Source: Rhodanobacter sp.
GTDB taxonomy: Bacteria > Pseudomonadota > Gammaproteobacteria > Xanthomonadales > Rhodanobacteraceae
Length of the DNA: 64,000 bases
Assembly: GCA_004298505.1 (NCBI GenBank)
Contig: SCRO01000075.1
Location: forward strand, 62,001 to 126,000
Direction of reading: 5' to 3'
Below, piece after piece: positions 1 to 64,000 of the stretch (positions within the stretch are counted from its first letter, which is position 1; the number at the start of each line of letters is the position of its first letter). The translations under genes and the position numbers were made by a program. Under the pieces are notes generated by a model. That model was given only the letters and a program-made list of their open reading frames with translations. It searched no databases and was not told where the DNA came from.

Positions 1-391
1 CACGCCCCTGACGGAGCTGGATGGCATCCCGCACCTGCGCCCGATACGCCCCGCGCGGGAGCGATCGGCGGCCTTGCCCTGGTAGGCGGCGCACCGGGTG
101 CGGGGTGAGGCCCTGACGTTGGAGCAAGGTGCCGGCCCACTGTCGGGAGACGTGGAGCGTTGCAGCGATCTGCGGGATGGTGAGGCCCTGCGCGTGGAGT
201 GCGGGAATGCGCTCGTCGTGGGGCGAACTCGGACCCCGGCAGACCGGGAGGGCTCGGTGCGGGGTGAGGCCTTGGCGCTTGAGCAAAGTGCGCGTCCAGC
301 CGATATCGGAGCCGAGCGCTTCCGCGATCTGCGGCGTGGTGAGGCCCTGGGCGTGGAGCTGGTGGAGGCGTGCGGGGGTTGGGGTGCTCAT
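1..391 (-). CDS. Tandem helix-turn-helix protein (C-terminus outside window)
   Basis: The protein runs off the left edge; about 130 residues are visible. Two similar units of roughly 50 residues each begin LHAQGLT, continue with PQIA and end in LxxQGLTPH, the pattern of a Hin/resolvase-type HTH. The ATG overlaps the upstream stop as ATGA, so it is translationally coupled to the gene at 388-702. Its build, repeated HTH units with a short linker, matches four other proteins in this window. DNA binding is inferred from the fold pattern; the target is unknown. Confidence 0.7.
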   Translation of the reverse strand, partial: MSTPTPARLHQLHAQGLTTPQIAEALGSDIGWTRTLLKRQGLTPHRALPVCRGPSSPHDERIPALHAQGLTIPQIAATLHVSRQWAGTLLQRQGLTPHPVRRLPGQGRRSLPRGAYRAQVRDAIQLRQGR

Positions 392-702
392 AGCCGATCC
401 TCAGGAACCTCGGATCGGTACGCCCAGTGGTAGTCGTCTGCGTTCTGCGAGACCCCGGTGGCGATTTTTATCTGGTCCCATTCCGCGGCGGTGAAGTCGT
501 GATCCCTCCCCCAAGGGGTGACCGGTGCAGGTGCCAGCGCCTGGGCGCGTTCGGCTGGTGTGAGTGTTGCAAATATCGCCAGAGCTTTCGCCTCGGCCCA
601 ACTTCCGGCCTCGCCGCGGGCTTGGGCCTCCTGCTCGTAGAACTCCTTGGGGGCGTTCACGAGAATATTGCGGACGATTTGGGCGGCGGTGTTGTTGTTC
701 AT
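388..702 (-). CDS. Hypothetical protein, 104 aa
   Basis: No family recognised. The protein is acidic and alpha-helical in character, with FYEQEAQARGEAGSWAEAKA near residue 20 and a Trp-rich C-terminal third. Its ATG is preceded by a leader ending GAGTACCGACC, the same leader type used across the element, which supports this start. It is the first gene of a two-gene operon with the tandem-HTH gene that follows. Confidence 0.65.
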   Translation of the reverse strand: MNNNTAAQIVRNILVNAPKEFYEQEAQARGEAGSWAEAKALAIFATLTPAERAQALAPAPVTPWGRDHDFTAAEWDQIKIATGVSQNADDYHWAYRSEVPEDRL

Positions 703-756
703 GGTCGGTACTCGATGCGGATAAATGCTGGCTTGGATGCAGTTTGGGAGTTTCGT

Positions 757-1170
757 TTACATAGCCCTGCGGTGCTGTATCGCTGTCTCGTCAGTCGTTG
801 TAAGGCCGGCGGACTGACGCAGAGCCACGCGCTCAGCAAGCACAAGAAGCCCCGCGTCCTGCAGGTCTTGCTCGTCGCCGATCGCCACGCCGATCGCCAA
901 AGCTTCGCTTTTCATTGCCGCCAGCGTTCGCCCGTATTTCGAGCGCGGTCCCTGGCTCGTCGCGTCAACCTCCCACCGCTCCACGACATTCCATTTGTCC
1001 GTTTTTCTCAGCCAGCTGTCGGCAGCAACAAAGTCACGCAAGCTCTCTGCCGGCACATCGATCGCTGACAGATTCACGGGTCGACCCCATTTCCCACCAG
1101 ATGCCCCGGTCTCGGTGATGACGCGGATAGTCTCGCTATTTACTAGTGTCGAAAAGATAATGTGCTTCAT
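757..1170 (-). CDS. Hypothetical protein with shared basic C-terminal tail
   Basis: A 137-residue protein with no ankyrin repeats and no recognised domain. It ends GLTTTDETAIQHRRAM, clearly related to the tails of the ankyrin proteins (for example GVTDEQEPVQRSRKM). The preceding stretch, LAERVALRQSAGL, also resembles theirs (AHRERxxLxQxxGL). So the tail is a portable module and not part of the ankyrin fold. The start is supported by the CACCACACCGAGCACCGACC leader immediately before the ATG. Confidence 0.75.
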   Translation of the reverse strand: MKHIIFSTLVNSETIRVITETGASGGKWGRPVNLSAIDVPAESLRDFVAADSWLRKTDKWNVVERWEVDATSQGPRSKYGRTLAAMKSEALAIGVAIGDEQDLQDAGLLVLAERVALRQSAGLTTTDETAIQHRRAM

Positions 1171-1204
1171 GGTCGGTGCTCGGTGTGGTGGTGTGACGTG
1201 ATCC

Positions 1205-1232
1205 AGCTTATGGAAAAGGCTGCGATGCGCAA
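1205..1232 (-). promoter_or_regulatory. Sigma70-type promoter for the 757-1170 gene
   Basis: On the minus strand: TTGCGC, 16-bp spacer, TAAGCT, ending 35 nt before the ATG. The same TTGCGC-N16-TAnnnT layout occurs before the ankyrin genes starting at 11158 and 16069. Confidence 0.55.
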
Positions 1233-1366
1233 CTGTCGGAGCGTGTTGACTCCCACACTTCCAGCTTGTGGGCCCAGAGGCCCGGACAACCGCTGTGGCT
1301 CGTGCATCTCTTCCCGCCGAACCCGCTGTGCATCGGGGCGCCGTCCCCGTCCGCTTTTGCCCCAAG

Positions 1367-1762
1367 TCACCGCTCTTGTTCTGGCTCTTGCTCGGAGACG
1401 TTCCGATCGAGCAGCAGCTCCACCGCTTGCGCCGACAACCCCAAGCCCTGACCCAGGACGGCGGACCGCCAGGTGATGGCCTCCTCAAACTCGGCCTGGG
1501 TGCGTGCACCCAGCAGCACGCCCGTGCGGCTGCTCCCCCAGTTCTCCATCAACATTTCGGCGGCGTAGGGATGCTCCGGCGATGCGTCGAGCAAATACGC
1601 CGAGGCCTTGCGCGTTCCGATGGACCGGGCGTACGCGATGATGCGCTCCACTGCGTCGGGGACGTTTACCTGCCAGGCCAAGGTGTAGTGTGGGGCGAGC
1701 TCGGCGTTGAGCGCTTCATGGCTCCGGTCCGAGACGAAGTACATATCGAACATGTTGGTCAC
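1367..1762 (-). CDS. Hypothetical protein with EQER tail
   Basis: 131 residues if the GTG that overlaps the upstream stop as GTGA is used; an ATG 9 nt further in is equally possible. No known family. It ends SEQEPEQER, the same terminal EQER found on the proteins ending at 1759, 3353 and 4140. The end of the upstream gene (GAGCAGGAGCGGTGA) supplies an AGGAG ribosome-binding site for this one, so the two genes are coupled. Confidence 0.7.
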   Translation of the reverse strand: MTNMFDMYFVSDRSHEALNAELAPHYTLAWQVNVPDAVERIIAYARSIGTRKASAYLLDASPEHPYAAEMLMENWGSSRTGVLLGARTQAEFEEAITWRSAVLGQGLGLSAQAVELLLDRNVSEQEPEQER

Positions 1763-2436
1763 CGCTCCTGCTCGTGATCCAGCTCCTGCCGCCGCTCGGC
1801 CAACAACCGTTTGGCCTCGTGCTTATCGAACTGGGTGGCCACGTCCTCGGCGGTGGATCCGCTCCAGTCGCGTTGCTCGATGTCCGCCCCGGCTCCGATC
1901 AACATCGTCATGATTTCCGTGCGCCCCCGCCGGGCTGCGTTCATCAGCGCGCTTTCACCGGATTGGTCCTGGATGTTCACCGATGCGCCCTGGTTGATCA
2001 GCAGCCCGACCACCTCGGTCTGGCCCTGCCACGCTGCACGCATCAGCGCCGTGCATCCCTGGCCGTCCTGCGCGTTGAGCGGTGCCCCGGCCCCGACGAG
2101 GAGATCCACCACGTCCTTGTGGCCGTTGTACGCGGCGACCATCAGCGCCGTGGTCCCGTCATCGATCAGTTCATGGGCGCCCGATCCTTCGTGCAGCCGA
2201 TCCCGAACCAAGGCTGCATCGCCATGACGCGCGGCTTCGAACAGGGTGGGGCGGTTGCGTCGGTCCTGGTGTTGGCCCTCGCGTCGCCCCGCTTCAAACG
2301 TCGCGGTGAGGGCATCCAGCAAGCTGGCGACGCCCACGTCGTGGAAGTCCAGCCGGTCGCTGTTCCGGGTCTCCAAGGTCTCGATCCCGAGGTACTTCTG
2401 CGCGATTGCGGTGAGCTGCTGGTGGAGGGTGGTCAT
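1759..2436 (-). CDS. Ankyrin-repeat protein with EQER tail
   Basis: 225 residues. An N-terminal helical region of about 75 residues is followed by four ankyrin repeats (TALMVAAYNGHKDVVDLLV, TALMRAAWQGQTEVVGLLI, SALMNAARRGRTEIMTMLI and a degenerate first repeat). It ends LDHEQER. Ankyrin repeats bind proteins; the partner is unknown. Its leader, with GATCCCACCACCCCA, closely matches that of the gene starting at 4003. It is co-transcribed with the following EQER-tailed gene. Confidence 0.85.
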   Translation of the reverse strand: MTTLHQQLTAIAQKYLGIETLETRNSDRLDFHDVGVASLLDALTATFEAGRREGQHQDRRNRPTLFEAARHGDAALVRDRLHEGSGAHELIDDGTTALMVAAYNGHKDVVDLLVGAGAPLNAQDGQGCTALMRAAWQGQTEVVGLLINQGASVNIQDQSGESALMNAARRGRTEIMTMLIGAGADIEQRDWSGSTAEDVATQFDKHEAKRLLAERRQELDHEQER

Positions 2437-2492
2437 GGCTGATCCTGGTGGGGTGGTGGGATCAGCATGCGCAACCCGGGGACAATATCCAG

Positions 2493-3275
2493 CTACATCG
2501 TGCGATGGCGCTGCACGGGTTCCTGGTCGTCGGTCAGGCCAGCCGCTTCCCGGAGGAGGGGCCGCTCCCGGTGGGCGGCAAGGAGGCTTCGGGTTTCGCC
2601 TGAGGTCGACTCTTCGGCGGTGCGGCCTCCGATGTCCACCAGGGTTGCATCCGCTCCGGCCTGGAGGAGGTCGCGCACTGCGTCCGTGGACCCGGTCATG
2701 GCGGCGATATGCAGGACGGTTTGCCCCACGGCGCTCTGCGCGTCGAGGACGGCGCCGGCCGCCAACAGGACACCCATCAGCTCCGACGAGTATCCGTCCC
2801 CACTCCATTCAACGGCGGCCATCATGAGCGGAACCCATTGGTCGTGATCCCGGGCATTCACGTCGGCGCCTCGAGCAATCAGGAGCTTCCCGGTCCGCAC
2901 ATCCTTACAACTGCACGCATTCATCAACGGCGTACGCCCGTTGCTGTCCGGCGCATCGAATTCTGCCCCGGCGTCCAGCAGGACAACCGCAGTTTCGTGG
3001 GCACCCTCCTGGGTCGCGAAGAACAGGGCGGTCTGGTACACCGAATCCATCGCATTGACGTCGGCGCCCCGATCAATCAGGAACCGCGCCATGTCCGCCT
3101 GGTTGTTCATGGCTGCGTGGCTCAAGGCCGCGTGGCCTTCCTCGTCCGGGGCATCCACCGGAATGCCTGACTCCAGGGCGTCGCGAACGGCGTCCAGGTC
3201 CCCGCGTTGCGCGGCTTCCATCATGTCGTTGATGGCTTCGAAATCGTCGTCGTCATCGTCGTATGGGTCGGTCAT
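2493..3275 (-). CDS. Ankyrin-repeat protein with basic tail
   Basis: 260 residues. After an acidic start (seven Asp in a row near residue 5), about six ankyrin repeats fill residues 20-225, with motifs such as ALSHAAMNNQADMARFLI and RTPLMNACSCKDVRTGKLLI. The tail is GLTDDQEPVQRHRTM. It is one of six genes with a TAGGGC box, 75 nt before the ATG, and it also has a TACACT -10 hexamer and a GAGGAACCGACC leader. No signal peptide or membrane segment, so it is cytoplasmic unless the tail directs export. Confidence 0.9.
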   Translation of the reverse strand: MTDPYDDDDDDFEAINDMMEAAQRGDLDAVRDALESGIPVDAPDEEGHAALSHAAMNNQADMARFLIDRGADVNAMDSVYQTALFFATQEGAHETAVVLLDAGAEFDAPDSNGRTPLMNACSCKDVRTGKLLIARGADVNARDHDQWVPLMMAAVEWSGDGYSSELMGVLLAAGAVLDAQSAVGQTVLHIAAMTGSTDAVRDLLQAGADATLVDIGGRTAEESTSGETRSLLAAHRERPLLREAAGLTDDQEPVQRHRTM

Positions 3276-3301
3276 GGTCGGTTCCTCGTGCTGGTGGGAC
3301 C

Positions 3302-3307
3302 AGTGTA
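3302..3307 (-). promoter_or_regulatory. -10 hexamer TACACT of the 2493-3275 gene
   Basis: Minus-strand CCTACACTG, 27 nt before the ATG. The identical hexamer precedes the genes starting at 13584, 14713 and 16069. Confidence 0.5.
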
Positions 3308-3330
3308 GGAACGAATCACCCGCTGGATAG

Positions 3331-3350
3331 GGGTCGTCGTTTTCGCCCTA
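3331..3350 (-). promoter_or_regulatory. TAGGGC box, copy 1
   Basis: TAGGGCGAAAACGACGACCC on the minus strand, first T 75 nt from the ATG of the ankyrin gene at 2493-3275. It lies directly after the stop codon of the upstream gene. One of six copies with the same orientation and spacing relative to a start codon. Confidence 0.75.
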
Positions 3351-3352
3351 TA

Positions 3353-4003
3353 TCACCGCTCCTGTTCCTGGGGAACTTCCTGCTCCGCCACCAACCCGTC
3401 GTAGTTGAGCAGGTACTGGTCCGCGCCCGCTGCAGTCAGGAAATCCACTGAATCGCGACTGCCGCAGCGTGAGGCAATGTGCAAGGCCGTATCGCCGTGC
3501 TGGTTTTGCAAATCGATCTGGGCGTGCGCCGCTAGAAGGAGGTCCATGGAGTCGACGCGGTCCATCTCGGCCGCCCACATCAATGCCGAGTCTCCGAACG
3601 CCGCACGAGCGTTGACGTGGGCCCCTCGTTCGATGAGCGTTCTCACCACCTCCACCGGGCTGTGCATCGCCGCATGCATGAGCGCTGTCATGCCCTCATG
3701 GTCCTGCGCGTCGACCAGGGCGCCGGCATCCAGCAAGGCCTGGGCGGCCGGGAGGTTGCGTGCGTACATCAACGGTGTCTGGCCGTCCTGGTCGGCCTGG
3801 TCCAGGAGGCCGCCGGCATCGATCAGCGCTTGGATGATGGGCACCCGCTCGGTTTGTGCGGCCCACATCAAGGGGGTCGTGCCGTAGTCGTCTCGATGGT
3901 TGACGTCGGCTCCAGCCGCAATCAGCTCGTTGACTTGGGCGAGTGCGCCGCCGCGGGCGGCCCAGTGCAGGGGGCTTCGGCCGTGATCGGTGGGGGAGGT
4001 CAT
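3353..4003 (-). CDS. Ankyrin-repeat protein with EQER tail
   Basis: 216 residues made almost entirely of six ankyrin repeats (SPLHWAARGGALAQVNELI at the start, then TPLMWAAQTERVPIIQALI and further copies). One repeat near residue 75 is short (TPLMYARNLPAAQALL). It ends EQEVPQEQER. The leader and upstream sequence match those of the gene starting at 2436, which suggests duplication of the whole unit. Confidence 0.88.
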   Translation of the reverse strand: MTSPTDHGRSPLHWAARGGALAQVNELIAAGADVNHRDDYGTTPLMWAAQTERVPIIQALIDAGGLLDQADQDGQTPLMYARNLPAAQALLDAGALVDAQDHEGMTALMHAAMHSPVEVVRTLIERGAHVNARAAFGDSALMWAAEMDRVDSMDLLLAAHAQIDLQNQHGDTALHIASRCGSRDSVDFLTAAGADQYLLNYDGLVAEQEVPQEQER

Positions 4004-4068
4004 GAGCTTGCCTTCTGGGGTGGTGGGATCAACATGCGCCAAGCGGGGGAGATATCCAGCGCGGCGTG

Positions 4069-4139
4069 GGGTGGTTGGGCGCGACGGCGGCCTGCTACGC
4101 GGTTGGTACCAGGGCCGAAGGGAGCTGGCTCGTGATCCA
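4069..4139. repeat. Dispersed 3' intergenic repeat (example copy)
   Basis: A GC-rich segment with GCGGCCTGCTACGCG, then CCCGAAGGG-like and GCTCxTGATCCATCA blocks, directly downstream of a minus-strand stop codon. Related copies lie near 8320-8410, 10398-10426, 13845-13920, 14950-15030, 16190-16250, 19430-19515 and 22690-22765, nearly all just 3' of minus-strand genes. Several fold into short hairpins, so they may act as terminators or mRNA-end stabilisers. Confidence 0.6.
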
Positions 4140-4478
4140 TCACCGCTCCTGCTCCTCGTCCAGGGTCTGATCGCAGCATTCGGCGACCAGCCGCTCCGTG
4201 CGGCGCTTGACCGCCCCATCGATGTCGCGCTCGCGCACGAGCATCCGCTCGACGACGTATTGGCCCAGGGGCTCGGCCACCTCGTAGACGAACACGCCGC
4301 CCAGTTCGAACTGCTTTTCGGTCGCCAGCTCATCGGCGTACCCGGCGTACCGGATCACGTCCGCGATCAGTTCCAGCTCGCCGCCCTGGTAGCGGCTGAC
4401 CAGCTCCGGGTGCTTGTCGAGGGCCTTCTGGGCGCCCATGGCCATGTAGGCGATGGTGAGGGGGTCGGGTGAGCTCAT
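4140..4478 (-). CDS. Hypothetical protein with EQER tail
   Basis: 112 residues, no family recognised, mostly helical, ending QTLDEEQER. It starts at an ATG preceded by CCGAGAACGCC, the same short leader as the 62-residue protein starting at 12998. The 130 bp to its right separates it from the divergent secreted-protein gene at 4609 and must carry both promoters. Confidence 0.65.
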   Translation of the reverse strand: MSSPDPLTIAYMAMGAQKALDKHPELVSRYQGGELELIADVIRYAGYADELATEKQFELGGVFVYEVAEPLGQYVVERMLVRERDIDGAVKRRTERLVAECCDQTLDEEQER

Positions 4479-4608
4479 GGCGTTCTCGGTGGCCGGGACC
4501 TTCGGAATACCGGAGATACGGGAAAGGTCCAACCCGGAGTTGTGAGAGCGATCACGGGACGAGGGATCGTGGGGTTGTCCTTTGTTCCTGATGTGATGGG
4601 ATGGTCCC

Positions 4609-4875
4609 ATGGTCCGATGGATGTCGTCCGCTCTCATCGCAATCGCCCTGGCGATCTGCCCGGCCGCCGCCGAGCAGATCGGGGCCAGCTTTCAGGTCCG
4701 CCTGGTCATCGTGCCGACGTGCACGGTCGTTTCGTCGGAGACAGGGCACGTGGACAGCGCGTGCCGCCATCAAGGCACCGCTCCGATAGTTCGGCCGCCC
4801 CGCGCGCCCACCCCGATCGAGCGGGAGGTCGAGGGCCTGACCGATCGCGTTCGCGTGATCGAAGTTCTGTTCTGA
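4609..4875 (+). CDS. Small secreted protein resembling the start of a spore-coat-U/pilin domain
   Basis: 88 residues. A signal peptide (hydrophobic SSALIAIALAICPAAA, cleavage after AAA) is followed by GASFQVRLVIVPTCTV, which looks like the first strands of an SCPU pilin domain, with a second Cys about 14 residues on for a disulfide. SCPU proteins are normally about twice this length, so this is a minimal or truncated form. A paralogue lies at 7198-7455. The chaperone and usher at 39.8-42.7 kb are the obvious secretion partners, but that link is inference. Confidence 0.65.
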   Translation: MVRWMSSALIAIALAICPAAAEQIGASFQVRLVIVPTCTVVSSETGHVDSACRHQGTAPIVRPPRAPTPIEREVEGLTDRVRVIEVLF

Positions 4876-4938
4876 GGAGCTGGCGGATGGGGTGGGCCCG
4901 ACCGTAGGGGTGTTTCGAGGTGTTGATCGCAGGGCCCA

Positions 4939-4957
4939 TAGGGCGAAAACGACGACC
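4939..4957 (+). promoter_or_regulatory. TAGGGC box, copy 2
   Basis: TAGGGCGAAAACGACGACC, first T 77 nt before the ATG at 5016. Followed by CCTAT and a possible -10 (GGGTAATCA). Confidence 0.75.
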
Positions 4958-4986
4958 CCTATGTTCGGAAATGTGGGTAATCAAAT

Positions 4987-5014
4987 GACGGCTCCCTCAA
5001 CAAGTGGAGCCGTC
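4987..5014 (+). promoter_or_regulatory. 5' hairpin abutting the methyltransferase start codon
   Basis: GACGGCTCC and GGAGCCGTC form a perfect 9-bp stem with a 10-nt loop that ends one base before the ATG. There is no Shine-Dalgarno sequence outside it. In the mRNA it would mask the start region, so it may control translation. Confidence 0.55.
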
Positions 5015-5015
5015 C

Positions 5016-5846
5016 ATGCATACGTCATCTTCCCCTGCGATTCGCGCACCGAACTGTGCCCCCTCTCGTTCGCGCCCAGGCGCCCGGCCTCAGCGGGCCG
5101 TGCTCTACCAGGGCAACTGCCTCGATCAATTGCCGTCGCTGGCATCCGGCTCGGTGGATCTGGTTGTGACGGATTTGCCCTACGGCACGACCGCGTGTCC
5201 TTGGGACAGCGTCATTCCGCTCGCGCAAATGTGGCAAGAGCTGAAGCGCGTGGGTGCGCCGAACTGCATGTTCGTGTTTACGGCGCAGCAGCCGTTTACC
5301 GGGGCGTTGTGGGCCTCAAATCAGAAGGACTTTTGCTACGAACTGATCTGGGAAAAGCCCAACGGCACCAATCCGTTCCAGGCCAAGGTGATGCCGATGA
5401 AGCGGCACGAGAACATCCTGGTGTTCGGGCGCGGGCGTGGTGTCTACCACCCGCAGATGGTTGAGGGGAAGCCGTATCGGTGGAACTCGCGACGCAGCGG
5501 CGGGGAAGCTGGTGGCATCGACCAGCAAGGCGCCACGCCGATCGACAACAAGGGGACGCGCTATCCCTCGTCGGTGCTTCGTTTCGCCCAGGAGCGGGGA
5601 CTGCATCCGACCCAGAAGCCGGTGGCGTTGATGGAGTGGCTGATCCGCACCTACTCCGATCCGGATGCGTGTGTCCTCGACATCACGATGGGGAGTGGCA
5701 CCACGGGCGTGGCCGCGATGAATGCACAGCGTCGCTTCGTCGGCATGGAGTTGGATCCGCGCTACTTCGCCCTGGCCGAGGAACGCATTCGTGCAGCCGA
5801 ACGGTTGGCTGGGGTCGGCGCGGGCAAGGTGGTGCGTCGGGGCTGA
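5016..5846 (+). CDS. Orphan DNA methyltransferase (N6-adenine/N4-cytosine, beta-type order)
   Basis: 276 residues. The catalytic DLPYG motif lies at about residue 53 and the S-adenosylmethionine-binding motif DITMGSGTTG at about 222, the DPPY-first order of the N6_N4_Mtase family. The C-terminal HPTQKP motif before it is also typical. No restriction enzyme is nearby, so it is probably a self-marking or regulatory methylase. The start at 5016 fits the conserved box-to-ATG distance; a GTG 12 nt upstream is the alternative. Confidence 0.88.
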   Translation: MHTSSSPAIRAPNCAPSRSRPGARPQRAVLYQGNCLDQLPSLASGSVDLVVTDLPYGTTACPWDSVIPLAQMWQELKRVGAPNCMFVFTAQQPFTGALWASNQKDFCYELIWEKPNGTNPFQAKVMPMKRHENILVFGRGRGVYHPQMVEGKPYRWNSRRSGGEAGGIDQQGATPIDNKGTRYPSSVLRFAQERGLHPTQKPVALMEWLIRTYSDPDACVLDITMGSGTTGVAAMNAQRRFVGMELDPRYFALAEERIRAAERLAGVGAGKVVRRG

Positions 5847-5868
5847 AGCGGAGGACGACGCCGGAGTG

Positions 5869-5887
5869 AGGGAGCCATCACGGCTCC
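5869..5887 (+). terminator. 3' hairpin after methyltransferase 1
   Basis: GGGAGCCATCACGGCTCCC forms a 7-bp stem just past the stop codon. A near-copy follows the second methyltransferase (about 7109-7130). No U-tract follows, so termination is possible but not clear. Confidence 0.45.
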
Positions 5888-5936
5888 CGAACTTGGGGGA
5901 TTGCCCTTCGTTCCCGGTTTGTTTGGATGGATGGGA

Positions 5937-5955
5937 TAGGGCAAAAACGACGACC
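5937..5955 (+). promoter_or_regulatory. TAGGGC box, copy 3
   Basis: TAGGGCAAAAACGACGACC, 77 nt before the ATG at 6014. A TAGCCT hexamer about 23 nt downstream of the box could be the -10. Confidence 0.75.
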
Positions 5956-6013
5956 CCTTAGTTGAGGACGCGGCTTTTTAGCCTGTCGTCTCCAACCAAG
6001 CGGGATCACGTCC

Positions 6014-7105
6014 ATGTTGTCTGCACAGAAAAAGCATCGGGGGCAGTTCTATACGACCACCAATCCGTTTTCCGGCCCCCTATTCGGAAGCTGGCTGGCG
6101 TCTATTCCGGCGGACGCTCGGGCCGGCCCCTGGCTGGAGCCGTTTGCTGGATCCAACAACCTCGTGAAGATGCTGGCCGACACCGGTCGGAGCGTGCAGT
6201 GGGATTGTTTCGATATTGCACCGGGCATCAACGCCGCTCCGGCGTTTGCGATCCAGGAGCGCGACACCCTGGCGTCGTTCCCATCCGGATACACCGTCGC
6301 CATCACCAATCCGCCGTACCTGGCTCGAAATTCGGCCACGCGTTCGGGCTTGTCGTTCCCCGATTGCGGGTTCGATGACCTATACAAGTTCGCACTGGCG
6401 ACCATGCTGGCGCACGTGGGGTATGTGTGCGCCATCGTGCCGGAAAGCTTTATCACCTCCGGCTTGTTTCACGATCGGCTGTATGGCGTGGCGTCGCTGA
6501 CCAGTCGGCTGTTCGACGACACCGAATGCCCGGTGTGCCTGGCGATGTTCGTACCCGCGTCCTGCAAGGCCGATCCCCAGGATTTCCTGGTCGACTCGGG
6601 GCGATCCTTCGTCCAGCTCACCCAGGAGCGCGATCGCATCCTGCGCTCGTTCGCGCAGGAGCCCTGGCAGTTCAACGATCCCAAGGGGGTCATCGGCCTC
6701 CATGCGGTGGATGGTCAAACGGTCCGTTCCATCCGGTTCGTGTCGGGCTCTTCCATCCCGGGCGCGTCCGTCAAGAGCACCAGCCGATCGATCACCCGAA
6801 TAGATGGTTTGCCGCGTGGCGTGTCGGTCGACGAAGTGGTTGATACGGCCAACGAGATCCTGGCGGACCTGCGCGACACCACCGCGGACGTGTTCCTGAC
6901 GGCGTTCAAGGGCCTGCGGTCGGATGGCGACTACCGCCGCCGGCTGGACTATGCCTTGGCCCGTCGGCTGCTGGATGCCAGCGTGGATCAAGTGCGTGCA
7001 CGCGCGGCCTTCCGCCAGTTGGTGCGGCGCATCGAGATCCCGTTCCCCCGGACAGTGCGGCAGGGTGCGATGGATCTGCGGTCGGCTCTGGGGTTGCCCG
7101 CGTAG
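6014..7105 (+). CDS. Orphan DNA N6-adenine methyltransferase
   Basis: 363 residues. RGQFYTT at residues 9-15 is motif X, LEPFAGSNN at 41-49 is the S-adenosylmethionine-binding motif I, and NPPY at 99-102 is the catalytic motif IV, the order of gamma-class adenine methylases. The C-terminal half would hold target recognition. No matching endonuclease is seen. It shares the TAGGGC box with the first methyltransferase and so is probably switched on together with it. Confidence 0.88.
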   Translation: MLSAQKKHRGQFYTTTNPFSGPLFGSWLASIPADARAGPWLEPFAGSNNLVKMLADTGRSVQWDCFDIAPGINAAPAFAIQERDTLASFPSGYTVAITNPPYLARNSATRSGLSFPDCGFDDLYKFALATMLAHVGYVCAIVPESFITSGLFHDRLYGVASLTSRLFDDTECPVCLAMFVPASCKADPQDFLVDSGRSFVQLTQERDRILRSFAQEPWQFNDPKGVIGLHAVDGQTVRSIRFVSGSSIPGASVKSTSRSITRIDGLPRGVSVDEVVDTANEILADLRDTTADVFLTAFKGLRSDGDYRRRLDYALARRLLDASVDQVRARAAFRQLVRRIEIPFPRTVRQGAMDLRSALGLPA

Positions 7106-7197
7106 TGAGGGAGCCATCACGACTCCCGCCGTTGGGGGATTGCCGTTCGTTCCCGGTGTGGTGGGATGGTGAGACCACACCACCAACCGACCTTCCC

Positions 7198-7455
7198 ATG
7201 AAAGCCTTGCTCGCTCTGGTCTTGTTCGCGATCTCACCCCTGGCCGTCGCCGGCACCGCCCAATCCTCGTTCGGGGTGTCGCTCCGCGTGGTCCATCGCT
7301 GCAGCGTTCAATCGACCCCCGATGGCGCCCACACGACGTGCGCGTCGAAGTACGCCCCACCGCACGTCGCAAAGGCGCCCCAGGTCGTGGCCGGTCCGGC
7401 GGCCAAGCGGTACGAGATGGTGGATGGGGAACGCCTGGCTGTCGTGGTGTTTTGA
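7198..7455 (+). CDS. Small secreted protein, paralogue of the 4609 product
   Basis: 85 residues. A signal peptide (ALLALVLFAISPLAVA) is followed by QSSFGVSLRVVHRCSV and a second Cys about 14 residues later, matching the product of 4609-4875 in layout. The rest is Pro/Ala-rich with no recognised fold. The leader CCACACCACCAACCGACC precedes the ATG closely. It is followed after 9 nt by a membrane-protein gene. Confidence 0.65.
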   Translation: MKALLALVLFAISPLAVAGTAQSSFGVSLRVVHRCSVQSTPDGAHTTCASKYAPPHVAKAPQVVAGPAAKRYEMVDGERLAVVVF

Positions 7456-7464
7456 GGAGGGCTG

Positions 7465-7824
7465 ATGAATACGACAGATCACACATCCCTCAAACTCGGC
7501 GCCGCCGTGATTGCTGCGACGATGATCGCGGCCCTGGGCGTGTTGTACGCCTTCCACCTTCATGTGGACCAGGCCCAGTGGGGCGTGGTGCTCGGCGCCG
7601 TGGTCGCCGCGTGCGAGCTCATCACCGCGCGATCCGTGCGCAGGGGCTGGGCGTTGGTGGTGCTCTCCGCGGTGCTCATGGCGTTGTGGGCCTCCTATAT
7701 GGTCGTGGTCCCGCTCCATGGATCATTCCTGGTCGTCATGGCGTGGTTCGTCCCCTATGTGGTGGTCAGTGAGCTGCTGGGGCGCGGCATCAAGAAGTGG
7801 GTGCTGGTGCGGGACGAGACGTGA
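7465..7824 (+). CDS. Small inner-membrane protein, 119 aa
   Basis: Three to four hydrophobic segments (about residues 11-32, 38-52, 62-82 and 86-105) end in a basic KKW region. No family recognised. The gene directly follows the small secreted protein and is probably co-transcribed with it, then meets the ankyrin gene at 7849 head-on. Confidence 0.65.
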   Translation: MNTTDHTSLKLGAAVIAATMIAALGVLYAFHLHVDQAQWGVVLGAVVAACELITARSVRRGWALVVLSAVLMALWASYMVVVPLHGSFLVVMAWFVPYVVVSELLGRGIKKWVLVRDET

Positions 7825-7848
7825 AAGCGGCCACCAGGGCCCATCCCT

Positions 7849-8265
7849 TCATACCGTTCTCGTCCGCGTCGATCTCGCCCCATCGCCCAGGATCATCTTG
7901 TCGATCCGAGCAAGCAGCTTGCGGTCGCGCTGGGCCGCCAGATCGCGCACGGTGAACCCGTCGGCGTCCTTCAGGTCAGTGCGGGCTCCCGCGCGGATCA
8001 GCAGTTCGATGCATCGCAGGGCGCGTGCACGTACGGCGCCGTGGAGCGGCGTGCACTTCTCCTGATCGCGGGCGTCGAGGTGGGACCCGGATTCGATCAA
8101 GAGCCGCACACACGCCGATCGGTTGTGCTCAGCGGCCCCATGGAGCGGGGTGCGGCCGTCGCCGTCCCGGGCGTTGACCAGCTTCCGGATGTGCGAGCGG
8201 GGGCCCACCAGCAGGTCTTGGAGCTCGATGCTGTTGGTGATGGCGGCACGGTGGACGGGAGTCAT
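7849..8265 (-). CDS. Small ankyrin-repeat protein
   Basis: 138 residues with three ankyrin repeats (MTPVHRAAITNSIELQDLL at the start, TPLHGAAEHNRSACVRLLI, TPLHGAVRARALRCIELLI) and a basic end, GDGARSTRTRTV. The final Arg/Thr run is only loosely like the tails of the other ankyrin proteins. Single gene, convergent with the membrane gene at 7465. Confidence 0.83.
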   Translation of the reverse strand: MTPVHRAAITNSIELQDLLVGPRSHIRKLVNARDGDGRTPLHGAAEHNRSACVRLLIESGSHLDARDQEKCTPLHGAVRARALRCIELLIRAGARTDLKDADGFTVRDLAAQRDRKLLARIDKMILGDGARSTRTRTV

Positions 8266-8527
8266 GAGTCCATCGTCGCTGGTGGAATGGGGCGGTGCAA
8301 GTCGGTGAATGGTTGTTGGGGATAAGGATGCGGCCGACGGTGCGGCCGGCTACGCGCACGGTGCCCAGGCCCGAAGGGTGGTCCCGCTCCGTCCATGAGC
8401 CGCTCTTGATCCATCTCCAGATCCCGGCCGAGTTTTGAGGGATTGCACGCATCTTGGGCCGTTGGTGGGTTGCCAAGCGGTCCCGATGTGGTGGGATGGA
8501 TAAACCACCACCAACCGACCAGCCGCT

Positions 8528-9079
8528 ATGCCTCTTGAAGACGTCTTCCGCCAACTGCTCCAACACCTGGACCCCACCCCCAGCCGGGAAGGGTTGGCCG
8601 AAACGCCGGCGCGCATGGCGAAGGCTTGGTCGGAGTGGACGTCGGGCTATCAGAAGAACGCCGGGGAAATCCTGAAATGCTTTGAGGACGGATCCGACGG
8701 CTGCGATCAAATGGTTGTGGTCCGGGACATTCCAATTCACTCGGTTTGTGAGCACCACGGAGCTGCGATCTTTGGCACCGCCACGATCGGGTACCTGCCC
8801 AACGGGAAGATCGTGGGCCTGTCCAAGCTCTCCCGCCTGGCCGACATGTTCGCCCGGCGCCTGCAGGTCCAGGAGCGCATGACCAACCAGATCGCGGACG
8901 CGCTTTCCGAGCATCTGGAACCGCTGGGCTGCGGGGTGGTCATCACCGCTCGGCATATGTGCATGGAGAGCCGCGGGGTGTGCCAGCAAGGCACCTCGAC
9001 AGTGACCTCCGCCCTGCGCGGTTCGTTCCGGGACGACCCGCAGACCCGAGCCGAGTTTCTGACCTGGACGCGGCCGTGA
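8528..9079 (+). CDS. folE: GTP cyclohydrolase I
   Basis: 183 residues. It catalyses GTP to 7,8-dihydroneopterin triphosphate, the first step to folate and other pterins. Family signatures are clear: ETPARMAKAW at 25-34, CEHH with the zinc ligands at 74-77, GLSKLSRLADMFARRLQVQER around 97-117, and HMCMESRG with the third zinc Cys at about 145. Length is close to the family norm. Its stop overlaps the FolM-like gene by 4 nt. The leader CCACCACCAACCGACC marks it as part of the element and not the chromosomal copy. Confidence 0.93.
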   Translation: MPLEDVFRQLLQHLDPTPSREGLAETPARMAKAWSEWTSGYQKNAGEILKCFEDGSDGCDQMVVVRDIPIHSVCEHHGAAIFGTATIGYLPNGKIVGLSKLSRLADMFARRLQVQERMTNQIADALSEHLEPLGCGVVITARHMCMESRGVCQQGTSTVTSALRGSFRDDPQTRAEFLTWTRP

Positions 9080-9810
9080 ACGAGCGCCCGGTTGCACTCA
9101 TCACCGGGTCCGGCCGGCGCATCGGGTCGGTGATCGCGCAGTCGCTCCACGCCGCTGGATACGATGTCGCCCTGCATTACCGGCATTCGGTGGGGGAGGC
9201 CTCCGCCCTGGCGTCGGTGCTCAACAAACGCCGCGAGGACAGCGCCGGCGTGTTCCACGCGGACCTGGCCGATGATGGGGCGCCTGAGCGCCTGATTGCA
9301 CAGATCTTGGCCCGCACCGGCCGCCTGGATGTGGTCGTCAACAACGCATCGACCTTCTTCCCGACCCCTGTTGGGTCGGCAACCACGGACATGTGGGACG
9401 ACCTGTTTGCCTCGAACGCCAAGGGGCCGTTCTTCCTAGCCCAGGCAGCGGCGCCGGCCTTGCGCGACACACAAGGGTCCATCGTCAACCTGGTCGATAT
9501 CTACGCCGCCCGGCCGCTGGCCGACCACCCGATTTACAGCATGGCCAAGGCCGCGTTGGCGGCCATGACGCGCGCGCTGGCGGTGGACCTGGCCCCTATG
9601 GTGCGGGTCAACGGCGTGGCGCCGGGCGCCGTGCTGTGGCCGTCCGAGGCCAACCCGTACGAGGACCAGGCGGACGTGATGGCGCGCACGCCGCTGCGCC
9701 GGGCGGGCGACCCGCAGGACGTGGCCGATGCAGTGCTGTTCCTGGCGCGTTCCCCGTTCATCACGGGGCAGATTCTCACGGTGGACGGAGGGCGGACGTT
9801 GTCCGTGTGA
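9076..9810 (+). CDS. Short-chain dehydrogenase, FolM/pteridine-reductase type
   Basis: 244 residues from the GTG that overlaps folE (GTGA). TGSGRRIG at 10-17 is the Arg-bearing nucleotide-binding motif typical of NADPH-dependent pteridine reductases, NNAS follows at 89-92 and Tyr154-x3-Lys158 is the catalytic pair. The likely reaction is reduction of dihydropterins such as dihydromonapterin or dihydrofolate to the tetrahydro form. Coupling to folE supports a pterin role. Confidence 0.83.
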   Translation: MNERPVALITGSGRRIGSVIAQSLHAAGYDVALHYRHSVGEASALASVLNKRREDSAGVFHADLADDGAPERLIAQILARTGRLDVVVNNASTFFPTPVGSATTDMWDDLFASNAKGPFFLAQAAAPALRDTQGSIVNLVDIYAARPLADHPIYSMAKAALAAMTRALAVDLAPMVRVNGVAPGAVLWPSEANPYEDQADVMARTPLRRAGDPQDVADAVLFLARSPFITGQILTVDGGRTLSV

Positions 9811-9816
9811 TTAATC

Positions 9817-10206
9817 ATGAAGACCATTCTCTGGGCCCTGTACTGGAACCGCTTCGCCTACGGCCTCATGGCCCTGGCTGCGCTTGCGACATCGGCCGCC
9901 TTGCTGGTCTTCGCACCCAATGTTTCGGAAACCACCCTCGCCATCGGCGTGCTTCTGGGCGTGCTTGAATGCGCCTTCGATGTCTATGCCGCCAAACGAA
10001 TCGCCCCCATCTACTGGTTGCCGATCATCACAATGGCGCAAATTGCGAGTTGGACGATCATCGTTCAGGCCCGAGAAATTTATGGCCTGTCCTGGACATT
10101 TGTCGTACCGGCCTTGATAGCATTTGGAGTGAGCGTGCTGCTGTCGCGGGAGCTGCGGAAGCTCATTGTCTGGTGGAGTAAATCGGACAAGGATTGGATG
10201 CCATGA
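9817..10206 (+). CDS. Small inner-membrane protein, 129 aa
   Basis: Four predicted membrane helices (about residues 10-32, 40-57, 63-82 and 90-110) and a charged C-terminus (SKSDKDWMP). No family recognised. It follows the FolM-like gene by 6 nt and overlaps the next small membrane protein as ATGA, so folE, the reductase and two membrane proteins form one transcription unit. Confidence 0.65.
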   Translation: MKTILWALYWNRFAYGLMALAALATSAALLVFAPNVSETTLAIGVLLGVLECAFDVYAAKRIAPIYWLPIITMAQIASWTIIVQAREIYGLSWTFVVPALIAFGVSVLLSRELRKLIVWWSKSDKDWMP

Positions 10207-10397
10207 CCACCCGCACCGCATCCCCCGGATGGGTCGTCATCCTCCTTACGATGACCGCTCTGCTCCTCATCGAACCGCGGATCCCCGGTTTCTCACACAC
10301 CGCTATCTGGGGTGGACTGGCGTCGGCGTTTGTCCTGACGTTGTACGGAGGCATGATGCGTGGGGACGCGGGCGCAGTACAAGGTGGGTTGGGGTAA
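10203..10397 (+). CDS. Small membrane protein, 64 aa
   Basis: Two hydrophobic segments (about 9-24 and 37-52). It is translationally coupled to the preceding membrane-protein gene by an ATGA overlap. No homologue recognised. Last gene of the folE operon. Confidence 0.55.
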   Translation: MTTRTASPGWVVILLTMTALLLIEPRIPGFSHTAIWGGLASAFVLTLYGGMMRGDAGAVQGGLG

Positions 10398-10426
10398 GGG
10401 CGGCCGACGGGGCGGCCCATCCACCG

Positions 10427-11158
10427 CTACATCTTCCGGTGGCGTTGGGCAGGTTCCTGCTCATCGGTGAGGCCGACGGATTGCCGCAGTACCTGTTGTT
10501 CGCGGTGGGCGGTTAGGACACCCAAAGTGTCGCCCTTCGTGAGTTGTTCGGGCCGCTTCGGCACCCCGCCGCCGTGAATGCCATAACAATCTGGCCGCCG
10601 CGCAATATTCTCAGGAGTCTGACTCTCGCGGTTGACGATGGTGTGATCCGCGCCTGCAGCCAAAAGAATCCTGGTGATGTTGCTGTTGTCCGTGTTGGCC
10701 GCGTGATGGAGCGCGGTATTCCCCCATTCATCCTTCGCGTTGAGATCCACTCCTGCGTCGACCAGGACTTGCGCGACTCCGATGGATCCTCGATCAACAG
10801 CATGCATCAACAAAGTCTTGCCGGCGGCGTCTGCATGATCCGTGGCGGCACCCGCGCCCAGCAAAAGCTCCATGGCCTCGGTCTGACCCGCTTTTGAGAC
10901 CAACGATAATGCGGTATCTCCCTTGCTGTCCTTCCTTTCGATATCCGCTCCGTGCTCCAAGAGCACGTTCATGATGTCGAGCCGCCCGTCCTCCGCGGCA
11001 TCCATCAAGGGCGTGCGTTTGCCGGTGGGGTCCGGAAAGGATCCAGTGATGAGCACCTTGTCGGGATCGCCGCCTTCGGACAGAAGACGGCGGACCCGTT
11101 CAATATCCATGAGAGGCCGGCGGACATTGATGGAGTTCGTGTCGCTCGTGGAAGTCAT
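10427..11158 (-). CDS. Ankyrin-repeat protein with basic tail
   Basis: 243 residues with five ankyrin repeats from about residue 45 (TPLMDAAEDGRLDIMNVLL, TALSLVSKAGQTEAMELLL, TLLMHAVDRGSIGVAQVLV, TALHHAANTDNSNITRILL). It ends AHREQQVLRQSVGLTDEQEPAQRHRKM in sense, the full-length form of the shared tail. Own promoter TTGCGC-N16-TAGAAT and a CACCACACCGGGAAC leader. Confidence 0.9.
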   Translation of the reverse strand: MTSTSDTNSINVRRPLMDIERVRRLLSEGGDPDKVLITGSFPDPTGKRTPLMDAAEDGRLDIMNVLLEHGADIERKDSKGDTALSLVSKAGQTEAMELLLGAGAATDHADAAGKTLLMHAVDRGSIGVAQVLVDAGVDLNAKDEWGNTALHHAANTDNSNITRILLAAGADHTIVNRESQTPENIARRPDCYGIHGGGVPKRPEQLTKGDTLGVLTAHREQQVLRQSVGLTDEQEPAQRHRKM

Positions 11159-11187
11159 TCCCTGTTCCCGGTGTGGTGGTGTCGTCC

Positions 11188-11215
11188 ATTCTAGGAACGG
11201 CGGGGCGTTGCGCAA
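11188..11215 (-). promoter_or_regulatory. Promoter of the 10427-11158 ankyrin gene
   Basis: Minus strand TTGCGC, 16 bp, TAGAAT. The 45 bp further upstream (AATGAGTGAxTCGACACCATC) are nearly identical to those before the ankyrin gene starting at 16069, so the whole control region is duplicated. Confidence 0.6.
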
Positions 11216-11293
11216 CCGATCGATGGTGTCGACTCACTCATTTCCGAGGGCCGAGGCTGTCGGGCCGCGCTTGGCCCATCAACCGCGTTGGCT

Positions 11294-12001
11294 TTACATG
11301 CTCCGACGTCGCGCGATCGGCGCGGTGAAGTCCCCCAGCAGGAGCGCCCGTTCGCGAACGACGCGCTCGGCGACCAGAACCTCCCGAGCCGCGCCCTGGG
11401 CCAGGTTCTCCGCGAAGGCGCCGGCCTTGTTGACCAGCTCCGGGTTGGCGCCGCGCGCCAGCAGCAGCCGAACCAGGTCCTCTTGACCGGTCGGACTGCA
11501 CTGCATCACCGCGTGATGGAGCGCCGTGTTCCCGTCGGGGTCCCGGGTATTCACATCCGCCTGTCGGTCGAGCAACATCGCGACCGCTCCGATGTGTTGA
11601 TTGCGGGCGGCGTTCATCAAGACGGTACTCCCGAACGCGGTTCGCGCATCCACCTGGGCGCCGTGCGCCAACAGGACCTCCATCATGGGGACGCATCCCC
11701 AGTACGCTGCCCCCATCAGCGGGGTCTGCTTATTCAGTGCGTTCGGCGCATCCACTTCAGCGCCGTACTCCAGCAGCAACAGGGTGGCCTCTCGAGAGTT
11801 GACGGCCGCATAGCTCAACGGGGTGTCCCCGACGTCGTCGGGTTGCTCCACGTCGGCGCCGTGCTCGAGGAGCAGCGTCATGATGTCGACGCGGCCCTGT
11901 CCCGCCATGTGCGACAACACGGTGCGCCCATGCTGGTCCGCTTTGTCTGGCGATCCGCCGTCCGCGAGGTGCTGCCGAACGGAGTCGAGGTCGATACGCA
12001 T
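11294..12001 (-). CDS. Ankyrin-repeat protein, last gene of a five-gene operon
   Basis: 235 residues, six ankyrin repeats (TVLSHMAGQGRVDIMTLLL onward). The tail FTAPIARRRSM is a shortened version of the shared basic end. The ATG shares a base with the upstream stop (TGATG), so translation is coupled. A GTG one codon upstream is a possible alternative start. Confidence 0.87.
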   Translation of the reverse strand: MRIDLDSVRQHLADGGSPDKADQHGRTVLSHMAGQGRVDIMTLLLEHGADVEQPDDVGDTPLSYAAVNSREATLLLLEYGAEVDAPNALNKQTPLMGAAYWGCVPMMEVLLAHGAQVDARTAFGSTVLMNAARNQHIGAVAMLLDRQADVNTRDPDGNTALHHAVMQCSPTGQEDLVRLLLARGANPELVNKAGAFAENLAQGAAREVLVAERVVRERALLLGDFTAPIARRRSM

Positions 12002-12813
12002 CACATCACCCGCCGAGCGGTGTGCCGGGGCTCCTCGGTCCGTCCCAGGATGTGCTGGTCGATCCGCGACAACTCTTCGGGGGTGCCGTCCTTCTCAAGC
12101 GGACGGAGGCCCGCCAGGTTGACGATCAGCGGGTCGGCGCCGTGCGCCAGCAACGTGTCGATAGCGTCCAGGGCGCGTTGGTCGCGGTCGAAACCAACGA
12201 GAGCGTCCATGAAGACGAAAGCACTCCAATCGGGGTCGTCGCCCTTGAGTCTGTTGACCAGGTGGAAGGACGTGTTGCCGTCGGCGTCGGTCGAGTCGAT
12301 GTCTGCACCCCGCGCGACCAACGCGTCGATGATCGGCGGCGGGTTGTCCGTGACCGCGGTGGCGTAGTGGATGGCTTGGTAGCCGATGCTCGATCGGGCG
12401 TTCACGTCGGCGCCGGCGTCCAGGAGAGCATTCACGGAGTCGGGTTGCCCGCACACAACAGCCCAATGCAGGGCATTCACGTCGCCGAGTGCGATGTCGC
12501 TGACATCCAACTCATGCAACTCGTGGATATCGGCCCCGCGGCTCGCCAGGAAGGCGATAGCTTGGGGATGGCCTGCCTCGATGGCGATGTGCAGAGGTTG
12601 GCGCCCACCGAGGTCCGCATCGCGCAGGTCCGCCCGGTGGTCCAGTAAGGCCTCCATGGTGGGGATCTGCTCCGCGCGGGCGGCCTGGTGCAACGCCGTT
12701 TCGCCGTCCTTGTTCCGTGTGCCAACGTCGACCCCTTTCCGAAGCAACTCCTCGAGCAGCGTGACGTTGCCGGTGCGGGCGGCGTGGAACAGCTTCTCGT
12801 TCTTGGTTCTCAC
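12001..12813 (-). CDS. Ankyrin-repeat protein with alternative tail
   Basis: 270 residues from the GTG overlapping the upstream stop (GTGA). Seven ankyrin repeats, starting KLFHAARTGNVTLLEELL. One is unusually long, around residues 170-215, with an insertion between the two helices. It ends DQHILGRTEEPRHTARRVM, a variant of the basic tail. An in-frame GTG 33 nt upstream would overlap the previous gene more and is less likely. Confidence 0.85.
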   Translation of the reverse strand: MRTKNEKLFHAARTGNVTLLEELLRKGVDVGTRNKDGETALHQAARAEQIPTMEALLDHRADLRDADLGGRQPLHIAIEAGHPQAIAFLASRGADIHELHELDVSDIALGDVNALHWAVVCGQPDSVNALLDAGADVNARSSIGYQAIHYATAVTDNPPPIIDALVARGADIDSTDADGNTSFHLVNRLKGDDPDWSAFVFMDALVGFDRDQRALDAIDTLLAHGADPLIVNLAGLRPLEKDGTPEELSRIDQHILGRTEEPRHTARRVM

Positions 12814-12998
12814 GGGTTCGGCCACCAGGGCTTGCCATGGACCCACTCAAACAGACCCTCGCGCACGAACTCGCGCTGGGTGGGCGTGCGGATCAGGGAG
12901 GTTTCCGGCTCCAGCCCAGCCCATCGGCGCAGGCCGGCCCGCACGTGGGTGCGCTGTGCAACGGCGATCGTGTTGTTGGTGTTGTCGTTCTCGTTCAT
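12810..12998 (-). CDS. Small hypothetical protein, 62 aa
   Basis: Asn-rich start (MNENDNTNN), then a basic stretch and a Trp-rich end (FEWVHGKPWWPNP). It lies between two ankyrin genes with 4-nt overlaps on both sides, which argues that it is translated. Function unknown. Confidence 0.55.
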   Translation of the reverse strand: MNENDNTNNTIAVAQRTHVRAGLRRWAGLEPETSLIRTPTQREFVREGLFEWVHGKPWWPNP

Positions 12999-13360
12999 GG
13001 CGTTCTCGGCAGGTGGCAGGACATGGGGGAGAGGAGGATTTGAGGAGCCAGCTCGGGGCAGGGGCAACCGGCATCTTTCAGGATCTGCAGGCTCTCGGCG
13101 CGCCCGTATTGAGCCGCGACATGCGCGGCGGTGTGCCCCTGGTGGTCGACGATTGTCGGATCAGCGCCGGCAGCCAGGAGGGCGTTCACTGCATCGGGCC
13201 AGACGTGGATAGCTGCATGGTGGAGCGGGGAGGCGCCCCGCCGATCGCACCCGTTGACGTCCTCACCGCACTGGATCAGCTCGTCGAGCTCCTCAACGGT
13301 GCCGGTGCGTACGGCCCGGATGATAGGTGGGATAGGGCGGAACCAGTCGGCGAGTTTCAT
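12995..13360 (-). CDS. Small ankyrin-repeat protein
   Basis: 121 residues with three repeats (PPIIRAVRTGTVEELDELI, SPLHHAAIHVWPDAVNALL, TAAHVAAQYGRAESLQIL) and a Cys/Pro-rich end without the shared tail. Its stop overlaps the next start as ATGA. It begins 2 nt after the 73-residue leading gene of the operon. Confidence 0.8.
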   Translation of the reverse strand: MKLADWFRPIPPIIRAVRTGTVEELDELIQCGEDVNGCDRRGASPLHHAAIHVWPDAVNALLAAGADPTIVDHQGHTAAHVAAQYGRAESLQILKDAGCPCPELAPQILLSPMSCHLPRTP

Positions 13361-13362
13361 GA

Positions 13363-13584
13363 TCAGCGCACCAGGGAGGCCGGGACCAGCTCGGCGAGGG
13401 TGCTCATGCCGACGCAGCCTTGCCCAGCCCGCTTCGTCTCGGAGGGCGTCGCGAAGCTCGGGGCGCCACTCGCCTGGATGTGCCACTTGGCGCGGACGTT
13501 GGTGGTCGCTGGATGCTTGCGGTCGACGGTGAGGTCCTGGGTGACCAGGCGTAGGAACAGGGCTTCGGCGTAGTTGGTGGTCAT
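13363..13584 (-). CDS. Small hypothetical protein, first gene of the ankyrin operon
   Basis: 73 residues, no family recognised; contains TTNVRAKWHIQASGAPSFAT. It has the typical CACCACACCGAGCACCGACC leader and TACACT -10, so it opens the operon 13584-11294 (two small proteins and three ankyrin proteins). Confidence 0.55.
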   Translation of the reverse strand: MTTNYAEALFLRLVTQDLTVDRKHPATTNVRAKWHIQASGAPSFATPSETKRAGQGCVGMSTLAELVPASLVR

Positions 13585-13613
13585 TGGTCGGTGCTCGGTG
13601 TGGTGGTGGGTTC

Positions 13614-13619
13614 AGTGTA
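13614..13619 (-). promoter_or_regulatory. -10 hexamer TACACT of the five-gene ankyrin operon
   Basis: 30 nt before the ATG. The 85 bp upstream of it are nearly the same as those upstream of the HTH gene starting at 14713. Confidence 0.5.
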
Positions 13620-13659
13620 CGAAGGGTCCAGGGACCGTCCAGGTGTTTGTCTCTTCTTT

Positions 13660-13693
13660 GACTGACAGTGTCGGTCGAGTTGCACGACAGATC
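13660..13693. promoter_or_regulatory. Operator-like dyad upstream of the ankyrin operon
   Basis: GACTGACAGTGTCGGTC is a near-perfect 17-bp dyad, followed by AGTTGCACGACAGATC. The same pair occurs upstream of the four-HTH gene (14789-14822), and GTCGTGCAA recurs as a palindrome at 30387-30405. Confidence 0.5.
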
Positions 13694-13699
13694 ACACTA

Positions 13700-13990
13700 T
13701 TGGTCTTTGGCCCAATCTTGGGGCCATCGGCCCGGATGACCGCTGGGGCCTGCGGGAGTTTCTTCCCGGCAAACCCGCTTGGAGTGGATACGTCGTGCTC
13801 GGTGTGGTGGGCGTCTGATGCGATGGGTTGTTGGGGGCCGACGGTGCGGCCCGCTACGCGCCTGGGGCCCTGACCCGAAGGGACGGCCGCTCTTGATCCA
13901 TCAACCGCTTGTGATCGTGCCTTGACCCGCCCGCACCCAGCTTCCTCACATCTTCCGCTTCAGCGTCTGCGCCGCAGCCTTCGTGGTTGG
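13700..13990. other. Gene-free stretch of repeats and hairpins
   Basis: No coding sequence seen. It contains GGCCCGGATGACCGCT and TTTCTTCCCGGCAAACCCGC blocks (also near 1268, 14833 and 31800), a GTGTGGTGG motif and a copy of the dispersed 3' repeat ending at the HTH gene. Confidence 0.5.
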
Positions 13991-14713
13991 TCATGGCGTG
14001 ACTCCCTTATTCGATACAGACTGCCTGTTGGACACACCCGCTCTGCTGGTGACGCTGCAGACCAGGCTGAGGGTGATCCCGAACTCCGTCGCCAGATCCT
14101 TGAGCGGGACTCCTTTCTGATAGCGCGTCACAATCCGCTGGTTGCGTGCAGCGACCTCCGGGTCCCTTGGCTTACCCCGGGTTTTGGTCAAGCCGGCGGC
14201 ACGGATCACAGTGGTGACCAGGCCGATGGAGACGCCGAATTCCGTCGCCAGCTCCTTGATCCGGGTGCCGTCCTGATAGCGCGCCACAATCCGCTGGTTG
14301 CGTGCAGCGACCTCCAGGTCCGCTTGCCTACGCCGGGTTTTGGTCACGCCGGCGGCGCTGTTCACAGTGGTAACCAAGCTGCGGGAGATGCCGAATTCCG
14401 TCGCCAGCTCCTTGACAGGGACGCCTTCTTGGTAGCGGGCCACAATCCGCTTGTTGCGCTCAGCAACCTTCGGGTCCCTTGGCTTACCCCGGGTTTTGGT
14501 CAAGCCGGCGGCACGGATCACGATGGTGACCAGGCTGATGGAGACTCCGAATTCCGTCGCGAGATCCTTGATCGGCGTGCCGTCCTGGTAGCGCGCCACA
14601 ATCCGCTGGTTGCGTGCAGCGACCTTCGGGTCCCGGCGCAAATTCTGGCCCTGGGATTCGCCGGCGGAACTGACCCCGGTGTTGTTGGTGGAGCGTGGTT
14701 TGTCGCGGTTCAT
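13991..14713 (-). CDS. Four-unit tandem helix-turn-helix protein
   Basis: 240 residues. After a 27-residue start come four consecutive 52-residue units (residues 28-79, 80-131, 132-183 and 184-235), each beginning D-x-x-VAxRNxRIV, then RYQxG, LATEFG and a second helix with SLV. This is a Hin/resolvase-like HTH. The scaffold is nearly identical between units, while residues in and around the predicted recognition helix differ (VSISLVTIV, ISRSLVTTV, VSIGLVTTV, ITLSLVCSV). No catalytic domain. Probably a multi-site DNA-binding protein. Confidence 0.85.
   Translation of the reverse strand: MNRDKPRSTNNTGVSSAGESQGQNLRRDPKVAARNQRIVARYQDGTPIKDLATEFGVSISLVTIVIRAAGLTKTRGKPRDPKVAERNKRIVARYQEGVPVKELATEFGISRSLVTTVNSAAGVTKTRRRQADLEVAARNQRIVARYQDGTRIKELATEFGVSIGLVTTVIRAAGLTKTRGKPRDPEVAARNQRIVTRYQKGVPLKDLATEFGITLSLVCSVTSRAGVSNRQSVSNKGVTP
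14009..14632. repeat. Four in-frame 156-bp tandem repeats
   Basis: Exactly 4 x 156 bp, encoding the four HTH units. Long stretches such as ATCCGCTGGTTGCGTGCAGC recur in most units, so the array can expand or contract by recombination. Confidence 0.85.
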
Positions 14714-14741
14714 GGCCGGTGCTCGGTGTGTTGGTGTGTTC

Positions 14742-14822
14742 AGTGTACGAAGGTCCCTGGGCCCGTCCAGGCGCTTGTCTCTTCTCTGACTGACACTGTC
14801 GGTCGAGTTGCACGACACATCA
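14742..14822 (-). promoter_or_regulatory. Promoter and operator of the four-HTH gene
   Basis: TACACT -10 at 14742-14747, dyad GACTGACACTGTCGGTC at 14789-14805 and AGTTGCACGACACATC at 14806-14821. Near-duplicate of the region 13614-13693. Confidence 0.5.
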
Positions 14823-15034
14823 CACAACTCGTTTGGGGCCTGCGGCCCGGCGACCGCGGTGGCTGGTAGGAGTTTCTTCCCGGCGAACCCGCTTGGGATT
14901 GCGCTTTGTGCCCGGTGTGGTGGGCGTCGTTGGGTGGGTGGTGGTTGGGGATGAGGGTGCGGCTGACAGGGCGGCCTGCTACGCGCCTGGGCCACGGCCC
15001 GAAGGGGCGACCGCTTGTACCCCCTCAACCGCTT

Positions 15035-16069
15035 TCACATCTTCCGGCTGCGCTGCACGGGTTCCTGTTCGTCGGTGACGCCAGCAACTTGACTGAGCAT
15101 CGCCCGCTCGCGGTGAGCGACCAGAACGGTTTTGGCCTCACCCTCGGCAATGTCTTCGGGGGTTCCGCCGCGTCGGTTGACGATCGTTGTGTCGGCGCCG
15201 TGCGCGAGTAGGGTTCGAACGACGTCTGCGGCGTGGCCGCGCGCCCCAAAATGCAGAGCGGTGTCGCCACCCATGTCTTGAGCGTCTACAGGCTCTCCCT
15301 GGCTAACCAGTAAAGCCACGGCCGGGGCTGATCCGCTCTCTGCAGCCATCATGAGCGCGGTTTGCCCGACCGAATCCGAGCCCCCTACCTGGGCGCCCTT
15401 GTCGATGAGCATCTTCAAGGATTCAACCCCACCAACACCGGCGGCCACCATGAGCGCTGTTTGGCTAGTGCCATCTTCCGCGTTCACATCAGCGCCCCGA
15501 TCGAGCAGGATTTGCACCACCATGGGGTGATTGGCGGCGGCCACTATAAGCGGGGTGCCTCCAAGCCCGTTGGCCTCATCGATGTCCGCGCCTGCGTCCA
15601 GGAGAATGTTTACAGCCGAACCATCACCATCATTGGCCGCCCACCACAAAGCGGTTTCCCCGTCTTCGTTCGCCAGGCTCACATCGGCGCCCCGTTCCAC
15701 AAGCACCTTCACGGCGTCGTTTCCATTTCCGGTAAAGGACCTCATCAAGGCCGTATTGCCATTGTTGTCTTGCGCATCAATCTGGGCGCCGCGGTCCAGG
15801 AGGAGACGGACCGAGTCGATCTGTCCTTGGTCGGCCGCGTACATCAATGCGGTGGTTCCGTAGGTGCCGCCCAGCTCGGCGGATATCTCGGTATCGGCAC
15901 CATGATCCAACAAGAGATTCATCGCGTCGTTGCGCCCCAGGTAGGCGGCGTGGATCAGTGCCGTGGTTCCGTCCTCATTGCGTTCATTCACATCCCGGCC
16001 CGCGTCCAACAACCGCTTGAGTCCATCGTCATCGTTGGTATTGACGCTCGCGATCAGGTCGGTGTGCAT
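15035..16069 (-). CDS. Long ankyrin-repeat protein with basic tail
   Basis: 344 residues, nine to ten ankyrin repeats filling residues 8-310 (TALIHAAYLGRNDAMNLLL, TALMYAADQGQIDSVRLLL and so on). Tail AHRERAMLSQVAGVTDEQEPVQRSRKM in sense. Own promoter TTGCGC-N16-TACACT. The start is set by the CACCACACCGGGAACGTACAAC leader next to the ATG. Confidence 0.92.
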   Translation of the reverse strand: MHTDLIASVNTNDDDGLKRLLDAGRDVNERNEDGTTALIHAAYLGRNDAMNLLLDHGADTEISAELGGTYGTTALMYAADQGQIDSVRLLLDRGAQIDAQDNNGNTALMRSFTGNGNDAVKVLVERGADVSLANEDGETALWWAANDGDGSAVNILLDAGADIDEANGLGGTPLIVAAANHPMVVQILLDRGADVNAEDGTSQTALMVAAGVGGVESLKMLIDKGAQVGGSDSVGQTALMMAAESGSAPAVALLVSQGEPVDAQDMGGDTALHFGARGHAADVVRTLLAHGADTTIVNRRGGTPEDIAEGEAKTVLVAHRERAMLSQVAGVTDEQEPVQRSRKM

Positions 16070-16100
16070 GTTGTACGTTCCCGGTGTGGTGGTGGTTATC

Positions 16101-16128
16101 AGTGTAGGAACAGCAGGACGCCGCGCAA
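16101..16128 (-). promoter_or_regulatory. Promoter of the 15035-16069 ankyrin gene
   Basis: Minus strand TTGCGC, 16 bp, TACACT; -10 about 32 nt before the ATG. Confidence 0.6.
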
Positions 16129-16251
16129 CCGGCCGATGGTGTCGATTCACTCATTTCGAGAGACGGTTGATGAGAGAGGAAGGCGGCTGGTGGATGCCTC
16201 GCTACGCGCCTGGACCCGAAAGGAGCCCGCTCTTGATCCATTCACCCGCGC

Positions 16252-16818
16252 TCACATCATGCGGCGCCGCGGCGCCTGCACCTCGACTGCCGGCTCCCGC
16301 TGCGCGGCGTGGTCCAGGAAGGCCTTCTCGATCTCGGATCGACGCGCTCCTTCGTGGTTGGTGATGTAGTCCTGGGCCGAGGCACCCCGCCGGTTGACCA
16401 GGGAGGTGTCGGCACCGCGATCGAGGAGAGCCTTCACCGCCTCGGGCGCGCCGGCGTGCACGGCTTCCATGAGCGGCGTAACGCCCGAGCGATCCTGATG
16501 ATTCACGTTGGCCCCAGCATCCACCAGCACGCGAACCGCCTCGGGTTGGTTCTGGGAGGCCGCGGTGGACAGCGGGGTGAAGCCTTTCCGGGTTTCTGCG
16601 TGAACATCCCCACCGTGCGCAATCAGATCCTTCAAGATGGTGGCGTCGGCCCGGCCGGCCGCATGGTGGACCAGGGTGGTGCCGTAATCGCTGGTCGTCT
16701 GGTTCGGCGGCGCGCCGCTTTCGAGGAGCGCGTGCGCTGCATCGGGCGCTTGCTGTTGGACCGCTTGGGCGAGCGGGGTGGGGCCGTCGGTGCGGCGAGC
16801 GCTGTCGTTGGTGGTCAT
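16252..16818 (-). CDS. Ankyrin-repeat protein coupled to a four-HTH gene
   Basis: 188 residues, four to five repeats (TPLAQAVQQQAPDAAHALL to TPLMEAVHAGAPEAVKALL). It ends VQAPRRRMM, a variant basic tail. The ATG overlaps the stop of the HTH gene (ATGA), so an HTH-array protein and an ankyrin protein are made from one message. Confidence 0.87.
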   Translation of the reverse strand: MTTNDSARRTDGPTPLAQAVQQQAPDAAHALLESGAPPNQTTSDYGTTLVHHAAGRADATILKDLIAHGGDVHAETRKGFTPLSTAASQNQPEAVRVLVDAGANVNHQDRSGVTPLMEAVHAGAPEAVKALLDRGADTSLVNRRGASAQDYITNHEGARRSEIEKAFLDHAAQREPAVEVQAPRRRMM

Positions 16819-17435
16819 GGGGTGGCTCCCGTGTGGTGGTGGTGCTCCCGCCGGTTGACCACCCCAGCGCGACTGATCACGGAGTAGACCAGGCGGATGG
16901 AGACGCCGAATTCAGCCGCCAGACACTTGTACGAGACGCCCTCTTGGTAGCGCGCGACAATCCGCGAATCTCTTAGCTCACGCCGGCCCCGGGCGCCGCG
17001 CGCCTTGCTGATCACGTTGCTGACCAGGCTGATGGTGATGCCAAACTCCGTCGCCAAATCCTTGTACGGGACGCCTTCCAGGTAGCGTGCAACAATCCGC
17101 TGGTTGCGTGCAGTGAGTCTCATTTGGCGGCCCTGGGCGATACCCGCCTTGTTGACCACGGCGCCGACGATGGCTCGGGTGACCGCGAGCTCGTGCATGA
17201 TTTGGGCAATGGGGGCGTCGTCCTGATACATCCGAATTATGGTGTCGTCGCGTTCGACCAGGACGGGATTGCGCCGGTAGCGATCGATCGTTGCCGGCAT
17301 CACGCGGGCGGCGGGGAGGCCCATGTCCTGCCGGATTTGCCGGACGCGCTGTGGGCTCAACCCATGCCGCCGGGCGATCGACGAGTTGGAATAACCTTTG
17401 AGGATGGCTCGGGCGATGTGCTTGTCGCGGTGCAT
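16815..17435 (-). CDS. Four-unit tandem helix-turn-helix protein (diverged)
   Basis: 206 residues with four HTH units at about 3-45, 57-100, 105-150 and 153-198. Units 3 and 4 match the units of the 13991-14713 protein (RNQRIVARYLEGVPYKDLA, ARYQEGVSYKCLAAEFG), while units 1 and 2 are distant (SSIARRHGLSPQRVRQIR; IMHELAVTRAIVGAVV). Ends in His-rich HHHHTGATP. A near-ideal promoter, TTGACA-N15-TAAGGT, lies at 17464-17490. Confidence 0.83.
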   Translation of the reverse strand: MHRDKHIARAILKGYSNSSIARRHGLSPQRVRQIRQDMGLPAARVMPATIDRYRRNPVLVERDDTIIRMYQDDAPIAQIMHELAVTRAIVGAVVNKAGIAQGRQMRLTARNQRIVARYLEGVPYKDLATEFGITISLVSNVISKARGARGRRELRDSRIVARYQEGVSYKCLAAEFGVSIRLVYSVISRAGVVNRREHHHHTGATP

Positions 17436-17463
17436 GGTCGGTGCTCGGTGTGGTGGTGTATTC

Positions 17464-17490
17464 ACCTTACGGATGTGTGCACTTTGTCAA
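17464..17490 (-). promoter_or_regulatory. Promoter of the HTH-ankyrin pair
   Basis: Minus strand TTGACA, 15-bp spacer, TAAGGT, then the CACCACACCGAGCACCGACC leader. The best -35 match seen in the element. Confidence 0.55.
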
Positions 17491-17516
17491 GCGAGCTGGA
17501 GCGCGAAAGCAGGGCG

Positions 17517-17732
17517 TCAGGACGTGGCTTCTGCGCGTCGAGCCCAGGCTTGCTTGCTGCGCTCCCACCCTTGGTCTCGGTTTGCTCGGGGTGGGTTGGC
17601 TGGAATGCGGTACACCTGATCCTTCTCGTCATGTTCCTCGCCGGCCAGCTCACGTTCTATGTCGGAATAAGCAACGCCCGCCCGAAGCCCCGCCCGGAAG
17701 GTCGCATTGAGCCATTCATTGCGGGACGTCAT
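17517..17732 (-). CDS. Small hypothetical protein, 71 aa
   Basis: Charged protein with many Arg, Glu and Trp residues and no family recognised. Overlaps the stop of the two-HTH gene as ATGA and closes the six-gene operon that starts at 19272. Confidence 0.55.
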   Translation of the reverse strand: MTSRNEWLNATFRAGLRAGVAYSDIERELAGEEHDEKDQVYRIPANPPRANRDQGWERSKQAWARRAEATS

Positions 17733-18019
17733 GACGAACTCCCTTGGGATATCGGCCGATGCCGCCGAGCCCGCCGGACCTGCTGCTGGACAACACTTAG
17801 GGAGACATCCAGGTCCCGCGCTATTTGCTCTTGGGGGACTCCTTCCCGGTAGCGCTGCTCGATGATCTTGTTGCGACCGTCCGCTTCCGGAAACGATCCG
17901 CCGGCCCTGCAAACAGCCAACACCACCGCTCCGTGCGATGTACCGAACTCCTGCGCGACGGCACGCACGGAGGCTCCCTCCTGGATTCGTTGGACGATCA
18001 GCTGGTCGCGGAACGTCAT
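17729..18019 (-). CDS. Two-unit helix-turn-helix protein
   Basis: 96 residues, two HTH units: residues 3-40 (IQEGASVRAVAQEFGTSHGA) and 48-85 (YREGVPQEQIARDLDVSLSV), followed by a basic RRARRHR stretch. Same unit type as the four-HTH proteins but only two copies. ATGA overlaps on both sides. Confidence 0.78.
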   Translation of the reverse strand: MTFRDQLIVQRIQEGASVRAVAQEFGTSHGAVVLAVCRAGGSFPEADGRNKIIEQRYREGVPQEQIARDLDVSLSVVQQQVRRARRHRPISQGSSS

Positions 18020-18330
18020 GCGCTCACCCCATGCGCAGTCAGCACCTGGATGCACGCCGTCTGGCGAAACATGCGCGCGCGCCGCCAGGCGGTCCGCAAG
18101 GACGTCAGGGCGGCGTCGAGCTGGTCGTTGTCGAGACCGCGGAAGGACCAATCGTGGTTCAACTCGTCCAGCTCCACCTGCAAGGCGTCTTGCTCGGGCG
18201 TCAGCCAAATATCCTTGCCTCGAGCTTTGTGGTGCGCCAGAAAGTTGTAGTCGCACCACTGACGCGTCGTCCGGGCCCATTCGGGGCTGCGTGCGTTCTT
18301 GATCTGCTCTTCGGTCGGCTGCCGGGTCAT
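18016..18330 (-). CDS. Hypothetical protein, 104 aa
   Basis: No family recognised. Contains PEWARTTRQWCDYNFLAHHK and a Leu/Asp-rich middle (LDELNHDW). Coupled by ATGA overlaps to the HTH gene after it and the membrane protein before it. Confidence 0.6.
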   Translation of the reverse strand: MTRQPTEEQIKNARSPEWARTTRQWCDYNFLAHHKARGKDIWLTPEQDALQVELDELNHDWSFRGLDNDQLDAALTSLRTAWRRARMFRQTACIQVLTAHGVSA

Positions 18331-18584
18331 GAGCGGTCCCCTCGGGAGAAAGGGAGAGAGAGGCCGAACCGCCAGTCCGAGACGAATAACCAACACGTGG
18401 CCACCAAAACCACAGGCGCCGGCCAAGACATGTAGATAGTGGTGAAGAAGACGGCCAGGCTGCAAAGAGCCAGAACGAAACGCACCCTCATAAGCCTGAT
18501 GCGCTCGGTGGTCGCTTCGATGTCTTGGAGAAGCTCGGGGATGGAGCGTTCCAGACTCTCGTAGGCCTGGTTGTTGGCGGTCAT
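18327..18584 (-). CDS. Small membrane protein, 85 aa
   Basis: A soluble helical start (SIPELLQDIEATTERIRLMR) is followed by two adjacent hydrophobic segments (about 36-52 and 54-70) and a short basic tail. Resembles small inner-membrane accessory proteins; function unknown. ATGA-coupled on both sides. Confidence 0.6.
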   Translation of the reverse strand: MTANNQAYESLERSIPELLQDIEATTERIRLMRVRFVLALCSLAVFFTTIYMSWPAPVVLVATCWLFVSDWRFGLSLPFSRGDRS

Positions 18585-18868
18585 GAGCGCACCGCCTTGC
18601 TGGTTGGCCGGAAGGATTTCAACGCGGCACGGATCTGCGCGCCGTCCATGCCATGGAGGGGCGCCCAGTTGAGATCGGGCCGCAGTTTGATGTCGATCAG
18701 CAGGTCGACGTCATACGGCAGTTGCCCCATGCCGTCCTGGATCAAACATGCGCCTGGAATCAAGTTATGGATGTGGTTGGAAGCGTCGGCGGCCTGCACG
18801 TTGTCGATCGGCTCATTCTTCGCAAGCAACCGCCGCAACCAGTTCTTGGTGTTCTCGTTCTTGGCCAT
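18581..18868 (-). CDS. Hypothetical protein, 95 aa
   Basis: Basic start (MAKNENTKNWLRRLLAKNE), then a region with PYDVDLLIDIKLRPDLNW. No family recognised. It lies 2 nt after the lipoprotein gene and overlaps the membrane-protein gene as ATGA. Confidence 0.58.
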   Translation of the reverse strand: MAKNENTKNWLRRLLAKNEPIDNVQAADASNHIHNLIPGACLIQDGMGQLPYDVDLLIDIKLRPDLNWAPLHGMDGAQIRAALKSFRPTSKAVRS

Positions 18869-18870
18869 GA

Positions 18871-19272
18871 TCAGTACCCCCGGCTCTGAGCGCGCATGCA
18901 CTCGGTGTAGGCGGTGTTGTACCGACGCTGGATCGTGTACTGATCCGAGCGCGCCCGGTTCAAGCCTTGGTTGGTGCCCGAACGCAGGCCCTGGGCCGCC
19001 TGACGGCCGGCGCTGTTGTAGTGCGACGTGCTGCCGATCAACGCGCCCATGCCGGCGGAGAGGATCGCCTGGGACTGGGCCTGCTGGTTCGCCACCTGGG
19101 CGGCGCCGCCCACCTGGTTCAGGGCGAAGTTCTTGCACTCGTACTGGGCCTGCTGGAACTGCGGCCAGGTCTGATAGCGGCCGGGCTGCACCGAGACGGT
19201 CGGGCCGATGGCCTGGGTCGTGGCGCAGCCGGCGAGGAGCAGAAGGGGGAGGGCAACGATTGCAAGTTTCAT
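18871..19272 (-). CDS. Predicted lipoprotein with glycine-zipper-like segment
   Basis: 133 residues. The signal peptide ends in a lipobox, LLLAGC, with the lipidated Cys at about residue 16. A small-residue stretch (ILSAGMGALIGSTSHYNSAG) may insert in a membrane, and the end has a Tyr-Thr-Glu-Cys motif (YNTAYTECMRAQ) seen in small plasmid and phage lipoproteins. First gene of a six-gene operon with its own leader and promoter. Confidence 0.72.
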   Translation of the reverse strand: MKLAIVALPLLLLAGCATTQAIGPTVSVQPGRYQTWPQFQQAQYECKNFALNQVGGAAQVANQQAQSQAILSAGMGALIGSTSHYNSAGRQAAQGLRSGTNQGLNRARSDQYTIQRRYNTAYTECMRAQSRGY

Positions 19273-19546
19273 GGTCGGGCGTTCGGTGGTGGTGATGACT
19301 CCACTGTATGCACGATCCCGCGGTTGTCTCGGCGAAATGCCCGGATTGCGGCAGCGCTCACGCTCTGGGGTTGGGTGCGGTGCCCGGTGTGGTGGGGGGG
19401 TTGGACGGCTTGGAGAAGCGGTGGGGTAGGAATGAGGGCGCGGCCGACGGAGCGGCCTGCTCCGCGCTTGGTGCCTGGCCCCGAAGGGTGGTCCCGCTCC
19501 TTCCATCAACCGCTTTTCGGGGCGCCTGGTGCAGGCGCCGTACCCA

Positions 19547-19596
19547 TTTGTTTCCTACGTTAGTATCAGTATTTTGATATTAGTGTAGGAAACAAA
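19547..19596. repeat. 50-bp near-perfect palindrome at a gene end
   Basis: TTTGTTTCCTACGTTAGTATC and its near reverse complement flank a short TATT centre, giving arms of about 23 bp with about three mismatches. It sits directly 3' of the gene at 19599 and contains the TTTCCTACACT sequence also seen at several promoters. It could be a terminator, a regulator site or a recombination site. Confidence 0.65.
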
Positions 19597-19598
19597 AC

Positions 19599-20141
19599 CT
19601 AGACCGCTTCCAGGATTCGCCGGTCGATTTCCGCCTGCAGCATCGCCTGGGCGGTGGTGATCTCGTCGCCGATGGCCTGCTGCAAGACCGTGCGGAAGTC
19701 CCCCAAGAGGGCCGACGGCACGTCGTCCAGAAGCTCGGGGATCATTGTGAGCCACGCGCCGTCATCGCCCCGCTTGTCCACGTACCGGCCCATCGCTTGC
19801 TCGGCCTCAAACCAGATCGGTGGAGCGCCCGGCGGCTTGAGTCGGTTGATGGGGCGAACGGTCCAATCGTCGATGGCGGTCACCGCGTCGTCTTCGACGG
19901 GCTCGCTCACCATCACCAGACCGCTGCACAGCAGGGAGAGGGCGGCAGCTCGGCCGCCCGCACTGGCCCCCGCTTCCAGGAGCGCGTTGACCGCTCCGGA
20001 TTTCTGGCAGGCCACCGCGATCCACAGGGCGTGGTCGCGCTCGGGTTCGGTCGCGCACAAAGCCGCGGCCTGGGTGGCGCCTCCCGCGGTGTCGTCGTCC
20101 CACAGCAGATCGAAGAGGGTTTGCTCGAGGTCGGTGGTCAT
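19599..20141 (-). CDS. Hypothetical protein, 180 aa, one ankyrin-like motif
   Basis: Paralogue of the next gene: both start with LFDLLWxxDT, carry RDHALWIAVxCQxxGxVNxL (a single ankyrin-like helix pair) and end QAMLQAEIDRR. No catalytic motif recognised. Overlaps the upstream paralogue by ATGA. Looks like a tandem duplicate that has diverged. Confidence 0.65.
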   Translation of the reverse strand: MTTDLEQTLFDLLWDDDTAGGATQAAALCATEPERDHALWIAVACQKSGAVNALLEAGASAGGRAAALSLLCSGLVMVSEPVEDDAVTAIDDWTVRPINRLKPPGAPPIWFEAEQAMGRYVDKRGDDGAWLTMIPELLDDVPSALLGDFRTVLQQAIGDEITTAQAMLQAEIDRRILEAV

Positions 20142-20707
20142 GCGCGTTTCCGGTGGGCTCGGGCCATCTTACGACCCGAGACCGCCGCCCGCTTCCGTCG
20201 GTCGATTTCCGCCTGCAGCATCGCTTGGGCCTTCTTGATCGCTTTGCTGGTGGCCTGGTTGAGGGCCTTGATGTACCAGTTCAAGAAGTCGGACGGCACG
20301 TCGTCCAGGAGAGCCGGGATCAGCTTCACCAGGCCGGTGTCCTCGCCGCCCTTGCTCAGGTAGTCTCCCGTCGCTTGTTCAGCCTCCCCCCAGAATCGAT
20401 CGGCGGGCGCCGGCATGGCGAGCGGGATGAGCGCCAAGAGGCCGATTGTCTTCTTCATGTTCTTGAACGTGCCGCAGAGCAGGAGTCCACTGCAGACGAG
20501 CGAGAGGGCTCCGATGCGGCCGGGGAGGCTGGTGCCCGCACCCCGGAGGACGTTCACCGTGCCGGTGTTCTGGCAGGACACGGCGATCCACAAGGCGTGG
20601 TCGCGCCGGCGTTCGGTGGTGCTCAGGGCTGTGGCCTGGGCCGCGGCCTGCGGCGTGTCGTTGCGCCACAGCAGGTCGAAGAGTTGTTGCTGGAGTTTGT
20701 TGGCCAT
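20138..20707 (-). CDS. Hypothetical protein, 189 aa, paralogue of its neighbour
   Basis: Same layout as the 19599 product, with a hydrophobic stretch (TIGLLALIPLAMPA) in the middle and a very basic end (RKMARAHRKRA). Preceded by a TAGGGC box 77 nt before the ATG, a TACCGT -10 and a GAGGAACC leader with a Shine-Dalgarno match. It heads a two-gene operon. Confidence 0.65.
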   Translation of the reverse strand: MANKLQQQLFDLLWRNDTPQAAAQATALSTTERRRDHALWIAVSCQNTGTVNVLRGAGTSLPGRIGALSLVCSGLLLCGTFKNMKKTIGLLALIPLAMPAPADRFWGEAEQATGDYLSKGGEDTGLVKLIPALLDDVPSDFLNWYIKALNQATSKAIKKAQAMLQAEIDRRKRAAVSGRKMARAHRKRA

Positions 20708-20765
20708 GATCAGGTTCCTCGTGTGGTTGGAGCGTCCACGGTAGGCGCACGGGCCTATCGGGTCA

Positions 20766-20784
20766 GGTCGTCGTTTTTGCCCTA
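20766..20784 (-). promoter_or_regulatory. TAGGGC box, copy 4
   Basis: Minus strand TAGGGCAAAAACGACGACC followed by TGACC; 77 nt before the ATG at 20707. CTGACC and TACCGT 17 bp apart could be the -35 and -10. Confidence 0.75.
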
Positions 20785-22308
20785 TGCGCTTGCAAACGGA
20801 TCGGACCAATCGACAGGACCGGCAATCTCCGGGATGGGGTCGAGCGGCGGGTCGCCTTCCCGGCGGTCGTCGCCCAAAGCGATCCGGTGCAGCGGGATCA
20901 TGGTGCGCTTGCCGTTGGCCGTGACTCCCGACTCGTGCCGCGCGGGCTCCTTGGCGCCGGCGCATTCCCCGGCGGCCCAGAAGGCGCGCCAGAACACCGG
21001 TTCGGAGAGCGGCTCGTGCTCCGGATGGTTGTGGGCCCATTCCTCGAACGCCTCGATGATCTCGCGGCGGGAGTGGAGCACGCCGGCGCTCCGGCCAATG
21101 CGTTCGCTGTCGATCCAGTCGGCCACCGGATTGCTCGCGCCGCGGATCTCCCGCGCCCAGCGCCGCACCGGAGCCGGCCACTGGTTTTCGGGGCGGAACC
21201 GGCCCTTGTAATCGCGGACAATCCGCTGCACGCCGGCGAGCAGCCAGTCGAGGACGATGTGCACTTCGTGTGCAAAGATCTCGTCAACCAGCCGGTGGTT
21301 GCGTTGATCACTGGGCACCGTGTGGGACCAACGCACCGGCGCGATGCGCCGTTGGACCGCTCCGGTCGGATCGGTGATCCACGGGTCCAGGTTCGAGCAA
21401 ATGATCCACTTGCCGTCGCTGGTGTAGGAAATGACCGGCCGACCCTTGCGGTCGATCTGCACCTCGTCCCCGCCGGTGAGCTGCTTGAAGATGCCTTCGG
21501 CCCACTTGCCGCGCTCGACCTCGGTGCAGACGACCAGTGACGCGCCGATGATCTTCTCGAGCCGGAAGCCGTCGAGGTTCTTGAGATCGAGCGCGACTGC
21601 ACGGTAATGGAAGCGGCGGATGATGGCGGCCAGCGTGGACTTGCCCGAACCCTTCGCGCCGTACCACCAGGCCGCCATCTGGGGCTGGCCGGGGATCAGG
21701 GTCAGCGCCGCTTGCTCCTGAATGAAGTCCCGCAGCTCCGGGTCGGGCTGGGCGTGCGCCAAGAACCGGCCGAACCGGGAGTCCGCGGGCACCGGGGTGG
21801 GGATGTACTCCGCTCCCAGGCACACGCCCGGGGCCGAGGCATCGACCAGGTAGCGGATGCCGGCGCTGCGCTCATGCATCTCGGCCATGATGCGGCCGTC
21901 GGATCCGACACGCAGGTATGCATTGCGGGTGGGGATCACCACGTCTGCATCGCGGTTGGGGGTGGGCACGGGCGGCGCGGATGCAGCAATCAGCTTGCTG
22001 AAGGCCCACGCGTTGCGCGCCCCGCCCGTGGTGGCCTTCTCCACATAGTGGTCGCGCAACCACGCGGCGGCCTGGCGCTCGCCGACCAGGTCGGGCACCG
22101 CCTGCCAATGCGTGCCGGCCCAGGAGTACATGACATCCTCGTCCGGATCGAGCGCGTAGCGCTCTGCACCCGGCACCAGGGCGGCCGATGCAAACGAGTC
22201 GTCGGGCGTTGCAGCCAGATGGGGCGTGACCACGGGAACCAGGGTTGGATAAGCCAGGATGGTGGCGCTGGGCCCCGGGCCAGCAATAGGGTTCTGGGAG
22301 GTGGGCAT
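20782..22308 (-). CDS. SF3 helicase / D5-like replication protein
   Basis: 508 residues. Walker A GAKGSGKST at 217-225, a sensor-1 CSN at 304-306 and the arginine pair QRR about 320 place it in the superfamily-3 helicases of plasmids and phages (P4/D5 type). The DSRFGRFLAHAQPDPE stretch before the ATPase and the VFWRAFW motif near the end are shared with the second helicase at 38065. The N-terminal 200 residues show no clear primase motif. Probably the replication initiator or helicase of the element. Confidence 0.85.
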   Translation of the reverse strand: MPTSQNPIAGPGPSATILAYPTLVPVVTPHLAATPDDSFASAALVPGAERYALDPDEDVMYSWAGTHWQAVPDLVGERQAAAWLRDHYVEKATTGGARNAWAFSKLIAASAPPVPTPNRDADVVIPTRNAYLRVGSDGRIMAEMHERSAGIRYLVDASAPGVCLGAEYIPTPVPADSRFGRFLAHAQPDPELRDFIQEQAALTLIPGQPQMAAWWYGAKGSGKSTLAAIIRRFHYRAVALDLKNLDGFRLEKIIGASLVVCTEVERGKWAEGIFKQLTGGDEVQIDRKGRPVISYTSDGKWIICSNLDPWITDPTGAVQRRIAPVRWSHTVPSDQRNHRLVDEIFAHEVHIVLDWLLAGVQRIVRDYKGRFRPENQWPAPVRRWAREIRGASNPVADWIDSERIGRSAGVLHSRREIIEAFEEWAHNHPEHEPLSEPVFWRAFWAAGECAGAKEPARHESGVTANGKRTMIPLHRIALGDDRREGDPPLDPIPEIAGPVDWSDPFASA

Positions 22309-22365
22309 TTGGTGACTCCTGTTGTGATGGAGGCACCACGATCGCGACCGGCACCGCCTGGGTCA

Positions 22366-22384
22366 GGTCGCCGTTTTTGCCCTA
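22366..22384 (-). promoter_or_regulatory. TAGGGC box, copy 5
   Basis: Minus strand TAGGGCAAAAACGGCGACC (one change, A to G), followed by TGACC; 76 nt before the ATG of the SF3 helicase. Confidence 0.72.
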
Positions 22385-22389
22385 TGCCC

Positions 22390-22680
22390 GATCGACCCGG
22401 ATCGAGGATGATCGAGGAGGGGATGGTCGATCCGTTGGCCTCTGGGAAGCCTTGACTCGCTTGGCTTGAGTTTTCCCAACCACCTTGATCGAGGATATCG
22501 AGGCTGTTGTGCAGGTATGTATGTGCGCATGCGCGCACCAAGAAAGCCGGATAGAGGATCGATATCCTCGATCAGGCGTTGCGCGGATGGGGTGAGTTCG
22601 GTAGATCAAGGGGTTGCAGCACGAATGCGATCGCGGATGGGGCGGTCGATCATCCTGGATCAGGCTCGATCGCAGGGTGG
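22390..22680. other. Candidate replication origin
   Basis: Gene-free. GATCGAGGAT occurs at 22400 and 22487, GATCGAGGAG at 22410, and an inverted copy at about 22564-22573. TGATCGAGGATATCGA and TCGATATCCTCGATCA form a 16-bp inverted repeat about 60 bp apart, enclosing a 24-bp alternating purine-pyrimidine run (22515-22538), which could melt or adopt Z-form. A further GATC-rich cluster follows at 22646-22672. Location directly upstream of an SF3 helicase fits an iteron-type origin. Confidence 0.5.
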
Positions 22681-22794
22681 ATAGGGAACAACGGAGGCCG
22701 CTGGTCGGTCGATACCGCCTTCGGCCTGGGCCCGAATGGGCCCCGGCTCTTGCTCCATCAACCGCTGGTGATCTGGATCGCGCTCTTCGGAAGC

Positions 22795-24114
22795 CTAATC
22801 CGCCCGAACCGCGCGCACGTCGGCCCAGCTCGTGGTGTAGCAGGGCGACAGGTTTTCCCGGTTCATCATCCACCCGGACTGGTCCTTGACGCCGGCTGAT
22901 CCGACTCCCATCGTGCCGCGGCCCCACTTCGTGTTCGCCCGATCGAGCACGCCCATCAAGGTTTCCCGGCGCAGGTCCTGTTCGGGTGGGGCCGCACCGA
23001 ACAGCGAACCTTGCTGCACGCTACGAGGCCGCAAGTCGTCGAGCATCACCCCGGCCTTGACGTACCGGTAGCCCTCCCGGAAGACGGATCGCAGCAACGC
23101 GATCGCCCAGGTCGTGAGCACGGCGGTGTCGTCGGTGGATTGCGGCAGGGGCAGGGAGCGGGTCGGGTGGTACTGCGGATCCTGGGGCCGGAACCGGTTG
23201 GTTTCGAGGAACACCCCGAGCCGGCCGGCTGCACTGCCTTGCTGCCGCAGCTTTTCGGCGGCCCGGGCCATATGGAACCGGATGGGTTCGGCCAGTTGCT
23301 CCACGGTGTAGAGCGGTCCGGCGAACGAGCGGGAGGCGATGATCTGCTGCTTGGGCGGGGGCTGGTTTTCCCAGGCCACACAACTGGTGCCGGTGAGCTC
23401 CTGGATGGTGCGCTCCATCACCACGCCCCAGCGCTCGCGCGCCCGCTTGGGATCGACCCGGGCCAGGTCGCCGGCGGTATTGATCCCCAGTTCGCGCAGT
23501 TGCACGGACAACCGCCCGCCGATGCCCCAGACGTCGCGCACCGGAAATTGGCCCAGTACCTCCCAGCGCTCGCGGTCGGTCAAGGCGGTCAGGTCGCACA
23601 CGCCACCCCAGGCCGGCTGCTTCTTCGCTGCATTGTTGGCGAACTTGGCCAGCGTCTTGGTCGGGCCGAACCCGACGCACACGGGCAGGCCGGTCCATTG
23701 CCGGACCTGATCGCGGATCATCCGGCCGGTGTCGGTCAGGTCCAACTGCGGCTGGTGGGTGAAGTCCAGGAAGGACTCATCGATGCTGTAGACCTCCTGC
23801 TCGTCGGGCGGCACGAACCGACCGAGCACCGCCATGAACCGCCGGCTGATGTCGCCGTACAACGTGTAGTTCGAGGAGAAGGCCTGGATGCGGTGTTGGC
23901 GCGCCAGGTCCTTCATTTGGAACCAGGGCGTGCCCATCGCCACGCCGAGGGCTTTGACTTCGCTCGAGCGCGCCACCACGCATCCGTCGTTGTTGGAGAG
24001 CACCACCAGGGGAACGCCTTCGAGGTCGGGACGGAAGATCCGTTCGGCGGAACAGTAGAAGCTGTTGGCGTCGACCAGGGCGATGCGGCGGGAGTTTCCG
24101 GTCAGGTTGGTCAC
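22795..24114 (-). CDS. umuC: Y-family DNA polymerase, UmuC-like
   Basis: 439 residues. Translesion synthesis with UmuD'. N-terminal catalytic motifs are present: [14 protein letters not shown] (first metal-binding Asp), [14 protein letters not shown], and SIDESFLD with the second acidic pair. A helix-hairpin-helix region ([17 protein letters not shown]) and a C-terminal little-finger domain follow. Starts at GTG with GAGG upstream. A terminator hairpin separates it from umuD, so the two may not be simply co-transcribed. Confidence 0.92.
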
Positions 24115-24210
24115 GTTGCCTCAAATCTGAAAAGCTTTTTGCGAAAACGAAACCACATAGGAATGCGGGTTGCAGAGGTTTTCTGTGTTTTTTGGCGTTT
24201 TTCTACAAAT

Positions 24211-24242
24211 AAAAAAGCCGACATCAACAAAAGGATCGGCTT
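24211..24242 (-). terminator. Rho-independent terminator after umuD
   Basis: Minus strand AAGCCGATC, 12-nt loop region, then TCGGCTTTTTT with a U-tract. Lies about 140 bp downstream of the umuD stop and 95 bp upstream of the umuC start. Confidence 0.7.
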
Positions 24243-24384
24243 ATGACATGAAAAGAAACGCTTGTACTTCTGCACTTCGATTGATTTTCCGCACGCTGGA
24301 ACTGATTCACCTCGCGGCTTGGCTGTTTGAGTTGGCTCATGGGCTCTACCTCCACGGACCGTTCGTCTTCTAACGGCTCCGGTA

Positions 24385-24981
24385 TCACCGCCCACCGCGG
24401 CGGAAGCTGCGCAGGCAGTTGGTCACCACCCCCCAGATCACCAGCTCGTCGCCGTCCTCCATCAGGATCGGCGCGAAGTGCGGGTTCTCCGGGATCAAGG
24501 CGATCTGGCCGTCGACCTTGCCCAGGCGCTTGATCGTCAGGTCGTTGTTGAGGATGGCCACCACCACGTCGCCCTGGACCGGATCCAGGGCGCGGTCGAC
24601 CACGATCCGGTCGCCGTCGAAGATGCCGGCGTTGTGCATGCTCCAGCCTTTGACCCGCAGCACGAAGGTGGAGGCTTCGTGGCCTTGGATGATGAGCTCG
24701 GCGTTGAGGTCGATCGCGTCGTCGATGTAATCGGTGGCCGGACTGGGAAAGCCGGCGGGCACCCGGGACGCGAACGCGATCAGGTGGATGGGCGATGGCT
24801 GCACCGATACCGGCCTGGGGTCGCCTGCATGCGTGTCCTGCCGGAAGGCGTCCAGGAAGGACACCACCGTGCCCACCTGGCTCCGGGGGATGCGGATCGG
24901 GGTGGTGGGCTCACCGTACGCGTTGGAGCCGGGTTTGCGGCCGGCGCCAGGGCGAGCGCCGCCGTGATCGGGGGGTGTCAT
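24385..24981 (-). CDS. umuD: UmuD-like S24 peptidase
   Basis: 198 residues. Self-cleavage site VPAGFPSPATDY at about 74-85 (Ala-Gly, as in UmuD), catalytic Ser114 in GWSMHNAGIFDGD and Lys151 in NNDLTIKRL. The first 35 residues (GGARPGAGRKPG and a basic RIPRSQV) extend beyond classical UmuD and may bind DNA, so it could also repress its own promoter. Upstream is a long dyad. Confidence 0.88.
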   Translation of the reverse strand: MTPPDHGGARPGAGRKPGSNAYGEPTTPIRIPRSQVGTVVSFLDAFRQDTHAGDPRPVSVQPSPIHLIAFASRVPAGFPSPATDYIDDAIDLNAELIIQGHEASTFVLRVKGWSMHNAGIFDGDRIVVDRALDPVQGDVVVAILNNDLTIKRLGKVDGQIALIPENPHFAPILMEDGDELVIWGVVTNCLRSFRRGGR

Positions 24982-24990
24982 GGGTCGTGC

Positions 24991-25018
24991 TTCTTGATTG
25001 CTGAACAGAAATCAAGAA
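24991..25018. promoter_or_regulatory. Operator dyad upstream of umuD
   Basis: TTCTTGATT and AATCAAGAA, 9-bp arms around a 10-bp centre (GCTGAACAGA), about 10 nt before the umuD ATG. A repressor site (LexA-like or UmuD autoregulation) is likely from position. Confidence 0.6.
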
Positions 25019-25128
25019 TAGCACCAGGCCCGTCTCATGCGATGCGTTAGATCGGGTCGGATCCGCGTTCGACCACGCTGCGCAGGGAGCACGCCAGGCA
25101 CTCGCAGCTGGTGGCGCCCTATGGCTGG

Positions 25129-27141
25129 CTATTTCAGCGCTTTGTTGATCTTTTCGATGAGCGCCTTGAACTGGGCGAGTTCAACGCTTGAGAGATCGCT
25201 TGCCGAATTGTCGCGGGTCCACCGGATGTACGCTTTGGCTAGTTTGTACTTCGAAAAGTCGCTGCTTGCAGCGGAGAACAGATCGACGATCGCTCGATTT
25301 GGCTGTGCTGCCGCCTCAGCGCTGACATCTATGCCCAAGGCCTCTTTGGCGATTTTGACGAGCGTCTCGCGAAGTAGATCCTCGATTTCTGGGTTGGCGA
25401 CTGGCCCGGTGTAAGCATCCTTCGTTCGCAAAATACCCTTGTTGCCTAAGGTGTGGACGAGCGTTTCTTGCTTAGCGGCTTGGTCACCAGCGTTGTCTGA
25501 ATCGAGCAACGCTGCCACCTTGAATTTCTGGGCGTACAAGATGGTCGCGAAGTAAACCACTTTTCCGGCTGTAGCCGCCGGGACTAGCGCAATTTTCTCG
25601 TTGAGGTTGACCAAGTTTGCAGCCCTTAAGAGCGCCGCCGTGGTATCGAGATACCAGTAGTCGGTCAACCCTTCCAAGACCAGATTACGCTCCTGGGTGA
25701 ACAGGGTCTGCGCGAGGTCGTACCCCAGAGCTTCCTGCAACGGGAGCAGCGCCGCCGGATCGCCAGATGCCACCGTGGTATGAATCTTGGTCCCGAGTTT
25801 GCGGTCGGTCATTTCCACGACACGGACCAGATCGAGCTCGTCCGGGCCAACAAGGAACGGTGAGTGTGTGGTGTAGAGAGTCTGGTTGTTCTCAGACAGG
25901 CGGGTCAGGGTTGAACGGAACTCGCGCTGTTTGAGCCCATGCAACGAAACACCTGGTTCGTCCAAAAGCAGAATTGCGTTCTTATGCTTCCCACCAACCT
26001 CTGCAAAAAACACCACGAAAAATGACACGATCCATTGAAAGCCTTCGGAGCGCTGATCCAATTCGATCTCGACACCTACGTCGTCTTCGACAACAACTTT
26101 CAGATACTGGCCGTCGGCGATGATGCGTAATTTGTCGGCGTCCGCACTTCCTTCTCGTGGGCGCCAGACGGACCGGATTTCTTTCGTCAGCTGGACGCTT
26201 GCAGCGTTGAGTTCGTAGCTGCGTTTGTTCAGCTGGTCGCGGTGGGCTTGGATGGCATCAGGGTCATTCGCTGCAGGTTGTGCCGCATTGCCGAGGTCTG
26301 ACAACTCCTGGGCGGTGAATCCGAGCAGCTTGAGCAGACAGACGTTGCCGTAATCGTACTGGGCATCGTCCAACAGGTTGGTACTCAGGCGTTGGGCCAA
26401 ATGGTTGAGCTGGATCTGAGGCTTGACCCGAAAGTAGTTATTGAACAGCACGAATATCGGAACGCGATTTTGAAGCTCGTGCAGCGCAGCTGCCCTGTCC
26501 AAGTGAATCTTGGTGGTCAGCGCCAACGACTCCCAACGCTTCTCTTCGGCATCATTGCTCTCATCAATAAGCGGCAATACCTTATCCAACCAAGCCTTAA
26601 GGGCCTGAGCTCGGTCGTCGCTAATGGTGGTGTTGTCGCCCCAGCCAGTGGTTATCGTCGCCAGGTCACGGGTCGGCGAAAATCCTTCCTCTTCCGTCGG
26701 CTTCCTCGGATCAGTGTGCGCGCATAAGCGGATTAGATCTTTGGAGATTGAGCTGTAACGAGGCAACTCAGGTGCCTCATGCAGACCATGCACGCCCGTG
26801 TTATCGAGTTTGCGATAAAAATAATACCGTGCACTGCGCATCGACTCCGGAATAGCGGCCCGATCCTCGTCGTCGAGCTCAAACTCCACCTGGACTACCG
26901 TTACATCCTTCGGGTCGATTGTCTTCTTCGAGATGTCGTTGTATTTGGAGCGCGGATAATCCCTCAAGGGGTCAAATTTTGGGACTTCGGGAGGTGGGTT
27001 AATCTGCTGGAGCGCCTGAAGTACGGCGCTTTTTCCGGCCTCGTTCGGCCCAACCATGATGGTCTTCGCATTTTCAATGTCGAACCATCCGGTATCGATG
27101 ACACTGCGGTAGTTCGTGACCCTCGCCTTACACAGTCGCAT
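25129..27141 (-). CDS. OLD-family ATPase with TOPRIM nuclease domain
   Basis: 670 residues. N-terminal SMC-like ATPase: Walker A GPNEAGKS at 31-38, then a long insert and a Walker B, ILLLDEPGVSLHG, near 390. The C-terminal third has TOPRIM acidic residues: Glu in NLVLEGLTDYW (about 488) and Asp-x-Asp in ALLDSDNAGD (about 547). OLD proteins are ATP-regulated nucleases of phage interference. No UvrD-like gene is next to it; instead a PD-(D/E)XK-type gene, broken by an IS, lies 57 bp upstream. Confidence 0.87.
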   Translation of the reverse strand: MRLCKARVTNYRSVIDTGWFDIENAKTIMVGPNEAGKSAVLQALQQINPPPEVPKFDPLRDYPRSKYNDISKKTIDPKDVTVVQVEFELDDEDRAAIPESMRSARYYFYRKLDNTGVHGLHEAPELPRYSSISKDLIRLCAHTDPRKPTEEEGFSPTRDLATITTGWGDNTTISDDRAQALKAWLDKVLPLIDESNDAEEKRWESLALTTKIHLDRAAALHELQNRVPIFVLFNNYFRVKPQIQLNHLAQRLSTNLLDDAQYDYGNVCLLKLLGFTAQELSDLGNAAQPAANDPDAIQAHRDQLNKRSYELNAASVQLTKEIRSVWRPREGSADADKLRIIADGQYLKVVVEDDVGVEIELDQRSEGFQWIVSFFVVFFAEVGGKHKNAILLLDEPGVSLHGLKQREFRSTLTRLSENNQTLYTTHSPFLVGPDELDLVRVVEMTDRKLGTKIHTTVASGDPAALLPLQEALGYDLAQTLFTQERNLVLEGLTDYWYLDTTAALLRAANLVNLNEKIALVPAATAGKVVYFATILYAQKFKVAALLDSDNAGDQAAKQETLVHTLGNKGILRTKDAYTGPVANPEIEDLLRETLVKIAKEALGIDVSAEAAAQPNRAIVDLFSAASSDFSKYKLAKAYIRWTRDNSASDLSSVELAQFKALIEKINKALK

Positions 27142-27198
27142 CGCACCACTCCCTTTCGCGCAACAGCAGATTGGAACATCTTACAGTGGCGCGGATGC

Positions 27199-28475
27199 CT
27201 AGTGGTCCGGCTGCCTCACCGAGTTGTCGGATATGTCGCCCTCTGTACGCTCGACCATGTCCGGCAGGGTGATCTGCAGGTAGTCGATATCCAGGTTGAA
27301 GTCGATGCGTAGGCGTTCGAGAAAGGCGCCGGTGACCTCGTCCAATGCGGGCTCGCCCACCGCGACCAACTGCACCGGTTCCAGGCCGCCTTCTCGGAAA
27401 CTGTATTCCAGGAGCTGACCCATCGCCTGGCGCACGATCTGGGAGGCGGTGTCGGCGACCTTGATTTCAAAAACGATGCAGCGGCCATCGGCGCGGCTGA
27501 CGTACGCGTCCGCGAAGCCGCCGGTTCCAGTGGGGTATTCGGTCCAGACGTTGCCGACGCCGTACTCGGCCTCAAGCTGGTGGAAGAGGACGCTTTGGAT
27601 CCGGTTGTGCCGCAGCGCGATCACGCGCTGGGACGCGGGGAGATCGGCGAAGGCCTCGGTCGGGCGTGGGGTGTGCCCGGCCGATACAGCGGTGGTGGGG
27701 CGCCGCAGTTGGTCCAGGACAAACCAGGGGAAGATGTTGCGGACATGGATATCGCCGCCGAACACCCCCAGCCGATCGAGGTGGGTGGTCAAGGCCTCGG
27801 CCCGCACCGCCCAGTTGTCCGAGTGGGGAACGTGGTGCCCGGTGTGCTGGGCGAACCAGGTGAGGATGCGGTCCTGGCTGCTTGCATCCACCGTGGTGTG
27901 GTACCGGTCGGGGTGGAGGGCGGCGAAGGCCCGCGCGATCAGCAGGCGCGGCACCTTGTTGATCCGACCTTGCTCCTTCCACGCCTCGAAGCGCGCCACC
28001 ACATGCGCGAACCGAGCGGGGCTTCCGTCGTCATGGATGTCCCGGATCACTTGGAGCAACTCCTGGCGCAGGGCGTCCACTGCATCAAAGCTCAAGAGGC
28101 CTTGGCCGGCGCCGGCGATGTTGTTGTCGGCGCGCCGCCAGATGATCTCGAAGGGCTCGTTCAGATCGTCTCGGTCCAGATCCGCTGCGATCGCCTCGGT
28201 GGTGGTGCGGTAGCGCGGGAGCCAGTTCGTCCGGTACCAGATGGTGGGGTCGTTGTATCCGTGGAGGTAGTTCCGCGCGGCGGCGTCGCAGGTGGGGGTC
28301 GGTTCCTGGTGTGGTGGGGTCTGAGGGACGAACAGCTTTCCCTCCAGGCGGGCCTGGGCCGCTTGCACCGCTTGCTCCGAGAACTCGTCCGGGTACCGGA
28401 CGATGATCGCTTCAAAGCTCAAATCCTGCAGGCCGGCCTCTTCGAGGACTTCAAACCCTTTCGACGGTTGGCGGG
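27199..28475 (-). pseudogene. 3' part of a PD-(D/E)XK-type nuclease gene cut by an IS
   Basis: Resumes in frame right after the IS, at the codons for QPSKGFEVLEEAGL. The C-terminal 130 residues carry GGFADAYVSRADGRCIVFEIK, with Asp and Glu-x-Lys placed as in PD-(D/E)XK nucleases. The full-length ancestor (with 30499-30799, minus one 9-bp duplication) is 1569 bp, 523 codons, with no stop. As it stands, it lacks its own start region. Confidence 0.8.
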
Positions 28476-28564
28476 CTAACTGGCACACATAGCGGTGGGT
28501 GAAAACGCCCGGAACCCTTACGGGCACTAGCGTTGGGCGCGGTTGCGCTGATACAACGTGAGAT

Positions 28565-29389
28565 ATGCGCCGTGAATGCCCCAATGCCGCCTGCGAAAAC
28601 CACGATAAACCGCCCCGGGGCTGGTACCGCAAACACGGCACGCGAACGACCACCCGGGGCCTGGTGAAGCGGTACCAGTGTGTTGCGTGCGCGGCCACCT
28701 GGTCGGCACGTCCCGCCACCACCCGGCAGAAGCGGCCGGAACTCAACCGCCTGGTGGCGACCTTGGCGGTGTCAGGCATGTCGCTGCGGCGGATTGCGGT
28801 CGTCGCCGGCTGCTCCCGCACCACCGTCGCCCGCAAGATCAAGATGCTGGCTGAACGCGCCTGGGCGGTCCATGTCGATCGGTGCCCCAAGACCTCCCAC
28901 GCCATGATGGACGAACTGGAAACCTTCGTCGGAGCCCGGTGGCGGCAGGTCTCGGTGTGCGTGGTCATTCGCGCCAAGACCCAGGAAATCCTGGGCGCGG
29001 AGGCGGCCGTGAAGCCCAGCAGCATGAAGAAGGGCCAGGCGATGGGCTGGACGGTCGACGGGCGCCCCGTCATGGTTCAGAGGGTCCTGGAAGCCGTGGC
29101 GCCCTATATCCAGGCCGGCGGGGTCCTGACCACCGACGGGAAGACCGATTATCCGGCTGCAGCGACGCTTGCGATGCCCGGTGTGGTCCACCGCCCGGTG
29201 CAGAGCCCAAAGGGCCAACCAGGCGCCTACAACCCGTTGTTCCCGATTGACCACCTGTTCGCCAAGATGCGCCAGGATCTACCGCGGCTGTTCCGGTCCA
29301 CCTGGTCGCAGTCCAAGGACATCATCTGGTTGCGTCGGGTGCTGTGGCTGTATGTGGCCTGGAACAACGGCTACGACTTGAGTCGGTGA
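28565..29389 (+). CDS. IS1-like transposase
   Basis: 274 residues. N-terminal zinc-ribbon Cys pairs (CPNAAC; CVACAATW), an HTH (SGMSLRRIAVVAGCSRTTV) and a catalytic core with Asp in MDELETFVGARW, Asp in LTTDGKTDY and a C-terminal HLFAKMRQDLPRLFR block that lines up with the end of InsB of IS1. Single reading frame, no frameshift needed. A relative lies at 43857-44690. Confidence 0.85.
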   Translation: MRRECPNAACENHDKPPRGWYRKHGTRTTTRGLVKRYQCVACAATWSARPATTRQKRPELNRLVATLAVSGMSLRRIAVVAGCSRTTVARKIKMLAERAWAVHVDRCPKTSHAMMDELETFVGARWRQVSVCVVIRAKTQEILGAEAAVKPSSMKKGQAMGWTVDGRPVMVQRVLEAVAPYIQAGGVLTTDGKTDYPAAATLAMPGVVHRPVQSPKGQPGAYNPLFPIDHLFAKMRQDLPRLFRSTWSQSKDIIWLRRVLWLYVAWNNGYDLSR

Positions 29390-29570
29390 TGATGGTAATC
29401 AGGCCACTCAACTCACCCGGGCGGAAGCCTCAGGACAGATGAATCCGGAGCGACTGGCTCAGGACATAAAACTAAAGCCCGACTTCCGAGAAAGTAGGGT
29501 GCCGATCTGGTTATGGATCGCCTGCCGGATCCCAGTGAGCGCATGTTCTAGGCGCTATAACCGTTCGCCT

Positions 29571-29939
29571 CTAACGAAACACCTTGTTGTGGGTTCCAAG
29601 GCGGTGAAGCAGAAGGTGTTCCTTCAAAACACCATTCGCGCCCGGTGCTTTTAGGTAGCGGAATACCAGAAGCAGATCTCCTTCGACATGGCATTCGAAG
29701 TAATCCTGCATTTTTCCACTCAGGCGATGGAGTTTGTATGCGGGCTCTGGTTGGATACCGAGCGGTGCGGCTCGAAGTATTTCAACAAGCCTCCACACTT
29801 CGGCAATGGTGTCGGGGCGTGTCATGGCCACAAGACTGTGGTCGCTCACGAAACTCGATGTCTTTATGTATGGAAGAAGTGCGGAACCTTGGCACACGCC
29901 GGTTGGCTGATCTGCCAACCGAACCATTTGCATTATCAT
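29571..29939 (-). CDS. YafQ/RelE-type toxin
   Basis: 122 residues. The C-terminal half has the family pattern: YKLHRLSGKMQDYFECHVEGDLLLVFRY then LHRLGTHNKVF at the end, in segments (the terminal GTHxxxF and ECHxxxD are characteristic of YafQ mRNA interferases). The first 45 residues are longer than usual; an internal Met would give a more typical size. Starts 10 nt after the antitoxin stop, convergent with the transposase. Confidence 0.78.
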   Translation of the reverse strand: MIMQMVRLADQPTGVCQGSALLPYIKTSSFVSDHSLVAMTRPDTIAEVWRLVEILRAAPLGIQPEPAYKLHRLSGKMQDYFECHVEGDLLLVFRYLKAPGANGVLKEHLLLHRLGTHNKVFR

Positions 29940-29949
29940 GAAGGCGGCC

Positions 29950-30183
29950 TCAGCGCATGGCTGCGCGATACTGCGGGTCTTCTTCAAAATTTGAGTAGGC
30001 AGGCAGGACGATTTCCTCATCCAGAGGGTCAGTGCTGCCTACCGAATGAGTCGCAACAGGGGCGTCGAGAAAGTAGTCGCACTTGGACTCCTCGATAGCG
30101 CTTGCCTGGTCGGCTGCGTTCACGAACGCCATTCCAGGAAAGCGGTGTCCCAGGAGAAAATCGCGCAGGGTAGTTGTGTTCAT
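29950..30183 (-). CDS. Probable antitoxin
   Basis: 77 residues, acidic, upstream of the toxin in the usual order. No clear RelB/DinJ match by eye. The leader CCACCGGAGAACCACTCC and a TATACC -10 resemble the element-wide promoter-leader type. Confidence 0.65.
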   Translation of the reverse strand: MNTTTLRDFLLGHRFPGMAFVNAADQASAIEESKCDYFLDAPVATHSVGSTDPLDEEIVLPAYSNFEEDPQYRAAMR

Positions 30184-30386
30184 GGAGTGGTTCTCCGGTG
30201 GGGTGGGTGGGGTATACCTTCATCTTACAAAATGGGCTCAAAGCGCCAAGGTCAGATCGAGGATATGGAACCTGGGTGGTCATTCATGGCTGGGCATACC
30301 CATGCTTGAATGTCGCGCTTTCAGAATGACAGGTAGCCCGCGCCCAGATAGGTCTCGTAGGGAGTGAAGGCGTCAAACTGCGATGT

Positions 30387-30405
30387 GTCGTGCAACTTGC
30401 ACGAC
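30387..30405. promoter_or_regulatory. Perfect palindrome GTCGTGCAACTTGCACGAC
   Basis: 19-bp perfect palindrome with a central C in the IS, about 205 bp upstream of the antitoxin start. GATGTGTCGTGCAACT is shared with the region upstream of the four-HTH gene at 14806-14822. Confidence 0.5.
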
Positions 30406-30498
30406 AATGCCCTCGCCAGCCCTGATGGTTGTTGGATGTCCCGGGGGCTGATTTCCAGGTTTTCATGCGCGCCACCCACCGCTATGTGTGCCAGTTAG

Positions 30499-30799
30499 GT
30501 TGGCGGGTGAGCACCATGCGCTCGGCCGCACCCAGGGCCCCGCGGTTGGTGAGCATCTGGCGGGTGCGGTTGGCGCGAAAGGTGCGGCCCTTGAGCCGGG
30601 TCTGCTCCTCCTCGTACGCGTAGAGCGCCGAAGCAATAGCCAGCTCGGCCGGCGTGGTGTATCCGGCATCCCGACCTTGAAGGGTTCGGGCGTGCTCCAG
30701 CGCCTCGGTTTCGAGATCCAGGAAGCCTCGCTCGCGCGCATTCTTGGCGAATGTGCGGGCGTCCTTCGGGTTGGTCAGTCGTGCAATGCGTTCGTCCAT
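30499..30799 (-). pseudogene. 5' part of the IS-interrupted nuclease gene
   Basis: Encodes about 100 residues (MDERIARLTNPKDARTFAKN at the start, RTRQMLTNRGALGAAERMVL near the junction) before running into the IS, where it would end in a short IS-encoded tail (NWHT). The start is 12 nt after the SRAP stop with AAGAGGGG as a ribosome-binding site, so the intact gene was in the SRAP operon. Confidence 0.8.
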
Positions 30800-30810
30800 G
30801 ATGCCCCTCT

Positions 30811-31506
30811 TCAAATCTCGATCGGCTCCACGAGTTGCTCACCCTGGCTCTTCGGGGAGCTTACCGCCTTCGTGACGGGGTGGTACGTGAGCTCGGCCTC
30901 CGGCACCTCGGCGAGGAGCGCTGCAGCGTCCTCCGGAGTGCCGGTGAGCCACGACTCCCACATCGATGCGGGCAGGATGACCGGCTGGCGGTCATGCACG
31001 TCGCCGGAGACCTTCCCGGGTTCGCCCGTGATGACGGTGAAGGTTTTCACCCACTCAGCCTCGGGGTCGCTCTTGTCCTTCCAGGCCTCCCACAGCCCCG
31101 CAAACAGCAGCAGCCGGTGGTCGGGCGGATAGATGAAGAACGGCTGCTTGTGCCCGGGTTCCCCCGTCCACTCGTAGTAGCCAGTTGCAGGCACCAACGC
31201 CCGGCGCTTCTTGAAGGCCGTCCGGAACATGGGTTTTTCCTGCACCGTCTCCTGGCGCGCGTTGATCGCATGCGCCCCGATCTTCAGGTCCTTGGCCCAA
31301 CTGGGCACCAGGCCCCAGCGCAGGCCCTTCATCTCGGCCTGGCTCTCGCCCATGGCGATCACCGGCTGGATCTGGGTCGGGCAGATGTTGTACGCCGGCT
31401 CGCGCTGGAGAAGCTCATCGACCAGGAGCGGGTTCAGTCGCTCGAGCGTGGACCGCTGGTCCTCGGCGAACTCAAACTCCAGCTGGCGGGCGTACCGACC
31501 GCACAC
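30811..31506 (-). CDS. SRAP-domain protein (YedK/HMCES family)
   Basis: 231 residues from GTG. HMCES/YedK proteins form a thiazolidine crosslink to abasic sites in single-stranded DNA. Key residues are present: Cys2 (MCGRYA, exposed after Met removal), Asn82 in AINARQE, Glu112 in GYYEWTG and His171 in DVHDRQP. The GTG is one base after the stop of the Cys-rich gene. Fits a DNA-damage role alongside UmuDC. Confidence 0.9.
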   Translation of the reverse strand: MCGRYARQLEFEFAEDQRSTLERLNPLLVDELLQREPAYNICPTQIQPVIAMGESQAEMKGLRWGLVPSWAKDLKIGAHAINARQETVQEKPMFRTAFKKRRALVPATGYYEWTGEPGHKQPFFIYPPDHRLLLFAGLWEAWKDKSDPEAEWVKTFTVITGEPGKVSGDVHDRQPVILPASMWESWLTGTPEDAAALLAEVPEAELTYHPVTKAVSSPKSQGEQLVEPIEI

Positions 31507-31507
31507 G

Positions 31508-31777
31508 TCAGATGTCCTGGTACCGGGCGATCGCCGAGGCTTCCTGCTCCGGGGACATCGCCTCCATCCCGAGCAGGCCCGCTTCGTCGCAGAAGATGGT
31601 GAACGCCAATCCACACGCCGGGCAGCCGCAGGCGCCGGCGCATCGGGGTGGGCAGGCTTCCGTGCAGGTGCAGGGGTTCTCCCGATCCGGTTGGGTGCCC
31701 GGTGTGGTCAGGTCGGGGTGGTAGCCCTGTGTGTGCGGGTAGCGATGCAGGCCTTCGGGGGTCGGATTGATGCTCAT
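31508..31777 (-). CDS. Small Cys-rich protein, 89 aa
   Basis: Contains CTCTEACPPRCAGACGCPAC, eight cysteines in twenty residues, likely to bind zinc or another metal. The rest is Pro/Gly-rich. The gene ends one base before the SRAP start. A TATCCT hexamer only 7 nt before the ATG would give a leaderless message, which is speculative. Confidence 0.6.
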   Translation of the reverse strand: MSINPTPEGLHRYPHTQGYHPDLTTPGTQPDRENPCTCTEACPPRCAGACGCPACGLAFTIFCDEAGLLGMEAMSPEQEASAIARYQDI

Positions 31778-31887
31778 GATCGGAGGATACCAGTGGTGTT
31801 GGGCCTTCGGCCCGGATGACCGCTTTGGTGGTGGCATCGTCTCCTTCCCGCCGAACCCGCTTGAGGCTCCGGCCCGCATGCAGGGCC

Positions 31888-31958
31888 AAAAGAATCGAAT
31901 CAAAATTTTCCCAATTCCCATCGAAATCATTAGGATGGGCGAAAAGAATCGAATCAAA
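31888..31958. repeat. Direct repeat pair AAAAGAATCGAATCAAA
   Basis: Two identical 17-bp copies (31888-31904, 31942-31958), 54 bp apart, the second ending 4 nt before the start codon at 31963. In an otherwise GC-rich element these AT-rich repeats are probably operators or a promoter region. Confidence 0.6.
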
Positions 31959-31962
31959 TCCT

Positions 31963-32601
31963 ATGACCAACCGCCACCGCAGCAGCCTGACCGAGCACCA
32001 CGAGAAGGGGTGGTCCCTCGCCCGGCGGACCCTGGCGGCGCTGGCCGATCCGCGGTTGCGCACGCATGAGGATTTTCGCCGGGCGATCGAACGGTTGCCC
32101 GACGACACCCACCTGCATGTGACGGTGGCGGACCTGTGGCTCAACTTGTCCAAGTATCAATCGCAACAGCGGCGCCAACAGGAGCCACCGCCCAGCCCCT
32201 TCACGAAACAGGGGAAGGAACTGGTGGGGGGGAAGGCGGACATTCGGGACTGGGACAACGCCTGGCTGGAGATCGAGCATCTGCGGCAGGGCGCGAGGAT
32301 CTACGCCCTCAGCGGGGCGGGAGCGGCCCGCGCCCAGGCGGTGAAGTTTCGCGAACGCCTGGCGGTGCTCACCGGCGGAAACGGTGTCGTGATGGGCTTC
32401 GTGGAGGCGATGGCGCCCACCGCGCTGGCGCATGCGTTGACGCAGCCTGCGCAGTTGCGGGTGGTGGATCTTTCCCTGGACCAGGCGTTGGCCCGTCGCT
32501 GGTGGAACAAGGACGAGCACCTGCGAGTCCTGGACGCCACCACCCGCGTGCTGGCGGCGCGACGCGCCGAGGTGGTGGCGTTTATCCCACCGGACGCATA
32601 G
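31963..32601 (+). CDS. Hypothetical protein, 212 aa
   Basis: No family recognised. Helical, with RNQ/Arg-rich start, a low-complexity QSQQRRQQEPPPSP stretch near residue 70 and an Ala/Leu-rich second half. Single gene, followed at once by the TAGGGC box of the next gene. Confidence 0.6.
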   Translation: MTNRHRSSLTEHHEKGWSLARRTLAALADPRLRTHEDFRRAIERLPDDTHLHVTVADLWLNLSKYQSQQRRQQEPPPSPFTKQGKELVGGKADIRDWDNAWLEIEHLRQGARIYALSGAGAARAQAVKFRERLAVLTGGNGVVMGFVEAMAPTALAHALTQPAQLRVVDLSLDQALARRWWNKDEHLRVLDATTRVLAARRAEVVAFIPPDA

Positions 32602-32617
32602 GGCAAAAACGACGACC
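32599..32617 (+). promoter_or_regulatory. TAGGGC box, copy 6
   Basis: TAGGGCAAAAACGACGACC, 76 nt before the ATG at 32675; it begins at the stop codon of the preceding gene. Confidence 0.75.
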
Positions 32618-32674
32618 TGAACCCAGGGGCGTCGTTTGGGATCGTGGCTACTCCAACCACAACAGGAGTACGTC

Positions 32675-33217
32675 ATGGGTCTCGATATGTATGCATTCTC
32701 GGTACCGCCGGGTGACGATCTGCCCGATGCCGCGGCGATCGCCCGGTACCGCTTTCCCGCCGATGGGGTGGGGTTGCCCGAAGGGGTGATCGGCGTCCCG
32801 TCGTCTCCGCTTCCGCCCAAGTACGTGGACATGGAGGTCCTCCTTCGCTGGTCGGATGACCTCGACGAATACCTCGACACCTCGTTTCTCAAGAGCAAGT
32901 ACGTCTTGCCAGGGAGCGTACTGATCCATCAGTGGCGCAAGCATCCCGATCTGCACGCGTGGTTGCAACGCTTGTGGCGTGTGCGGCGTCGCCCCAACCC
33001 GAATGTCGTTTTCGCCGGCGCCACGCCCATTGGGCTGGAGTCCCGGGATCTGGATGCATTGGAGCACGCTGTTCGCCACCGTCAGTTGCCCAAGGGATCG
33101 GGGCCGTACTTCGGTGAAAGCGACGGGTCGGAGCAAGAGGACGATTTGGCGTTCATCGCCGAGGCCCGCGCGGCGATCGCTGCCGGTCGGTTGATCTATT
33201 ACACGAGCTGGTGGTGA
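32675..33217 (+). CDS. Hypothetical protein, 180 aa (MGLDMYAF start)
   Basis: Begins MGLDMYAFSVPPGDD, a start shared by a group of uncharacterised phage and plasmid proteins. Also has DEYLDTSFLKSKYV and a C-terminal acidic patch with IYYTSWW at the very end. ACAGGAG lies 5 nt before the ATG. Function unknown. Confidence 0.7.
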   Translation: MGLDMYAFSVPPGDDLPDAAAIARYRFPADGVGLPEGVIGVPSSPLPPKYVDMEVLLRWSDDLDEYLDTSFLKSKYVLPGSVLIHQWRKHPDLHAWLQRLWRVRRRPNPNVVFAGATPIGLESRDLDALEHAVRHRQLPKGSGPYFGESDGSEQEDDLAFIAEARAAIAAGRLIYYTSWW

Positions 33218-33222
33218 TCGCC

Positions 33223-33798
33223 ATGGCCCGTATGAAGAGCTGGATCTGCAACGTCGATAGAGTCGACTGGATCGACATCGAAGCGGAGGATGCTGAGGAG
33301 GCACTGCGCCTATGGGTTCGTTATGGAATGGACGAATGGACGAATTATTACAATCCCGAGCTGTACGAGCCCGACCACGCCTGGGAGATGGGTGAGTCGG
33401 TCTATTACCGGGCGTATGTCCGCAACGCCACAGGAAAGCGCTACCAGGAAGCGGCCGAGTCCGTGGCCGTCCATCCGATCGAGCCGACCTGCGACGCTAT
33501 GGAGCATGCCTGGGTGGTCACGGAGAAGACTGAGCACACCACCATGCGGGCGTGCAGCATCTGCGGATGCACCTGGTTGACCGACGACGCGTTCGAGGAT
33601 CCGCATGACCCGGATGGGGTGGTGTACTTCACGAAGTTCACCGTGCCCGACGATGGGATCGAGGATTTGCGTTGGGGTCCTGCTAAGTGGGTGGCGCCGT
33701 CCCCGACTCCGGATACTCGCTTGTCGTGCGAAAGTCTCGTCCCGCCGAACGCGCTGGCGATTGCAGTGAGGGCGTTGGGTAAGCCGAAGCGGGTGTGA
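33223..33798 (+). CDS. Hypothetical protein, 191 aa
   Basis: Starts MARMKSWICNVDRVDWIDIE, followed by an aspartate/glutamate-rich half and a CSICGC motif at about residue 110 that could bind a metal. No family recognised. Six bases after the previous stop, then a clear terminator, so these two form an operon. Confidence 0.65.
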   Translation: MARMKSWICNVDRVDWIDIEAEDAEEALRLWVRYGMDEWTNYYNPELYEPDHAWEMGESVYYRAYVRNATGKRYQEAAESVAVHPIEPTCDAMEHAWVVTEKTEHTTMRACSICGCTWLTDDAFEDPHDPDGVVYFTKFTVPDDGIEDLRWGPAKWVAPSPTPDTRLSCESLVPPNALAIAVRALGKPKRV

Positions 33799-33820
33799 TC
33801 GGACGCACCGGTACAAAGAA

Positions 33821-33848
33821 ACGGCCCTGTGTGGGCCGTTTTCTTTTG
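33821..33848 (+). terminator. Rho-independent terminator
   Basis: AACGGCCC, TGTGT, GGGCCGTT then TTCTTTT. An 8-bp GC-rich stem with a U-rich tail, between convergent genes. Confidence 0.85.
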
Positions 33849-33862
33849 TGGAGTGTTGCTCT

Positions 33863-34780
33863 CTACATGCGCCGGCTGCGCTGCACCGGCTCCTCGGTGT
33901 CGTTGAGGCCCACCACCTGGCGGAGGATGCCCCGCTCGCGCTCGACGCGTTCCGTTATCAGGATGTCCTTGGCTTTTCCCTTAGCGACGTATTCCGCCGT
34001 CTCCCCGCGCCGATTGACCAGAGTGGGGTCGGCTCCCGCGGCCAGGAGTACCGGGATGGATTCGGTGTCGTCTTTGACTGCGGCACACATCAAGGCGGTG
34101 TTACCTTCGCAGCTCTGGGCGTCCACCTGAGCGCCCCCGGCCAGAAGCACCCGGATGGATTTGGTGTCGTCTCGTTCCGCGGCATCCAGAAAATCGTCCG
34201 TTGCGAATTCTTCTTTGAGCACTGCATAGTGCAGCGCCGTCAACCCATAATTAGTCTGGGCGTCCACCTGAGCGCCGGCGTCCAATAGCACTTGGATGGA
34301 TTCGGTGTCGTCTCGTTCCGCGGCCCGATGAAGAGCCGTCATCCCGTCAACCGTGTCCCGGGCGTCCACCAGGGCGCCACCCTCACACAACATCTTTTTG
34401 ATGGCGGGAACAGTCGTAATCATGAGGGGCGTTATCCCATAGCGATCGCACGCCTCCAGATCGGCACCGCCTTCGATCAGGGCCTTCACCGCATCATCGT
34501 GCGCATACAGGGCTGCATCGAGCAGCGAATATTCCATTTTGGCCAGTTCGGGAGCAAGGTCGTCCGAATTGTTGATCGGGCGGGAATAGTCGTCGTCCGT
34601 GACGAACCAGAAGGGGGATGCATCGGCCGGAAGATCCTTCTTCGAGTCGCCCTCCTCAACCCAATCGGCCCAACTTTCCTTGGTCATCACCCACACACCA
34701 TCCCGGATTTCGACAGTTCCGAATGATTCGGCTTCCTTGAGCAGTGCCTCGGCAATGCGTTGGTTGGTGGTGGTGTCCAT
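33863..34780 (-). CDS. Ankyrin-repeat protein with basic tail
   Basis: 305 residues. An N-terminal domain of about 95 residues (DGVWVMTKESWADWVEEGDS) is followed by six ankyrin repeats. Two successive repeats share ERDDTxSIxVLL, a recent internal duplication. Tail VVGLNDTEEPVQRSRRM. Starts at the ATG right after the CACCACACCGGACACCACA leader. Confidence 0.9.
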   Translation of the reverse strand: MDTTTNQRIAEALLKEAESFGTVEIRDGVWVMTKESWADWVEEGDSKKDLPADASPFWFVTDDDYSRPINNSDDLAPELAKMEYSLLDAALYAHDDAVKALIEGGADLEACDRYGITPLMITTVPAIKKMLCEGGALVDARDTVDGMTALHRAAERDDTESIQVLLDAGAQVDAQTNYGLTALHYAVLKEEFATDDFLDAAERDDTKSIRVLLAGGAQVDAQSCEGNTALMCAAVKDDTESIPVLLAAGADPTLVNRRGETAEYVAKGKAKDILITERVERERGILRQVVGLNDTEEPVQRSRRM

Positions 34781-34820
34781 TGTGGTGTCCGGTGTGGTGG
34801 GGATGTTCATATAAGGCCGC

Positions 34821-35648
34821 TCACATGCGCCGGCTGCGCTGGATGGGTTCGTGCTCGTCGGTGAGGGCAACGTGGTCGCGAAGTGCATGGCGATCGCGCT
34901 CGGCGCGGGCCGCGGAAACGAGCTCCTTGATCTCCGGATTCTTCGTGTACTCATCAGCGAATCGGCCTTTGCGATCGACGATGTCCGGATTGGCACCGGC
35001 CGCCAGGAGCCGATCGACTACTTTGGCATTTCGGCTACCCCAACCGTCTGCTACTGCAAAATCCGCGCGCCCCGCCGCCACCATCAGCGCGGTTTCGCCA
35101 TCGCGGTCTTGCAGATTGGGCTCCGCTCCAGCCGCCAGGAGCAGATCCATCATTTCGGTATTTCCGACCTCTGCTGCTACCGAAAGGACTGGCGCGCCAC
35201 TTTCGCTTTGCAAGTTTGGGTCGGCGCCCGCGGCCAGCAGGAGTTTGATCTTTTCCACGTCCGCTCTACCTACCGCGTCCAACAGGGGAGTCCACTCTTC
35301 GTTGAGATTTGGATCGGCGCCCGCGGCCAGCAGGAGTTTTGTCTGGTCCGCGCATGCCATAACCAGCGCCGTGTACCCAGATTGCCCTTGCAGATTTGGA
35401 TCGGCGCCTGCGTCTAGGAGGTTTTTGAGCTTGTCCGTATCGTTGTCACTTGCGGCCTCTATCAGCGCCGTGGTCCCATATTTGTTTTGCAGGTTGGGAT
35501 CCGCGCCGGCCGCCAGGAGAACTTTGGCCTGGTCCGCATTCGCCCCGAACAGCGGCGTGATGCCCAACTCGTCGCGCTCGTTGGGGTCCGCTCCGGCCGC
35601 CAGGAGTTGCTTGGTTTCTTCGATGTCGGCTGTGAACAGATTGGGCAT
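34821..35648 (-). CDS. Ankyrin-repeat protein built of LLAAGADPN repeats
   Basis: 275 residues with eight to nine unusually regular repeats, each with LLAAGADPNLQ. Several repeats are shortened to a single helix pair of about 25 residues (ADQAKVLLAAGADPN, ADQTKLLLAAGADPN). Tail HVALTDEHEPIQRSRRM. Recent expansion of the array is likely from the uniform sequence. Confidence 0.9.
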   Translation of the reverse strand: MPNLFTADIEETKQLLAAGADPNERDELGITPLFGANADQAKVLLAAGADPNLQNKYGTTALIEAASDNDTDKLKNLLDAGADPNLQGQSGYTALVMACADQTKLLLAAGADPNLNEEWTPLLDAVGRADVEKIKLLLAAGADPNLQSESGAPVLSVAAEVGNTEMMDLLLAAGAEPNLQDRDGETALMVAAGRADFAVADGWGSRNAKVVDRLLAAGANPDIVDRKGRFADEYTKNPEIKELVSAARAERDRHALRDHVALTDEHEPIQRSRRM

Positions 35649-35670
35649 GATCGGACCCTCGTGTGGTTGG

Positions 35671-37749
35671 TTAGACACGCCGCCGGCGCGCCGCCTTCTG
35701 ACTCTCCCGCGCGCCCTCGACCAGGTCGATCTTCTCGACCGCCTGGTCGGCGTTGCGCCGGAGGGTGGGGGATTTCACGTGGTCGCCGTACGCCTGGGCC
35801 AGATCCTTGGCGGTTTCGCCCTTGCTGTTGACCAGGGAGGTGTCCGCGCCGGATTTGAGCAGGGCGCCTACTGCACGGTCTTGGCCGCGCTCAGCTGCAA
35901 GGTGGAGCGCCGTCTGCCCATTATTGTCCTTCTTGTTCAAGATCTTGTCGTCGGCGCGCTTGGCCAGGGTTTCGACCACGATCGCCTGCTCGGAGCGGCC
36001 CTTGTCCGTGCGCGGGTTTTGCGCGGCGGCGGTGTGGAGCGGGGTGTGGCCCTGTTTGTCGGTGATGCCCAGGTCCGCACCGCGGTCCAGCAGTTTGGTG
36101 GCGAGGCGCACGTCCTTGCGCTCGGCGGCCAGGTGCAGCGCCGCACGTCCATCGGGGTCCTGGGTGTTCACGTCTCCGCGCAGCGCCTGGGTGATCAGGC
36201 CGTGGTCCTCGTCGCGGTCGCGGACGGAGTCGGCGGTGCGGCGCAGTTGGGAAATATCGAGCGGAGTGAGCGGAGGCGCGGTCGCCACCTGCCGGTCCTC
36301 GCCCGATCCCAGCTCGTTAGCCGTCATGCGCAGCTCGCGCGCTTGGGTGGTGTTCTTGAACGCCTTGTCCTGGGAGAGCTCTTGCAGGTAGGGCGCGGCC
36401 GCCTTCAAGGTGTCCCGGGTTTCGGGGTAGTGCTCGGCCAGGCCGTTCACCGCTGCAATCGCGAGGGGCACGATGATGTCCCGCGCGCCGCGTTCGCCCA
36501 TCTTGTCGATCGCCCGCGACCAGTCCTGCTGGGAGAGATCCCGGATCGCACCGACCACGCGTTCGGCGTGGGTCTGCGGGGCGATGTTGTCCAGGTGCGT
36601 GCCCGGTGTGGTGGTGCCTGATCCGACGGCCACGTGGCGGGCCGCGAGGACCGCGTCGCCGACGCCCTGGGTGATCTGGATGTGCGAGTCGTTCAGCTGC
36701 GCGTAGAGCGCCAGGGAGTTGATGCGCGCCACGGCCTGCGGGTTGTCGGTGACCTGCAGCGCCTTGGCGCGGGAGTCCGATAGGATCGCGGGGGCGTAGT
36801 AGGAGACGGATTTCAGGTGGTCGCCTTCCTCAAAAGGCGGCACACCGACCTCGATGCCGGTCAACACGCCGGAGACGTGCCGGGTCAGCTGGTCGCCTTG
36901 CTTGCGGGAGTCTTCGCCCGACGACGCAAAGGCCATGTGCCATGCATGCGGATCGTTGCGATCGCGGATAACCGCATCGATGCGCGACCCGGTTTCGGTC
37001 TGGCCTTTGCCGTCCAGGGAGAAGGTCGAGGTGCCGGACTCGAACGCCACCGGGACCACCCGTTGGCTGTCGGTGCAGTCGACTTTCTTGACCGCCATCG
37101 GCACGAACAGCTCGCCCCAGCGCTGGTCCAGCGCATTCTTGATGTCGACGGCCTCGGCCTTGTCGCCGGCGCGCATTTGGGAGAAGACCTCGCGGAGGTT
37201 CTGGGCAGCGGGACCGCGCTCCTCGCGGGCTGAGCCCAAGTCGGCCTCCGCCCAGCCGGATCGGATGTAGAGGTCCAGGCGCCCCATCGCCTCGGCCTTG
37301 ACGGTCTTCGAGAGCCCGGAGTCATGGCTGTGGATCCAGTCCAGGAAGGGCGCGTACTCGCCGTCCAGGTCCCCCTTGGGGCCGACGTGGTGCATCAGGT
37401 CCGTGCGGGTCTTGGGATCGGCCAGGTATTGGTCATGCACCTCGGACAGGCGCTGCGTGGTCGCCTCGCGCACGGGGACCGCCGCCACCGCCTGGGCGCC
37501 TTTCTTCAGGACCTCGTCGCGGTCTTCAAACGTGCGCGCGATCAAATCCGCGCCGGCGACGGGGAGGCCCACGTCGTCGGTCAGCGCCTTGCGGAAGGCC
37601 TTGCGGTCCTTGTACTTCCCATGCAGATCATCAAGCTGCCGGGCCGCGGCCCAGGCCAAGGCTTGCGCTTTCTCGTCGTCGATCTCCACGCGTCGGAACT
37701 GGCGGGAGGACTCCGCCACAAGGGCGCGGGCTTTGGTGAGATCGGACAT
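35671..37749 (-). CDS. Large protein with C-terminal ankyrin domain
   Basis: 692 residues. The first 500 have no recognised domain, are soluble and contain a beta-rich middle (VVPVAFESGTSTFSLDGKG). Ankyrin repeats occupy about 545-665 (AALHLAAERKDVRLATKLL, TPLHTAAAQNPRTDKGRSEQ, TALHLAAERGQDRAVGALL). Ends ARESQKAARRRRV, basic like the shared tail but not the same. The largest ankyrin protein here; effector or toxin are possibilities without direct evidence. Confidence 0.83.
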   Translation of the reverse strand: MSDLTKARALVAESSRQFRRVEIDDEKAQALAWAAARQLDDLHGKYKDRKAFRKALTDDVGLPVAGADLIARTFEDRDEVLKKGAQAVAAVPVREATTQRLSEVHDQYLADPKTRTDLMHHVGPKGDLDGEYAPFLDWIHSHDSGLSKTVKAEAMGRLDLYIRSGWAEADLGSAREERGPAAQNLREVFSQMRAGDKAEAVDIKNALDQRWGELFVPMAVKKVDCTDSQRVVPVAFESGTSTFSLDGKGQTETGSRIDAVIRDRNDPHAWHMAFASSGEDSRKQGDQLTRHVSGVLTGIEVGVPPFEEGDHLKSVSYYAPAILSDSRAKALQVTDNPQAVARINSLALYAQLNDSHIQITQGVGDAVLAARHVAVGSGTTTPGTHLDNIAPQTHAERVVGAIRDLSQQDWSRAIDKMGERGARDIIVPLAIAAVNGLAEHYPETRDTLKAAAPYLQELSQDKAFKNTTQARELRMTANELGSGEDRQVATAPPLTPLDISQLRRTADSVRDRDEDHGLITQALRGDVNTQDPDGRAALHLAAERKDVRLATKLLDRGADLGITDKQGHTPLHTAAAQNPRTDKGRSEQAIVVETLAKRADDKILNKKDNNGQTALHLAAERGQDRAVGALLKSGADTSLVNSKGETAKDLAQAYGDHVKSPTLRRNADQAVEKIDLVEGARESQKAARRRRV

Positions 37750-37780
37750 GGATGGTTCCCGGTGTGGTGTGCTGTCCACC

Positions 37781-38068
37781 CTATGCAAGTTTTCCGGTTT
37801 GTCCTGGGCCGATGTTGGCTTTTGTGAGGCGCCTCAAATCCTTGTAGACGACCTCGTGGGAGACGCCCTGGCTTTGGGCGATCTCCGCGGTGGTGAAGCC
37901 GGCCCGGTGCAGCTCCTGGATGCGCCGTCGGCGTTCGGTCAGCTGCAGGCGCGGGTTGGTCAGTCCTTGAGCCCGCAGACGTCGGGTGATGGTGGACGGG
38001 TGGACGCCCAGCCGAGCGGCGATCTCGCTGTTGCGCAGGCCCTGGGCGACCCAATGTTGGAGATTCAT
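37781..38068 (-). CDS. Two-unit helix-turn-helix protein coupled to an SF3 helicase
   Basis: 95 residues with two HTH units (LRNSEIAARLGVHPSTITRR at 11-30; FTTAEIAQSQGVSHEVVYKD at 57-76), both with QGL-type linkers like the left-edge protein. Its ATG overlaps the helicase stop as ATGA, so helicase and DNA-binding protein are made together, suggesting a replication or loading role. Confidence 0.82.
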   Translation of the reverse strand: MNLQHWVAQGLRNSEIAARLGVHPSTITRRLRAQGLTNPRLQLTERRRRIQELHRAGFTTAEIAQSQGVSHEVVYKDLRRLTKANIGPGQTGKLA

Positions 38069-39666
38069 GCCCGTTCCTCCTGCAGCCCCAGGAGGAAGGC
38101 GTCATGGGCCTCCACCCGGACGGTGGTCGATGGGACCGGGGCGCGTGGGGCCGGCCGGGCGGGGGCAGGGAACACCGCGGGCGCAGCGACCGCCAGGGTG
38201 TCGATATCGTCCTTCGGAGCTGCCCACCGGACGGCTTGATGGGGGACCACCTGGGCCCGCCCCGGCATGGACTTCTGGTAGTCCTGGCCGAGGTTGAGTT
38301 TCGGACGCAGTCCGCGCCAGAAGACGTTGGGCTCGAGCACCGGGATGTCCTGAGCTTCGCACCACAAGCGGTACGCCGCGTAGACCCGAGTCTTGGGCAC
38401 CCACTCGGCGCGTTCGGTAATCCGCTCGACCTGGTTGGCGTTGACCCAGGCGCGGATCGAGTCGGCCTCTTCGCGGGCGTACTCCTTGCTGAGCAGCACC
38501 TCCTTCGGCCACTGCGCTTCAGGAAGGAACCGGCCGCGTTTGACCAGCCGAACGGCGCCCTCGATCATCCAGTCGAGGATCAGGTTGCCTTCCTCTTTCC
38601 ACAAGATGGCGTGGAAGTCCTGCTCGCGAATGCCCTCGGGGATGGGATTGGTCCACTCGATGATGCACAGTCGGCGCCAGAGACCATCGCTCTTGTCGCG
38701 GAAAAACGGCTTGTCGTTGGAGCTGAACATCCACTTGGCGCGGACTCTTGTGGAAATTCCTTTCTCGTTCTTCCGATCGATCGACAGCGCGTTCTGGCTG
38801 ATCAGGGTCTTGAGCTTGCCCTCCGCCACCCGCCCGCTGGTGTCGGCCTCGTCGACGTACACGAAGCTCGCGCCGATTAGTTGTTCGTTGGAGAACCGGT
38901 CGGAGAGATCCGCCAGACTGGAGGTCTGCGCGTTGCACTGCATCTTCATGCACAGCTCGGCGAGGGTGGATTTGCCCGCGCCGGCCGCACCGTAGTGCCA
39001 GGACGCTACCGAATAGTTGTTCTTGAGCAAGGTTGCGCCGCACAGTTCCTGGAGCAGGGCGCGCACCTCGGGGTTGGGCTGGGCGTGTTCGAGGAAGGAG
39101 CGAAACCTCGAGCCGGCGGGCAAGGACTTGGGCGTGTACAGGCGCCCTTCGGCCAGGCCGGTGCGGACATCGATCGCGTAGGTCATGCCGTATTTCGGAT
39201 CGGGCTTGCGCGCGAAAATCGCGCCCAGCTCGGTGATCTCCAGATACGTGTCGGTCAGCGGGATGACGCCGTTGGCGGCTTCGGGCAGTTTGTGGGATGC
39301 GCTCATCCGCAGGGTCAGCGCCAGCGCCTTGTGGCACTTCTCGGACAAGCCCGGATCAAAGGCTTCTCGATCGGTTTTGCGGAGATGTTCGAGCGCCAGG
39401 CCCGCGCCGCCGTCGGGTCCGACTGCATCGAAAAACACCCCGTTCCAGCGGTAGACCATCGCGCCGGAGGAGAGGGTTTTCTCCACTTCAATCCGCCAGG
39501 GCTTCTTACCATCAAGCAGGCAGTGCTCGGCCCACAGCAGCTTGTGGTTGGGCTTCTTCTTGGGTGCCTTCCTGGGCGCGGCTGCCTTCGGCGCTTGCGG
39601 CGCCTGCTGGGCGCCGAGCTGAAGGAGCGCCTGGATGGCCTCGAGGGTGATGGCTTGGTCGGTCAT
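38065..39666 (-). CDS. Second SF3 helicase / D5-like replication protein
   Basis: 533 residues. Walker A GAAGAGKST at 226-234, Walker B VDEAD at 271-275, sensor SSND at 315-318 and LWRR around 330. Paralogous to the helicase at 20782 (shared SRFxxFLxHAQPxPE and VFWRxxx motifs), but with a Lys/Pro/Ala-rich N-terminus. Leader with AGGAAACCGACC and TAGGTT -10. Confidence 0.85.
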   Translation of the reverse strand: MTDQAITLEAIQALLQLGAQQAPQAPKAAAPRKAPKKKPNHKLLWAEHCLLDGKKPWRIEVEKTLSSGAMVYRWNGVFFDAVGPDGGAGLALEHLRKTDREAFDPGLSEKCHKALALTLRMSASHKLPEAANGVIPLTDTYLEITELGAIFARKPDPKYGMTYAIDVRTGLAEGRLYTPKSLPAGSRFRSFLEHAQPNPEVRALLQELCGATLLKNNYSVASWHYGAAGAGKSTLAELCMKMQCNAQTSSLADLSDRFSNEQLIGASFVYVDEADTSGRVAEGKLKTLISQNALSIDRKNEKGISTRVRAKWMFSSNDKPFFRDKSDGLWRRLCIIEWTNPIPEGIREQDFHAILWKEEGNLILDWMIEGAVRLVKRGRFLPEAQWPKEVLLSKEYAREEADSIRAWVNANQVERITERAEWVPKTRVYAAYRLWCEAQDIPVLEPNVFWRGLRPKLNLGQDYQKSMPGRAQVVPHQAVRWAAPKDDIDTLAVAAPAVFPAPARPAPRAPVPSTTVRVEAHDAFLLGLQEERA

Positions 39667-39783
39667 GGTCGGTTTCCTGTGGTCCAACCAACCTACGGAG
39701 GAGTCCCCTCCTGTCCAGACGTGTTTGGAAAAATCTTGCGCGGACTGTGGCCTGTGCCGCAGGTTCGCAGGGTTATCTGTGTC

Positions 39784-41943
39784 CTACTTTTGCGCGCTGC
39801 AGGTCAGCGTCGCGATCTCGGAAAACGGCGGAAGCGGCTTGGGAATGCCGATCACGCACGGGGCCCCGGTGGGCGGGGTGAGGGTCATGGTGGCACCCGC
39901 GATGGCCTTGTCGAGGTAGAGCACGCCGCCGGCGCCCACCATCGTGTCGCCGACCGTCGTCTGGGCGGGGACGTTGTCTCCTGCACTGGTGATCACCCGA
40001 AACTCGCGGGCCAGGCCGCCCGAGCTGGGGAAGACCACCCGCGCGCCACCGCGGCGGCTGGGCACGCCGATCATCGTCGGGGTGGATACGTCCACGCCCA
40101 GGGGTAGGTCCTCGGTCGCAATGCGGATCTGGTTGGGCACCAGGCTCGTGAGTGGGGTGATCACCAGCGATCCGTTCTTTCCAGTGCGCCCGACCAATCG
40201 GTTTTCGAGGTAGACACGCACATTCGGGACGCCCACCTCGACCACGGCGAACCCGTCGTACACCGGCGGGACGGATTGGATGCCGCCGGTGCCCATCCAC
40301 AGCGCGCCCGAGACGACATTGGAGATGCCCAGGCCGCCGGGTCCGGTCGAGACGGCGGTGTCGTTCCGAAGGGTGGGCGTGCGGATGGACAGGGCGCCCA
40401 TCGTGCGAGTCGCCCCGTTCTGGTGGCTCGCGGTGGCCGACCAGTTGCCGTTGACCGGGCCATCCCACGAGCCGTTGATGTTGGCGCCGATCGAATCGTC
40501 GTCGCGCTGGACGGAGGCCTGCATGGTGCGCCCGAGCGGGATGCTGAGGTACGCCATCACCCCGTTGCCGCGGCCGCTCTGGTGCTCGAAGTTCACGGAC
40601 CAGTTGAGCGATCGGGCGGATCCGGAGAGGCGCAGATCGGAGCGGGTGCGCGTCACCCCGTCGCGCTCGACCACTCGGGCTGCAGTGGCCGAGAGGCTGA
40701 GGTTGGAATTGATGCGGTAGGACGCGAACGCGGTGTCCTGGGTGCGCGGCGTGCGTGCGGATGGGGAGAGGTCCCACCACGAGTCGGAGGCCTGGGTGCG
40801 GCCGACCCCGACCGACCAGCGGTCGGTGGTGTAGGCGTAGTCGGCGGACCAATATCGGCCGCCGCCGGTGCTGGCGCCCAGCGTCAATCCGGCGGTGCCC
40901 CACAGGCCGCCGACCAGCGCGCCGGCAGCGAGGTTGTGCTCCTTCGATGTCGCCTGCACGCCGCCTTGCAGCGTCCAGGTGTCGCTCAACCCCCGCGCCC
41001 AGGAGCCGGCGACGGCGGACTCACCACCCATGCGGGTGCGGCCGATGTTGACGTCCCAGCGGGAGAGGCCCGGCCGCAACAAGGACGGGGCGATGTAGAA
41101 CTGGTTGCTGATGGTGGTCTGCCGGCCGAAGGCGTCGGTGAGCACCAGGTCCATCGTGTTGGCGCCTGGCCCGACCTGGGGGTTGCCCAGCTCGAAGCCG
41201 CCTTGGCCGACCTGGCCGACCTGGCCGATCGGCCGGGCGTTCAAGTACGCATCGATCTTGCTGTCGGCCACCGCCACCCCGCCGATCACCGGGATCGGAT
41301 AGGTCGGGTCCATCGGATCGAGCGATGGGTCGGAGCCGAACCGCACGCCGCGCATCATCGTTGGGGCGATGGAGGAGATCGCGTTCGGGGTGATGTCGCC
41401 GGCCTGAAACACCAGGCGCTTATTCGGCCACTCCTTGGTGAAGGTGGTGAAGCCGCCGCGCCAGCCTTGGCTCGGACTGTACTGGCCGGTGCTCTCCAGC
41501 CGGCCCCACGGGGTGAGCACGCGCAGGGTGGGGCTGGTGCTCCACACCGTGCGGCCCTGGGTTGATGCGACCGCCAGGTCGTATCCGAGCAGCAGCCCGG
41601 ACACCGACGGGGAGAGCGGCGGAGATTTCCGACGCGGAACGCCGGTCTTCTGGATCGGGAAGCGATCGGCGGGGCCGGTGCAGGCGACCGATTGCTTCAG
41701 GTCGTCGATGGTGCAGGCAAACCCAAGCTGGGTGGTGGAGAGGGTTCCGTCCTCCCCAGGGCGCAGCAGCACGCCCAGGTCGACCCAGGTGGTGGTGGGC
41801 GCGGTGAGTGTCATGCCGTCGCGGTCGAACTCGACCGCCTGGGCCACCTTGTGTCCCTGAAGAGAAACGTCCAGGTACGCCGGGGCCGAGGCGGCCCAAG
41901 CAGGGCCGCTGATCAGGAGGGCGAGGCCCAGCCACCGGCGCAC
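39784..41943 (-). CDS. Outer-membrane usher of a chaperone-usher pilus
   Basis: 719 residues from GTG, signal peptide LGLALLISGPAWAAS. LDVSLQGHKV marks the N-terminal usher domain, the middle is the beta-barrel and the region from about 560 (YDGFAVVEVGVPNVRVYLEN, GVPSRRGGARVVFP) is the conserved C-terminal part. Somewhat shorter than classical ushers (about 800). Spacing to the chaperone stop is 3 nt. Exports pilin subunits delivered by the chaperone. Confidence 0.88.
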   Translation of the reverse strand: MRRWLGLALLISGPAWAASAPAYLDVSLQGHKVAQAVEFDRDGMTLTAPTTTWVDLGVLLRPGEDGTLSTTQLGFACTIDDLKQSVACTGPADRFPIQKTGVPRRKSPPLSPSVSGLLLGYDLAVASTQGRTVWSTSPTLRVLTPWGRLESTGQYSPSQGWRGGFTTFTKEWPNKRLVFQAGDITPNAISSIAPTMMRGVRFGSDPSLDPMDPTYPIPVIGGVAVADSKIDAYLNARPIGQVGQVGQGGFELGNPQVGPGANTMDLVLTDAFGRQTTISNQFYIAPSLLRPGLSRWDVNIGRTRMGGESAVAGSWARGLSDTWTLQGGVQATSKEHNLAAGALVGGLWGTAGLTLGASTGGGRYWSADYAYTTDRWSVGVGRTQASDSWWDLSPSARTPRTQDTAFASYRINSNLSLSATAARVVERDGVTRTRSDLRLSGSARSLNWSVNFEHQSGRGNGVMAYLSIPLGRTMQASVQRDDDSIGANINGSWDGPVNGNWSATASHQNGATRTMGALSIRTPTLRNDTAVSTGPGGLGISNVVSGALWMGTGGIQSVPPVYDGFAVVEVGVPNVRVYLENRLVGRTGKNGSLVITPLTSLVPNQIRIATEDLPLGVDVSTPTMIGVPSRRGGARVVFPSSGGLAREFRVITSAGDNVPAQTTVGDTMVGAGGVLYLDKAIAGATMTLTPPTGAPCVIGIPKPLPPFSEIATLTCSAQK

Positions 41944-41946
41944 GAC

Positions 41947-42657
41947 TTACTCCACCGAGAGCGTGATGCTCGCCTTCGGGCTGACCTTCACGTCGATCGA
42001 TGCAGGTTGGGTCGCCGGGCCCTTCAAAGGGGTGACCGCGATGGTGGAGCCAGGCAGCACGTGCAGGGCGTGGACTTTCCAGGGCGCGCCGTTCACCGCC
42101 GCGCCGAACACATCGGCGGTGGCGGTGCCGTCGTTGCGCAGGACCAGCTTGCCGTCGGACCACACGGCTTTGAGGTCCGACTTGAACGAGGGGCCGCGGT
42201 AAAAGATCGGTGCCATGAAGTGGTAGACGATTTGCGCGGAGGGGCCGGCGCCGGGCTTGGTCGGGCACTTGGCGACCTGCAGCACGTCCAGGCGGTACTG
42301 CTCTTCCGCCCCGTTGTTCGCGGGCGCAACGCGCGCGATGCGCACGACCTGGTTTTGGCCGTCAGGGATGGTCGCAATGGCGGGGACGGCCCGGACGGCA
42401 TCGGTGGGGGTATCGACGTCGACACCGTTGATCTGGGTCCACTTCGTCACGGAGAACTGGAAGGGCGCCGCGCAGCCGGTGTGGTTGGCGACCGTCACGG
42501 TGGCCACCTTCTGACCGGGCAGCAAGTCGTTGATGACGGGGGAGATGCCCAGGCCGAGGCCGGCGGGCGATCGGGCAGGCGTCTGGTTGGCAGGCGCCTG
42601 GTCGGCGAATGCGGAGGTGGAGGCCAAAAGCAGGGCAGCAATCAAGAGGGGGCGCAT
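41947..42657 (-). CDS. Periplasmic pilus chaperone
   Basis: 236 residues with a clear signal peptide (LLIAALLLASTSAFA). PapD-type immunoglobulin-like fold: SPVINDLLPGQKVATVTVAN at the start of domain 1, RIARVAPANNGAEEQYRLDV for the subunit-binding strand and VYHFMAPIFYRG at the domain boundary. First gene of the chaperone-usher operon; the leader CCACACACCACGGAACCGACC ties it to the element. Confidence 0.87.
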   Translation of the reverse strand: MRPLLIAALLLASTSAFADQAPANQTPARSPAGLGLGISPVINDLLPGQKVATVTVANHTGCAAPFQFSVTKWTQINGVDVDTPTDAVRAVPAIATIPDGQNQVVRIARVAPANNGAEEQYRLDVLQVAKCPTKPGAGPSAQIVYHFMAPIFYRGPSFKSDLKAVWSDGKLVLRNDGTATADVFGAAVNGAPWKVHALHVLPGSTIAVTPLKGPATQPASIDVKVSPKASITLSVE

Positions 42658-42745
42658 GGAGGTCGGTTCCGTGGTGTGTGGTCCTACCACTCAACCACAT
42701 GGGAGCCGTTTGACAACCGCCCCGCGCGTCAAACCGCCGGAGGGA

Positions 42746-43126
42746 TCACAGTCGGGCGATCAGCATCCGCCGCTGCAGCAGATCCGCCCGGGCACCGGGG
42801 TCGGCGATGGGAGCGGGGACGGGGGCGATCATCCCGCGCGCTAGCCAGCCGGTGATCTCCACCACGCAGGCGTTGAATTCGCCGGCTGAGAGCCGGAGGA
42901 TCGTAGCGACCTGATGGTTGGGCACCTGCTTGCGCGCCCAGGCGAGCACATCGTGCGCGGAAGCGCCCTGGGGGTGGAGCTGGGCCCAGGCGTGGGCGAG
43001 GCCTTGGAGCACATCGTTTAGGCGGTCGTCGCCGTACACCTCCCCGTCGGGCCACGCAATCAGCCGCCCTACGGTTGCGGGGTGGATGACAGGAACGGCG
43101 CGGAGGATGCGGAGGTACGGGTCCAT
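42746..43126 (-). CDS. Hypothetical protein, 126 aa
   Basis: No family recognised; helical with VLAWARKQVPNHQVATIL and ADLLQRRMLIARL at the end. A TACGCT hexamer ends 7 nt before this ATG, which would make the message leaderless; a longer form starting 177 nt upstream is possible but lies over the repeat region. Confidence 0.5.
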   Translation of the reverse strand: MDPYLRILRAVPVIHPATVGRLIAWPDGEVYGDDRLNDVLQGLAHAWAQLHPQGASAHDVLAWARKQVPNHQVATILRLSAGEFNACVVEITGWLARGMIAPVPAPIADPGARADLLQRRMLIARL

Positions 43127-43260
43127 GCATCCAGCGTAGGCACGGATCTGGGTTTGTCCGTGCCCGATGTGCTGGGCTGTGAGGGTGTCCACATATCCAG
43201 GGGGAGTCCAGCGGGATGCCTGCAGCAATCCCCAGGTCGCCCGGTGGGTATGTGGGCAAG

Positions 43261-43646
43261 TGTTTGGACGTCCAAACGAGGTCGAGGTTTGGGCGGCGTC
43301 CAACCCCGTTTATGGGGTTGTACCCGGGTCAAAACCCCCGTTTTTGACGTCCAAGTTCCGTCCAAGTGGGTTAGCTGGTGGGACGAATAGCCTTGAAACC
43401 GTTGCTGCGCTTAGGCCCGTTCAGCATACGGATATTCTGGCGCATGCCTGGAGAATGGGCAGCCAACCAAACAGCGTGCGCCTCTTTGTCATTTTTGTCA
43501 ATCATTTCAAGGTTTTGGCTCTTGGTATTTATGCACTGTTTGGGTAGATTTATATGCTAATAGCGTACCAGGGGTCTGAAGGGGTACGAATTGACGTCCA
43601 AGTACCGTCCAAGTGCTCGATTTCAAACCTCCTAGACGTCCAAGTT
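43261..43646. repeat. GACGTCCAAG iteron cluster
   Basis: TTTGGACGTCCAAA (palindrome, 43263-43276), GACGTCCAAGTTCCGTCCAAG at about 43346-43366, the same pair with TAC at about 43593-43613 and a single copy at about 43635-43644. Within each pair the CGTCCAAGT units are 11 bp apart, one helical turn, as expected for a cooperative DNA-binding protein. Confidence 0.6.
43283..43446. repeat. 164-bp paired segment, left copy
   Basis: Matches 61456-61619 over the first 90 bp or so and the last 29 bp (TTCAGCATACGGATATTCTG) with the same total length, while about 40 bp between have diverged. Contains one iteron pair and a hairpin CCCCGTTTATGGGG. Confidence 0.75.
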
Positions 43647-43856
43647 TTTCTGCATGAAAAATCAATGGGATACCTTGAATCAGGCGAGTTTTCGGGTTCG
43701 GCGCCCAATCTGGAGACATTGAACCATGGAAAAGTTGGGCAACAAGGGATGATCACGGCACCCTCAGCCCGGCCAACCACGCCCCCGCCCTGGCGTAAAC
43801 AGCCCTTAGCCCCGTGCGATATCCAAGGTGGGGATAAATCGGCGTAGATTTGAAGC
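43447..43856. other. AT-richer gene-free stretch before the transposase
   Basis: No convincing coding sequence. Contains an iteron pair (about 43593-43613) and lower GC than the surrounding DNA. I could not identify a left terminal repeat for the transposase here. Confidence 0.4.
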
Positions 43857-44690
43857 GTGAAGAACCCCCGCCCTCAGCGTCCCAACACGGCCTGCGCGGC
43901 CCACCTCCAGCCGCTGCCGAACTCCTATCGGAAGAAAGGCTACCGGCGCCCCAAGCACAACCACCAGAGCGTGCCGCGGTACCAATGTAAAACGTGCGGC
44001 ACGTACTTCAGCGCCACGCAGTTCAAGCCTATTCGCAATCAGAAACGCCCCGACCTCAATGCGCAGGTGTTTGCCCTGGCGGTGTCGGGCATGACGATGC
44101 GGCGCATGGCGCTCCTGCTGACATGCAGCCCGCTCACCATCGAGCGGAAGATTCAGCACCTCGCTCGGCAGGCGCAACTCCATCACCAGAAACACCTCGC
44201 AACATTGCGCACGTCGTACGTCATCATGGACGAGCTGGAAACCTTCATCCACGCCCGTTTTCGGCAGGTGAGCGTGGGGATGGCGGTGCGGGGAAAGACC
44301 GGTGAAGTGCTCTCCTTCGGCGTGGCCCGGAAGCCATCCAACTACGCCGACACCGATTGGACCCAGGACGATCGCCCGATCGTAATGGTCGGCATGCTTA
44401 GGCGCCTGAAGCCGATCCTGACGCCGAATGCCACCCTGGTCTCGGACAAGAAAACGGGGTATGTCCCCTGGGTGAAGAAGGCGCTTCCCAACGTCCAGCA
44501 CATCGCGCACAAAGCCATCAAAGGGCCCGGGTACAACCCGCTCTTTGCCATTGACCACGCGTTCGCGAAGATGCGCAACGACCTGGCCCGGTTGAGCCGG
44601 GAGACCTGGACGACGACCAAGACGATCGAGGCGTTGGAACGCCACATTTGGCTGTGGGTGGCGTGGACGAATGGGTATCGGCTGGGGTGA
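43857..44690 (+). CDS. IS1-like transposase, second copy (diverged)
   Basis: 277 residues from GTG. Same plan as the 28565 transposase: CxxCGTYF zinc ribbon, SGMTMRRMALLLTCSPLTIE HTH, MDELETFIHARFRQVS, LVSDKKTGY and HAFAKMRNDLARLSRETW. Clearly homologous but well diverged in sequence. Intact reading frame; ends of the element not found. Confidence 0.82.
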   Translation: MKNPRPQRPNTACAAHLQPLPNSYRKKGYRRPKHNHQSVPRYQCKTCGTYFSATQFKPIRNQKRPDLNAQVFALAVSGMTMRRMALLLTCSPLTIERKIQHLARQAQLHHQKHLATLRTSYVIMDELETFIHARFRQVSVGMAVRGKTGEVLSFGVARKPSNYADTDWTQDDRPIVMVGMLRRLKPILTPNATLVSDKKTGYVPWVKKALPNVQHIAHKAIKGPGYNPLFAIDHAFAKMRNDLARLSRETWTTTKTIEALERHIWLWVAWTNGYRLG

Positions 44691-44694
44691 TTAC

Positions 44695-44857
44695 ATGCGC
44701 AAGCCAGGGGCGACCTTGGTGCGTAGTCCCTGGGCGGGGTACAAGAACTGCCATGTGGAAGGGGATATGGTTGTGCTGTTCCTGTATTCCGTCATCAGTA
44801 TCAACGATGATATTGGAACTGGCTCGCTTCGGTACGCACAACAAACTCGGAACCTGA
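44695..44857 (+). pseudogene. Frameshifted YafQ-type toxin remnant
   Basis: WAGYKNCHVEGDMVVLFLYS in one frame is followed in another frame by ILELARFGTHNKLGT, which together make the C-terminal half of a YafQ toxin (compare ECHVEGD and LGTHNKVF in the 29571 toxin). A one-base shift near 44810 breaks it. It sits 5 nt after the transposase stop. Confidence 0.65.
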
Positions 44858-45050
44858 ATACGGGTTAACCTTTGACAATAGTTTTCCGAACTGTGCTACA
44901 CCTCACGCTAAGAATGATCCATCGATTTCGCGAATGCTTGCAGATCGATTGCGTATTGACCGCTAGTGACTCCCTCGTAGATTCGTGATTGGCCGTCAGT
45001 ATTCTTGCTGTGGCCGAAGCATTCAACGAAACGACATCGAGTGATACCAC

Positions 45051-45416
45051 ATGGCATACAAAATGATTGCGCCAGCAACGGATTGGTTCTTTGTCCAGAG
45101 AGAAAAAAGGGGGGATTCAAATAGTATCGATATACCGCTGGATCACAACGGCGAACCGAACCCCTGCATTCGTCGCGTAGCGGTCTGGGCGCTAACAGAA
45201 GATGATCACGTAATAGGTCTTCGCGGAAATTCGGGGGACTACACCACAGGAAAATCGGCTGGACTCGTTCCAGCTCAGTCTTATGGTGAGCTCGGCGACT
45301 ATGTGCATATAAGTAGTCTTTCCGGGGCCGAAATCGCGAAGGTTGCCAAGTTGGAATCTGTCAGATTGGACGTGTCCAGACAAGCCGAGTTGGAACTGGG
45401 CAAACGTGAGCACTAA
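45051..45416 (+). CDS. Hypothetical protein, 121 aa
   Basis: Begins MAYKMIAPATDWFFVQREKR and contains VAVWALTEDDHVIGLRGNSG. No family recognised. Codon use and composition differ from the GC-rich element genes, which suggests separate acquisition. Stands alone. Confidence 0.5.
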   Translation: MAYKMIAPATDWFFVQREKRGDSNSIDIPLDHNGEPNPCIRRVAVWALTEDDHVIGLRGNSGDYTTGKSAGLVPAQSYGELGDYVHISSLSGAEIAKVAKLESVRLDVSRQAELELGKREH

Positions 45417-45449
45417 TTCGCAGTCCGACCCCATCTCTCGCTCCGAACT

Positions 45450-45749
45450 TCAACAAAACGATGACGCGACCGCTCGACTAAACACACGCAGCACATCTCG
45501 ATCGTGCCAGCGAGTGCTTGATGACTGAGATTCACCCTGTGCCAGTACTTCAGCCAGCGGACGCCCCAGGGACACTTGGTGATCGACCCAAAAGGCAACG
45601 GCTAGGACTGAAGCATGGAAATCCCGATTCTCGATTATAGGGCGCACATCGAACACAGGATGGCCGGCGGCCGTTTCGGGCGCTAGGGAGGAGGGGCTTC
45701 GGGTGCCGTGTGGTGGGGCAGGTAGGAATGAGACGTCAGGGTTTTTCAT
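45450..45749 (-). CDS. Hypothetical protein, 99 aa
   Basis: Kept because the ATG follows the element-type leader (CACATCGAGAGCCGACC) and a TAGGCT -10 at 45778-45783. The sequence (SLGRPLAEVLAQGESQSSS) has no recognised family and may be a truncated remnant. Confidence 0.45.
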   Translation of the reverse strand: MKNPDVSFLPAPPHGTRSPSSLAPETAAGHPVFDVRPIIENRDFHASVLAVAFWVDHQVSLGRPLAEVLAQGESQSSSTRWHDRDVLRVFSRAVASSFC

Positions 45750-45783
45750 GGTCGGCTCTCGATGTGGTGATGTCTCCAGCCTA

Positions 45784-46206
45784 TGGATGAATCCGGCCCT
45801 GTCTCCTTGCGCTAGGACGCTATCGATCAGTCTGCGCGACGCATCACATTCTTCGACGCTGGCGTTCCTGGTGTGGTGGGGCGACCTGGCGGTCTTGAGA
45901 TGTGGACGAGGCCAACGACCCGTCGGTGACCATCAGCTGTCTCTGCGCGGCACCAAGGAAACCGCATGACCACCTCGCCACGCGGCGTAGCCCAGCGGAG
46001 CTGACCGTAGTCGAAGCCCGGCAGCAGGAGCGGTTGAGTCGGGAGATCCGCGACGTGCAGGAGGGCATGCGCGGCGGTTGATGCGTCCCGGGATCCGTTG
46101 CGTGCATTACTCGTCGGAGCGAGTAACGATTGGTGCAGGCTTAGCCGCCAATTTCCTTGGCGACGCTTGGACCTTGCGATGCACGGAGCGTAAGCTGGCA
46201 TAAGAC
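45784..46206. other. Gene-free stretch with degraded element repeats
   Basis: GTTCCTGGTGTGGTGGGG near 45868 matches the leader motif in reverse. Beyond it I see only short broken reading frames, so these are probably remains of an element gene. The promoter of the large helicase must lie in the right part. Confidence 0.4.
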
Positions 46207-49200
46207 ATGCTTGGCTCATTGAACGTGGAAGGAAGGGGAAAGCCGGTGCCGGGTGCAAAAGATCTTCTGGTTGGGCTTCTCGACTACATCCAGGAACAAG
46301 CAAAAATCGTTAAGCCCGAAGGGTTCAGGCTCTCGGCGCACAAAGGTCTGCGGTATTTTCCGGCGGATCTGTCTTCGTTACCCGGGCTCTCCTTCAATGT
46401 TGAGGCCCAGGGTGATCACATCTGGCTTCGGGTTGAGCGACTCGAACCCCAGGACGCGCCAGCCGAGCCGTCGGAGATCCATCCATTCGTTTCAGCGGCC
46501 GCCGATCCGTATGGACGACCGCCCGAGCTCAACGTTGCCGAAATAGAAGCGCGCCTCGACCAGGATCCGGAAGCCGACCCGGAAGACTTCCGGCAAAGGG
46601 TTGGCCGGGCGTTCGACGAATACTCCATTGACTGGGCGCGGTGGGCCGAGCGCGAAAAGCCCCGTCGACAGGCCATCGAGGTCTACGGCAACTTTTTCAC
46701 GCTCAAACACCAGATCGAGGCCGAAGAAACCGCCAAGCCACAAGAGCTGGTGTGGGGCGTGGGTGTCGCTTCGTGGCAAATCCCCTCTGGTGGGAGCACG
46801 TCAGTCTTTGAATATCCGCTGCTGACGCAAGCGGTCGAAATCAGCATTGACGAGCAGACCATGGCCATCGAGCTTCGCCCGCGCGAGACCGATGTGCGGT
46901 TGGAACTCGATGCATTTGTGCTTGCGCAGATCCCAGGGGCCGCCGAAACCGAACTGGCCGCCAAGGCACAGCTCGCGCGACCGGGGGGCGGTGGCTTCTC
47001 GCCATTCGACGTTTCGTCATACAGCCCGGTGATGCGGCTGGTTGCGGGAAACCTCGATTCAAATGGTAGCTATCGAGAGGTGCTTTCCCAGGGCCAGGCG
47101 TGTCCCGCACCCGGGGAGGATCTGGTCGTTACGGACGGCTGGGTGCTCCTGGCGCGTCCTAGGCAGAACAATTTTCTGCTGGAAGATTTGAAGCGACTCA
47201 AAGCGAAGGTCGTCGCGGCGGAAACGATCCCGTTTGGGCCGCTGGCCTTGGTTACGCCGCCATCCAATGAGGTGATCGAACACATCTCAGGCGGTTTTCG
47301 TGGACTTTCCAGCGGTGGCCGAGGCAGTAGCGGCGGCGGTCCCATTCAGGAGCTCTACTTTCCGTTGCCGCACAACGACGAACAGGTCACCATCATCGAG
47401 CGGCTTGAACGTGCGCCTGGTGTGACCGTCCAAGGTCCTCCCGGAACAGGAAAGACCCACACGATCGCCAACGTGATCTGCCATTACTTGGCAACCGGCC
47501 GGAGGGTGTTGGTGACCTCCCGTGGTGAACCCGCGTTGGAGGTGTTGCAGGCCAAACTTCCCGATGAAGTCCGTCCACTGACCGTCGCCCTCCTGGCCAC
47601 GGATCGAGAGGGTGTGCGGCAGTTCCAAGCTTCGATCGAAGCGATCCAACATCAAGTTTCCCAGCTCAACGTGCAAGCCACGGAGCATGCGATCGCGGCG
47701 CTGCATACCGCCATAGATCGCATCCATCACGAGCTTGCCCAGCTTGATGCCCGAGTTGACGTGATTGCCATGGCGCAGCTTGGCCAGATCAACTTGGATG
47801 GCGAAAATCTGCGCGCACAAAAGGCCGCCGAGCTTCTGCTGCAAGGTGCGGATGAGCATGGGTGGTTCGATGATGAAATCACCATCGGCCCAGAGCATCA
47901 GCCACCGCTGACGGAAGAAGAGGTGGCCAACCTTCGCCAATCCCGTCGGCAGGTCGGCGACGACCTCGCGTATCTCGGCACGAAACTTCCACAGGCCGAT
48001 CAGCTGCCCGGCGCCTCACGGGTGGCCGAGCTGCACCGGATGATCACAAGCCTCAGACACCTCGATGAGGACATGGCGAGTGCACCGAACCTTGCCCTAC
48101 TCGGAAACACGCAGGAGGTCCACGGGACCGCGGCGACGCTTCTCAAAACCGTTCAGCTGGCCCAAACGGATGTGTCTGCGCTGGAAAGCGGCGCGCCCGC
48201 GTGGGGACAGGCTGCCCGTGAGAAGTGCCGTTCCTCTTCCTTTGTTGCCGAGCGCCATGCCTTCGAGGCAATGTTTGGTGACATCGAAGATCTTGTCGCT
48301 GCGAGAGCGGATTTTCTCAAACGGCCCGTAGTCTTTCCGGTCGCCGGTTTCGCTTCGCCGAAAACACTGGAAGCGGTCAAGCGAGCGGCTGATTCAGGGA
48401 AACCGTTCGGGGCCATTTCAATTGGAGCAGGTGAGGCGAAAAAGCACATCTCGGGCGTGCGCGTCTCAGGTCTCCCACCGCAGGACGCCGATGCTTGGAA
48501 GCACGTCCAGCGGCACGTGCACATGCGCGCTCAGCTTTCGTCATTTGTCGCACGGTGGAACACATTTGCCGAGACACTTTCTTTTCCGACGATGGCTGAG
48601 GGTGAGAACGACTTGCGGAAAGTGGAAAAGCAGGCGGTGCTTGCTCGAAGCGCTCATCGCATCGGTACCTTCCTCGACAAGCAGCTGATCAACCAATCAG
48701 CCAGCGTTTTCAGGGCCGTGCCTACCGAGCAGTTGCATGGCGGCTCTGCGGGCCTGGCAGGGATTGAAAGCGCACTGCGCAAATTCCTGAGCCGCATAGC
48801 CATGGCGCGTGCGGCCGAAGGTCTCACAGCATTCCAAGAACAATTGGCAGGGACCGAAGGCGCCATTTCTCAACGTCTGGGCGATTTTTCGCGACAGATG
48901 TTGGGCAAGCCGTCGTTCGAGGCGGAGCAGGTGGCCGCGGAATATGTCCAGCTGATGGCTGAACTGCGGCGGGTGCACGCGCTGCAATCGCATTTGCATG
49001 TCATCCAGGACAGCGCACAACGCTTGCGCGATGCCGGTGCCGTGCGGTGGGCGGACAGGATTGTGAGCGTGCCGACGAAAAACTCTGGCGACGACGAAAC
49101 GGTTCCTGCGCGTTGGCGCAAAAGCTGGACATGGGCCCGGGTTCGCGGTCATCTGGAAGCCATCGAGGGCAGGGAAGAACTGAGAGCGCTTGCCGAAAAG

Positions 49201-50766
49201 CGAAGTAGCCTTGGCATTGGGCTGCAAAAGCATTATTGCGAGCTGGTGGGTAAGGCGGCCTGGCTCAGAGCCAAGCGAAATGCGACCCCCAAAATTCTTT
49301 CCGCACTCAATGGCTACGCCACGGCGATCCGCCGGATCGGGCAGGGCACAGGTCCCAATGCCACGCGCTACCGTCGCGATGCGCGTGATGCCATGACGGA
49401 CGCGGCCGGAGCCGTGCCTTGCTGGATCATGAGCCACGCACGCATCTCTGAGTCGATGCCTGCGGAAATCGGTGAATTCGACCTGGTGATCGTCGACGAG
49501 GCAAGCCAGTCTGATTTGTGGGCACTCCCTGCGATCCTGCGCGGCAAAAAGATCCTGGTTGTCGGCGATGACAAACAGGTTTCGCCAGACGGGGGCTTCA
49601 TCAACTCCGAGCACATCACCTCGCTGCGCGCGCGGTTTCTGGGGCAACAGCCCTACGGGGCTGACATTACGCCCGAAAAGTCGCTCTATGATCTTGCCGC
49701 CCGTGTTTTCGCGGGGCACCAGGTCATGTTGCGCGAGCACTTCCGGTGTGTCGCTCCGATCATCGCCTACTCGAACCACACCTTCTACAAAGACTCGATT
49801 CAACCGCTGCGTATCCCACTGGCGTCGGAAAGGCTCGATCCGCCTCTGATTGATGTGTATGTCCCATCGGGCCTGAGGGACCGCAAGGATCAAAACCACC
49901 ACGAGGCGTTGGCCATCGCTGATGAGATCGAAGCGATCCTTGCAGATCCGGCCATGGTGGGTCGGACGTTGGGAGTTGTTTCTCTGCTTGGCCTGGAACA
50001 GGCAAGGCACATTGATGAAGTCGTGCGCGAACGGTGTCCGGCAGGGGAGCTGATACGGCGCAAGTTCGAGTGCGGTGACGCAAGGACATTCCAGGGAAGC
50101 GAGCGAGACATCATGTTTCTGTCCGTTGTGGCCGATCGCGAACGGCACCACGCGCTGTCCGGCACGAGCTATGAGCAGCGCTTCAACGTCGCGGCAAGCC
50201 GTGCGCGCGACCGCATGTATCTGGTGCGCTCGGTTCAGCTGTCCGACTTGTCAGAGGTAGACCTCCGCAAGACCCTGCTCAACCACTTCGATAAGCCCAT
50301 GCTTCAAGGGCAACCATCCAGCGAAGACCTCCTTGCCTTGTGCGAATCAGGATTTGAGAAGCAGGTGTATCTCAAACTGGTGGACAAGGGCTATCGCGTC
50401 ATTCCTCAGGTCAAGGTCGGTGCCTATCGCATCGACATGGTGGTGGAAGGGGCTGAGGACCGACGGTTGGCTATCGAACTCGACGGTGACGAATTTCATG
50501 GACCTGATCGCTGGGCTCATGACATGAACCGGCAGCGAATTTTGGAACGCGCAGGCTGGTCATTTTGGCGTTGCTTCGCTTCGACGTGGTCGCTGCACAC
50601 CGAAGAAGTGTTCGATGAACTCTTGTCGAAGTTGACCTCCATGCGCATTGAACCCATCGGCGCGCTCGCCCAGATTCCGATGCTGGTTGAGCGTCGAGTG
50701 TGGCAGCCACCGGAAGAACCGGTGCAAGACGAGGCAGCTGGGGGCATTGAGTCAGCCGTAGGTTAA
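46207..50766 (+). CDS. SF1 helicase with C-terminal Vsr-like nuclease
   Basis: 1519 residues. Helicase motifs of the Upf1/DNA2 type: GPPGTGKTHT at about 410, VIVDEASQSD at about 1095, VVGDDKQVSP next to it and the late motifs GDARTFQGSERD and NVAASRARDRMYLV. A coiled insert of about 600 residues separates the two halves. The last 130 residues have AIELDGDEFHGPDRWAHD and RQRILERAGWSFWR, the Vsr/MTES_1575-type endonuclease. Such fusions are common in phage-defence loci. Confidence 0.88.
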   Translation: MLGSLNVEGRGKPVPGAKDLLVGLLDYIQEQAKIVKPEGFRLSAHKGLRYFPADLSSLPGLSFNVEAQGDHIWLRVERLEPQDAPAEPSEIHPFVSAAADPYGRPPELNVAEIEARLDQDPEADPEDFRQRVGRAFDEYSIDWARWAEREKPRRQAIEVYGNFFTLKHQIEAEETAKPQELVWGVGVASWQIPSGGSTSVFEYPLLTQAVEISIDEQTMAIELRPRETDVRLELDAFVLAQIPGAAETELAAKAQLARPGGGGFSPFDVSSYSPVMRLVAGNLDSNGSYREVLSQGQACPAPGEDLVVTDGWVLLARPRQNNFLLEDLKRLKAKVVAAETIPFGPLALVTPPSNEVIEHISGGFRGLSSGGRGSSGGGPIQELYFPLPHNDEQVTIIERLERAPGVTVQGPPGTGKTHTIANVICHYLATGRRVLVTSRGEPALEVLQAKLPDEVRPLTVALLATDREGVRQFQASIEAIQHQVSQLNVQATEHAIAALHTAIDRIHHELAQLDARVDVIAMAQLGQINLDGENLRAQKAAELLLQGADEHGWFDDEITIGPEHQPPLTEEEVANLRQSRRQVGDDLAYLGTKLPQADQLPGASRVAELHRMITSLRHLDEDMASAPNLALLGNTQEVHGTAATLLKTVQLAQTDVSALESGAPAWGQAAREKCRSSSFVAERHAFEAMFGDIEDLVAARADFLKRPVVFPVAGFASPKTLEAVKRAADSGKPFGAISIGAGEAKKHISGVRVSGLPPQDADAWKHVQRHVHMRAQLSSFVARWNTFAETLSFPTMAEGENDLRKVEKQAVLARSAHRIGTFLDKQLINQSASVFRAVPTEQLHGGSAGLAGIESALRKFLSRIAMARAAEGLTAFQEQLAGTEGAISQRLGDFSRQMLGKPSFEAEQVAAEYVQLMAELRRVHALQSHLHVIQDSAQRLRDAGAVRWADRIVSVPTKNSGDDETVPARWRKSWTWARVRGHLEAIEGREELRALAEKRSSLGIGLQKHYCELVGKAAWLRAKRNATPKILSALNGYATAIRRIGQGTGPNATRYRRDARDAMTDAAGAVPCWIMSHARISESMPAEIGEFDLVIVDEASQSDLWALPAILRGKKILVVGDDKQVSPDGGFINSEHITSLRARFLGQQPYGADITPEKSLYDLAARVFAGHQVMLREHFRCVAPIIAYSNHTFYKDSIQPLRIPLASERLDPPLIDVYVPSGLRDRKDQNHHEALAIADEIEAILADPAMVGRTLGVVSLLGLEQARHIDEVVRERCPAGELIRRKFECGDARTFQGSERDIMFLSVVADRERHHALSGTSYEQRFNVAASRARDRMYLVRSVQLSDLSEVDLRKTLLNHFDKPMLQGQPSSEDLLALCESGFEKQVYLKLVDKGYRVIPQVKVGAYRIDMVVEGAEDRRLAIELDGDEFHGPDRWAHDMNRQRILERAGWSFWRCFASTWSLHTEEVFDELLSKLTSMRIEPIGALAQIPMLVERRVWQPPEEPVQDEAAGGIESAVG

Positions 50767-50834
50767 TCTCAGCTGCTGTCGCCAATTTGAGCAGGGGTTC
50801 TACCCCGTGAACGCGGACACTTCCAAAAAGACCG

Positions 50835-51020
50835 ATGATCGGCAACACGTCGCGGCAAGTAAGCCTCCAACGTCTGCTATCGAGCAAGCCGGTGCATCCC
50901 AGAGAGTGGTTCCTGGTGCCGCTCCCGGTGATCGACGAGGCTGTGGCGCGCATCCTTAATGGCAGCATCACGGGCATGGTGTACGACCCAACGACAGCGC
51001 GCCTCATCGAGGTGCGTTGA
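50835..51020 (+). CDS. Small protein or remnant, 61 aa
   Basis: HPREWFLVPLPVIDEAVARI resembles the C-terminal end of GIY-YIG-type proteins. Probably a fragment; no N-terminal catalytic part is seen upstream. Confidence 0.3.
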   Translation: MIGNTSRQVSLQRLLSSKPVHPREWFLVPLPVIDEAVARILNGSITGMVYDPTTARLIEVR

Positions 51021-51034
51021 GTGGCGCCCGAAAC

Positions 51035-51925
51035 TTAGGTACCCAGGTCCAGATCGGGCTGATCCAGTGCGGTCTTGTGGTCGTATACCTTCACAATCAC
51101 GCGCTGCAGCTTGAGGGCGGTCCCCGACTTCGTCTGTGTCACACGCACATCGCAGGTGAGGATATCGCCCTTACGGAACGCTTCCCCGTTGTTCACGCGA
51201 CCGATGAAATCTTCGTCTTCCATCGCGTAGCCCAGAGTCTCGGAGCCATTCCACATTTTCCACTTGTTACCGTCTTTGAAACTGAGGCTCTCGATAACAA
51301 GTCCCATGCGGCTGGTGCTTTCGGTCAGCGTTTCCTCATCGCCGATGGGGTGGTAGAACAGAGCCTCATCTGTGGTGGCTTGCACGAGCTGTGCGCCATC
51401 GGAGGAAATCTCAATCTGATTCACACCGGGCTTGGATAGGGCCGCGCCGATGAATTGGGCGGCGGCCTCGCCGGCCTTTCTGTCCAGCGTCAAATGCAAC
51501 GATGGTGTGTGCACAACGATGATGTTTCCCGAGTTGTTGGTAACATTGATCGAGTGATCGTTGATGTGCTGAACCTTCGCCGGTTCCTCCCCCTTAAGGA
51601 ACCGATACAGCTCGATGGATTCCTTGACCGTTGTGGCCACGCTGATCAGGTTGGGCAACATCGGCAAGGTGGCGGCCGTGGCCTGCATGACCTGGAACAT
51701 GAGGTCCGTGCCGAACGACGCGTGCTTGAACGCTGTGATATCAGCGGTTACCTGCACATCCTCGCCGTACAACTTGTGGGCCGCCGCGACCACAAAATTG
51801 GAGAACGCCACCATGTTGGCGGCGGCGTCGTAGACGTTCATAGTGCCGTCGTCGACGGCGGGCCCTTGGTAGCGCAGCAGGATGCTCACACCACGCTCCT
51901 CCTCGCGCTGAAGTTCGTCAGTCAT
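51035..51925 (-). CDS. Uncharacterised protein, 296 aa, in defence island
   Basis: Begins with an acidic stretch (MTDELQREEER) and ILLRYQGPAVDDGTMNVYDA. A possible membrane-proximal helix lies at LMFQVMQATAATLPMLPNLI. The C-terminal half is beta-rich (GDILTCDVRVTQTKSGTALK). No family recognised. AAGGAAGG lies directly before the ATG. Placed between the helicase-nuclease and the Gabija-like pair. Confidence 0.7.
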   Translation of the reverse strand: MTDELQREEERGVSILLRYQGPAVDDGTMNVYDAAANMVAFSNFVVAAAHKLYGEDVQVTADITAFKHASFGTDLMFQVMQATAATLPMLPNLISVATTVKESIELYRFLKGEEPAKVQHINDHSINVTNNSGNIIVVHTPSLHLTLDRKAGEAAAQFIGAALSKPGVNQIEISSDGAQLVQATTDEALFYHPIGDEETLTESTSRMGLVIESLSFKDGNKWKMWNGSETLGYAMEDEDFIGRVNNGEAFRKGDILTCDVRVTQTKSGTALKLQRVIVKVYDHKTALDQPDLDLGT

Positions 51926-52182
51926 CCTTCCTTGTCCCCGTCTCACGCGCCGCGACAAGCGCCCCTAGTGCCTATGTAGCACGTCGCAATGGATCCGACC
52001 AAACTTGGTCCCTGACTAAGTCGCGCCGCCATTGGTGCCCGATGTGTTTGGCGCATCGGAACGAGCCGCTGCGGCCGTGCGTCGATGCCTCAACCAGGCG
52101 GGCTAGTGCACGTAGGCTTGGTTCCCGATTTGGTGGAGCTCTGGAGTGCGTGGTCTTCCCAAGCTAAATATCCAAATGGAAT

Positions 52183-53442
52183 TTACGCGAATGGCGGCTG
52201 GCCCAGCTGCTTTTGCAGTTGGACCAGCACAAGGCATGCAGACTTCGCTCGGGTGATCGCGTTGTAGAGCAGGCGGCGCTTCTGGTCGTCATCTCCTGCC
52301 ACGGCTGCGGGCCAGAGAATCACTACGTTCTCGAACTCCCTATTCTTGGCGCCGTGCACGGACATGGCCATCAGGCCGCGGTCAATGGGGCGCTGGAAAC
52401 GGCGTTGGTTTGCGCAGATGAACTGAAGGCGTTCAGCCAGAACCTCCCGTGTGATGATTGACTTGTTTCGTGTGCGTCCCAAACGGTCCAACCAAGATGC
52501 AACCTCACGGACGAGCGCGCGGTCACCTACATCCACCATTGCCGCGAGTGCCTGCGAACATGTCGCGTCTGCAGGCAGGACGATTCGGTCCATGACCGCC
52601 TCGGCTCTCTTCGTTTCTGCCTGTTCCCACACGATCGGATACGGACCACGTCCTCTCGAATTGGTGCGCTGACTGGTCCATGCGACAACACCCTCAGCGA
52701 AGCTCTTAATAGACGGTGTGATGACGGCGACGCTGCTGCCTCTTAGCCCTGCAATGTAAGTGTTCAAGAACCCGCCGGCCATGGCGGGTTTGGGGGTGAA
52801 ATTAACCGAAAACCCTTTTCCTGCATGCACTGGTTCGGCAGCTCTCACTGCGGTCGCAGCTTCGAGAAGCGCCGAAACCGTGGTGCGCATTGGTTTTTCA
52901 AGCGCTATGTGGTCTTCCTGTTCTTTCAACCATTCCCATGCTGGATTTGGCCGCAGCGTCGCGTCCAAGCACTGAAATTCATCGGCAGCGATGAGCGCGG
53001 TCAATTCGGTAGCAAGACTTTGGACGATGTCGAGCCGGGATCGCGTCAAATCTTGGGCTTCGTCGAGCACGAGAATGGGGAATGACGCTTTCACCCACAA
53101 CACAACTTCGGGGTTAGCCAGGAGCGTGGCGGCAACGGCGACCGTCTCGTCGTATTCAGTCTCGGTGGGAACACGTGCACCCATTTGAACCACTAGGGAC
53201 TGCCACCGTCTCACGATCCGTGCGGCGAAGCTGTCCAGAGTGGTGCACTCGTAGCGCCGACCAAGCCCAGGCACTGCCGCTAAACGCTCGTCAAGTCTGC
53301 GGCGGGCGCCGTGCATGAACGTGAGGGCGAGCACCTTCTGTCCCTCCCTGGGCGGAGCGGCGACGATTGTTTCGGCCAGCCTTTGCATCAGTTGATACGT
53401 TTTCCCGCAGCCGGCTCCACCTGAGAAAACGGTGATTGTCAC
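52183..53442 (-). CDS. gajB: UvrD-like helicase, GajB-type
   Basis: 419 residues from the GTG overlapping the stop of the OLD gene (GTGA). Walker A GGAGCGKT at about 9-16, motif II LVLDEAQDLT near 135 and C-terminal motifs SVHGAKNREFENVVIL and LLYNAITRAKSACLV. In Gabija, GajB senses nucleotide depletion or DNA ends and activates GajA. Slightly shorter than the reference GajB (about 490). Confidence 0.8.
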   Translation of the reverse strand: MTITVFSGGAGCGKTYQLMQRLAETIVAAPPREGQKVLALTFMHGARRRLDERLAAVPGLGRRYECTTLDSFAARIVRRWQSLVVQMGARVPTETEYDETVAVAATLLANPEVVLWVKASFPILVLDEAQDLTRSRLDIVQSLATELTALIAADEFQCLDATLRPNPAWEWLKEQEDHIALEKPMRTTVSALLEAATAVRAAEPVHAGKGFSVNFTPKPAMAGGFLNTYIAGLRGSSVAVITPSIKSFAEGVVAWTSQRTNSRGRGPYPIVWEQAETKRAEAVMDRIVLPADATCSQALAAMVDVGDRALVREVASWLDRLGRTRNKSIITREVLAERLQFICANQRRFQRPIDRGLMAMSVHGAKNREFENVVILWPAAVAGDDDQKRRLLYNAITRAKSACLVLVQLQKQLGQPPFA

Positions 53443-55223
53443 GGCTGGAAGACCCAGACCTGATCGACCACGGCGAAGCGGTCGCTGGCAACTCCTGTGC
53501 AGGCATTGGTGAGAGTCTGGAAAAGCTCGGACGCGCGGACGCGGCACGCTTCGTTTTCAGAAATGGCCTCGGCCACCGCCTCATAAAGCACCAAATCGCA
53601 CTTTTTCGTCTTCATATGGGCGACCACGCCAGCGACGTCGGCGGCCACCAGCGCAGGTATGTCATTCCTTAGATTAGTGACGGACACCGCGTCTGCATCC
53701 AGGATCCAGCCGATGGCGTCTTCGATCATTTGCCCATCGGGCCAACGGATCACCACGGAGGGCGGCTGAGCCAGGCCCGCGAGCTCACGGACGTAGCGCT
53801 GGCCCTCGTCATCCCCATCCACTAGGCAACACACGCGCGGGTGAACCCGCAGTAGATCGCGGGCAGTCTCCACCACCTTTGCGTCTTCCGTGGGCACCAC
53901 GCCGACTTCGAGCCCGAACGAATGAGCGTGCTCCCCACTCCAACCTTGGCGGAGCATGAGTGGGCGCAGCACCGTTTTCAGGAGCAGATGGTCTGATCGA
54001 CCTTCGGGGACCAGTACGGCTGTGTGCATCAGCGCATCGATCACCTCCGTGCGATTGTGTTGGTAGAATTTTCGCTGCCAGTTGGCTGCGGCGGGGACCA
54101 GCTTCTGCGCGAGGAATGGTTCGGCGGTCAGCTTTCCCTCGACGTTTCGAAGGAGCAGCACCGATGTTGGGTCCGCCATGGCAGCGATGGTCGGCGAATG
54201 CGTGGTGATGAAAGTCTGAGAAGTGAGGGCTTGGACCCGGAGAACCAGCTGTTGCTGCGTCGCCGGGGGCAGGTGGAGCTCCGGCTCTTCCAGCGCCATG
54301 GTGAATCCTTCGCCGGCTTCCGCGCGCAATCTGCCTAGTTCGAGCAGGAGAAAGAGGCCTTGTAATGAAATCAGACCGTTACCCTGGCGTGCGGCAGGGA
54401 CGCTCATTCCGTCGCCCACCGTGTAATGAGGTGACACGGCTTCGAGGACGGATCGGCTGTCGGTATTGGTCACCCGAAGGGTGAGCTTGGGTGAGCCGGC
54501 GATGCATCGCGCCACTTCATCGTTCACGCTGTTGATCAGCGGAGCGATCTGCGCGTCGTCCTCGATCGCTCGTTCGGGGGTCCTAAGCTGGTCACGCTGA
54601 GCGAGGATGGCGCCGGCAGGCTGCGCTGCTGCTGCTTGCAAGGTTCGGCGGAACAACTCGCTGCCCCAAGAGAGAACGCGATCCCAGGTGCGGCTGGCTC
54701 GGACAAGAAAGAACCCAAACTGTTGTATGAGCTTCGGGGGCACACCCACGGGAGAGTCGTCGTCGAAAGGGTCGATGGCCCCGTCGTGATCGTGAAAATA
54801 TCGGACGACTTCTACAGTCAGAGAAGGGCGGTCGAAATAAGCTTGAACGCCAATTTGGCAGCAGAGACGCCAACTGGCGTCGGTCTGGGCAGGGTTAACG
54901 ACGCCCGTGGTTTCATCCCACCACTTTGGCACAGCCCTTCCGTCTCTGAACCAGTCGGGGTGGGCGTTGGGGTCGTCACCATCAAAGTCTGTAATGGTGG
55001 CGACCAGGTGCATGCGGTCGGCCGGTTGCGGGTCGGAGCCGAAGAAGTCGTGTTCCGTCAAATCTCGAATCAGACGGTCTCGGCCAAGCAGGAGTGTCAG
55101 CGCCTCAATGACGGTCGTCTTGCCGGTGTTGTTCCCGCCGACCAATACGACGTGTGACTTGAAACGTAAGTGCCCCTCGCGGACGCCTCGATAATTTTTG
55201 ATGGAAAGATCAGCGACTCGCAT
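53439..55223 (-). CDS. gajA: OLD-family ATPase/TOPRIM nuclease, GajA-type
   Basis: 594 residues. Walker A GGNNTGKT at 29-36, Walker B ALEEPELHL near 315 and TOPRIM acidic residues in LVPEGRSDHLLL (about 415) and CLVDGDDEGQ (about 470). GajA is a sequence-specific nickase held off by nucleotides. The order OLD nuclease followed by an overlapping UvrD-like helicase is the defining Gabija layout (class 2 OLD). A TATAGT hexamer about 45 nt upstream could be the -10. Confidence 0.85.
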   Translation of the reverse strand: MRVADLSIKNYRGVREGHLRFKSHVVLVGGNNTGKTTVIEALTLLLGRDRLIRDLTEHDFFGSDPQPADRMHLVATITDFDGDDPNAHPDWFRDGRAVPKWWDETTGVVNPAQTDASWRLCCQIGVQAYFDRPSLTVEVVRYFHDHDGAIDPFDDDSPVGVPPKLIQQFGFFLVRASRTWDRVLSWGSELFRRTLQAAAAQPAGAILAQRDQLRTPERAIEDDAQIAPLINSVNDEVARCIAGSPKLTLRVTNTDSRSVLEAVSPHYTVGDGMSVPAARQGNGLISLQGLFLLLELGRLRAEAGEGFTMALEEPELHLPPATQQQLVLRVQALTSQTFITTHSPTIAAMADPTSVLLLRNVEGKLTAEPFLAQKLVPAAANWQRKFYQHNRTEVIDALMHTAVLVPEGRSDHLLLKTVLRPLMLRQGWSGEHAHSFGLEVGVVPTEDAKVVETARDLLRVHPRVCCLVDGDDEGQRYVRELAGLAQPPSVVIRWPDGQMIEDAIGWILDADAVSVTNLRNDIPALVAADVAGVVAHMKTKKCDLVLYEAVAEAISENEACRVRASELFQTLTNACTGVASDRFAVVDQVWVFQP

Positions 55224-55474
55224 GTCTTAGTCCTGCCTTCAATGGCCGAACGGCCCGGATCACTATATCGAACCCAAGGATGACTGACCCATTCGTCCGA
55301 TGAATGATGGCACGCGTTCCACGCCATCCCGTTCTGGGCCGGTCGTGTGAGTTAGTCCTTCAACATGCCGCGAATTTGTTCGATGGTGCACGGCATCGGG
55401 ACTCGTCAGGGGCGGCCTGTATTCCTTGCCGTCTAGGATGTGGGCCTGAAGCGATGTGTAATCCGAACCCACAC

Positions 55475-56371
55475 CTAGCGTCCTTTGGTGGAGACGACGA
55501 ATCCGTTCGGATCGCCAACCTCGTACCGAAGACCGATGATGCCGAGATCCTGGGCTGCCAGCAGGTACGTCACGACCTTGAGGTTGGCATCGGTCAGAAA
55601 GTTATGCAGGTGCTTGAGGCTGGTTGAAGCGCCATCAGGAAATGCAGTGAGGCGACGCAGCATCGTGTTCAAGTCGTCCGATCGAATGTCCGGTGCGTCG
55701 ACCAGCGACTGAGCTTCTTGGATCAGCGATGGGCCGTGTTGATCAATCAGGTAGTCGATCCGCGTCTTGCGGTTGATCCCGCGCAACCCTTGAAGGGGGC
55801 CTCGATCAAACCGGATGGAGGCGGGGAGCTTTTGGTCATGCAGCTTGGCCATACGTTTGTCCTCGTCCGTTGGTGTGCGCCATCCATGAACAGCGACGTC
55901 ACCACTCTGAGCCCGACTTTCCAGGCTGTGCCGAAGTTTCTCCGGCAGGCGATCGAAGTGGGCCAGGGCCAATCGTGCAGCCAGGAATGCCGGTGCGTCA
56001 AACACAGGCCAGCGATTCAATTCGGTGCGGATCGTGGCCTTGAGTTCGTCGATGGCCTTGGTCTTGGCGGCCAGTTTTTGTGCAGCGGTAAGGGCCTTGC
56101 GGACACGGGACCAGGACTCGCCGAAATGTGTTTTTCCGCAATTTCGACCCACATGACTCAACCGTTGATCTGGGAGCCGAACGATGTAACCGTGACGATG
56201 ATCGGTCTCACACTTGAGAATGCCGCACGGCCTGAGTCCGTCTCTGGGTGCCATCTCGTACTCGCTGACGAGCTCCCCTTTGCTGATCAGATCCTTATGC
56301 ACTGGATCCTTCTCAAAGTTGGGAAGAGCAAAGAGTTCCTGCCAAGTGCCGACGCGATAGATGGTGGTCAT
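55475..56371 (-). CDS. Uncharacterised protein, 298 aa
   Basis: Contains CGILKCETDHRHGYIVRLPD and LSHVGRNCGKTHFGESW near residues 50-85, with paired Cys and His that could bind zinc. The rest is helical. No family recognised. Own transcription unit between gajA and the exonuclease. Confidence 0.68.
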   Translation of the reverse strand: MTTIYRVGTWQELFALPNFEKDPVHKDLISKGELVSEYEMAPRDGLRPCGILKCETDHRHGYIVRLPDQRLSHVGRNCGKTHFGESWSRVRKALTAAQKLAAKTKAIDELKATIRTELNRWPVFDAPAFLAARLALAHFDRLPEKLRHSLESRAQSGDVAVHGWRTPTDEDKRMAKLHDQKLPASIRFDRGPLQGLRGINRKTRIDYLIDQHGPSLIQEAQSLVDAPDIRSDDLNTMLRRLTAFPDGASTSLKHLHNFLTDANLKVVTYLLAAQDLGIIGLRYEVGDPNGFVVSTKGR

Positions 56372-56693
56372 CGTTGCCCTGTTCGATGGATGTCTCTGTC
56401 CACATGGGGACTGGGAGTGAACTGACAAGGCTCATCCTGAGGCGAGCAGGTCTCACACGTTGCGACAGGCATGGGAGAGTCAGAGTGCTACTCACCAACT
56501 GTGCAGTGGCGAACCGCCGGCGGTGGCAACCCACTCTGCGTCGGTCCTGCTATACCTATTTCTATGCCACCCAGATGGTCGGAACGGCCCGCCGGGGCTA
56601 CCTCATCGTGGGCTTTGTTCCGACGGTGTGCATACTGACGACATCGCCGTCCGTCGTATTCCCAATTACCGCCCAATGACACCGGGGCCCAGC

Positions 56694-57176
56694 ATGGCCG
56701 ATCTTCTCTTTCTCGACACCGAGTGGAACAACGATGCCGTGCGCGAGCTGGTCAGCTTGGCCTTGGTCAACGTGGATGCCACCCGATGCTTTTACGCCGA
56801 GCGGGCTCCACGACCCGGAGCGCCGTCATCCTTCGTCAGCAAGGTGGTCTATCCGCTCCTGGACGGCGGCGATGCAGCGCTCTCGGATGAGAACTTCGGT
56901 GAACAATTACGGGTGTTCGTGGCGTCCTTCGACCATCCACGTATCCACTTCGACGGGGCGATCGATAAGAGACAGTTGGCGAGGGCGCTGACAGGGTTTG
57001 GAACGTGGAGCGGTGAGGTGCCGGCGTGGGCGCCGGTGCTCGTCACACGCCAAGACGTCCTGGGTAAACTGGAGATCTATTTCGACTGCAGGCCTGAGAG
57101 GGCGGCGCGCCGACATCACGCAGCAGTGGACGCCGAGGCATTGCGCGCCGCTTACGTCAGGGTAGTGGGGTTGTGA
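56694..57176 (+). CDS. DEDDh 3'-5' exonuclease
   Basis: 160 residues. FLDTEWNN supplies the Asp-x-Glu of Exo I, HFDGAIDKRQLARAL fits Exo II and HHAAVDAEALRAAY has the His-x4-Asp of Exo III, as in DnaQ/RNase T. A start 18 nt upstream (MTPGPSMADLL) is possible. Stands alone between the unknown gene and the mer operon. Confidence 0.65.
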   Translation: MADLLFLDTEWNNDAVRELVSLALVNVDATRCFYAERAPRPGAPSSFVSKVVYPLLDGGDAALSDENFGEQLRVFVASFDHPRIHFDGAIDKRQLARALTGFGTWSGEVPAWAPVLVTRQDVLGKLEIYFDCRPERAARRHHAAVDAEALRAAYVRVVGL

Positions 57177-57346
57177 AGTGCACACACCGTTCAACTTGAT
57201 CGCCTGAACCGACCGAGATTGATCAGCTCTCCGGCACAATGATCATCTATCGACACAGCGGCAGATATCGGCCACTTTGAGACAGTCACTGCCTGTATCA
57301 CGTTGCCACAGAGCGGACGCTCAACGCTGGAGCCAGTCAGCGGCAA

Positions 57347-59047
<1,701 letters not shown>

Positions 59048-59124
59048 CTATCACCTTGGTTGCGGCCGTGGCCGTCTGGCGCACGGCCCACTGACCGCGA
59101 GTGTGTGACGGCGAAGGAAAGAAT

Positions 59125-59538
59125 TTAGCTGTGCTTCGAACCAAGCGTCAGACAGGCGCGTGGTGGCGGTGAGACAAGATCCCAGATCGAAACCGCCACC
59201 ATCAGCACCAACCCCGGATACAACAGCCAGCCGGTCCGGTGACCTGACGCGCGCATCAGGAACACCGCCGTTAACACCAGGAGGGGGCCGGTCACCCCGA
59301 GCGCGGTGCGCCACCACTGGCGGTGGTTGATCCAGCCAAGCGCATTGGCGAGCAACGCGATGCCGGCGAACAGCGGCAACACGATACGAATGAACACGCC
59401 CTCGAACGGACTGAGCACACCCAGCCCGATCGCGGCACCCAAGCTGGCCAGGGCGGGAAAGCAGTTCACGCAGGCCGCTGCGGAGACGATGCTGCCGACC
59501 AGGCCGGCCTTGTCGGCGACTCGTGCGAACACGGCCAT
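59125..59538 (-). CDS. merC: Mercury uptake membrane protein MerC
   Basis: 137 residues, four membrane helices, with the Hg-binding pair in AACVNCFPALASLGAAIGLG in helix 1. Carries Hg(II) into the cytoplasm for MerA. Its ATG overlaps the last base of the merP stop. Confidence 0.88.
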   Translation of the reverse strand: MAVFARVADKAGLVGSIVSAAACVNCFPALASLGAAIGLGVLSPFEGVFIRIVLPLFAGIALLANALGWINHRQWWRTALGVTGPLLVLTAVFLMRASGHRTGWLLYPGLVLMVAVSIWDLVSPPPRACLTLGSKHS

Positions 59539-59813
59539 CAGCGCACCGGCGTCGATGGGTAACCGGCGTCCGCAGTCGCCTTGGTCAATCCGGCCGGGCT
59601 GATCTTGGTGTCGTCATAGGTGACGATGGCCTTGCGCTGGTCGAACAGGATTTGGGTCTTCTCGACACCCGGAACCTTGGACAACGCCGTCTTGACCGTG
59701 ATCGGGCAGGCAGCGCAGGTCATACCCGGCACCGACAACGTGGCGGTCTTGGTGGTGGCCCAAGCCGGTGCACTGACGGCGGCAAGGACGATGAGCACGG
59801 AAAGCTTTTTCAT
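59538..59813 (-). CDS. merP: Periplasmic mercury-binding protein MerP
   Basis: 91 residues. Signal peptide LIVLAAVSAPAWA and GMTCAACP with the Cys33/Cys36 pair. Passes Hg(II) to MerT or MerC. Confidence 0.93.
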   Translation of the reverse strand: MKKLSVLIVLAAVSAPAWATTKTATLSVPGMTCAACPITVKTALSKVPGVEKTQILFDQRKAIVTYDDTKISPAGLTKATADAGYPSTPVR

Positions 59814-59825
59814 GACAGGTCTCCT

Positions 59826-60176
59826 TCAGTAGAACAGTGGCAGAACATAGGGAAACGCCAGCGCTACCAGTACCAGCGCCACCACGACCCAGAAAATGAT
59901 CTTGTATGTTGTTCGCACCTGCGGGATGGCACACAGCTCGCCCGGCTGACAGGCGCTGACCGTGCGAAAGATCCGGCGGTACGCAAACCAAAGCAGCGCC
60001 ACGGCTACCAAGATGAAGATCGGCCGATATGGCTCCAGCACGGTCAAGTTGCCGATCCAGGCACCGGAAAAGCCCAGCAAAACCAGCACCAGCGGACCGA
60101 GGCAGCAGGTGGAGGCAAGGATCGCGGCAAGCCCGCCGATGGCCAGCACACTTTTGCTTCCGGAGGCTTCAGACAT
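59826..60176 (-). CDS. merT: Mercury transporter MerT
   Basis: 116 residues, three membrane helices. STCCLGPL in helix 1 and the Cys pair in SACQPGELCAIP in the cytoplasmic loop are the standard Hg-relay residues. First gene of the operon, AAGAGGAAA as ribosome-binding site. Confidence 0.93.
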   Translation of the reverse strand: MSEASGSKSVLAIGGLAAILASTCCLGPLVLVLLGFSGAWIGNLTVLEPYRPIFILVAVALLWFAYRRIFRTVSACQPGELCAIPQVRTTYKIIFWVVVALVLVALAFPYVLPLFY

Positions 60177-60212
60177 CGCGATTTCCTCTTTCAGTCGAGT
60201 TGTCGAGGCGTT

Positions 60213-60243
60213 AGGGTATTCCCGTAGTCAAGTACGGAGTCAA
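60213..60243 (-). promoter_or_regulatory. mer operator-promoter with 19-bp spacer
   Basis: Minus strand TTGACT (60238-60243), 19-bp spacer, TACCCT (60213-60218). The dyad CCGTA-N6-TACGG at 60222-60237 fills the spacer, the textbook MerR site in which MerR-Hg untwists an over-long spacer. Confidence 0.9.
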
Positions 60244-60247
60244 GCGC

Positions 60248-60655
60248 ATGAATACCGATCTGGACAACATCTCCATCGGCGCTTTCGCCGAGGCCGCCGG
60301 CATCGGCGTGGAGACGATTCGCTTCTACCAACGCAAGCGGCTGTTGCCCGAACCGCAACGCCCGCCAGGCGGCATACGCCGTTATGGCCGTGCAGACGTG
60401 ACCCGGGTGAAGTTCATCAAATCAGCGCAGCGACTGGGTTTCAGTCTCGACGAAGTCGCGCAGCTGCTCGCGTTAGAGGATGGAACTCAGTGCAACGAGG
60501 CTGCGCAATTCGCCGCGCGGCACCTGGCCGACGTGCGCGAGCGCCTGAAAGACCTCAAGCGCATGGAGACCGTCCTGTCCCGTCTGTTGCTTCAGTGCGA
60601 TTCGCATCAGGGCACGATTGCCTGCCCACTGATCGCCTCATTGCACGGCAGTTGA
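60248..60655 (+). CDS. merR: Mercury-responsive regulator MerR
   Basis: 135 residues. N-terminal winged HTH ([20 protein letters not shown]) and the three Hg-ligand cysteines at 82, 117 and 126. Divergent from merTPCA; represses and, with Hg(II), activates it, and controls itself from the same operator. Confidence 0.95.
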
Positions 60656-61455
60656 GACGAGTGTTTCTCCTCCACTGTCCGCGCTGTTGACCAGTCATCC
60701 GGGCGCGCCAGTTTGGCCGGCAAATCTTCAGAAGAGCACCTTCCACGTCAGGCTTGCCCATCGCCTAGCCACGAGGTAAACATCACTTCTCGGAAAATTT
60801 GTCTTCCGCGAAGCGGACGTTCACGACCGGCAGAAATGGGTCGGTTTCCGCCGGTCGACATGGGCTTGCAACTGATGAGACTGGTCGGCGGGCTGGTCAC
60901 TGTCGATTGGTCGTGTGATGTATTCGCCCCGGTGCACGCATGAGGTCTTTCCTCTCACGACCAGCGTGAAACCCGGGCCTGGACGACGCACCAGATCATG
61001 ATTGGCCCGAACCAGGCCGTTTTGGATTGCTAACTCTGGCTAGCGATCCAGCGGCGGGCAAACCTTTTCTGGCCAATTCGCACCGCCCCGTGGGCCTTGT
61101 TCCCGGTGTGGTGGTACGCCATCAGCGCTCCCCGCTGCCGTGGATTGGGTTACCCGTCTCTCGTGCCGGCGACTACGTCGACCGAGGATGAGCGTTCGCT
61201 TTCGAAGGTTGCCGGGCGACGGTGAACATGCCGAACGCATCCGCGGACCACTTCACTCCGTTCTCGTCGCGACCAGCGCTGGTCGTCATCTCGGCCGACT
61301 TGTCCGGGAAGTCCTCTGGGCTAGGCCAATTCCAAGTACCCCAGGCTCGCTTTTAGGAGTCGGCCAAGTAGTGGTCGATATCCACGCTTTGAGATGGTCC
61401 TGTCGCCGACTTATGGGTGCGTTCTGGCGTGGGCATTTAGACGGCTAAATGGGGG
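60656..61455. other. Gene-free stretch between merR and the right repeat
   Basis: No coding sequence supported. Contains GTTCCCGGTGTGGTGG near 61100, the element leader motif in reverse, and scattered dyads. I found no recognisable Tn21/Tn501-type ends for the mer genes. Confidence 0.45.
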
Positions 61456-61619
61456 CGAGGTTTGGGCGGCGTCCAACCCCGTTTAGGGGGTTGTACCCGG
61501 GTCAAACTACCTGTTTTCGACGTCCAAGTTCCGTCCAAGTGGGTTATCTGATGGGTCGGTGCGTCCCGTAACCCGCGCCCCGCTTGGGGTTGTTCAGCAT
61601 ACGGATATTCTGGCGCATG
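61456..61619. repeat. 164-bp paired segment, right copy
   Basis: Partner of 43283-43446. Its right end, TTCAGCATACGGATATTCTG, includes a possible -10 (TATTCT) about 130 bp before pncC, so part of it may be the pncC-recA promoter. Confidence 0.75.
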
Positions 61620-61743
61620 AACGGGGTGTGCCTGGTGAGATCGTCTTGGCGCATGCAATACAAGTCTTGGCGTGGTCGCGCGGAACGGGTAGAACTGTGC
61701 ATGTGCGCCTGGCGCACAGTGCATTCAAGTCCGGGAGTCTCGC

Positions 61744-62253
61744 ATGGAGTCGTCATCCATTCCTACCGATGCCGAATTGCTGGCGCTTGCCGGCGAGGTG
61801 GCCGGTGACGTGCAACGTTGCCGATTGATGCTGGTCACGGCCGAGTCCTGCACGGGAGGCTGGATTGCCAAGACCCTGACTGACCTGCCGGGCAGCTCGG
61901 CCTGGTTCGATGCCGGTGTGGTGACTTACAGCTACGGGGCCAAGGAGGCACTGCTGGGGGTCAATCCGCGCACCCTGGAGTTGACTGGCGCGGTCAGCGA
62001 GGAAACCGTGCTGGAAATGGTCGCCGGTGCGTTGGCGCGCTTCGGGGCTGGGGTGGCGGTGGCGGTGACCGGGATTGCCGGGCCGACCGGCGGTACGCCG
62101 GACAAGCCGGTCGGTACCGTGTGGATCGGCTGGAAGCGGCGTGGCGGTTATGCCCACGCGCAGTTGTTCCATTTTCCGGGTGACCGCGAGGCGGTGCGCC
62201 GGCAAACCGTGGCGGCGGCGCTCGCCGGCCTGCGCAAAACCCTGACAAAATGA
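61744..62253 (+). CDS. pncC: Nicotinamide-nucleotide amidase (CinA C-terminal domain)
   Basis: 169 residues. TAESCTGGWIAKTLTDLPGSS, split by usual spacing from VAVTGIAGPTGGTPDKPVGT, is the PncC signature. Deamidates NMN to nicotinate mononucleotide in pyridine-nucleotide recycling. Stand-alone PncC upstream of recA is the common gammaproteobacterial order. Confidence 0.93.
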   Translation: MESSSIPTDAELLALAGEVAGDVQRCRLMLVTAESCTGGWIAKTLTDLPGSSAWFDAGVVTYSYGAKEALLGVNPRTLELTGAVSEETVLEMVAGALARFGAGVAVAVTGIAGPTGGTPDKPVGTVWIGWKRRGGYAHAQLFHFPGDREAVRRQTVAAALAGLRKTLTK

Positions 62254-62403
62254 CGGGGCGATGGCTGCCAGCCTGGCTTGACGGGTGTGGGATACTCCAG
62301 CAACGGGCGCGACCGTTGCTGGACCCCGCCAGGGTGATCGCAGCCGGTGAGATTCGACCCGCGCATCATGCCTCCCAATCACAGCCCAACCGGAATACAT
62401 ACG

Positions 62404-63441
<1,038 letters not shown>

Positions 63442-63473
63442 TCCGTGCGCGTTGACCGCACTTCGTGGAACGC

Positions 63474-64000
63474 ATGGCCCGGCTCGCCCGGGCCATGTCC
63501 GTTTGCATGGCCATGAAGGGTCGGCGCGGTCCGGCGCATTCCGGCGGGAACAGCCCCGGCGGAACGCCGCCGGCCAAGCCAAGGCGCAGCGCCTACGACA
63601 AGGCGCTGGGTTTGCTGGCCGGTCGCGAGCACTCGCGCAAGGAACTCAAGACCAAGTTGCGCCAGGGCGGCTATGACGGCGAGGAGGCCGCCACCGCGCT
63701 GGATCGGCTCGGTGCGCAGCACTATCAGGACGACGATCGCTTCGCCGAAGCACTCGTGCGCCGCCGGATCGCCCAGGGTTACGGTCCGCTGCGCCTGCGC
63801 GTGGAGCTGAAGAGCCACAGTGTGCCCGACGCGCGCATCCGGGAATTGCTGGAAGAAGCCGACACCGACTGGGATACCCTGGCCGCCGCCCAATTGCGCC
63901 GACGCTATGCCGCTACGGGTAGCGCGGACCCTGCCGAACGCGCACGCCGCGCGCAGTTCCTCTTGCGCCGCGGCTTTGCGGCCGCCACAGTACGGCGTGT
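63474..64000 (+). CDS. recX: RecA regulator RecX (C-terminus outside window)
   Basis: About 175 residues visible. YDKALGLLAGREHSRKELKTKL and QGYGPLRLRVELKSH are typical three-helix RecX repeats. Several in-frame ATGs (63474, 63495, 63507, 63513) make the start uncertain; the last gives the most usual length. Limits RecA filament growth. Confidence 0.85.
   Translation, partial: MARLARAMSVCMAMKGRRGPAHSGGNSPGGTPPAKPRRSAYDKALGLLAGREHSRKELKTKLRQGGYDGEEAATALDRLGAQHYQDDDRFAEALVRRRIAQGYGPLRLRVELKSHSVPDARIRELLEEADTDWDTLAAAQLRRRYAATGSADPAERARRAQFLLRRGFAAATVRR

What the first reader, a model, noticed from the sequence alone, without database searches (positions are those of the whole stretch)
1..38068. 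A family of tandem helix-turn-helix array proteins
Five proteins (1-391, 13991-14713, 16815-17435, 17729-18019, 37781-38068) consist of two to four consecutive Hin-like HTH units and little else. In the 240-residue member the units are exactly 52 residues with an almost constant scaffold, while recognition-helix residues vary. This is a modular DNA-reading layout, and the 156-bp DNA repeats allow unit number to change by recombination. Two members are coupled to an ankyrin protein or an SF3 helicase. I know of no named family with this build.
Basis: partly seen in the sequence, partly recalled or inferred. Interest (0 to 1): 0.85.

Follow-up and report, generated by a model that had tools for sequence, protein, structure and literature searches.

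The report
Tandem DNA-binding arrays on mobile element
A large mobile DNA element in a bacterium carries several small proteins built from two to four copies of the same DNA-gripping unit, probably to recognise long DNA sites and control the element's own genes; related elements carry similar proteins, and a comparable build is already known from archaea.

Summary
Five minus-strand genes encode proteins of 2-4 consecutive helix-turn-helix (HTH) units. Array A has four exact 52-residue units (156-bp DNA repeats). A matches it (60 bits) far below its cut-off (140), and five other tandem arrays score 21-69 bits, so the likeness is one of layout, not membership.

New context: all five lie in a 92-kb integrative conjugative element (ICE) beside mutS, bounded by 25-bp repeats. 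Eight genomes with a related relaxase were searched whole: four have array hits, and all seven hits lie within 60 kb of the relaxase. One four-unit array is 40% identical between a Xanthomonadales and a Thauera genome. Arrays A, B and several ankyrin genes share a 16-bp leader just before ATG; it occurs 30 times in the ICE, on one strand only.

Most likely these are sequence-specific regulators of ICE genes; no target is shown. New variant of a known kind.

The parts
13991..14713 (-). Array A: 240 aa, four exact 52-residue HTH units (14635-14480, 14479-14324, 14323-14168, 14167-14012)
16815..17435 (-). Array B: 206 aa, four HTH units; units 3-4 resemble A, units 1-2 divergent; ATGA overlap with ankyrin gene 16252-16818
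17729..18019 (-). Array C: 96 aa, two HTH units; ATGA overlap with ORF 18016-18465 (no Pfam match)
37781..38068 (-). Array D: 95 aa, two HTH units, between an SF3 primase-helicase gene (ATGA overlap) and a 692-705 aa ankyrin gene
2..391 (-). Array E: N-terminal 130 aa (two HTH units; weaker third beyond the window; full gene C2:61825-62391); ATGA overlap with ORF 388-702 (no Pfam match)
38065..39687 (-). SF3/D5-type primase-helicase (P4-family primase C-terminal domain, over cut-off), upstream of array D
20782..22308 (-). second SF3/D5-type primase-helicase of the ICE (same model, below cut-off; DUF5906 above cut-off)
15035..16150 (-). ankyrin-repeat protein next to array A, own start-associated leader (ATG 16069)
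16252..16818 (-). ankyrin-repeat protein translationally coupled to array B
35671..37788 (-). ankyrin-repeat protein downstream of array D (leader 37755, ATG 37749)
10427..12846 (-). three further ankyrin-repeat genes (10427-11215, 11294-12004, 12001-12846)
33863..35678 (-). two further ankyrin-repeat genes (33863-34996, 34821-35678)
2493..3275 (-). ankyrin-repeat gene near array E
14719..14734 (-). start-associated leader of array A (CCAACACACCGAGCAC, 5 nt before ATG)
17441..17456 (-). start-associated leader of array B (CCACCACACCGAGCAC, 5 nt before ATG)
43343..43367 (+). right repeat of the ICE (25 bp, identical to C2:12997-13021); ICE taken as C2:12997-105367, i.e. the window up to 43367

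Best explanation
The five proteins are tandem homeodomain-like HTH DNA-binding regulators encoded by a 92-kb integrative conjugative element (MobF/TrwC relaxase, TrwB-type coupling protein, ArdC, two SF3 primase-helicases) inserted beside mutS. Shown: the HTH units, their tandem layout and number, their location in the element, ATGA coupling of B, C, D and E to neighbouring genes, and the recurrence of multi-HTH proteins near related relaxases. Inferred: each unit puts its recognition helix in a major groove, so two to four units on flexible linkers follow one another along a long, asymmetric site, as the three HTHs of Cbp1 do along a CRISPR repeat. The most likely job is sequence-specific transcriptional control of the element's own genes (maintenance or transfer, autoregulation), with array length and recognition helices diversified by unit duplication and replacement. 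The ankyrin partners may tune activity through protein contacts; that is speculation.
For: Fold: AlphaFold2 of A gives four three-helix units at pLDDT 84-93 (means of ten residues), linkers 54-66, pTM 0.32, i.e. beads on a string; B likewise at 74-87. Layout match to Cbp1: NF040595 60 bits, E 2.3e-16 for A; PDB 2lvs, a CRISPR repeat binding protein, by profile E 5.7e-6 and Foldseek rank 1, prob 0.99, E 0.032. Cbp1's HTHs lie 5'-3' along the repeat (PMC10883916, passages). Context: 25-bp repeats and a same-genus genome without the insertion; relaxase, coupling protein, ArdC. Association: of 298 other genomes of the phylum one (G036) has an array hit at E<=1e-8, 18 kb from a related relaxase (at most ten candidates per genome were scored there); in eight relaxase genomes searched whole, four have hits and 7 of 7 hits lie within 60 kb of a relaxase. 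The G036 and Thauera four-unit arrays are 40% identical over 200 columns. Shared control: A, B and ankyrin genes carry the 16-bp start-associated leader. Diversification.
Against: No DNA target is shown. AF2 used an alignment of only five sequences, and the relative arrangement of units is undetermined. The Cbp1 match is not specific: A's best NCBIfam hit is another family, CD3324 (NF040785, 78.8 bits, over its cut-off of 65, summed over three stretches), and other tandem arrays score 21-69 bits on the Cbp1 model. Foldseek's E-value for 2lvs is weak, and no PDB match reaches E 0.001. The linker varies more than the recognition helix, so relaxed constraint could explain part of the variation. 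Four of the eight relaxase genomes have no array hit (G130, G232, G295, G299); by the more sensitive unit model 3 of 9 sister regions have none (G056, only 18 kb; G232; G299), and the ORF in G295 reads to me like a transposase-type HTH. The search with A alone also hit G219 and G262 weakly, which are not among the 11 relaxase genomes. The 60-kb limit was set after seeing the hits.
Confidence: 0.55

Rival explanations
1. Replication or DNA-processing factors: the arrays bind an origin or transfer site of the ICE and load or regulate the SF3 primase-helicase.
For: D is coupled to an SF3 helicase gene by ATGA. Elsewhere in the ICE a 693-bp gap of 46.8% GC (ICE 63.9%) full of direct and inverted repeats (six copies of TTGTAAAAAATGTCCCG at <=3 mismatches) lies between ORFs with weaker HTH matches (C2:47861-48553).
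Against: Only D of the five lies beside a helicase gene; no array was found next to the second SF3 gene. The repeat is absent from the window (0 matches at <=3 mismatches). B is coupled to an ankyrin gene, C and E to ORFs without Pfam match.
Confidence: 0.15
2. DNA-coating or chromatin-like proteins that silence or protect the element (like Cbp1-Cren7 chromatin, or, from recall, D5 of phage T5), rather than classical regulators.
For: PHROG 'transcriptional regulator, D5-like' phrog_323 matches A, B, C and D; Cbp1 is a chromatin partner (passages).
Against: A count of repeated 11-mers found no comparably strong dispersed repeat in the array-bearing sister regions G036, G228, G256 and G268 (at most four copies); 2-4 units with divergent recognition helices fit discrete sites better (inference).
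Confidence: 0.12
3. HTH/ankyrin pairs are toxin-antitoxin or immunity modules, the array being the DNA-binding repressor of a two-gene module.
For: Small coupled genes, many paralogous ankyrin genes.
Against: PADLOC gives A and B only weak matches (C, D and E were not scanned); the coupled partners are ankyrin, SF3 or unknown ORFs, and none of the four matched a toxin model in Pfam.
Confidence: 0.08
4. Leftover DNA-binding parts of transposases, resolvases or homing endonucleases, without a present function.
For: Models of IS21, IS630 and resolvases match single units; the BcepSauron endonuclease carries a similar tandem HTH tail.
Against: Intact ORFs with coding-type third-position GC for A, B, D and E (C was not picked there); A and B have their own leader; scaffold pN/pS 0.42 fits purifying selection; a four-unit array is conserved between G036 and Thauera.
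Confidence: 0.06

Closest known systems
Cbp1 / Cbp2, CRISPR DNA repeat-binding proteins of archaea (NCBIfam NF040595; PDB 2lvs, which I take to be Cbp2)
   Same: Small proteins of two or three tandem HTHs on short linkers, derived by domain duplication (PMC10883916 passages); among the best matches by three methods
   Different: 60 bits against the cut-off of 140; bacterial ICE instead of archaeal chromosome; up to four units; no link to a CRISPR array was examined; the match is shared by other tandem arrays
Tandem-HTH proteins of Streptomyces plasmids (WP_329204013.1, WP_329204021.1) and Bacillus phage BSP12; PHROG 1303, 664 and 323 (D5-like)
   Same: Two to about five HTH units at about 50-residue spacing and little else (two of the five in WP_329204021.1 score weakly)
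   Different: 24-33% identity in the search hits, other hosts and contexts; named only 'helix-turn-helix' or 'hypothetical' in the records seen
Homing endonuclease of Burkholderia phage BcepSauron
   Same: C-terminal row of four HTH units; Foldseek rank 1 among viral models
   Different: Carries a nuclease domain (TIGR01453 group I intron endonuclease); no such domain appears among the Pfam matches shown for the ICE arrays
CD3324 family protein (NCBIfam NF040785)
   Same: Best NCBIfam score of A, 78.8 bits, over the cut-off of 65
   Different: 82-position model of which A's best stretch covers positions 45-80 only; A reaches the score by summing three stretches; B and C are below the cut-off
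Start-associated sequences (SAS/ESAS) of Cluster K mycobacteriophages
   Same: Short, asymmetric repeat, mostly in one orientation, typically 3-7 bp before the start codon of many genes of one mobile element (PMC3203893 passages)
   Different: Different sequence; in the ICE 17 of 30 copies are not within 15 nt of an ATG ORF of 60 aa; no relatedness implied

Membership tests
Cbp1 (NF040595) | Score above the curated cut-off of 140 bits | tested here: not met
   A 60.0, B 30.6, C 19.0, D 18.0 bits; E not listed; no match over cut-off in the whole genome
Cbp1 (NF040595) | Tandem homeodomain-like HTH units and little else | tested here: met
Cbp1 (NF040595) | Match more specific than other tandem HTH arrays give | tested here: not met
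   Five control arrays give 68.7, 57.4, 49.1, 30.1 and 21.0 bits
Cbp1 (NF040595) | Binds CRISPR repeats | not testable with these tools
   needs a binding assay
CD3324 family (NF040785) | Score above the cut-off of 65 bits with coverage of the model | tested here: inconclusive
   A 78.8 bits but by three partial stretches; B 53.4, C 20.5 bits, D and E not listed
Integrative conjugative element (the carrier) | Relaxase and type IV coupling protein | tested here: met
   TrwC relaxase PF08751 E 4.1e-51; TrwB_AAD_bind PF10412 E 3.6e-43
Integrative conjugative element (the carrier) | Flanking direct repeats and a relative without the insertion | tested here: met
   25-bp perfect repeat; in G013 the right flank joins the mutS side directly. 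G013 shows only a half-site by eye, and C2:105262-105446 around the right repeat also resembles G013:C6:12108-12292, so the right end is exact only to about 0.1 kb
Integrative conjugative element (the carrier) | Integrase | tested here: inconclusive
   735-aa ORF beside the left repeat has no Pfam match; 34-53% identical ORFs in G256, G295, G130; tyrosine-recombinase-like C-terminus by my reading only
Integrative conjugative element (the carrier) | Complete type IV secretion apparatus | not tested
   VirB-like genes were not searched for; transfer ability is unknown
Start-associated sequence (SAS-like) | Repeated asymmetric sequence a fixed few bases before the start codon, in one orientation | tested here: met
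   30 minus, 0 plus copies at <=2 mismatches in the ICE; 13 of 30 have an ATG ORF of >=60 aa within 15 nt (9.1% of random positions), 12 of these 13 at 4-7 nt, 8 at exactly 5

The most novel reading that the evidence does not exclude
The arrays are element-encoded, Cbp1-like readers of the ICE's own dispersed, one-orientation 16-bp repeat: arrays A and B bind the start-associated leader of their own genes, of the ankyrin genes and of other ICE genes, so that one modular multi-HTH protein governs an element-wide regulon, and reader and repeat co-diversify by swapping HTH units. Close relatives of A and B, and this sequence as a many-copy repeat, were both found only in this element among the genomes searched.
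Probability: 0.12. Interest if true: 0.75.

Novelty: new variant of a known kind. Interest (0 to 1): 0.5.

Why it matters
Proteins made only of repeated HTH units are a natural counterpart of modular DNA readers, yet the one described family met here is archaeal and bound to CRISPR repeats. Here such arrays recur near one type of conjugative relaxase in bacteria, with near-identical units that differ at DNA-facing positions and with a candidate element-wide target repeat. That makes 'is there a natural, extendable HTH code?' directly testable with DAP-seq of five small proteins.

Tried and rejected
Searches that led nowhere. Viral contigs with array A: 2 weak loci, L004 (a long ORF whose end has two weak units) and L005 (one unit). 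SF3 helicase in viral contigs: none; UmuC: no relative; RecA: 390 general relatives, not followed. Genome contigs with array alignment A1: 75 pattern matches, no relative. Plasmid megablast: for 40000-63990 only 6% coverage around the mercury reductase gene in the rows shown, nothing for 1-24900. PDB search with A alone: none. Literature searches for tandem/multiple HTH wording (listings) gave, besides the Cbp1 paper, papers I did not open; one search was made for Cbp1; (ICE with ankyrin, mutS or MobF wording) gave four unrelated-looking titles or none; one search gave the SAS paper. 'Not in print' is claimed for nothing beyond these searches.

Ideas weighed and rejected. (1) Membership in Cbp1: rejected by cut-off and by the control. 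(2) That the 16-bp leader is the general target of such arrays: array-bearing sister regions show no comparably strong repeat, so it is kept only as the novel case. (3) A first ICE extent up to recA (111 kb): corrected to 92.4 kb; the shuffle control and the random-position control were run on the 111-kb region. Three of its 33 motif copies lie right of the ICE, and one of the 16 exact genome matches (C2:123099) has a counterpart in G013. (4) I first took the gene before recA for lexA; it is CinA-like.
Full report
1. Observation. All five coordinates hold minus-strand genes. A is 240 aa with four consecutive 52-residue units starting at residue 27. The underlying 156-bp repeats were found by two programs; Tandem Repeats Finder scores the 312-bp period (892) above 156 (798), which fits duplication of a unit pair. 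Units 1 and 3 are the closest pair (90% DNA identity over 44 codons, others 76-80%). B has four units, C and D two, E two plus a weaker third outside the window. Pfam HTH_23 matches all five above its cut-off; other resolvase-, homeodomain- and sigma-like HTH models match several. AlphaFold2 on a five-sequence alignment gives A twelve helices in four trihelical units with pLDDT 84-93 and weak linkers (pTM 0.32), and B four units with pLDDT 74-87. The placement of units relative to each other is therefore not predicted.

2. Variation. Among A's four units, 9 of 12 codons of the turn and recognition helix (unit positions 31-42) differ in amino acid, against 10 of 28 in positions 3-30 (Fisher p=0.038); pN/pS is 0.91 against 0.42. 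Positions 35, 36 and 39, which I take as core-facing, differ only synonymously. The linker (45-52) is the most variable part (2.16). This fits purifying selection on the scaffold with freer change at DNA-facing positions; it does not prove selection for new specificities.

3. Where it sits. The window is bases 62001-126000 of a 173-kb contig. A 25-bp perfect direct repeat lies at C2:12997-13021 and C2:105343-105367 (window 43343-43367). In same-genus genome G013 the sequence that follows the right repeat in our contig (105437-105753) joins the mutS side (10359-12905) almost directly, so the 92.4 kb between is an insertion (mutS confirmed). A complication: C2:105262-105446, which includes the right repeat, also resembles G013:C6:12108-12292 near recA (81%), so the right end is uncertain by about 0.1 kb. 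The element carries a TrwC/MobF relaxase, a TrwB-type coupling protein, a weakly TraG/D-like protein, an ArdC protein, two SF3/D5-type primase-helicases, UmuC and UmuD-like genes and at least ten ankyrin genes. The ORF beside the left repeat is called integrase only from ORFs in sister regions and my reading; Pfam is silent. Host: G056's 18,122-bp contig has the same length as NZ_LLXT01000001.1 of Stenotrophomonas geniculata, so I infer the order Xanthomonadales; the genus is not established.

4. Operon coupling. Stop/start overlaps ATGA join B to ankyrin gene 16252-16818, the SF3 helicase gene to D, ORF 18016-18465 to C and ORF 388-702 to E. A and B have their own leader (section 7).

5. Distribution. 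A itself: 1 of 60 genomes, the own; 3 of 299 in the order, the own and two weak hits in G219 and G262. With the five-array profile at E<=1e-8: 2 of 299 genomes of the phylum, the own and G036; at most nine or ten candidates per genome were scored, so the counts are lower bounds. The relaxase finds 11 of 299 order genomes including the own at E<=1e-60. I fetched regions around nine of the ten others (G271 and the second relaxase places of G130 and G299 were left). By the unit model at E<=0.01, ORFs with two or more HTH stretches occur in six (G036, G130, G228, G256, G268, G295) and not in three (G056, G232, G299). These genomes without G056 (eight), and six genomes of the 80 loci, were then searched whole with the profile: 11 hits at E<=1e-3 in 7 of 14 genomes. 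In the eight G genomes four have hits (G036, G228, G256, G268), and 7 of 7 hits lie 9.9-59 kb from a relaxase (about 3.7% of the bases lie within 60 kb, a limit set afterwards). G709's hit was not returned by the unit model at E<=1e-3, and G711's has one clear unit only. That these relatives are ICEs is inferred from the relaxase. The four-HTH proteins of Thauera and G036 are 40% identical over 200 columns. In G036 and G256 the array lies 2-4 kb behind an ArdC-like gene. The own ICE has further ORFs with weaker HTH matches: C2:47116-47613 (three stretches), 48557-49192 (three weak), 47540-47896 (one clear) and, beside ArdC, 19446-21020 (two weak).

6. Known relatives. In NCBIfam A's best hit is the CD3324 family (78.8 bits, over its cut-off of 65, by three partial stretches), followed by Cbp1 (60 bits, E 2.3e-16; cut-off 140), the only family in that list that I know to be multi-HTH. 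The PDB profile search gives 2lvs second, after an entry named CAP REPEAT. Foldseek ranks 2lvs, 'CRISPR repeat binding protein', first (prob 0.99, E 0.032, TM 0.37 by target; no match at E<=0.001). That 2lvs is Cbp2 is my inference. The Cbp1 paper (PMC10883916, passages) describes three HTHs from domain duplication lying 5'-3' along the CRISPR repeat, and Cbp2 with two. As control I scanned five other tandem-HTH proteins, one of them from G036: 68.7, 57.4, 49.1, 30.1 and 21.0 bits. So the resemblance is one of layout. Tandem HTH proteins occur also in Streptomyces plasmids, Bacillus phage BSP12 and a Burkholderia phage endonuclease, and 29 viral models match A's fold at E<=0.001, most without a functional name.

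7. A one-orientation repeat. CCACCACACCGRGMAC (<=2 mismatches) occurs 30 times on the minus and never on the plus strand of the ICE, 18 of them in the window; 15 copies match the inner 15-mer exactly. At <=3 mismatches it is 50 minus and 3 plus. In the 111-kb region first used there were 33 copies against a shuffle mean of 0.6, maximum 3 in 30 shuffles. Of 397 other order genomes 56 have an exact copy, none more than two. Of the 30 copies 13 have an ATG ORF of >=60 aa within 15 nt (9.1% of random positions), 12 of them at 4-7 nt and 8 at exactly 5: arrays A and B, an HTH gene (C2:47824) and several ankyrin genes among them. Upstream stands a -10-like TAnnnT by my reading. Some other copies lie in inverted repeats between genes, again by my reading. 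The pattern resembles the start-associated sequences of Cluster K mycobacteriophages (PMC3203893, passages), whose function that paper calls unknown. Most ICE genes run in the same direction as the repeat, which alone could explain much of the strand bias. Array-bearing sister regions show no equally strong repeat, which speaks against a general array-repeat pairing.

8. Mechanism and verdict. Shown: predicted fold, layout, coupling, ICE location, recurrence near related relaxases. Inferred: sequence-specific binding of long sites by successive HTHs and control of ICE genes. New variant of a known kind.

Noticed in passing
window 1176, 7149, 8479, 11164, 13591, 13795, 14719, 14908, 16077, 17441, 19380, 27835, 28302, 31695, 34785, 36599, 37755, 43160 (minus strand): Copies of a 16-bp one-orientation repeat CCACCACACCGRGMAC, many of them a few nt before an ATG; 30 in the ICE at <=2 mismatches on one strand, none on the other.
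   Followed up: partly
contig C2:47861-48553 (L015:7861-8553, outside the window): AT-rich 693-bp gap with six copies of TTGTAAAAAATGTCCCG in both orientations and many ATCAGGAGGAT-type repeats, between ORFs with HTH matches; candidate origin or operator region.
   Followed up: partly
window 43343-43367, 43593, 61519: The att-like GACGTCCAAGTNCCGTCCAAGT occurs at the ICE end and at two more places to the right; the stretch around the ICE end also resembles the region near recA in G013. A second island or an older insertion site is possible.
   Followed up: no
window 46207-50766 and 53439-55223: Right of the ICE: a 1519-aa helicase with MTES_1575 nuclease domain (PADLOC PDC-S37) and a GajA-like ATPase; likely defence genes.
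   Followed up: no
window 25129-27141: OLD/AriA-like ATPase in the ICE.
   Followed up: no
window 39784-42690: Usher-like and PapD-like chaperone genes inside the ICE upstream of the SF3 helicase and array D.
   Followed up: no
window 22795-24981: UmuC and UmuD-like genes, 52-71% identical to pairs in the sister regions G228, G268, G295 and G299.
   Followed up: no
window 57179-60942: A stretch with a mercury reductase gene stands between two segments that are adjacent in same-genus G013, i.e. a separate insertion between the ICE and cinA-recA.
   Followed up: partly
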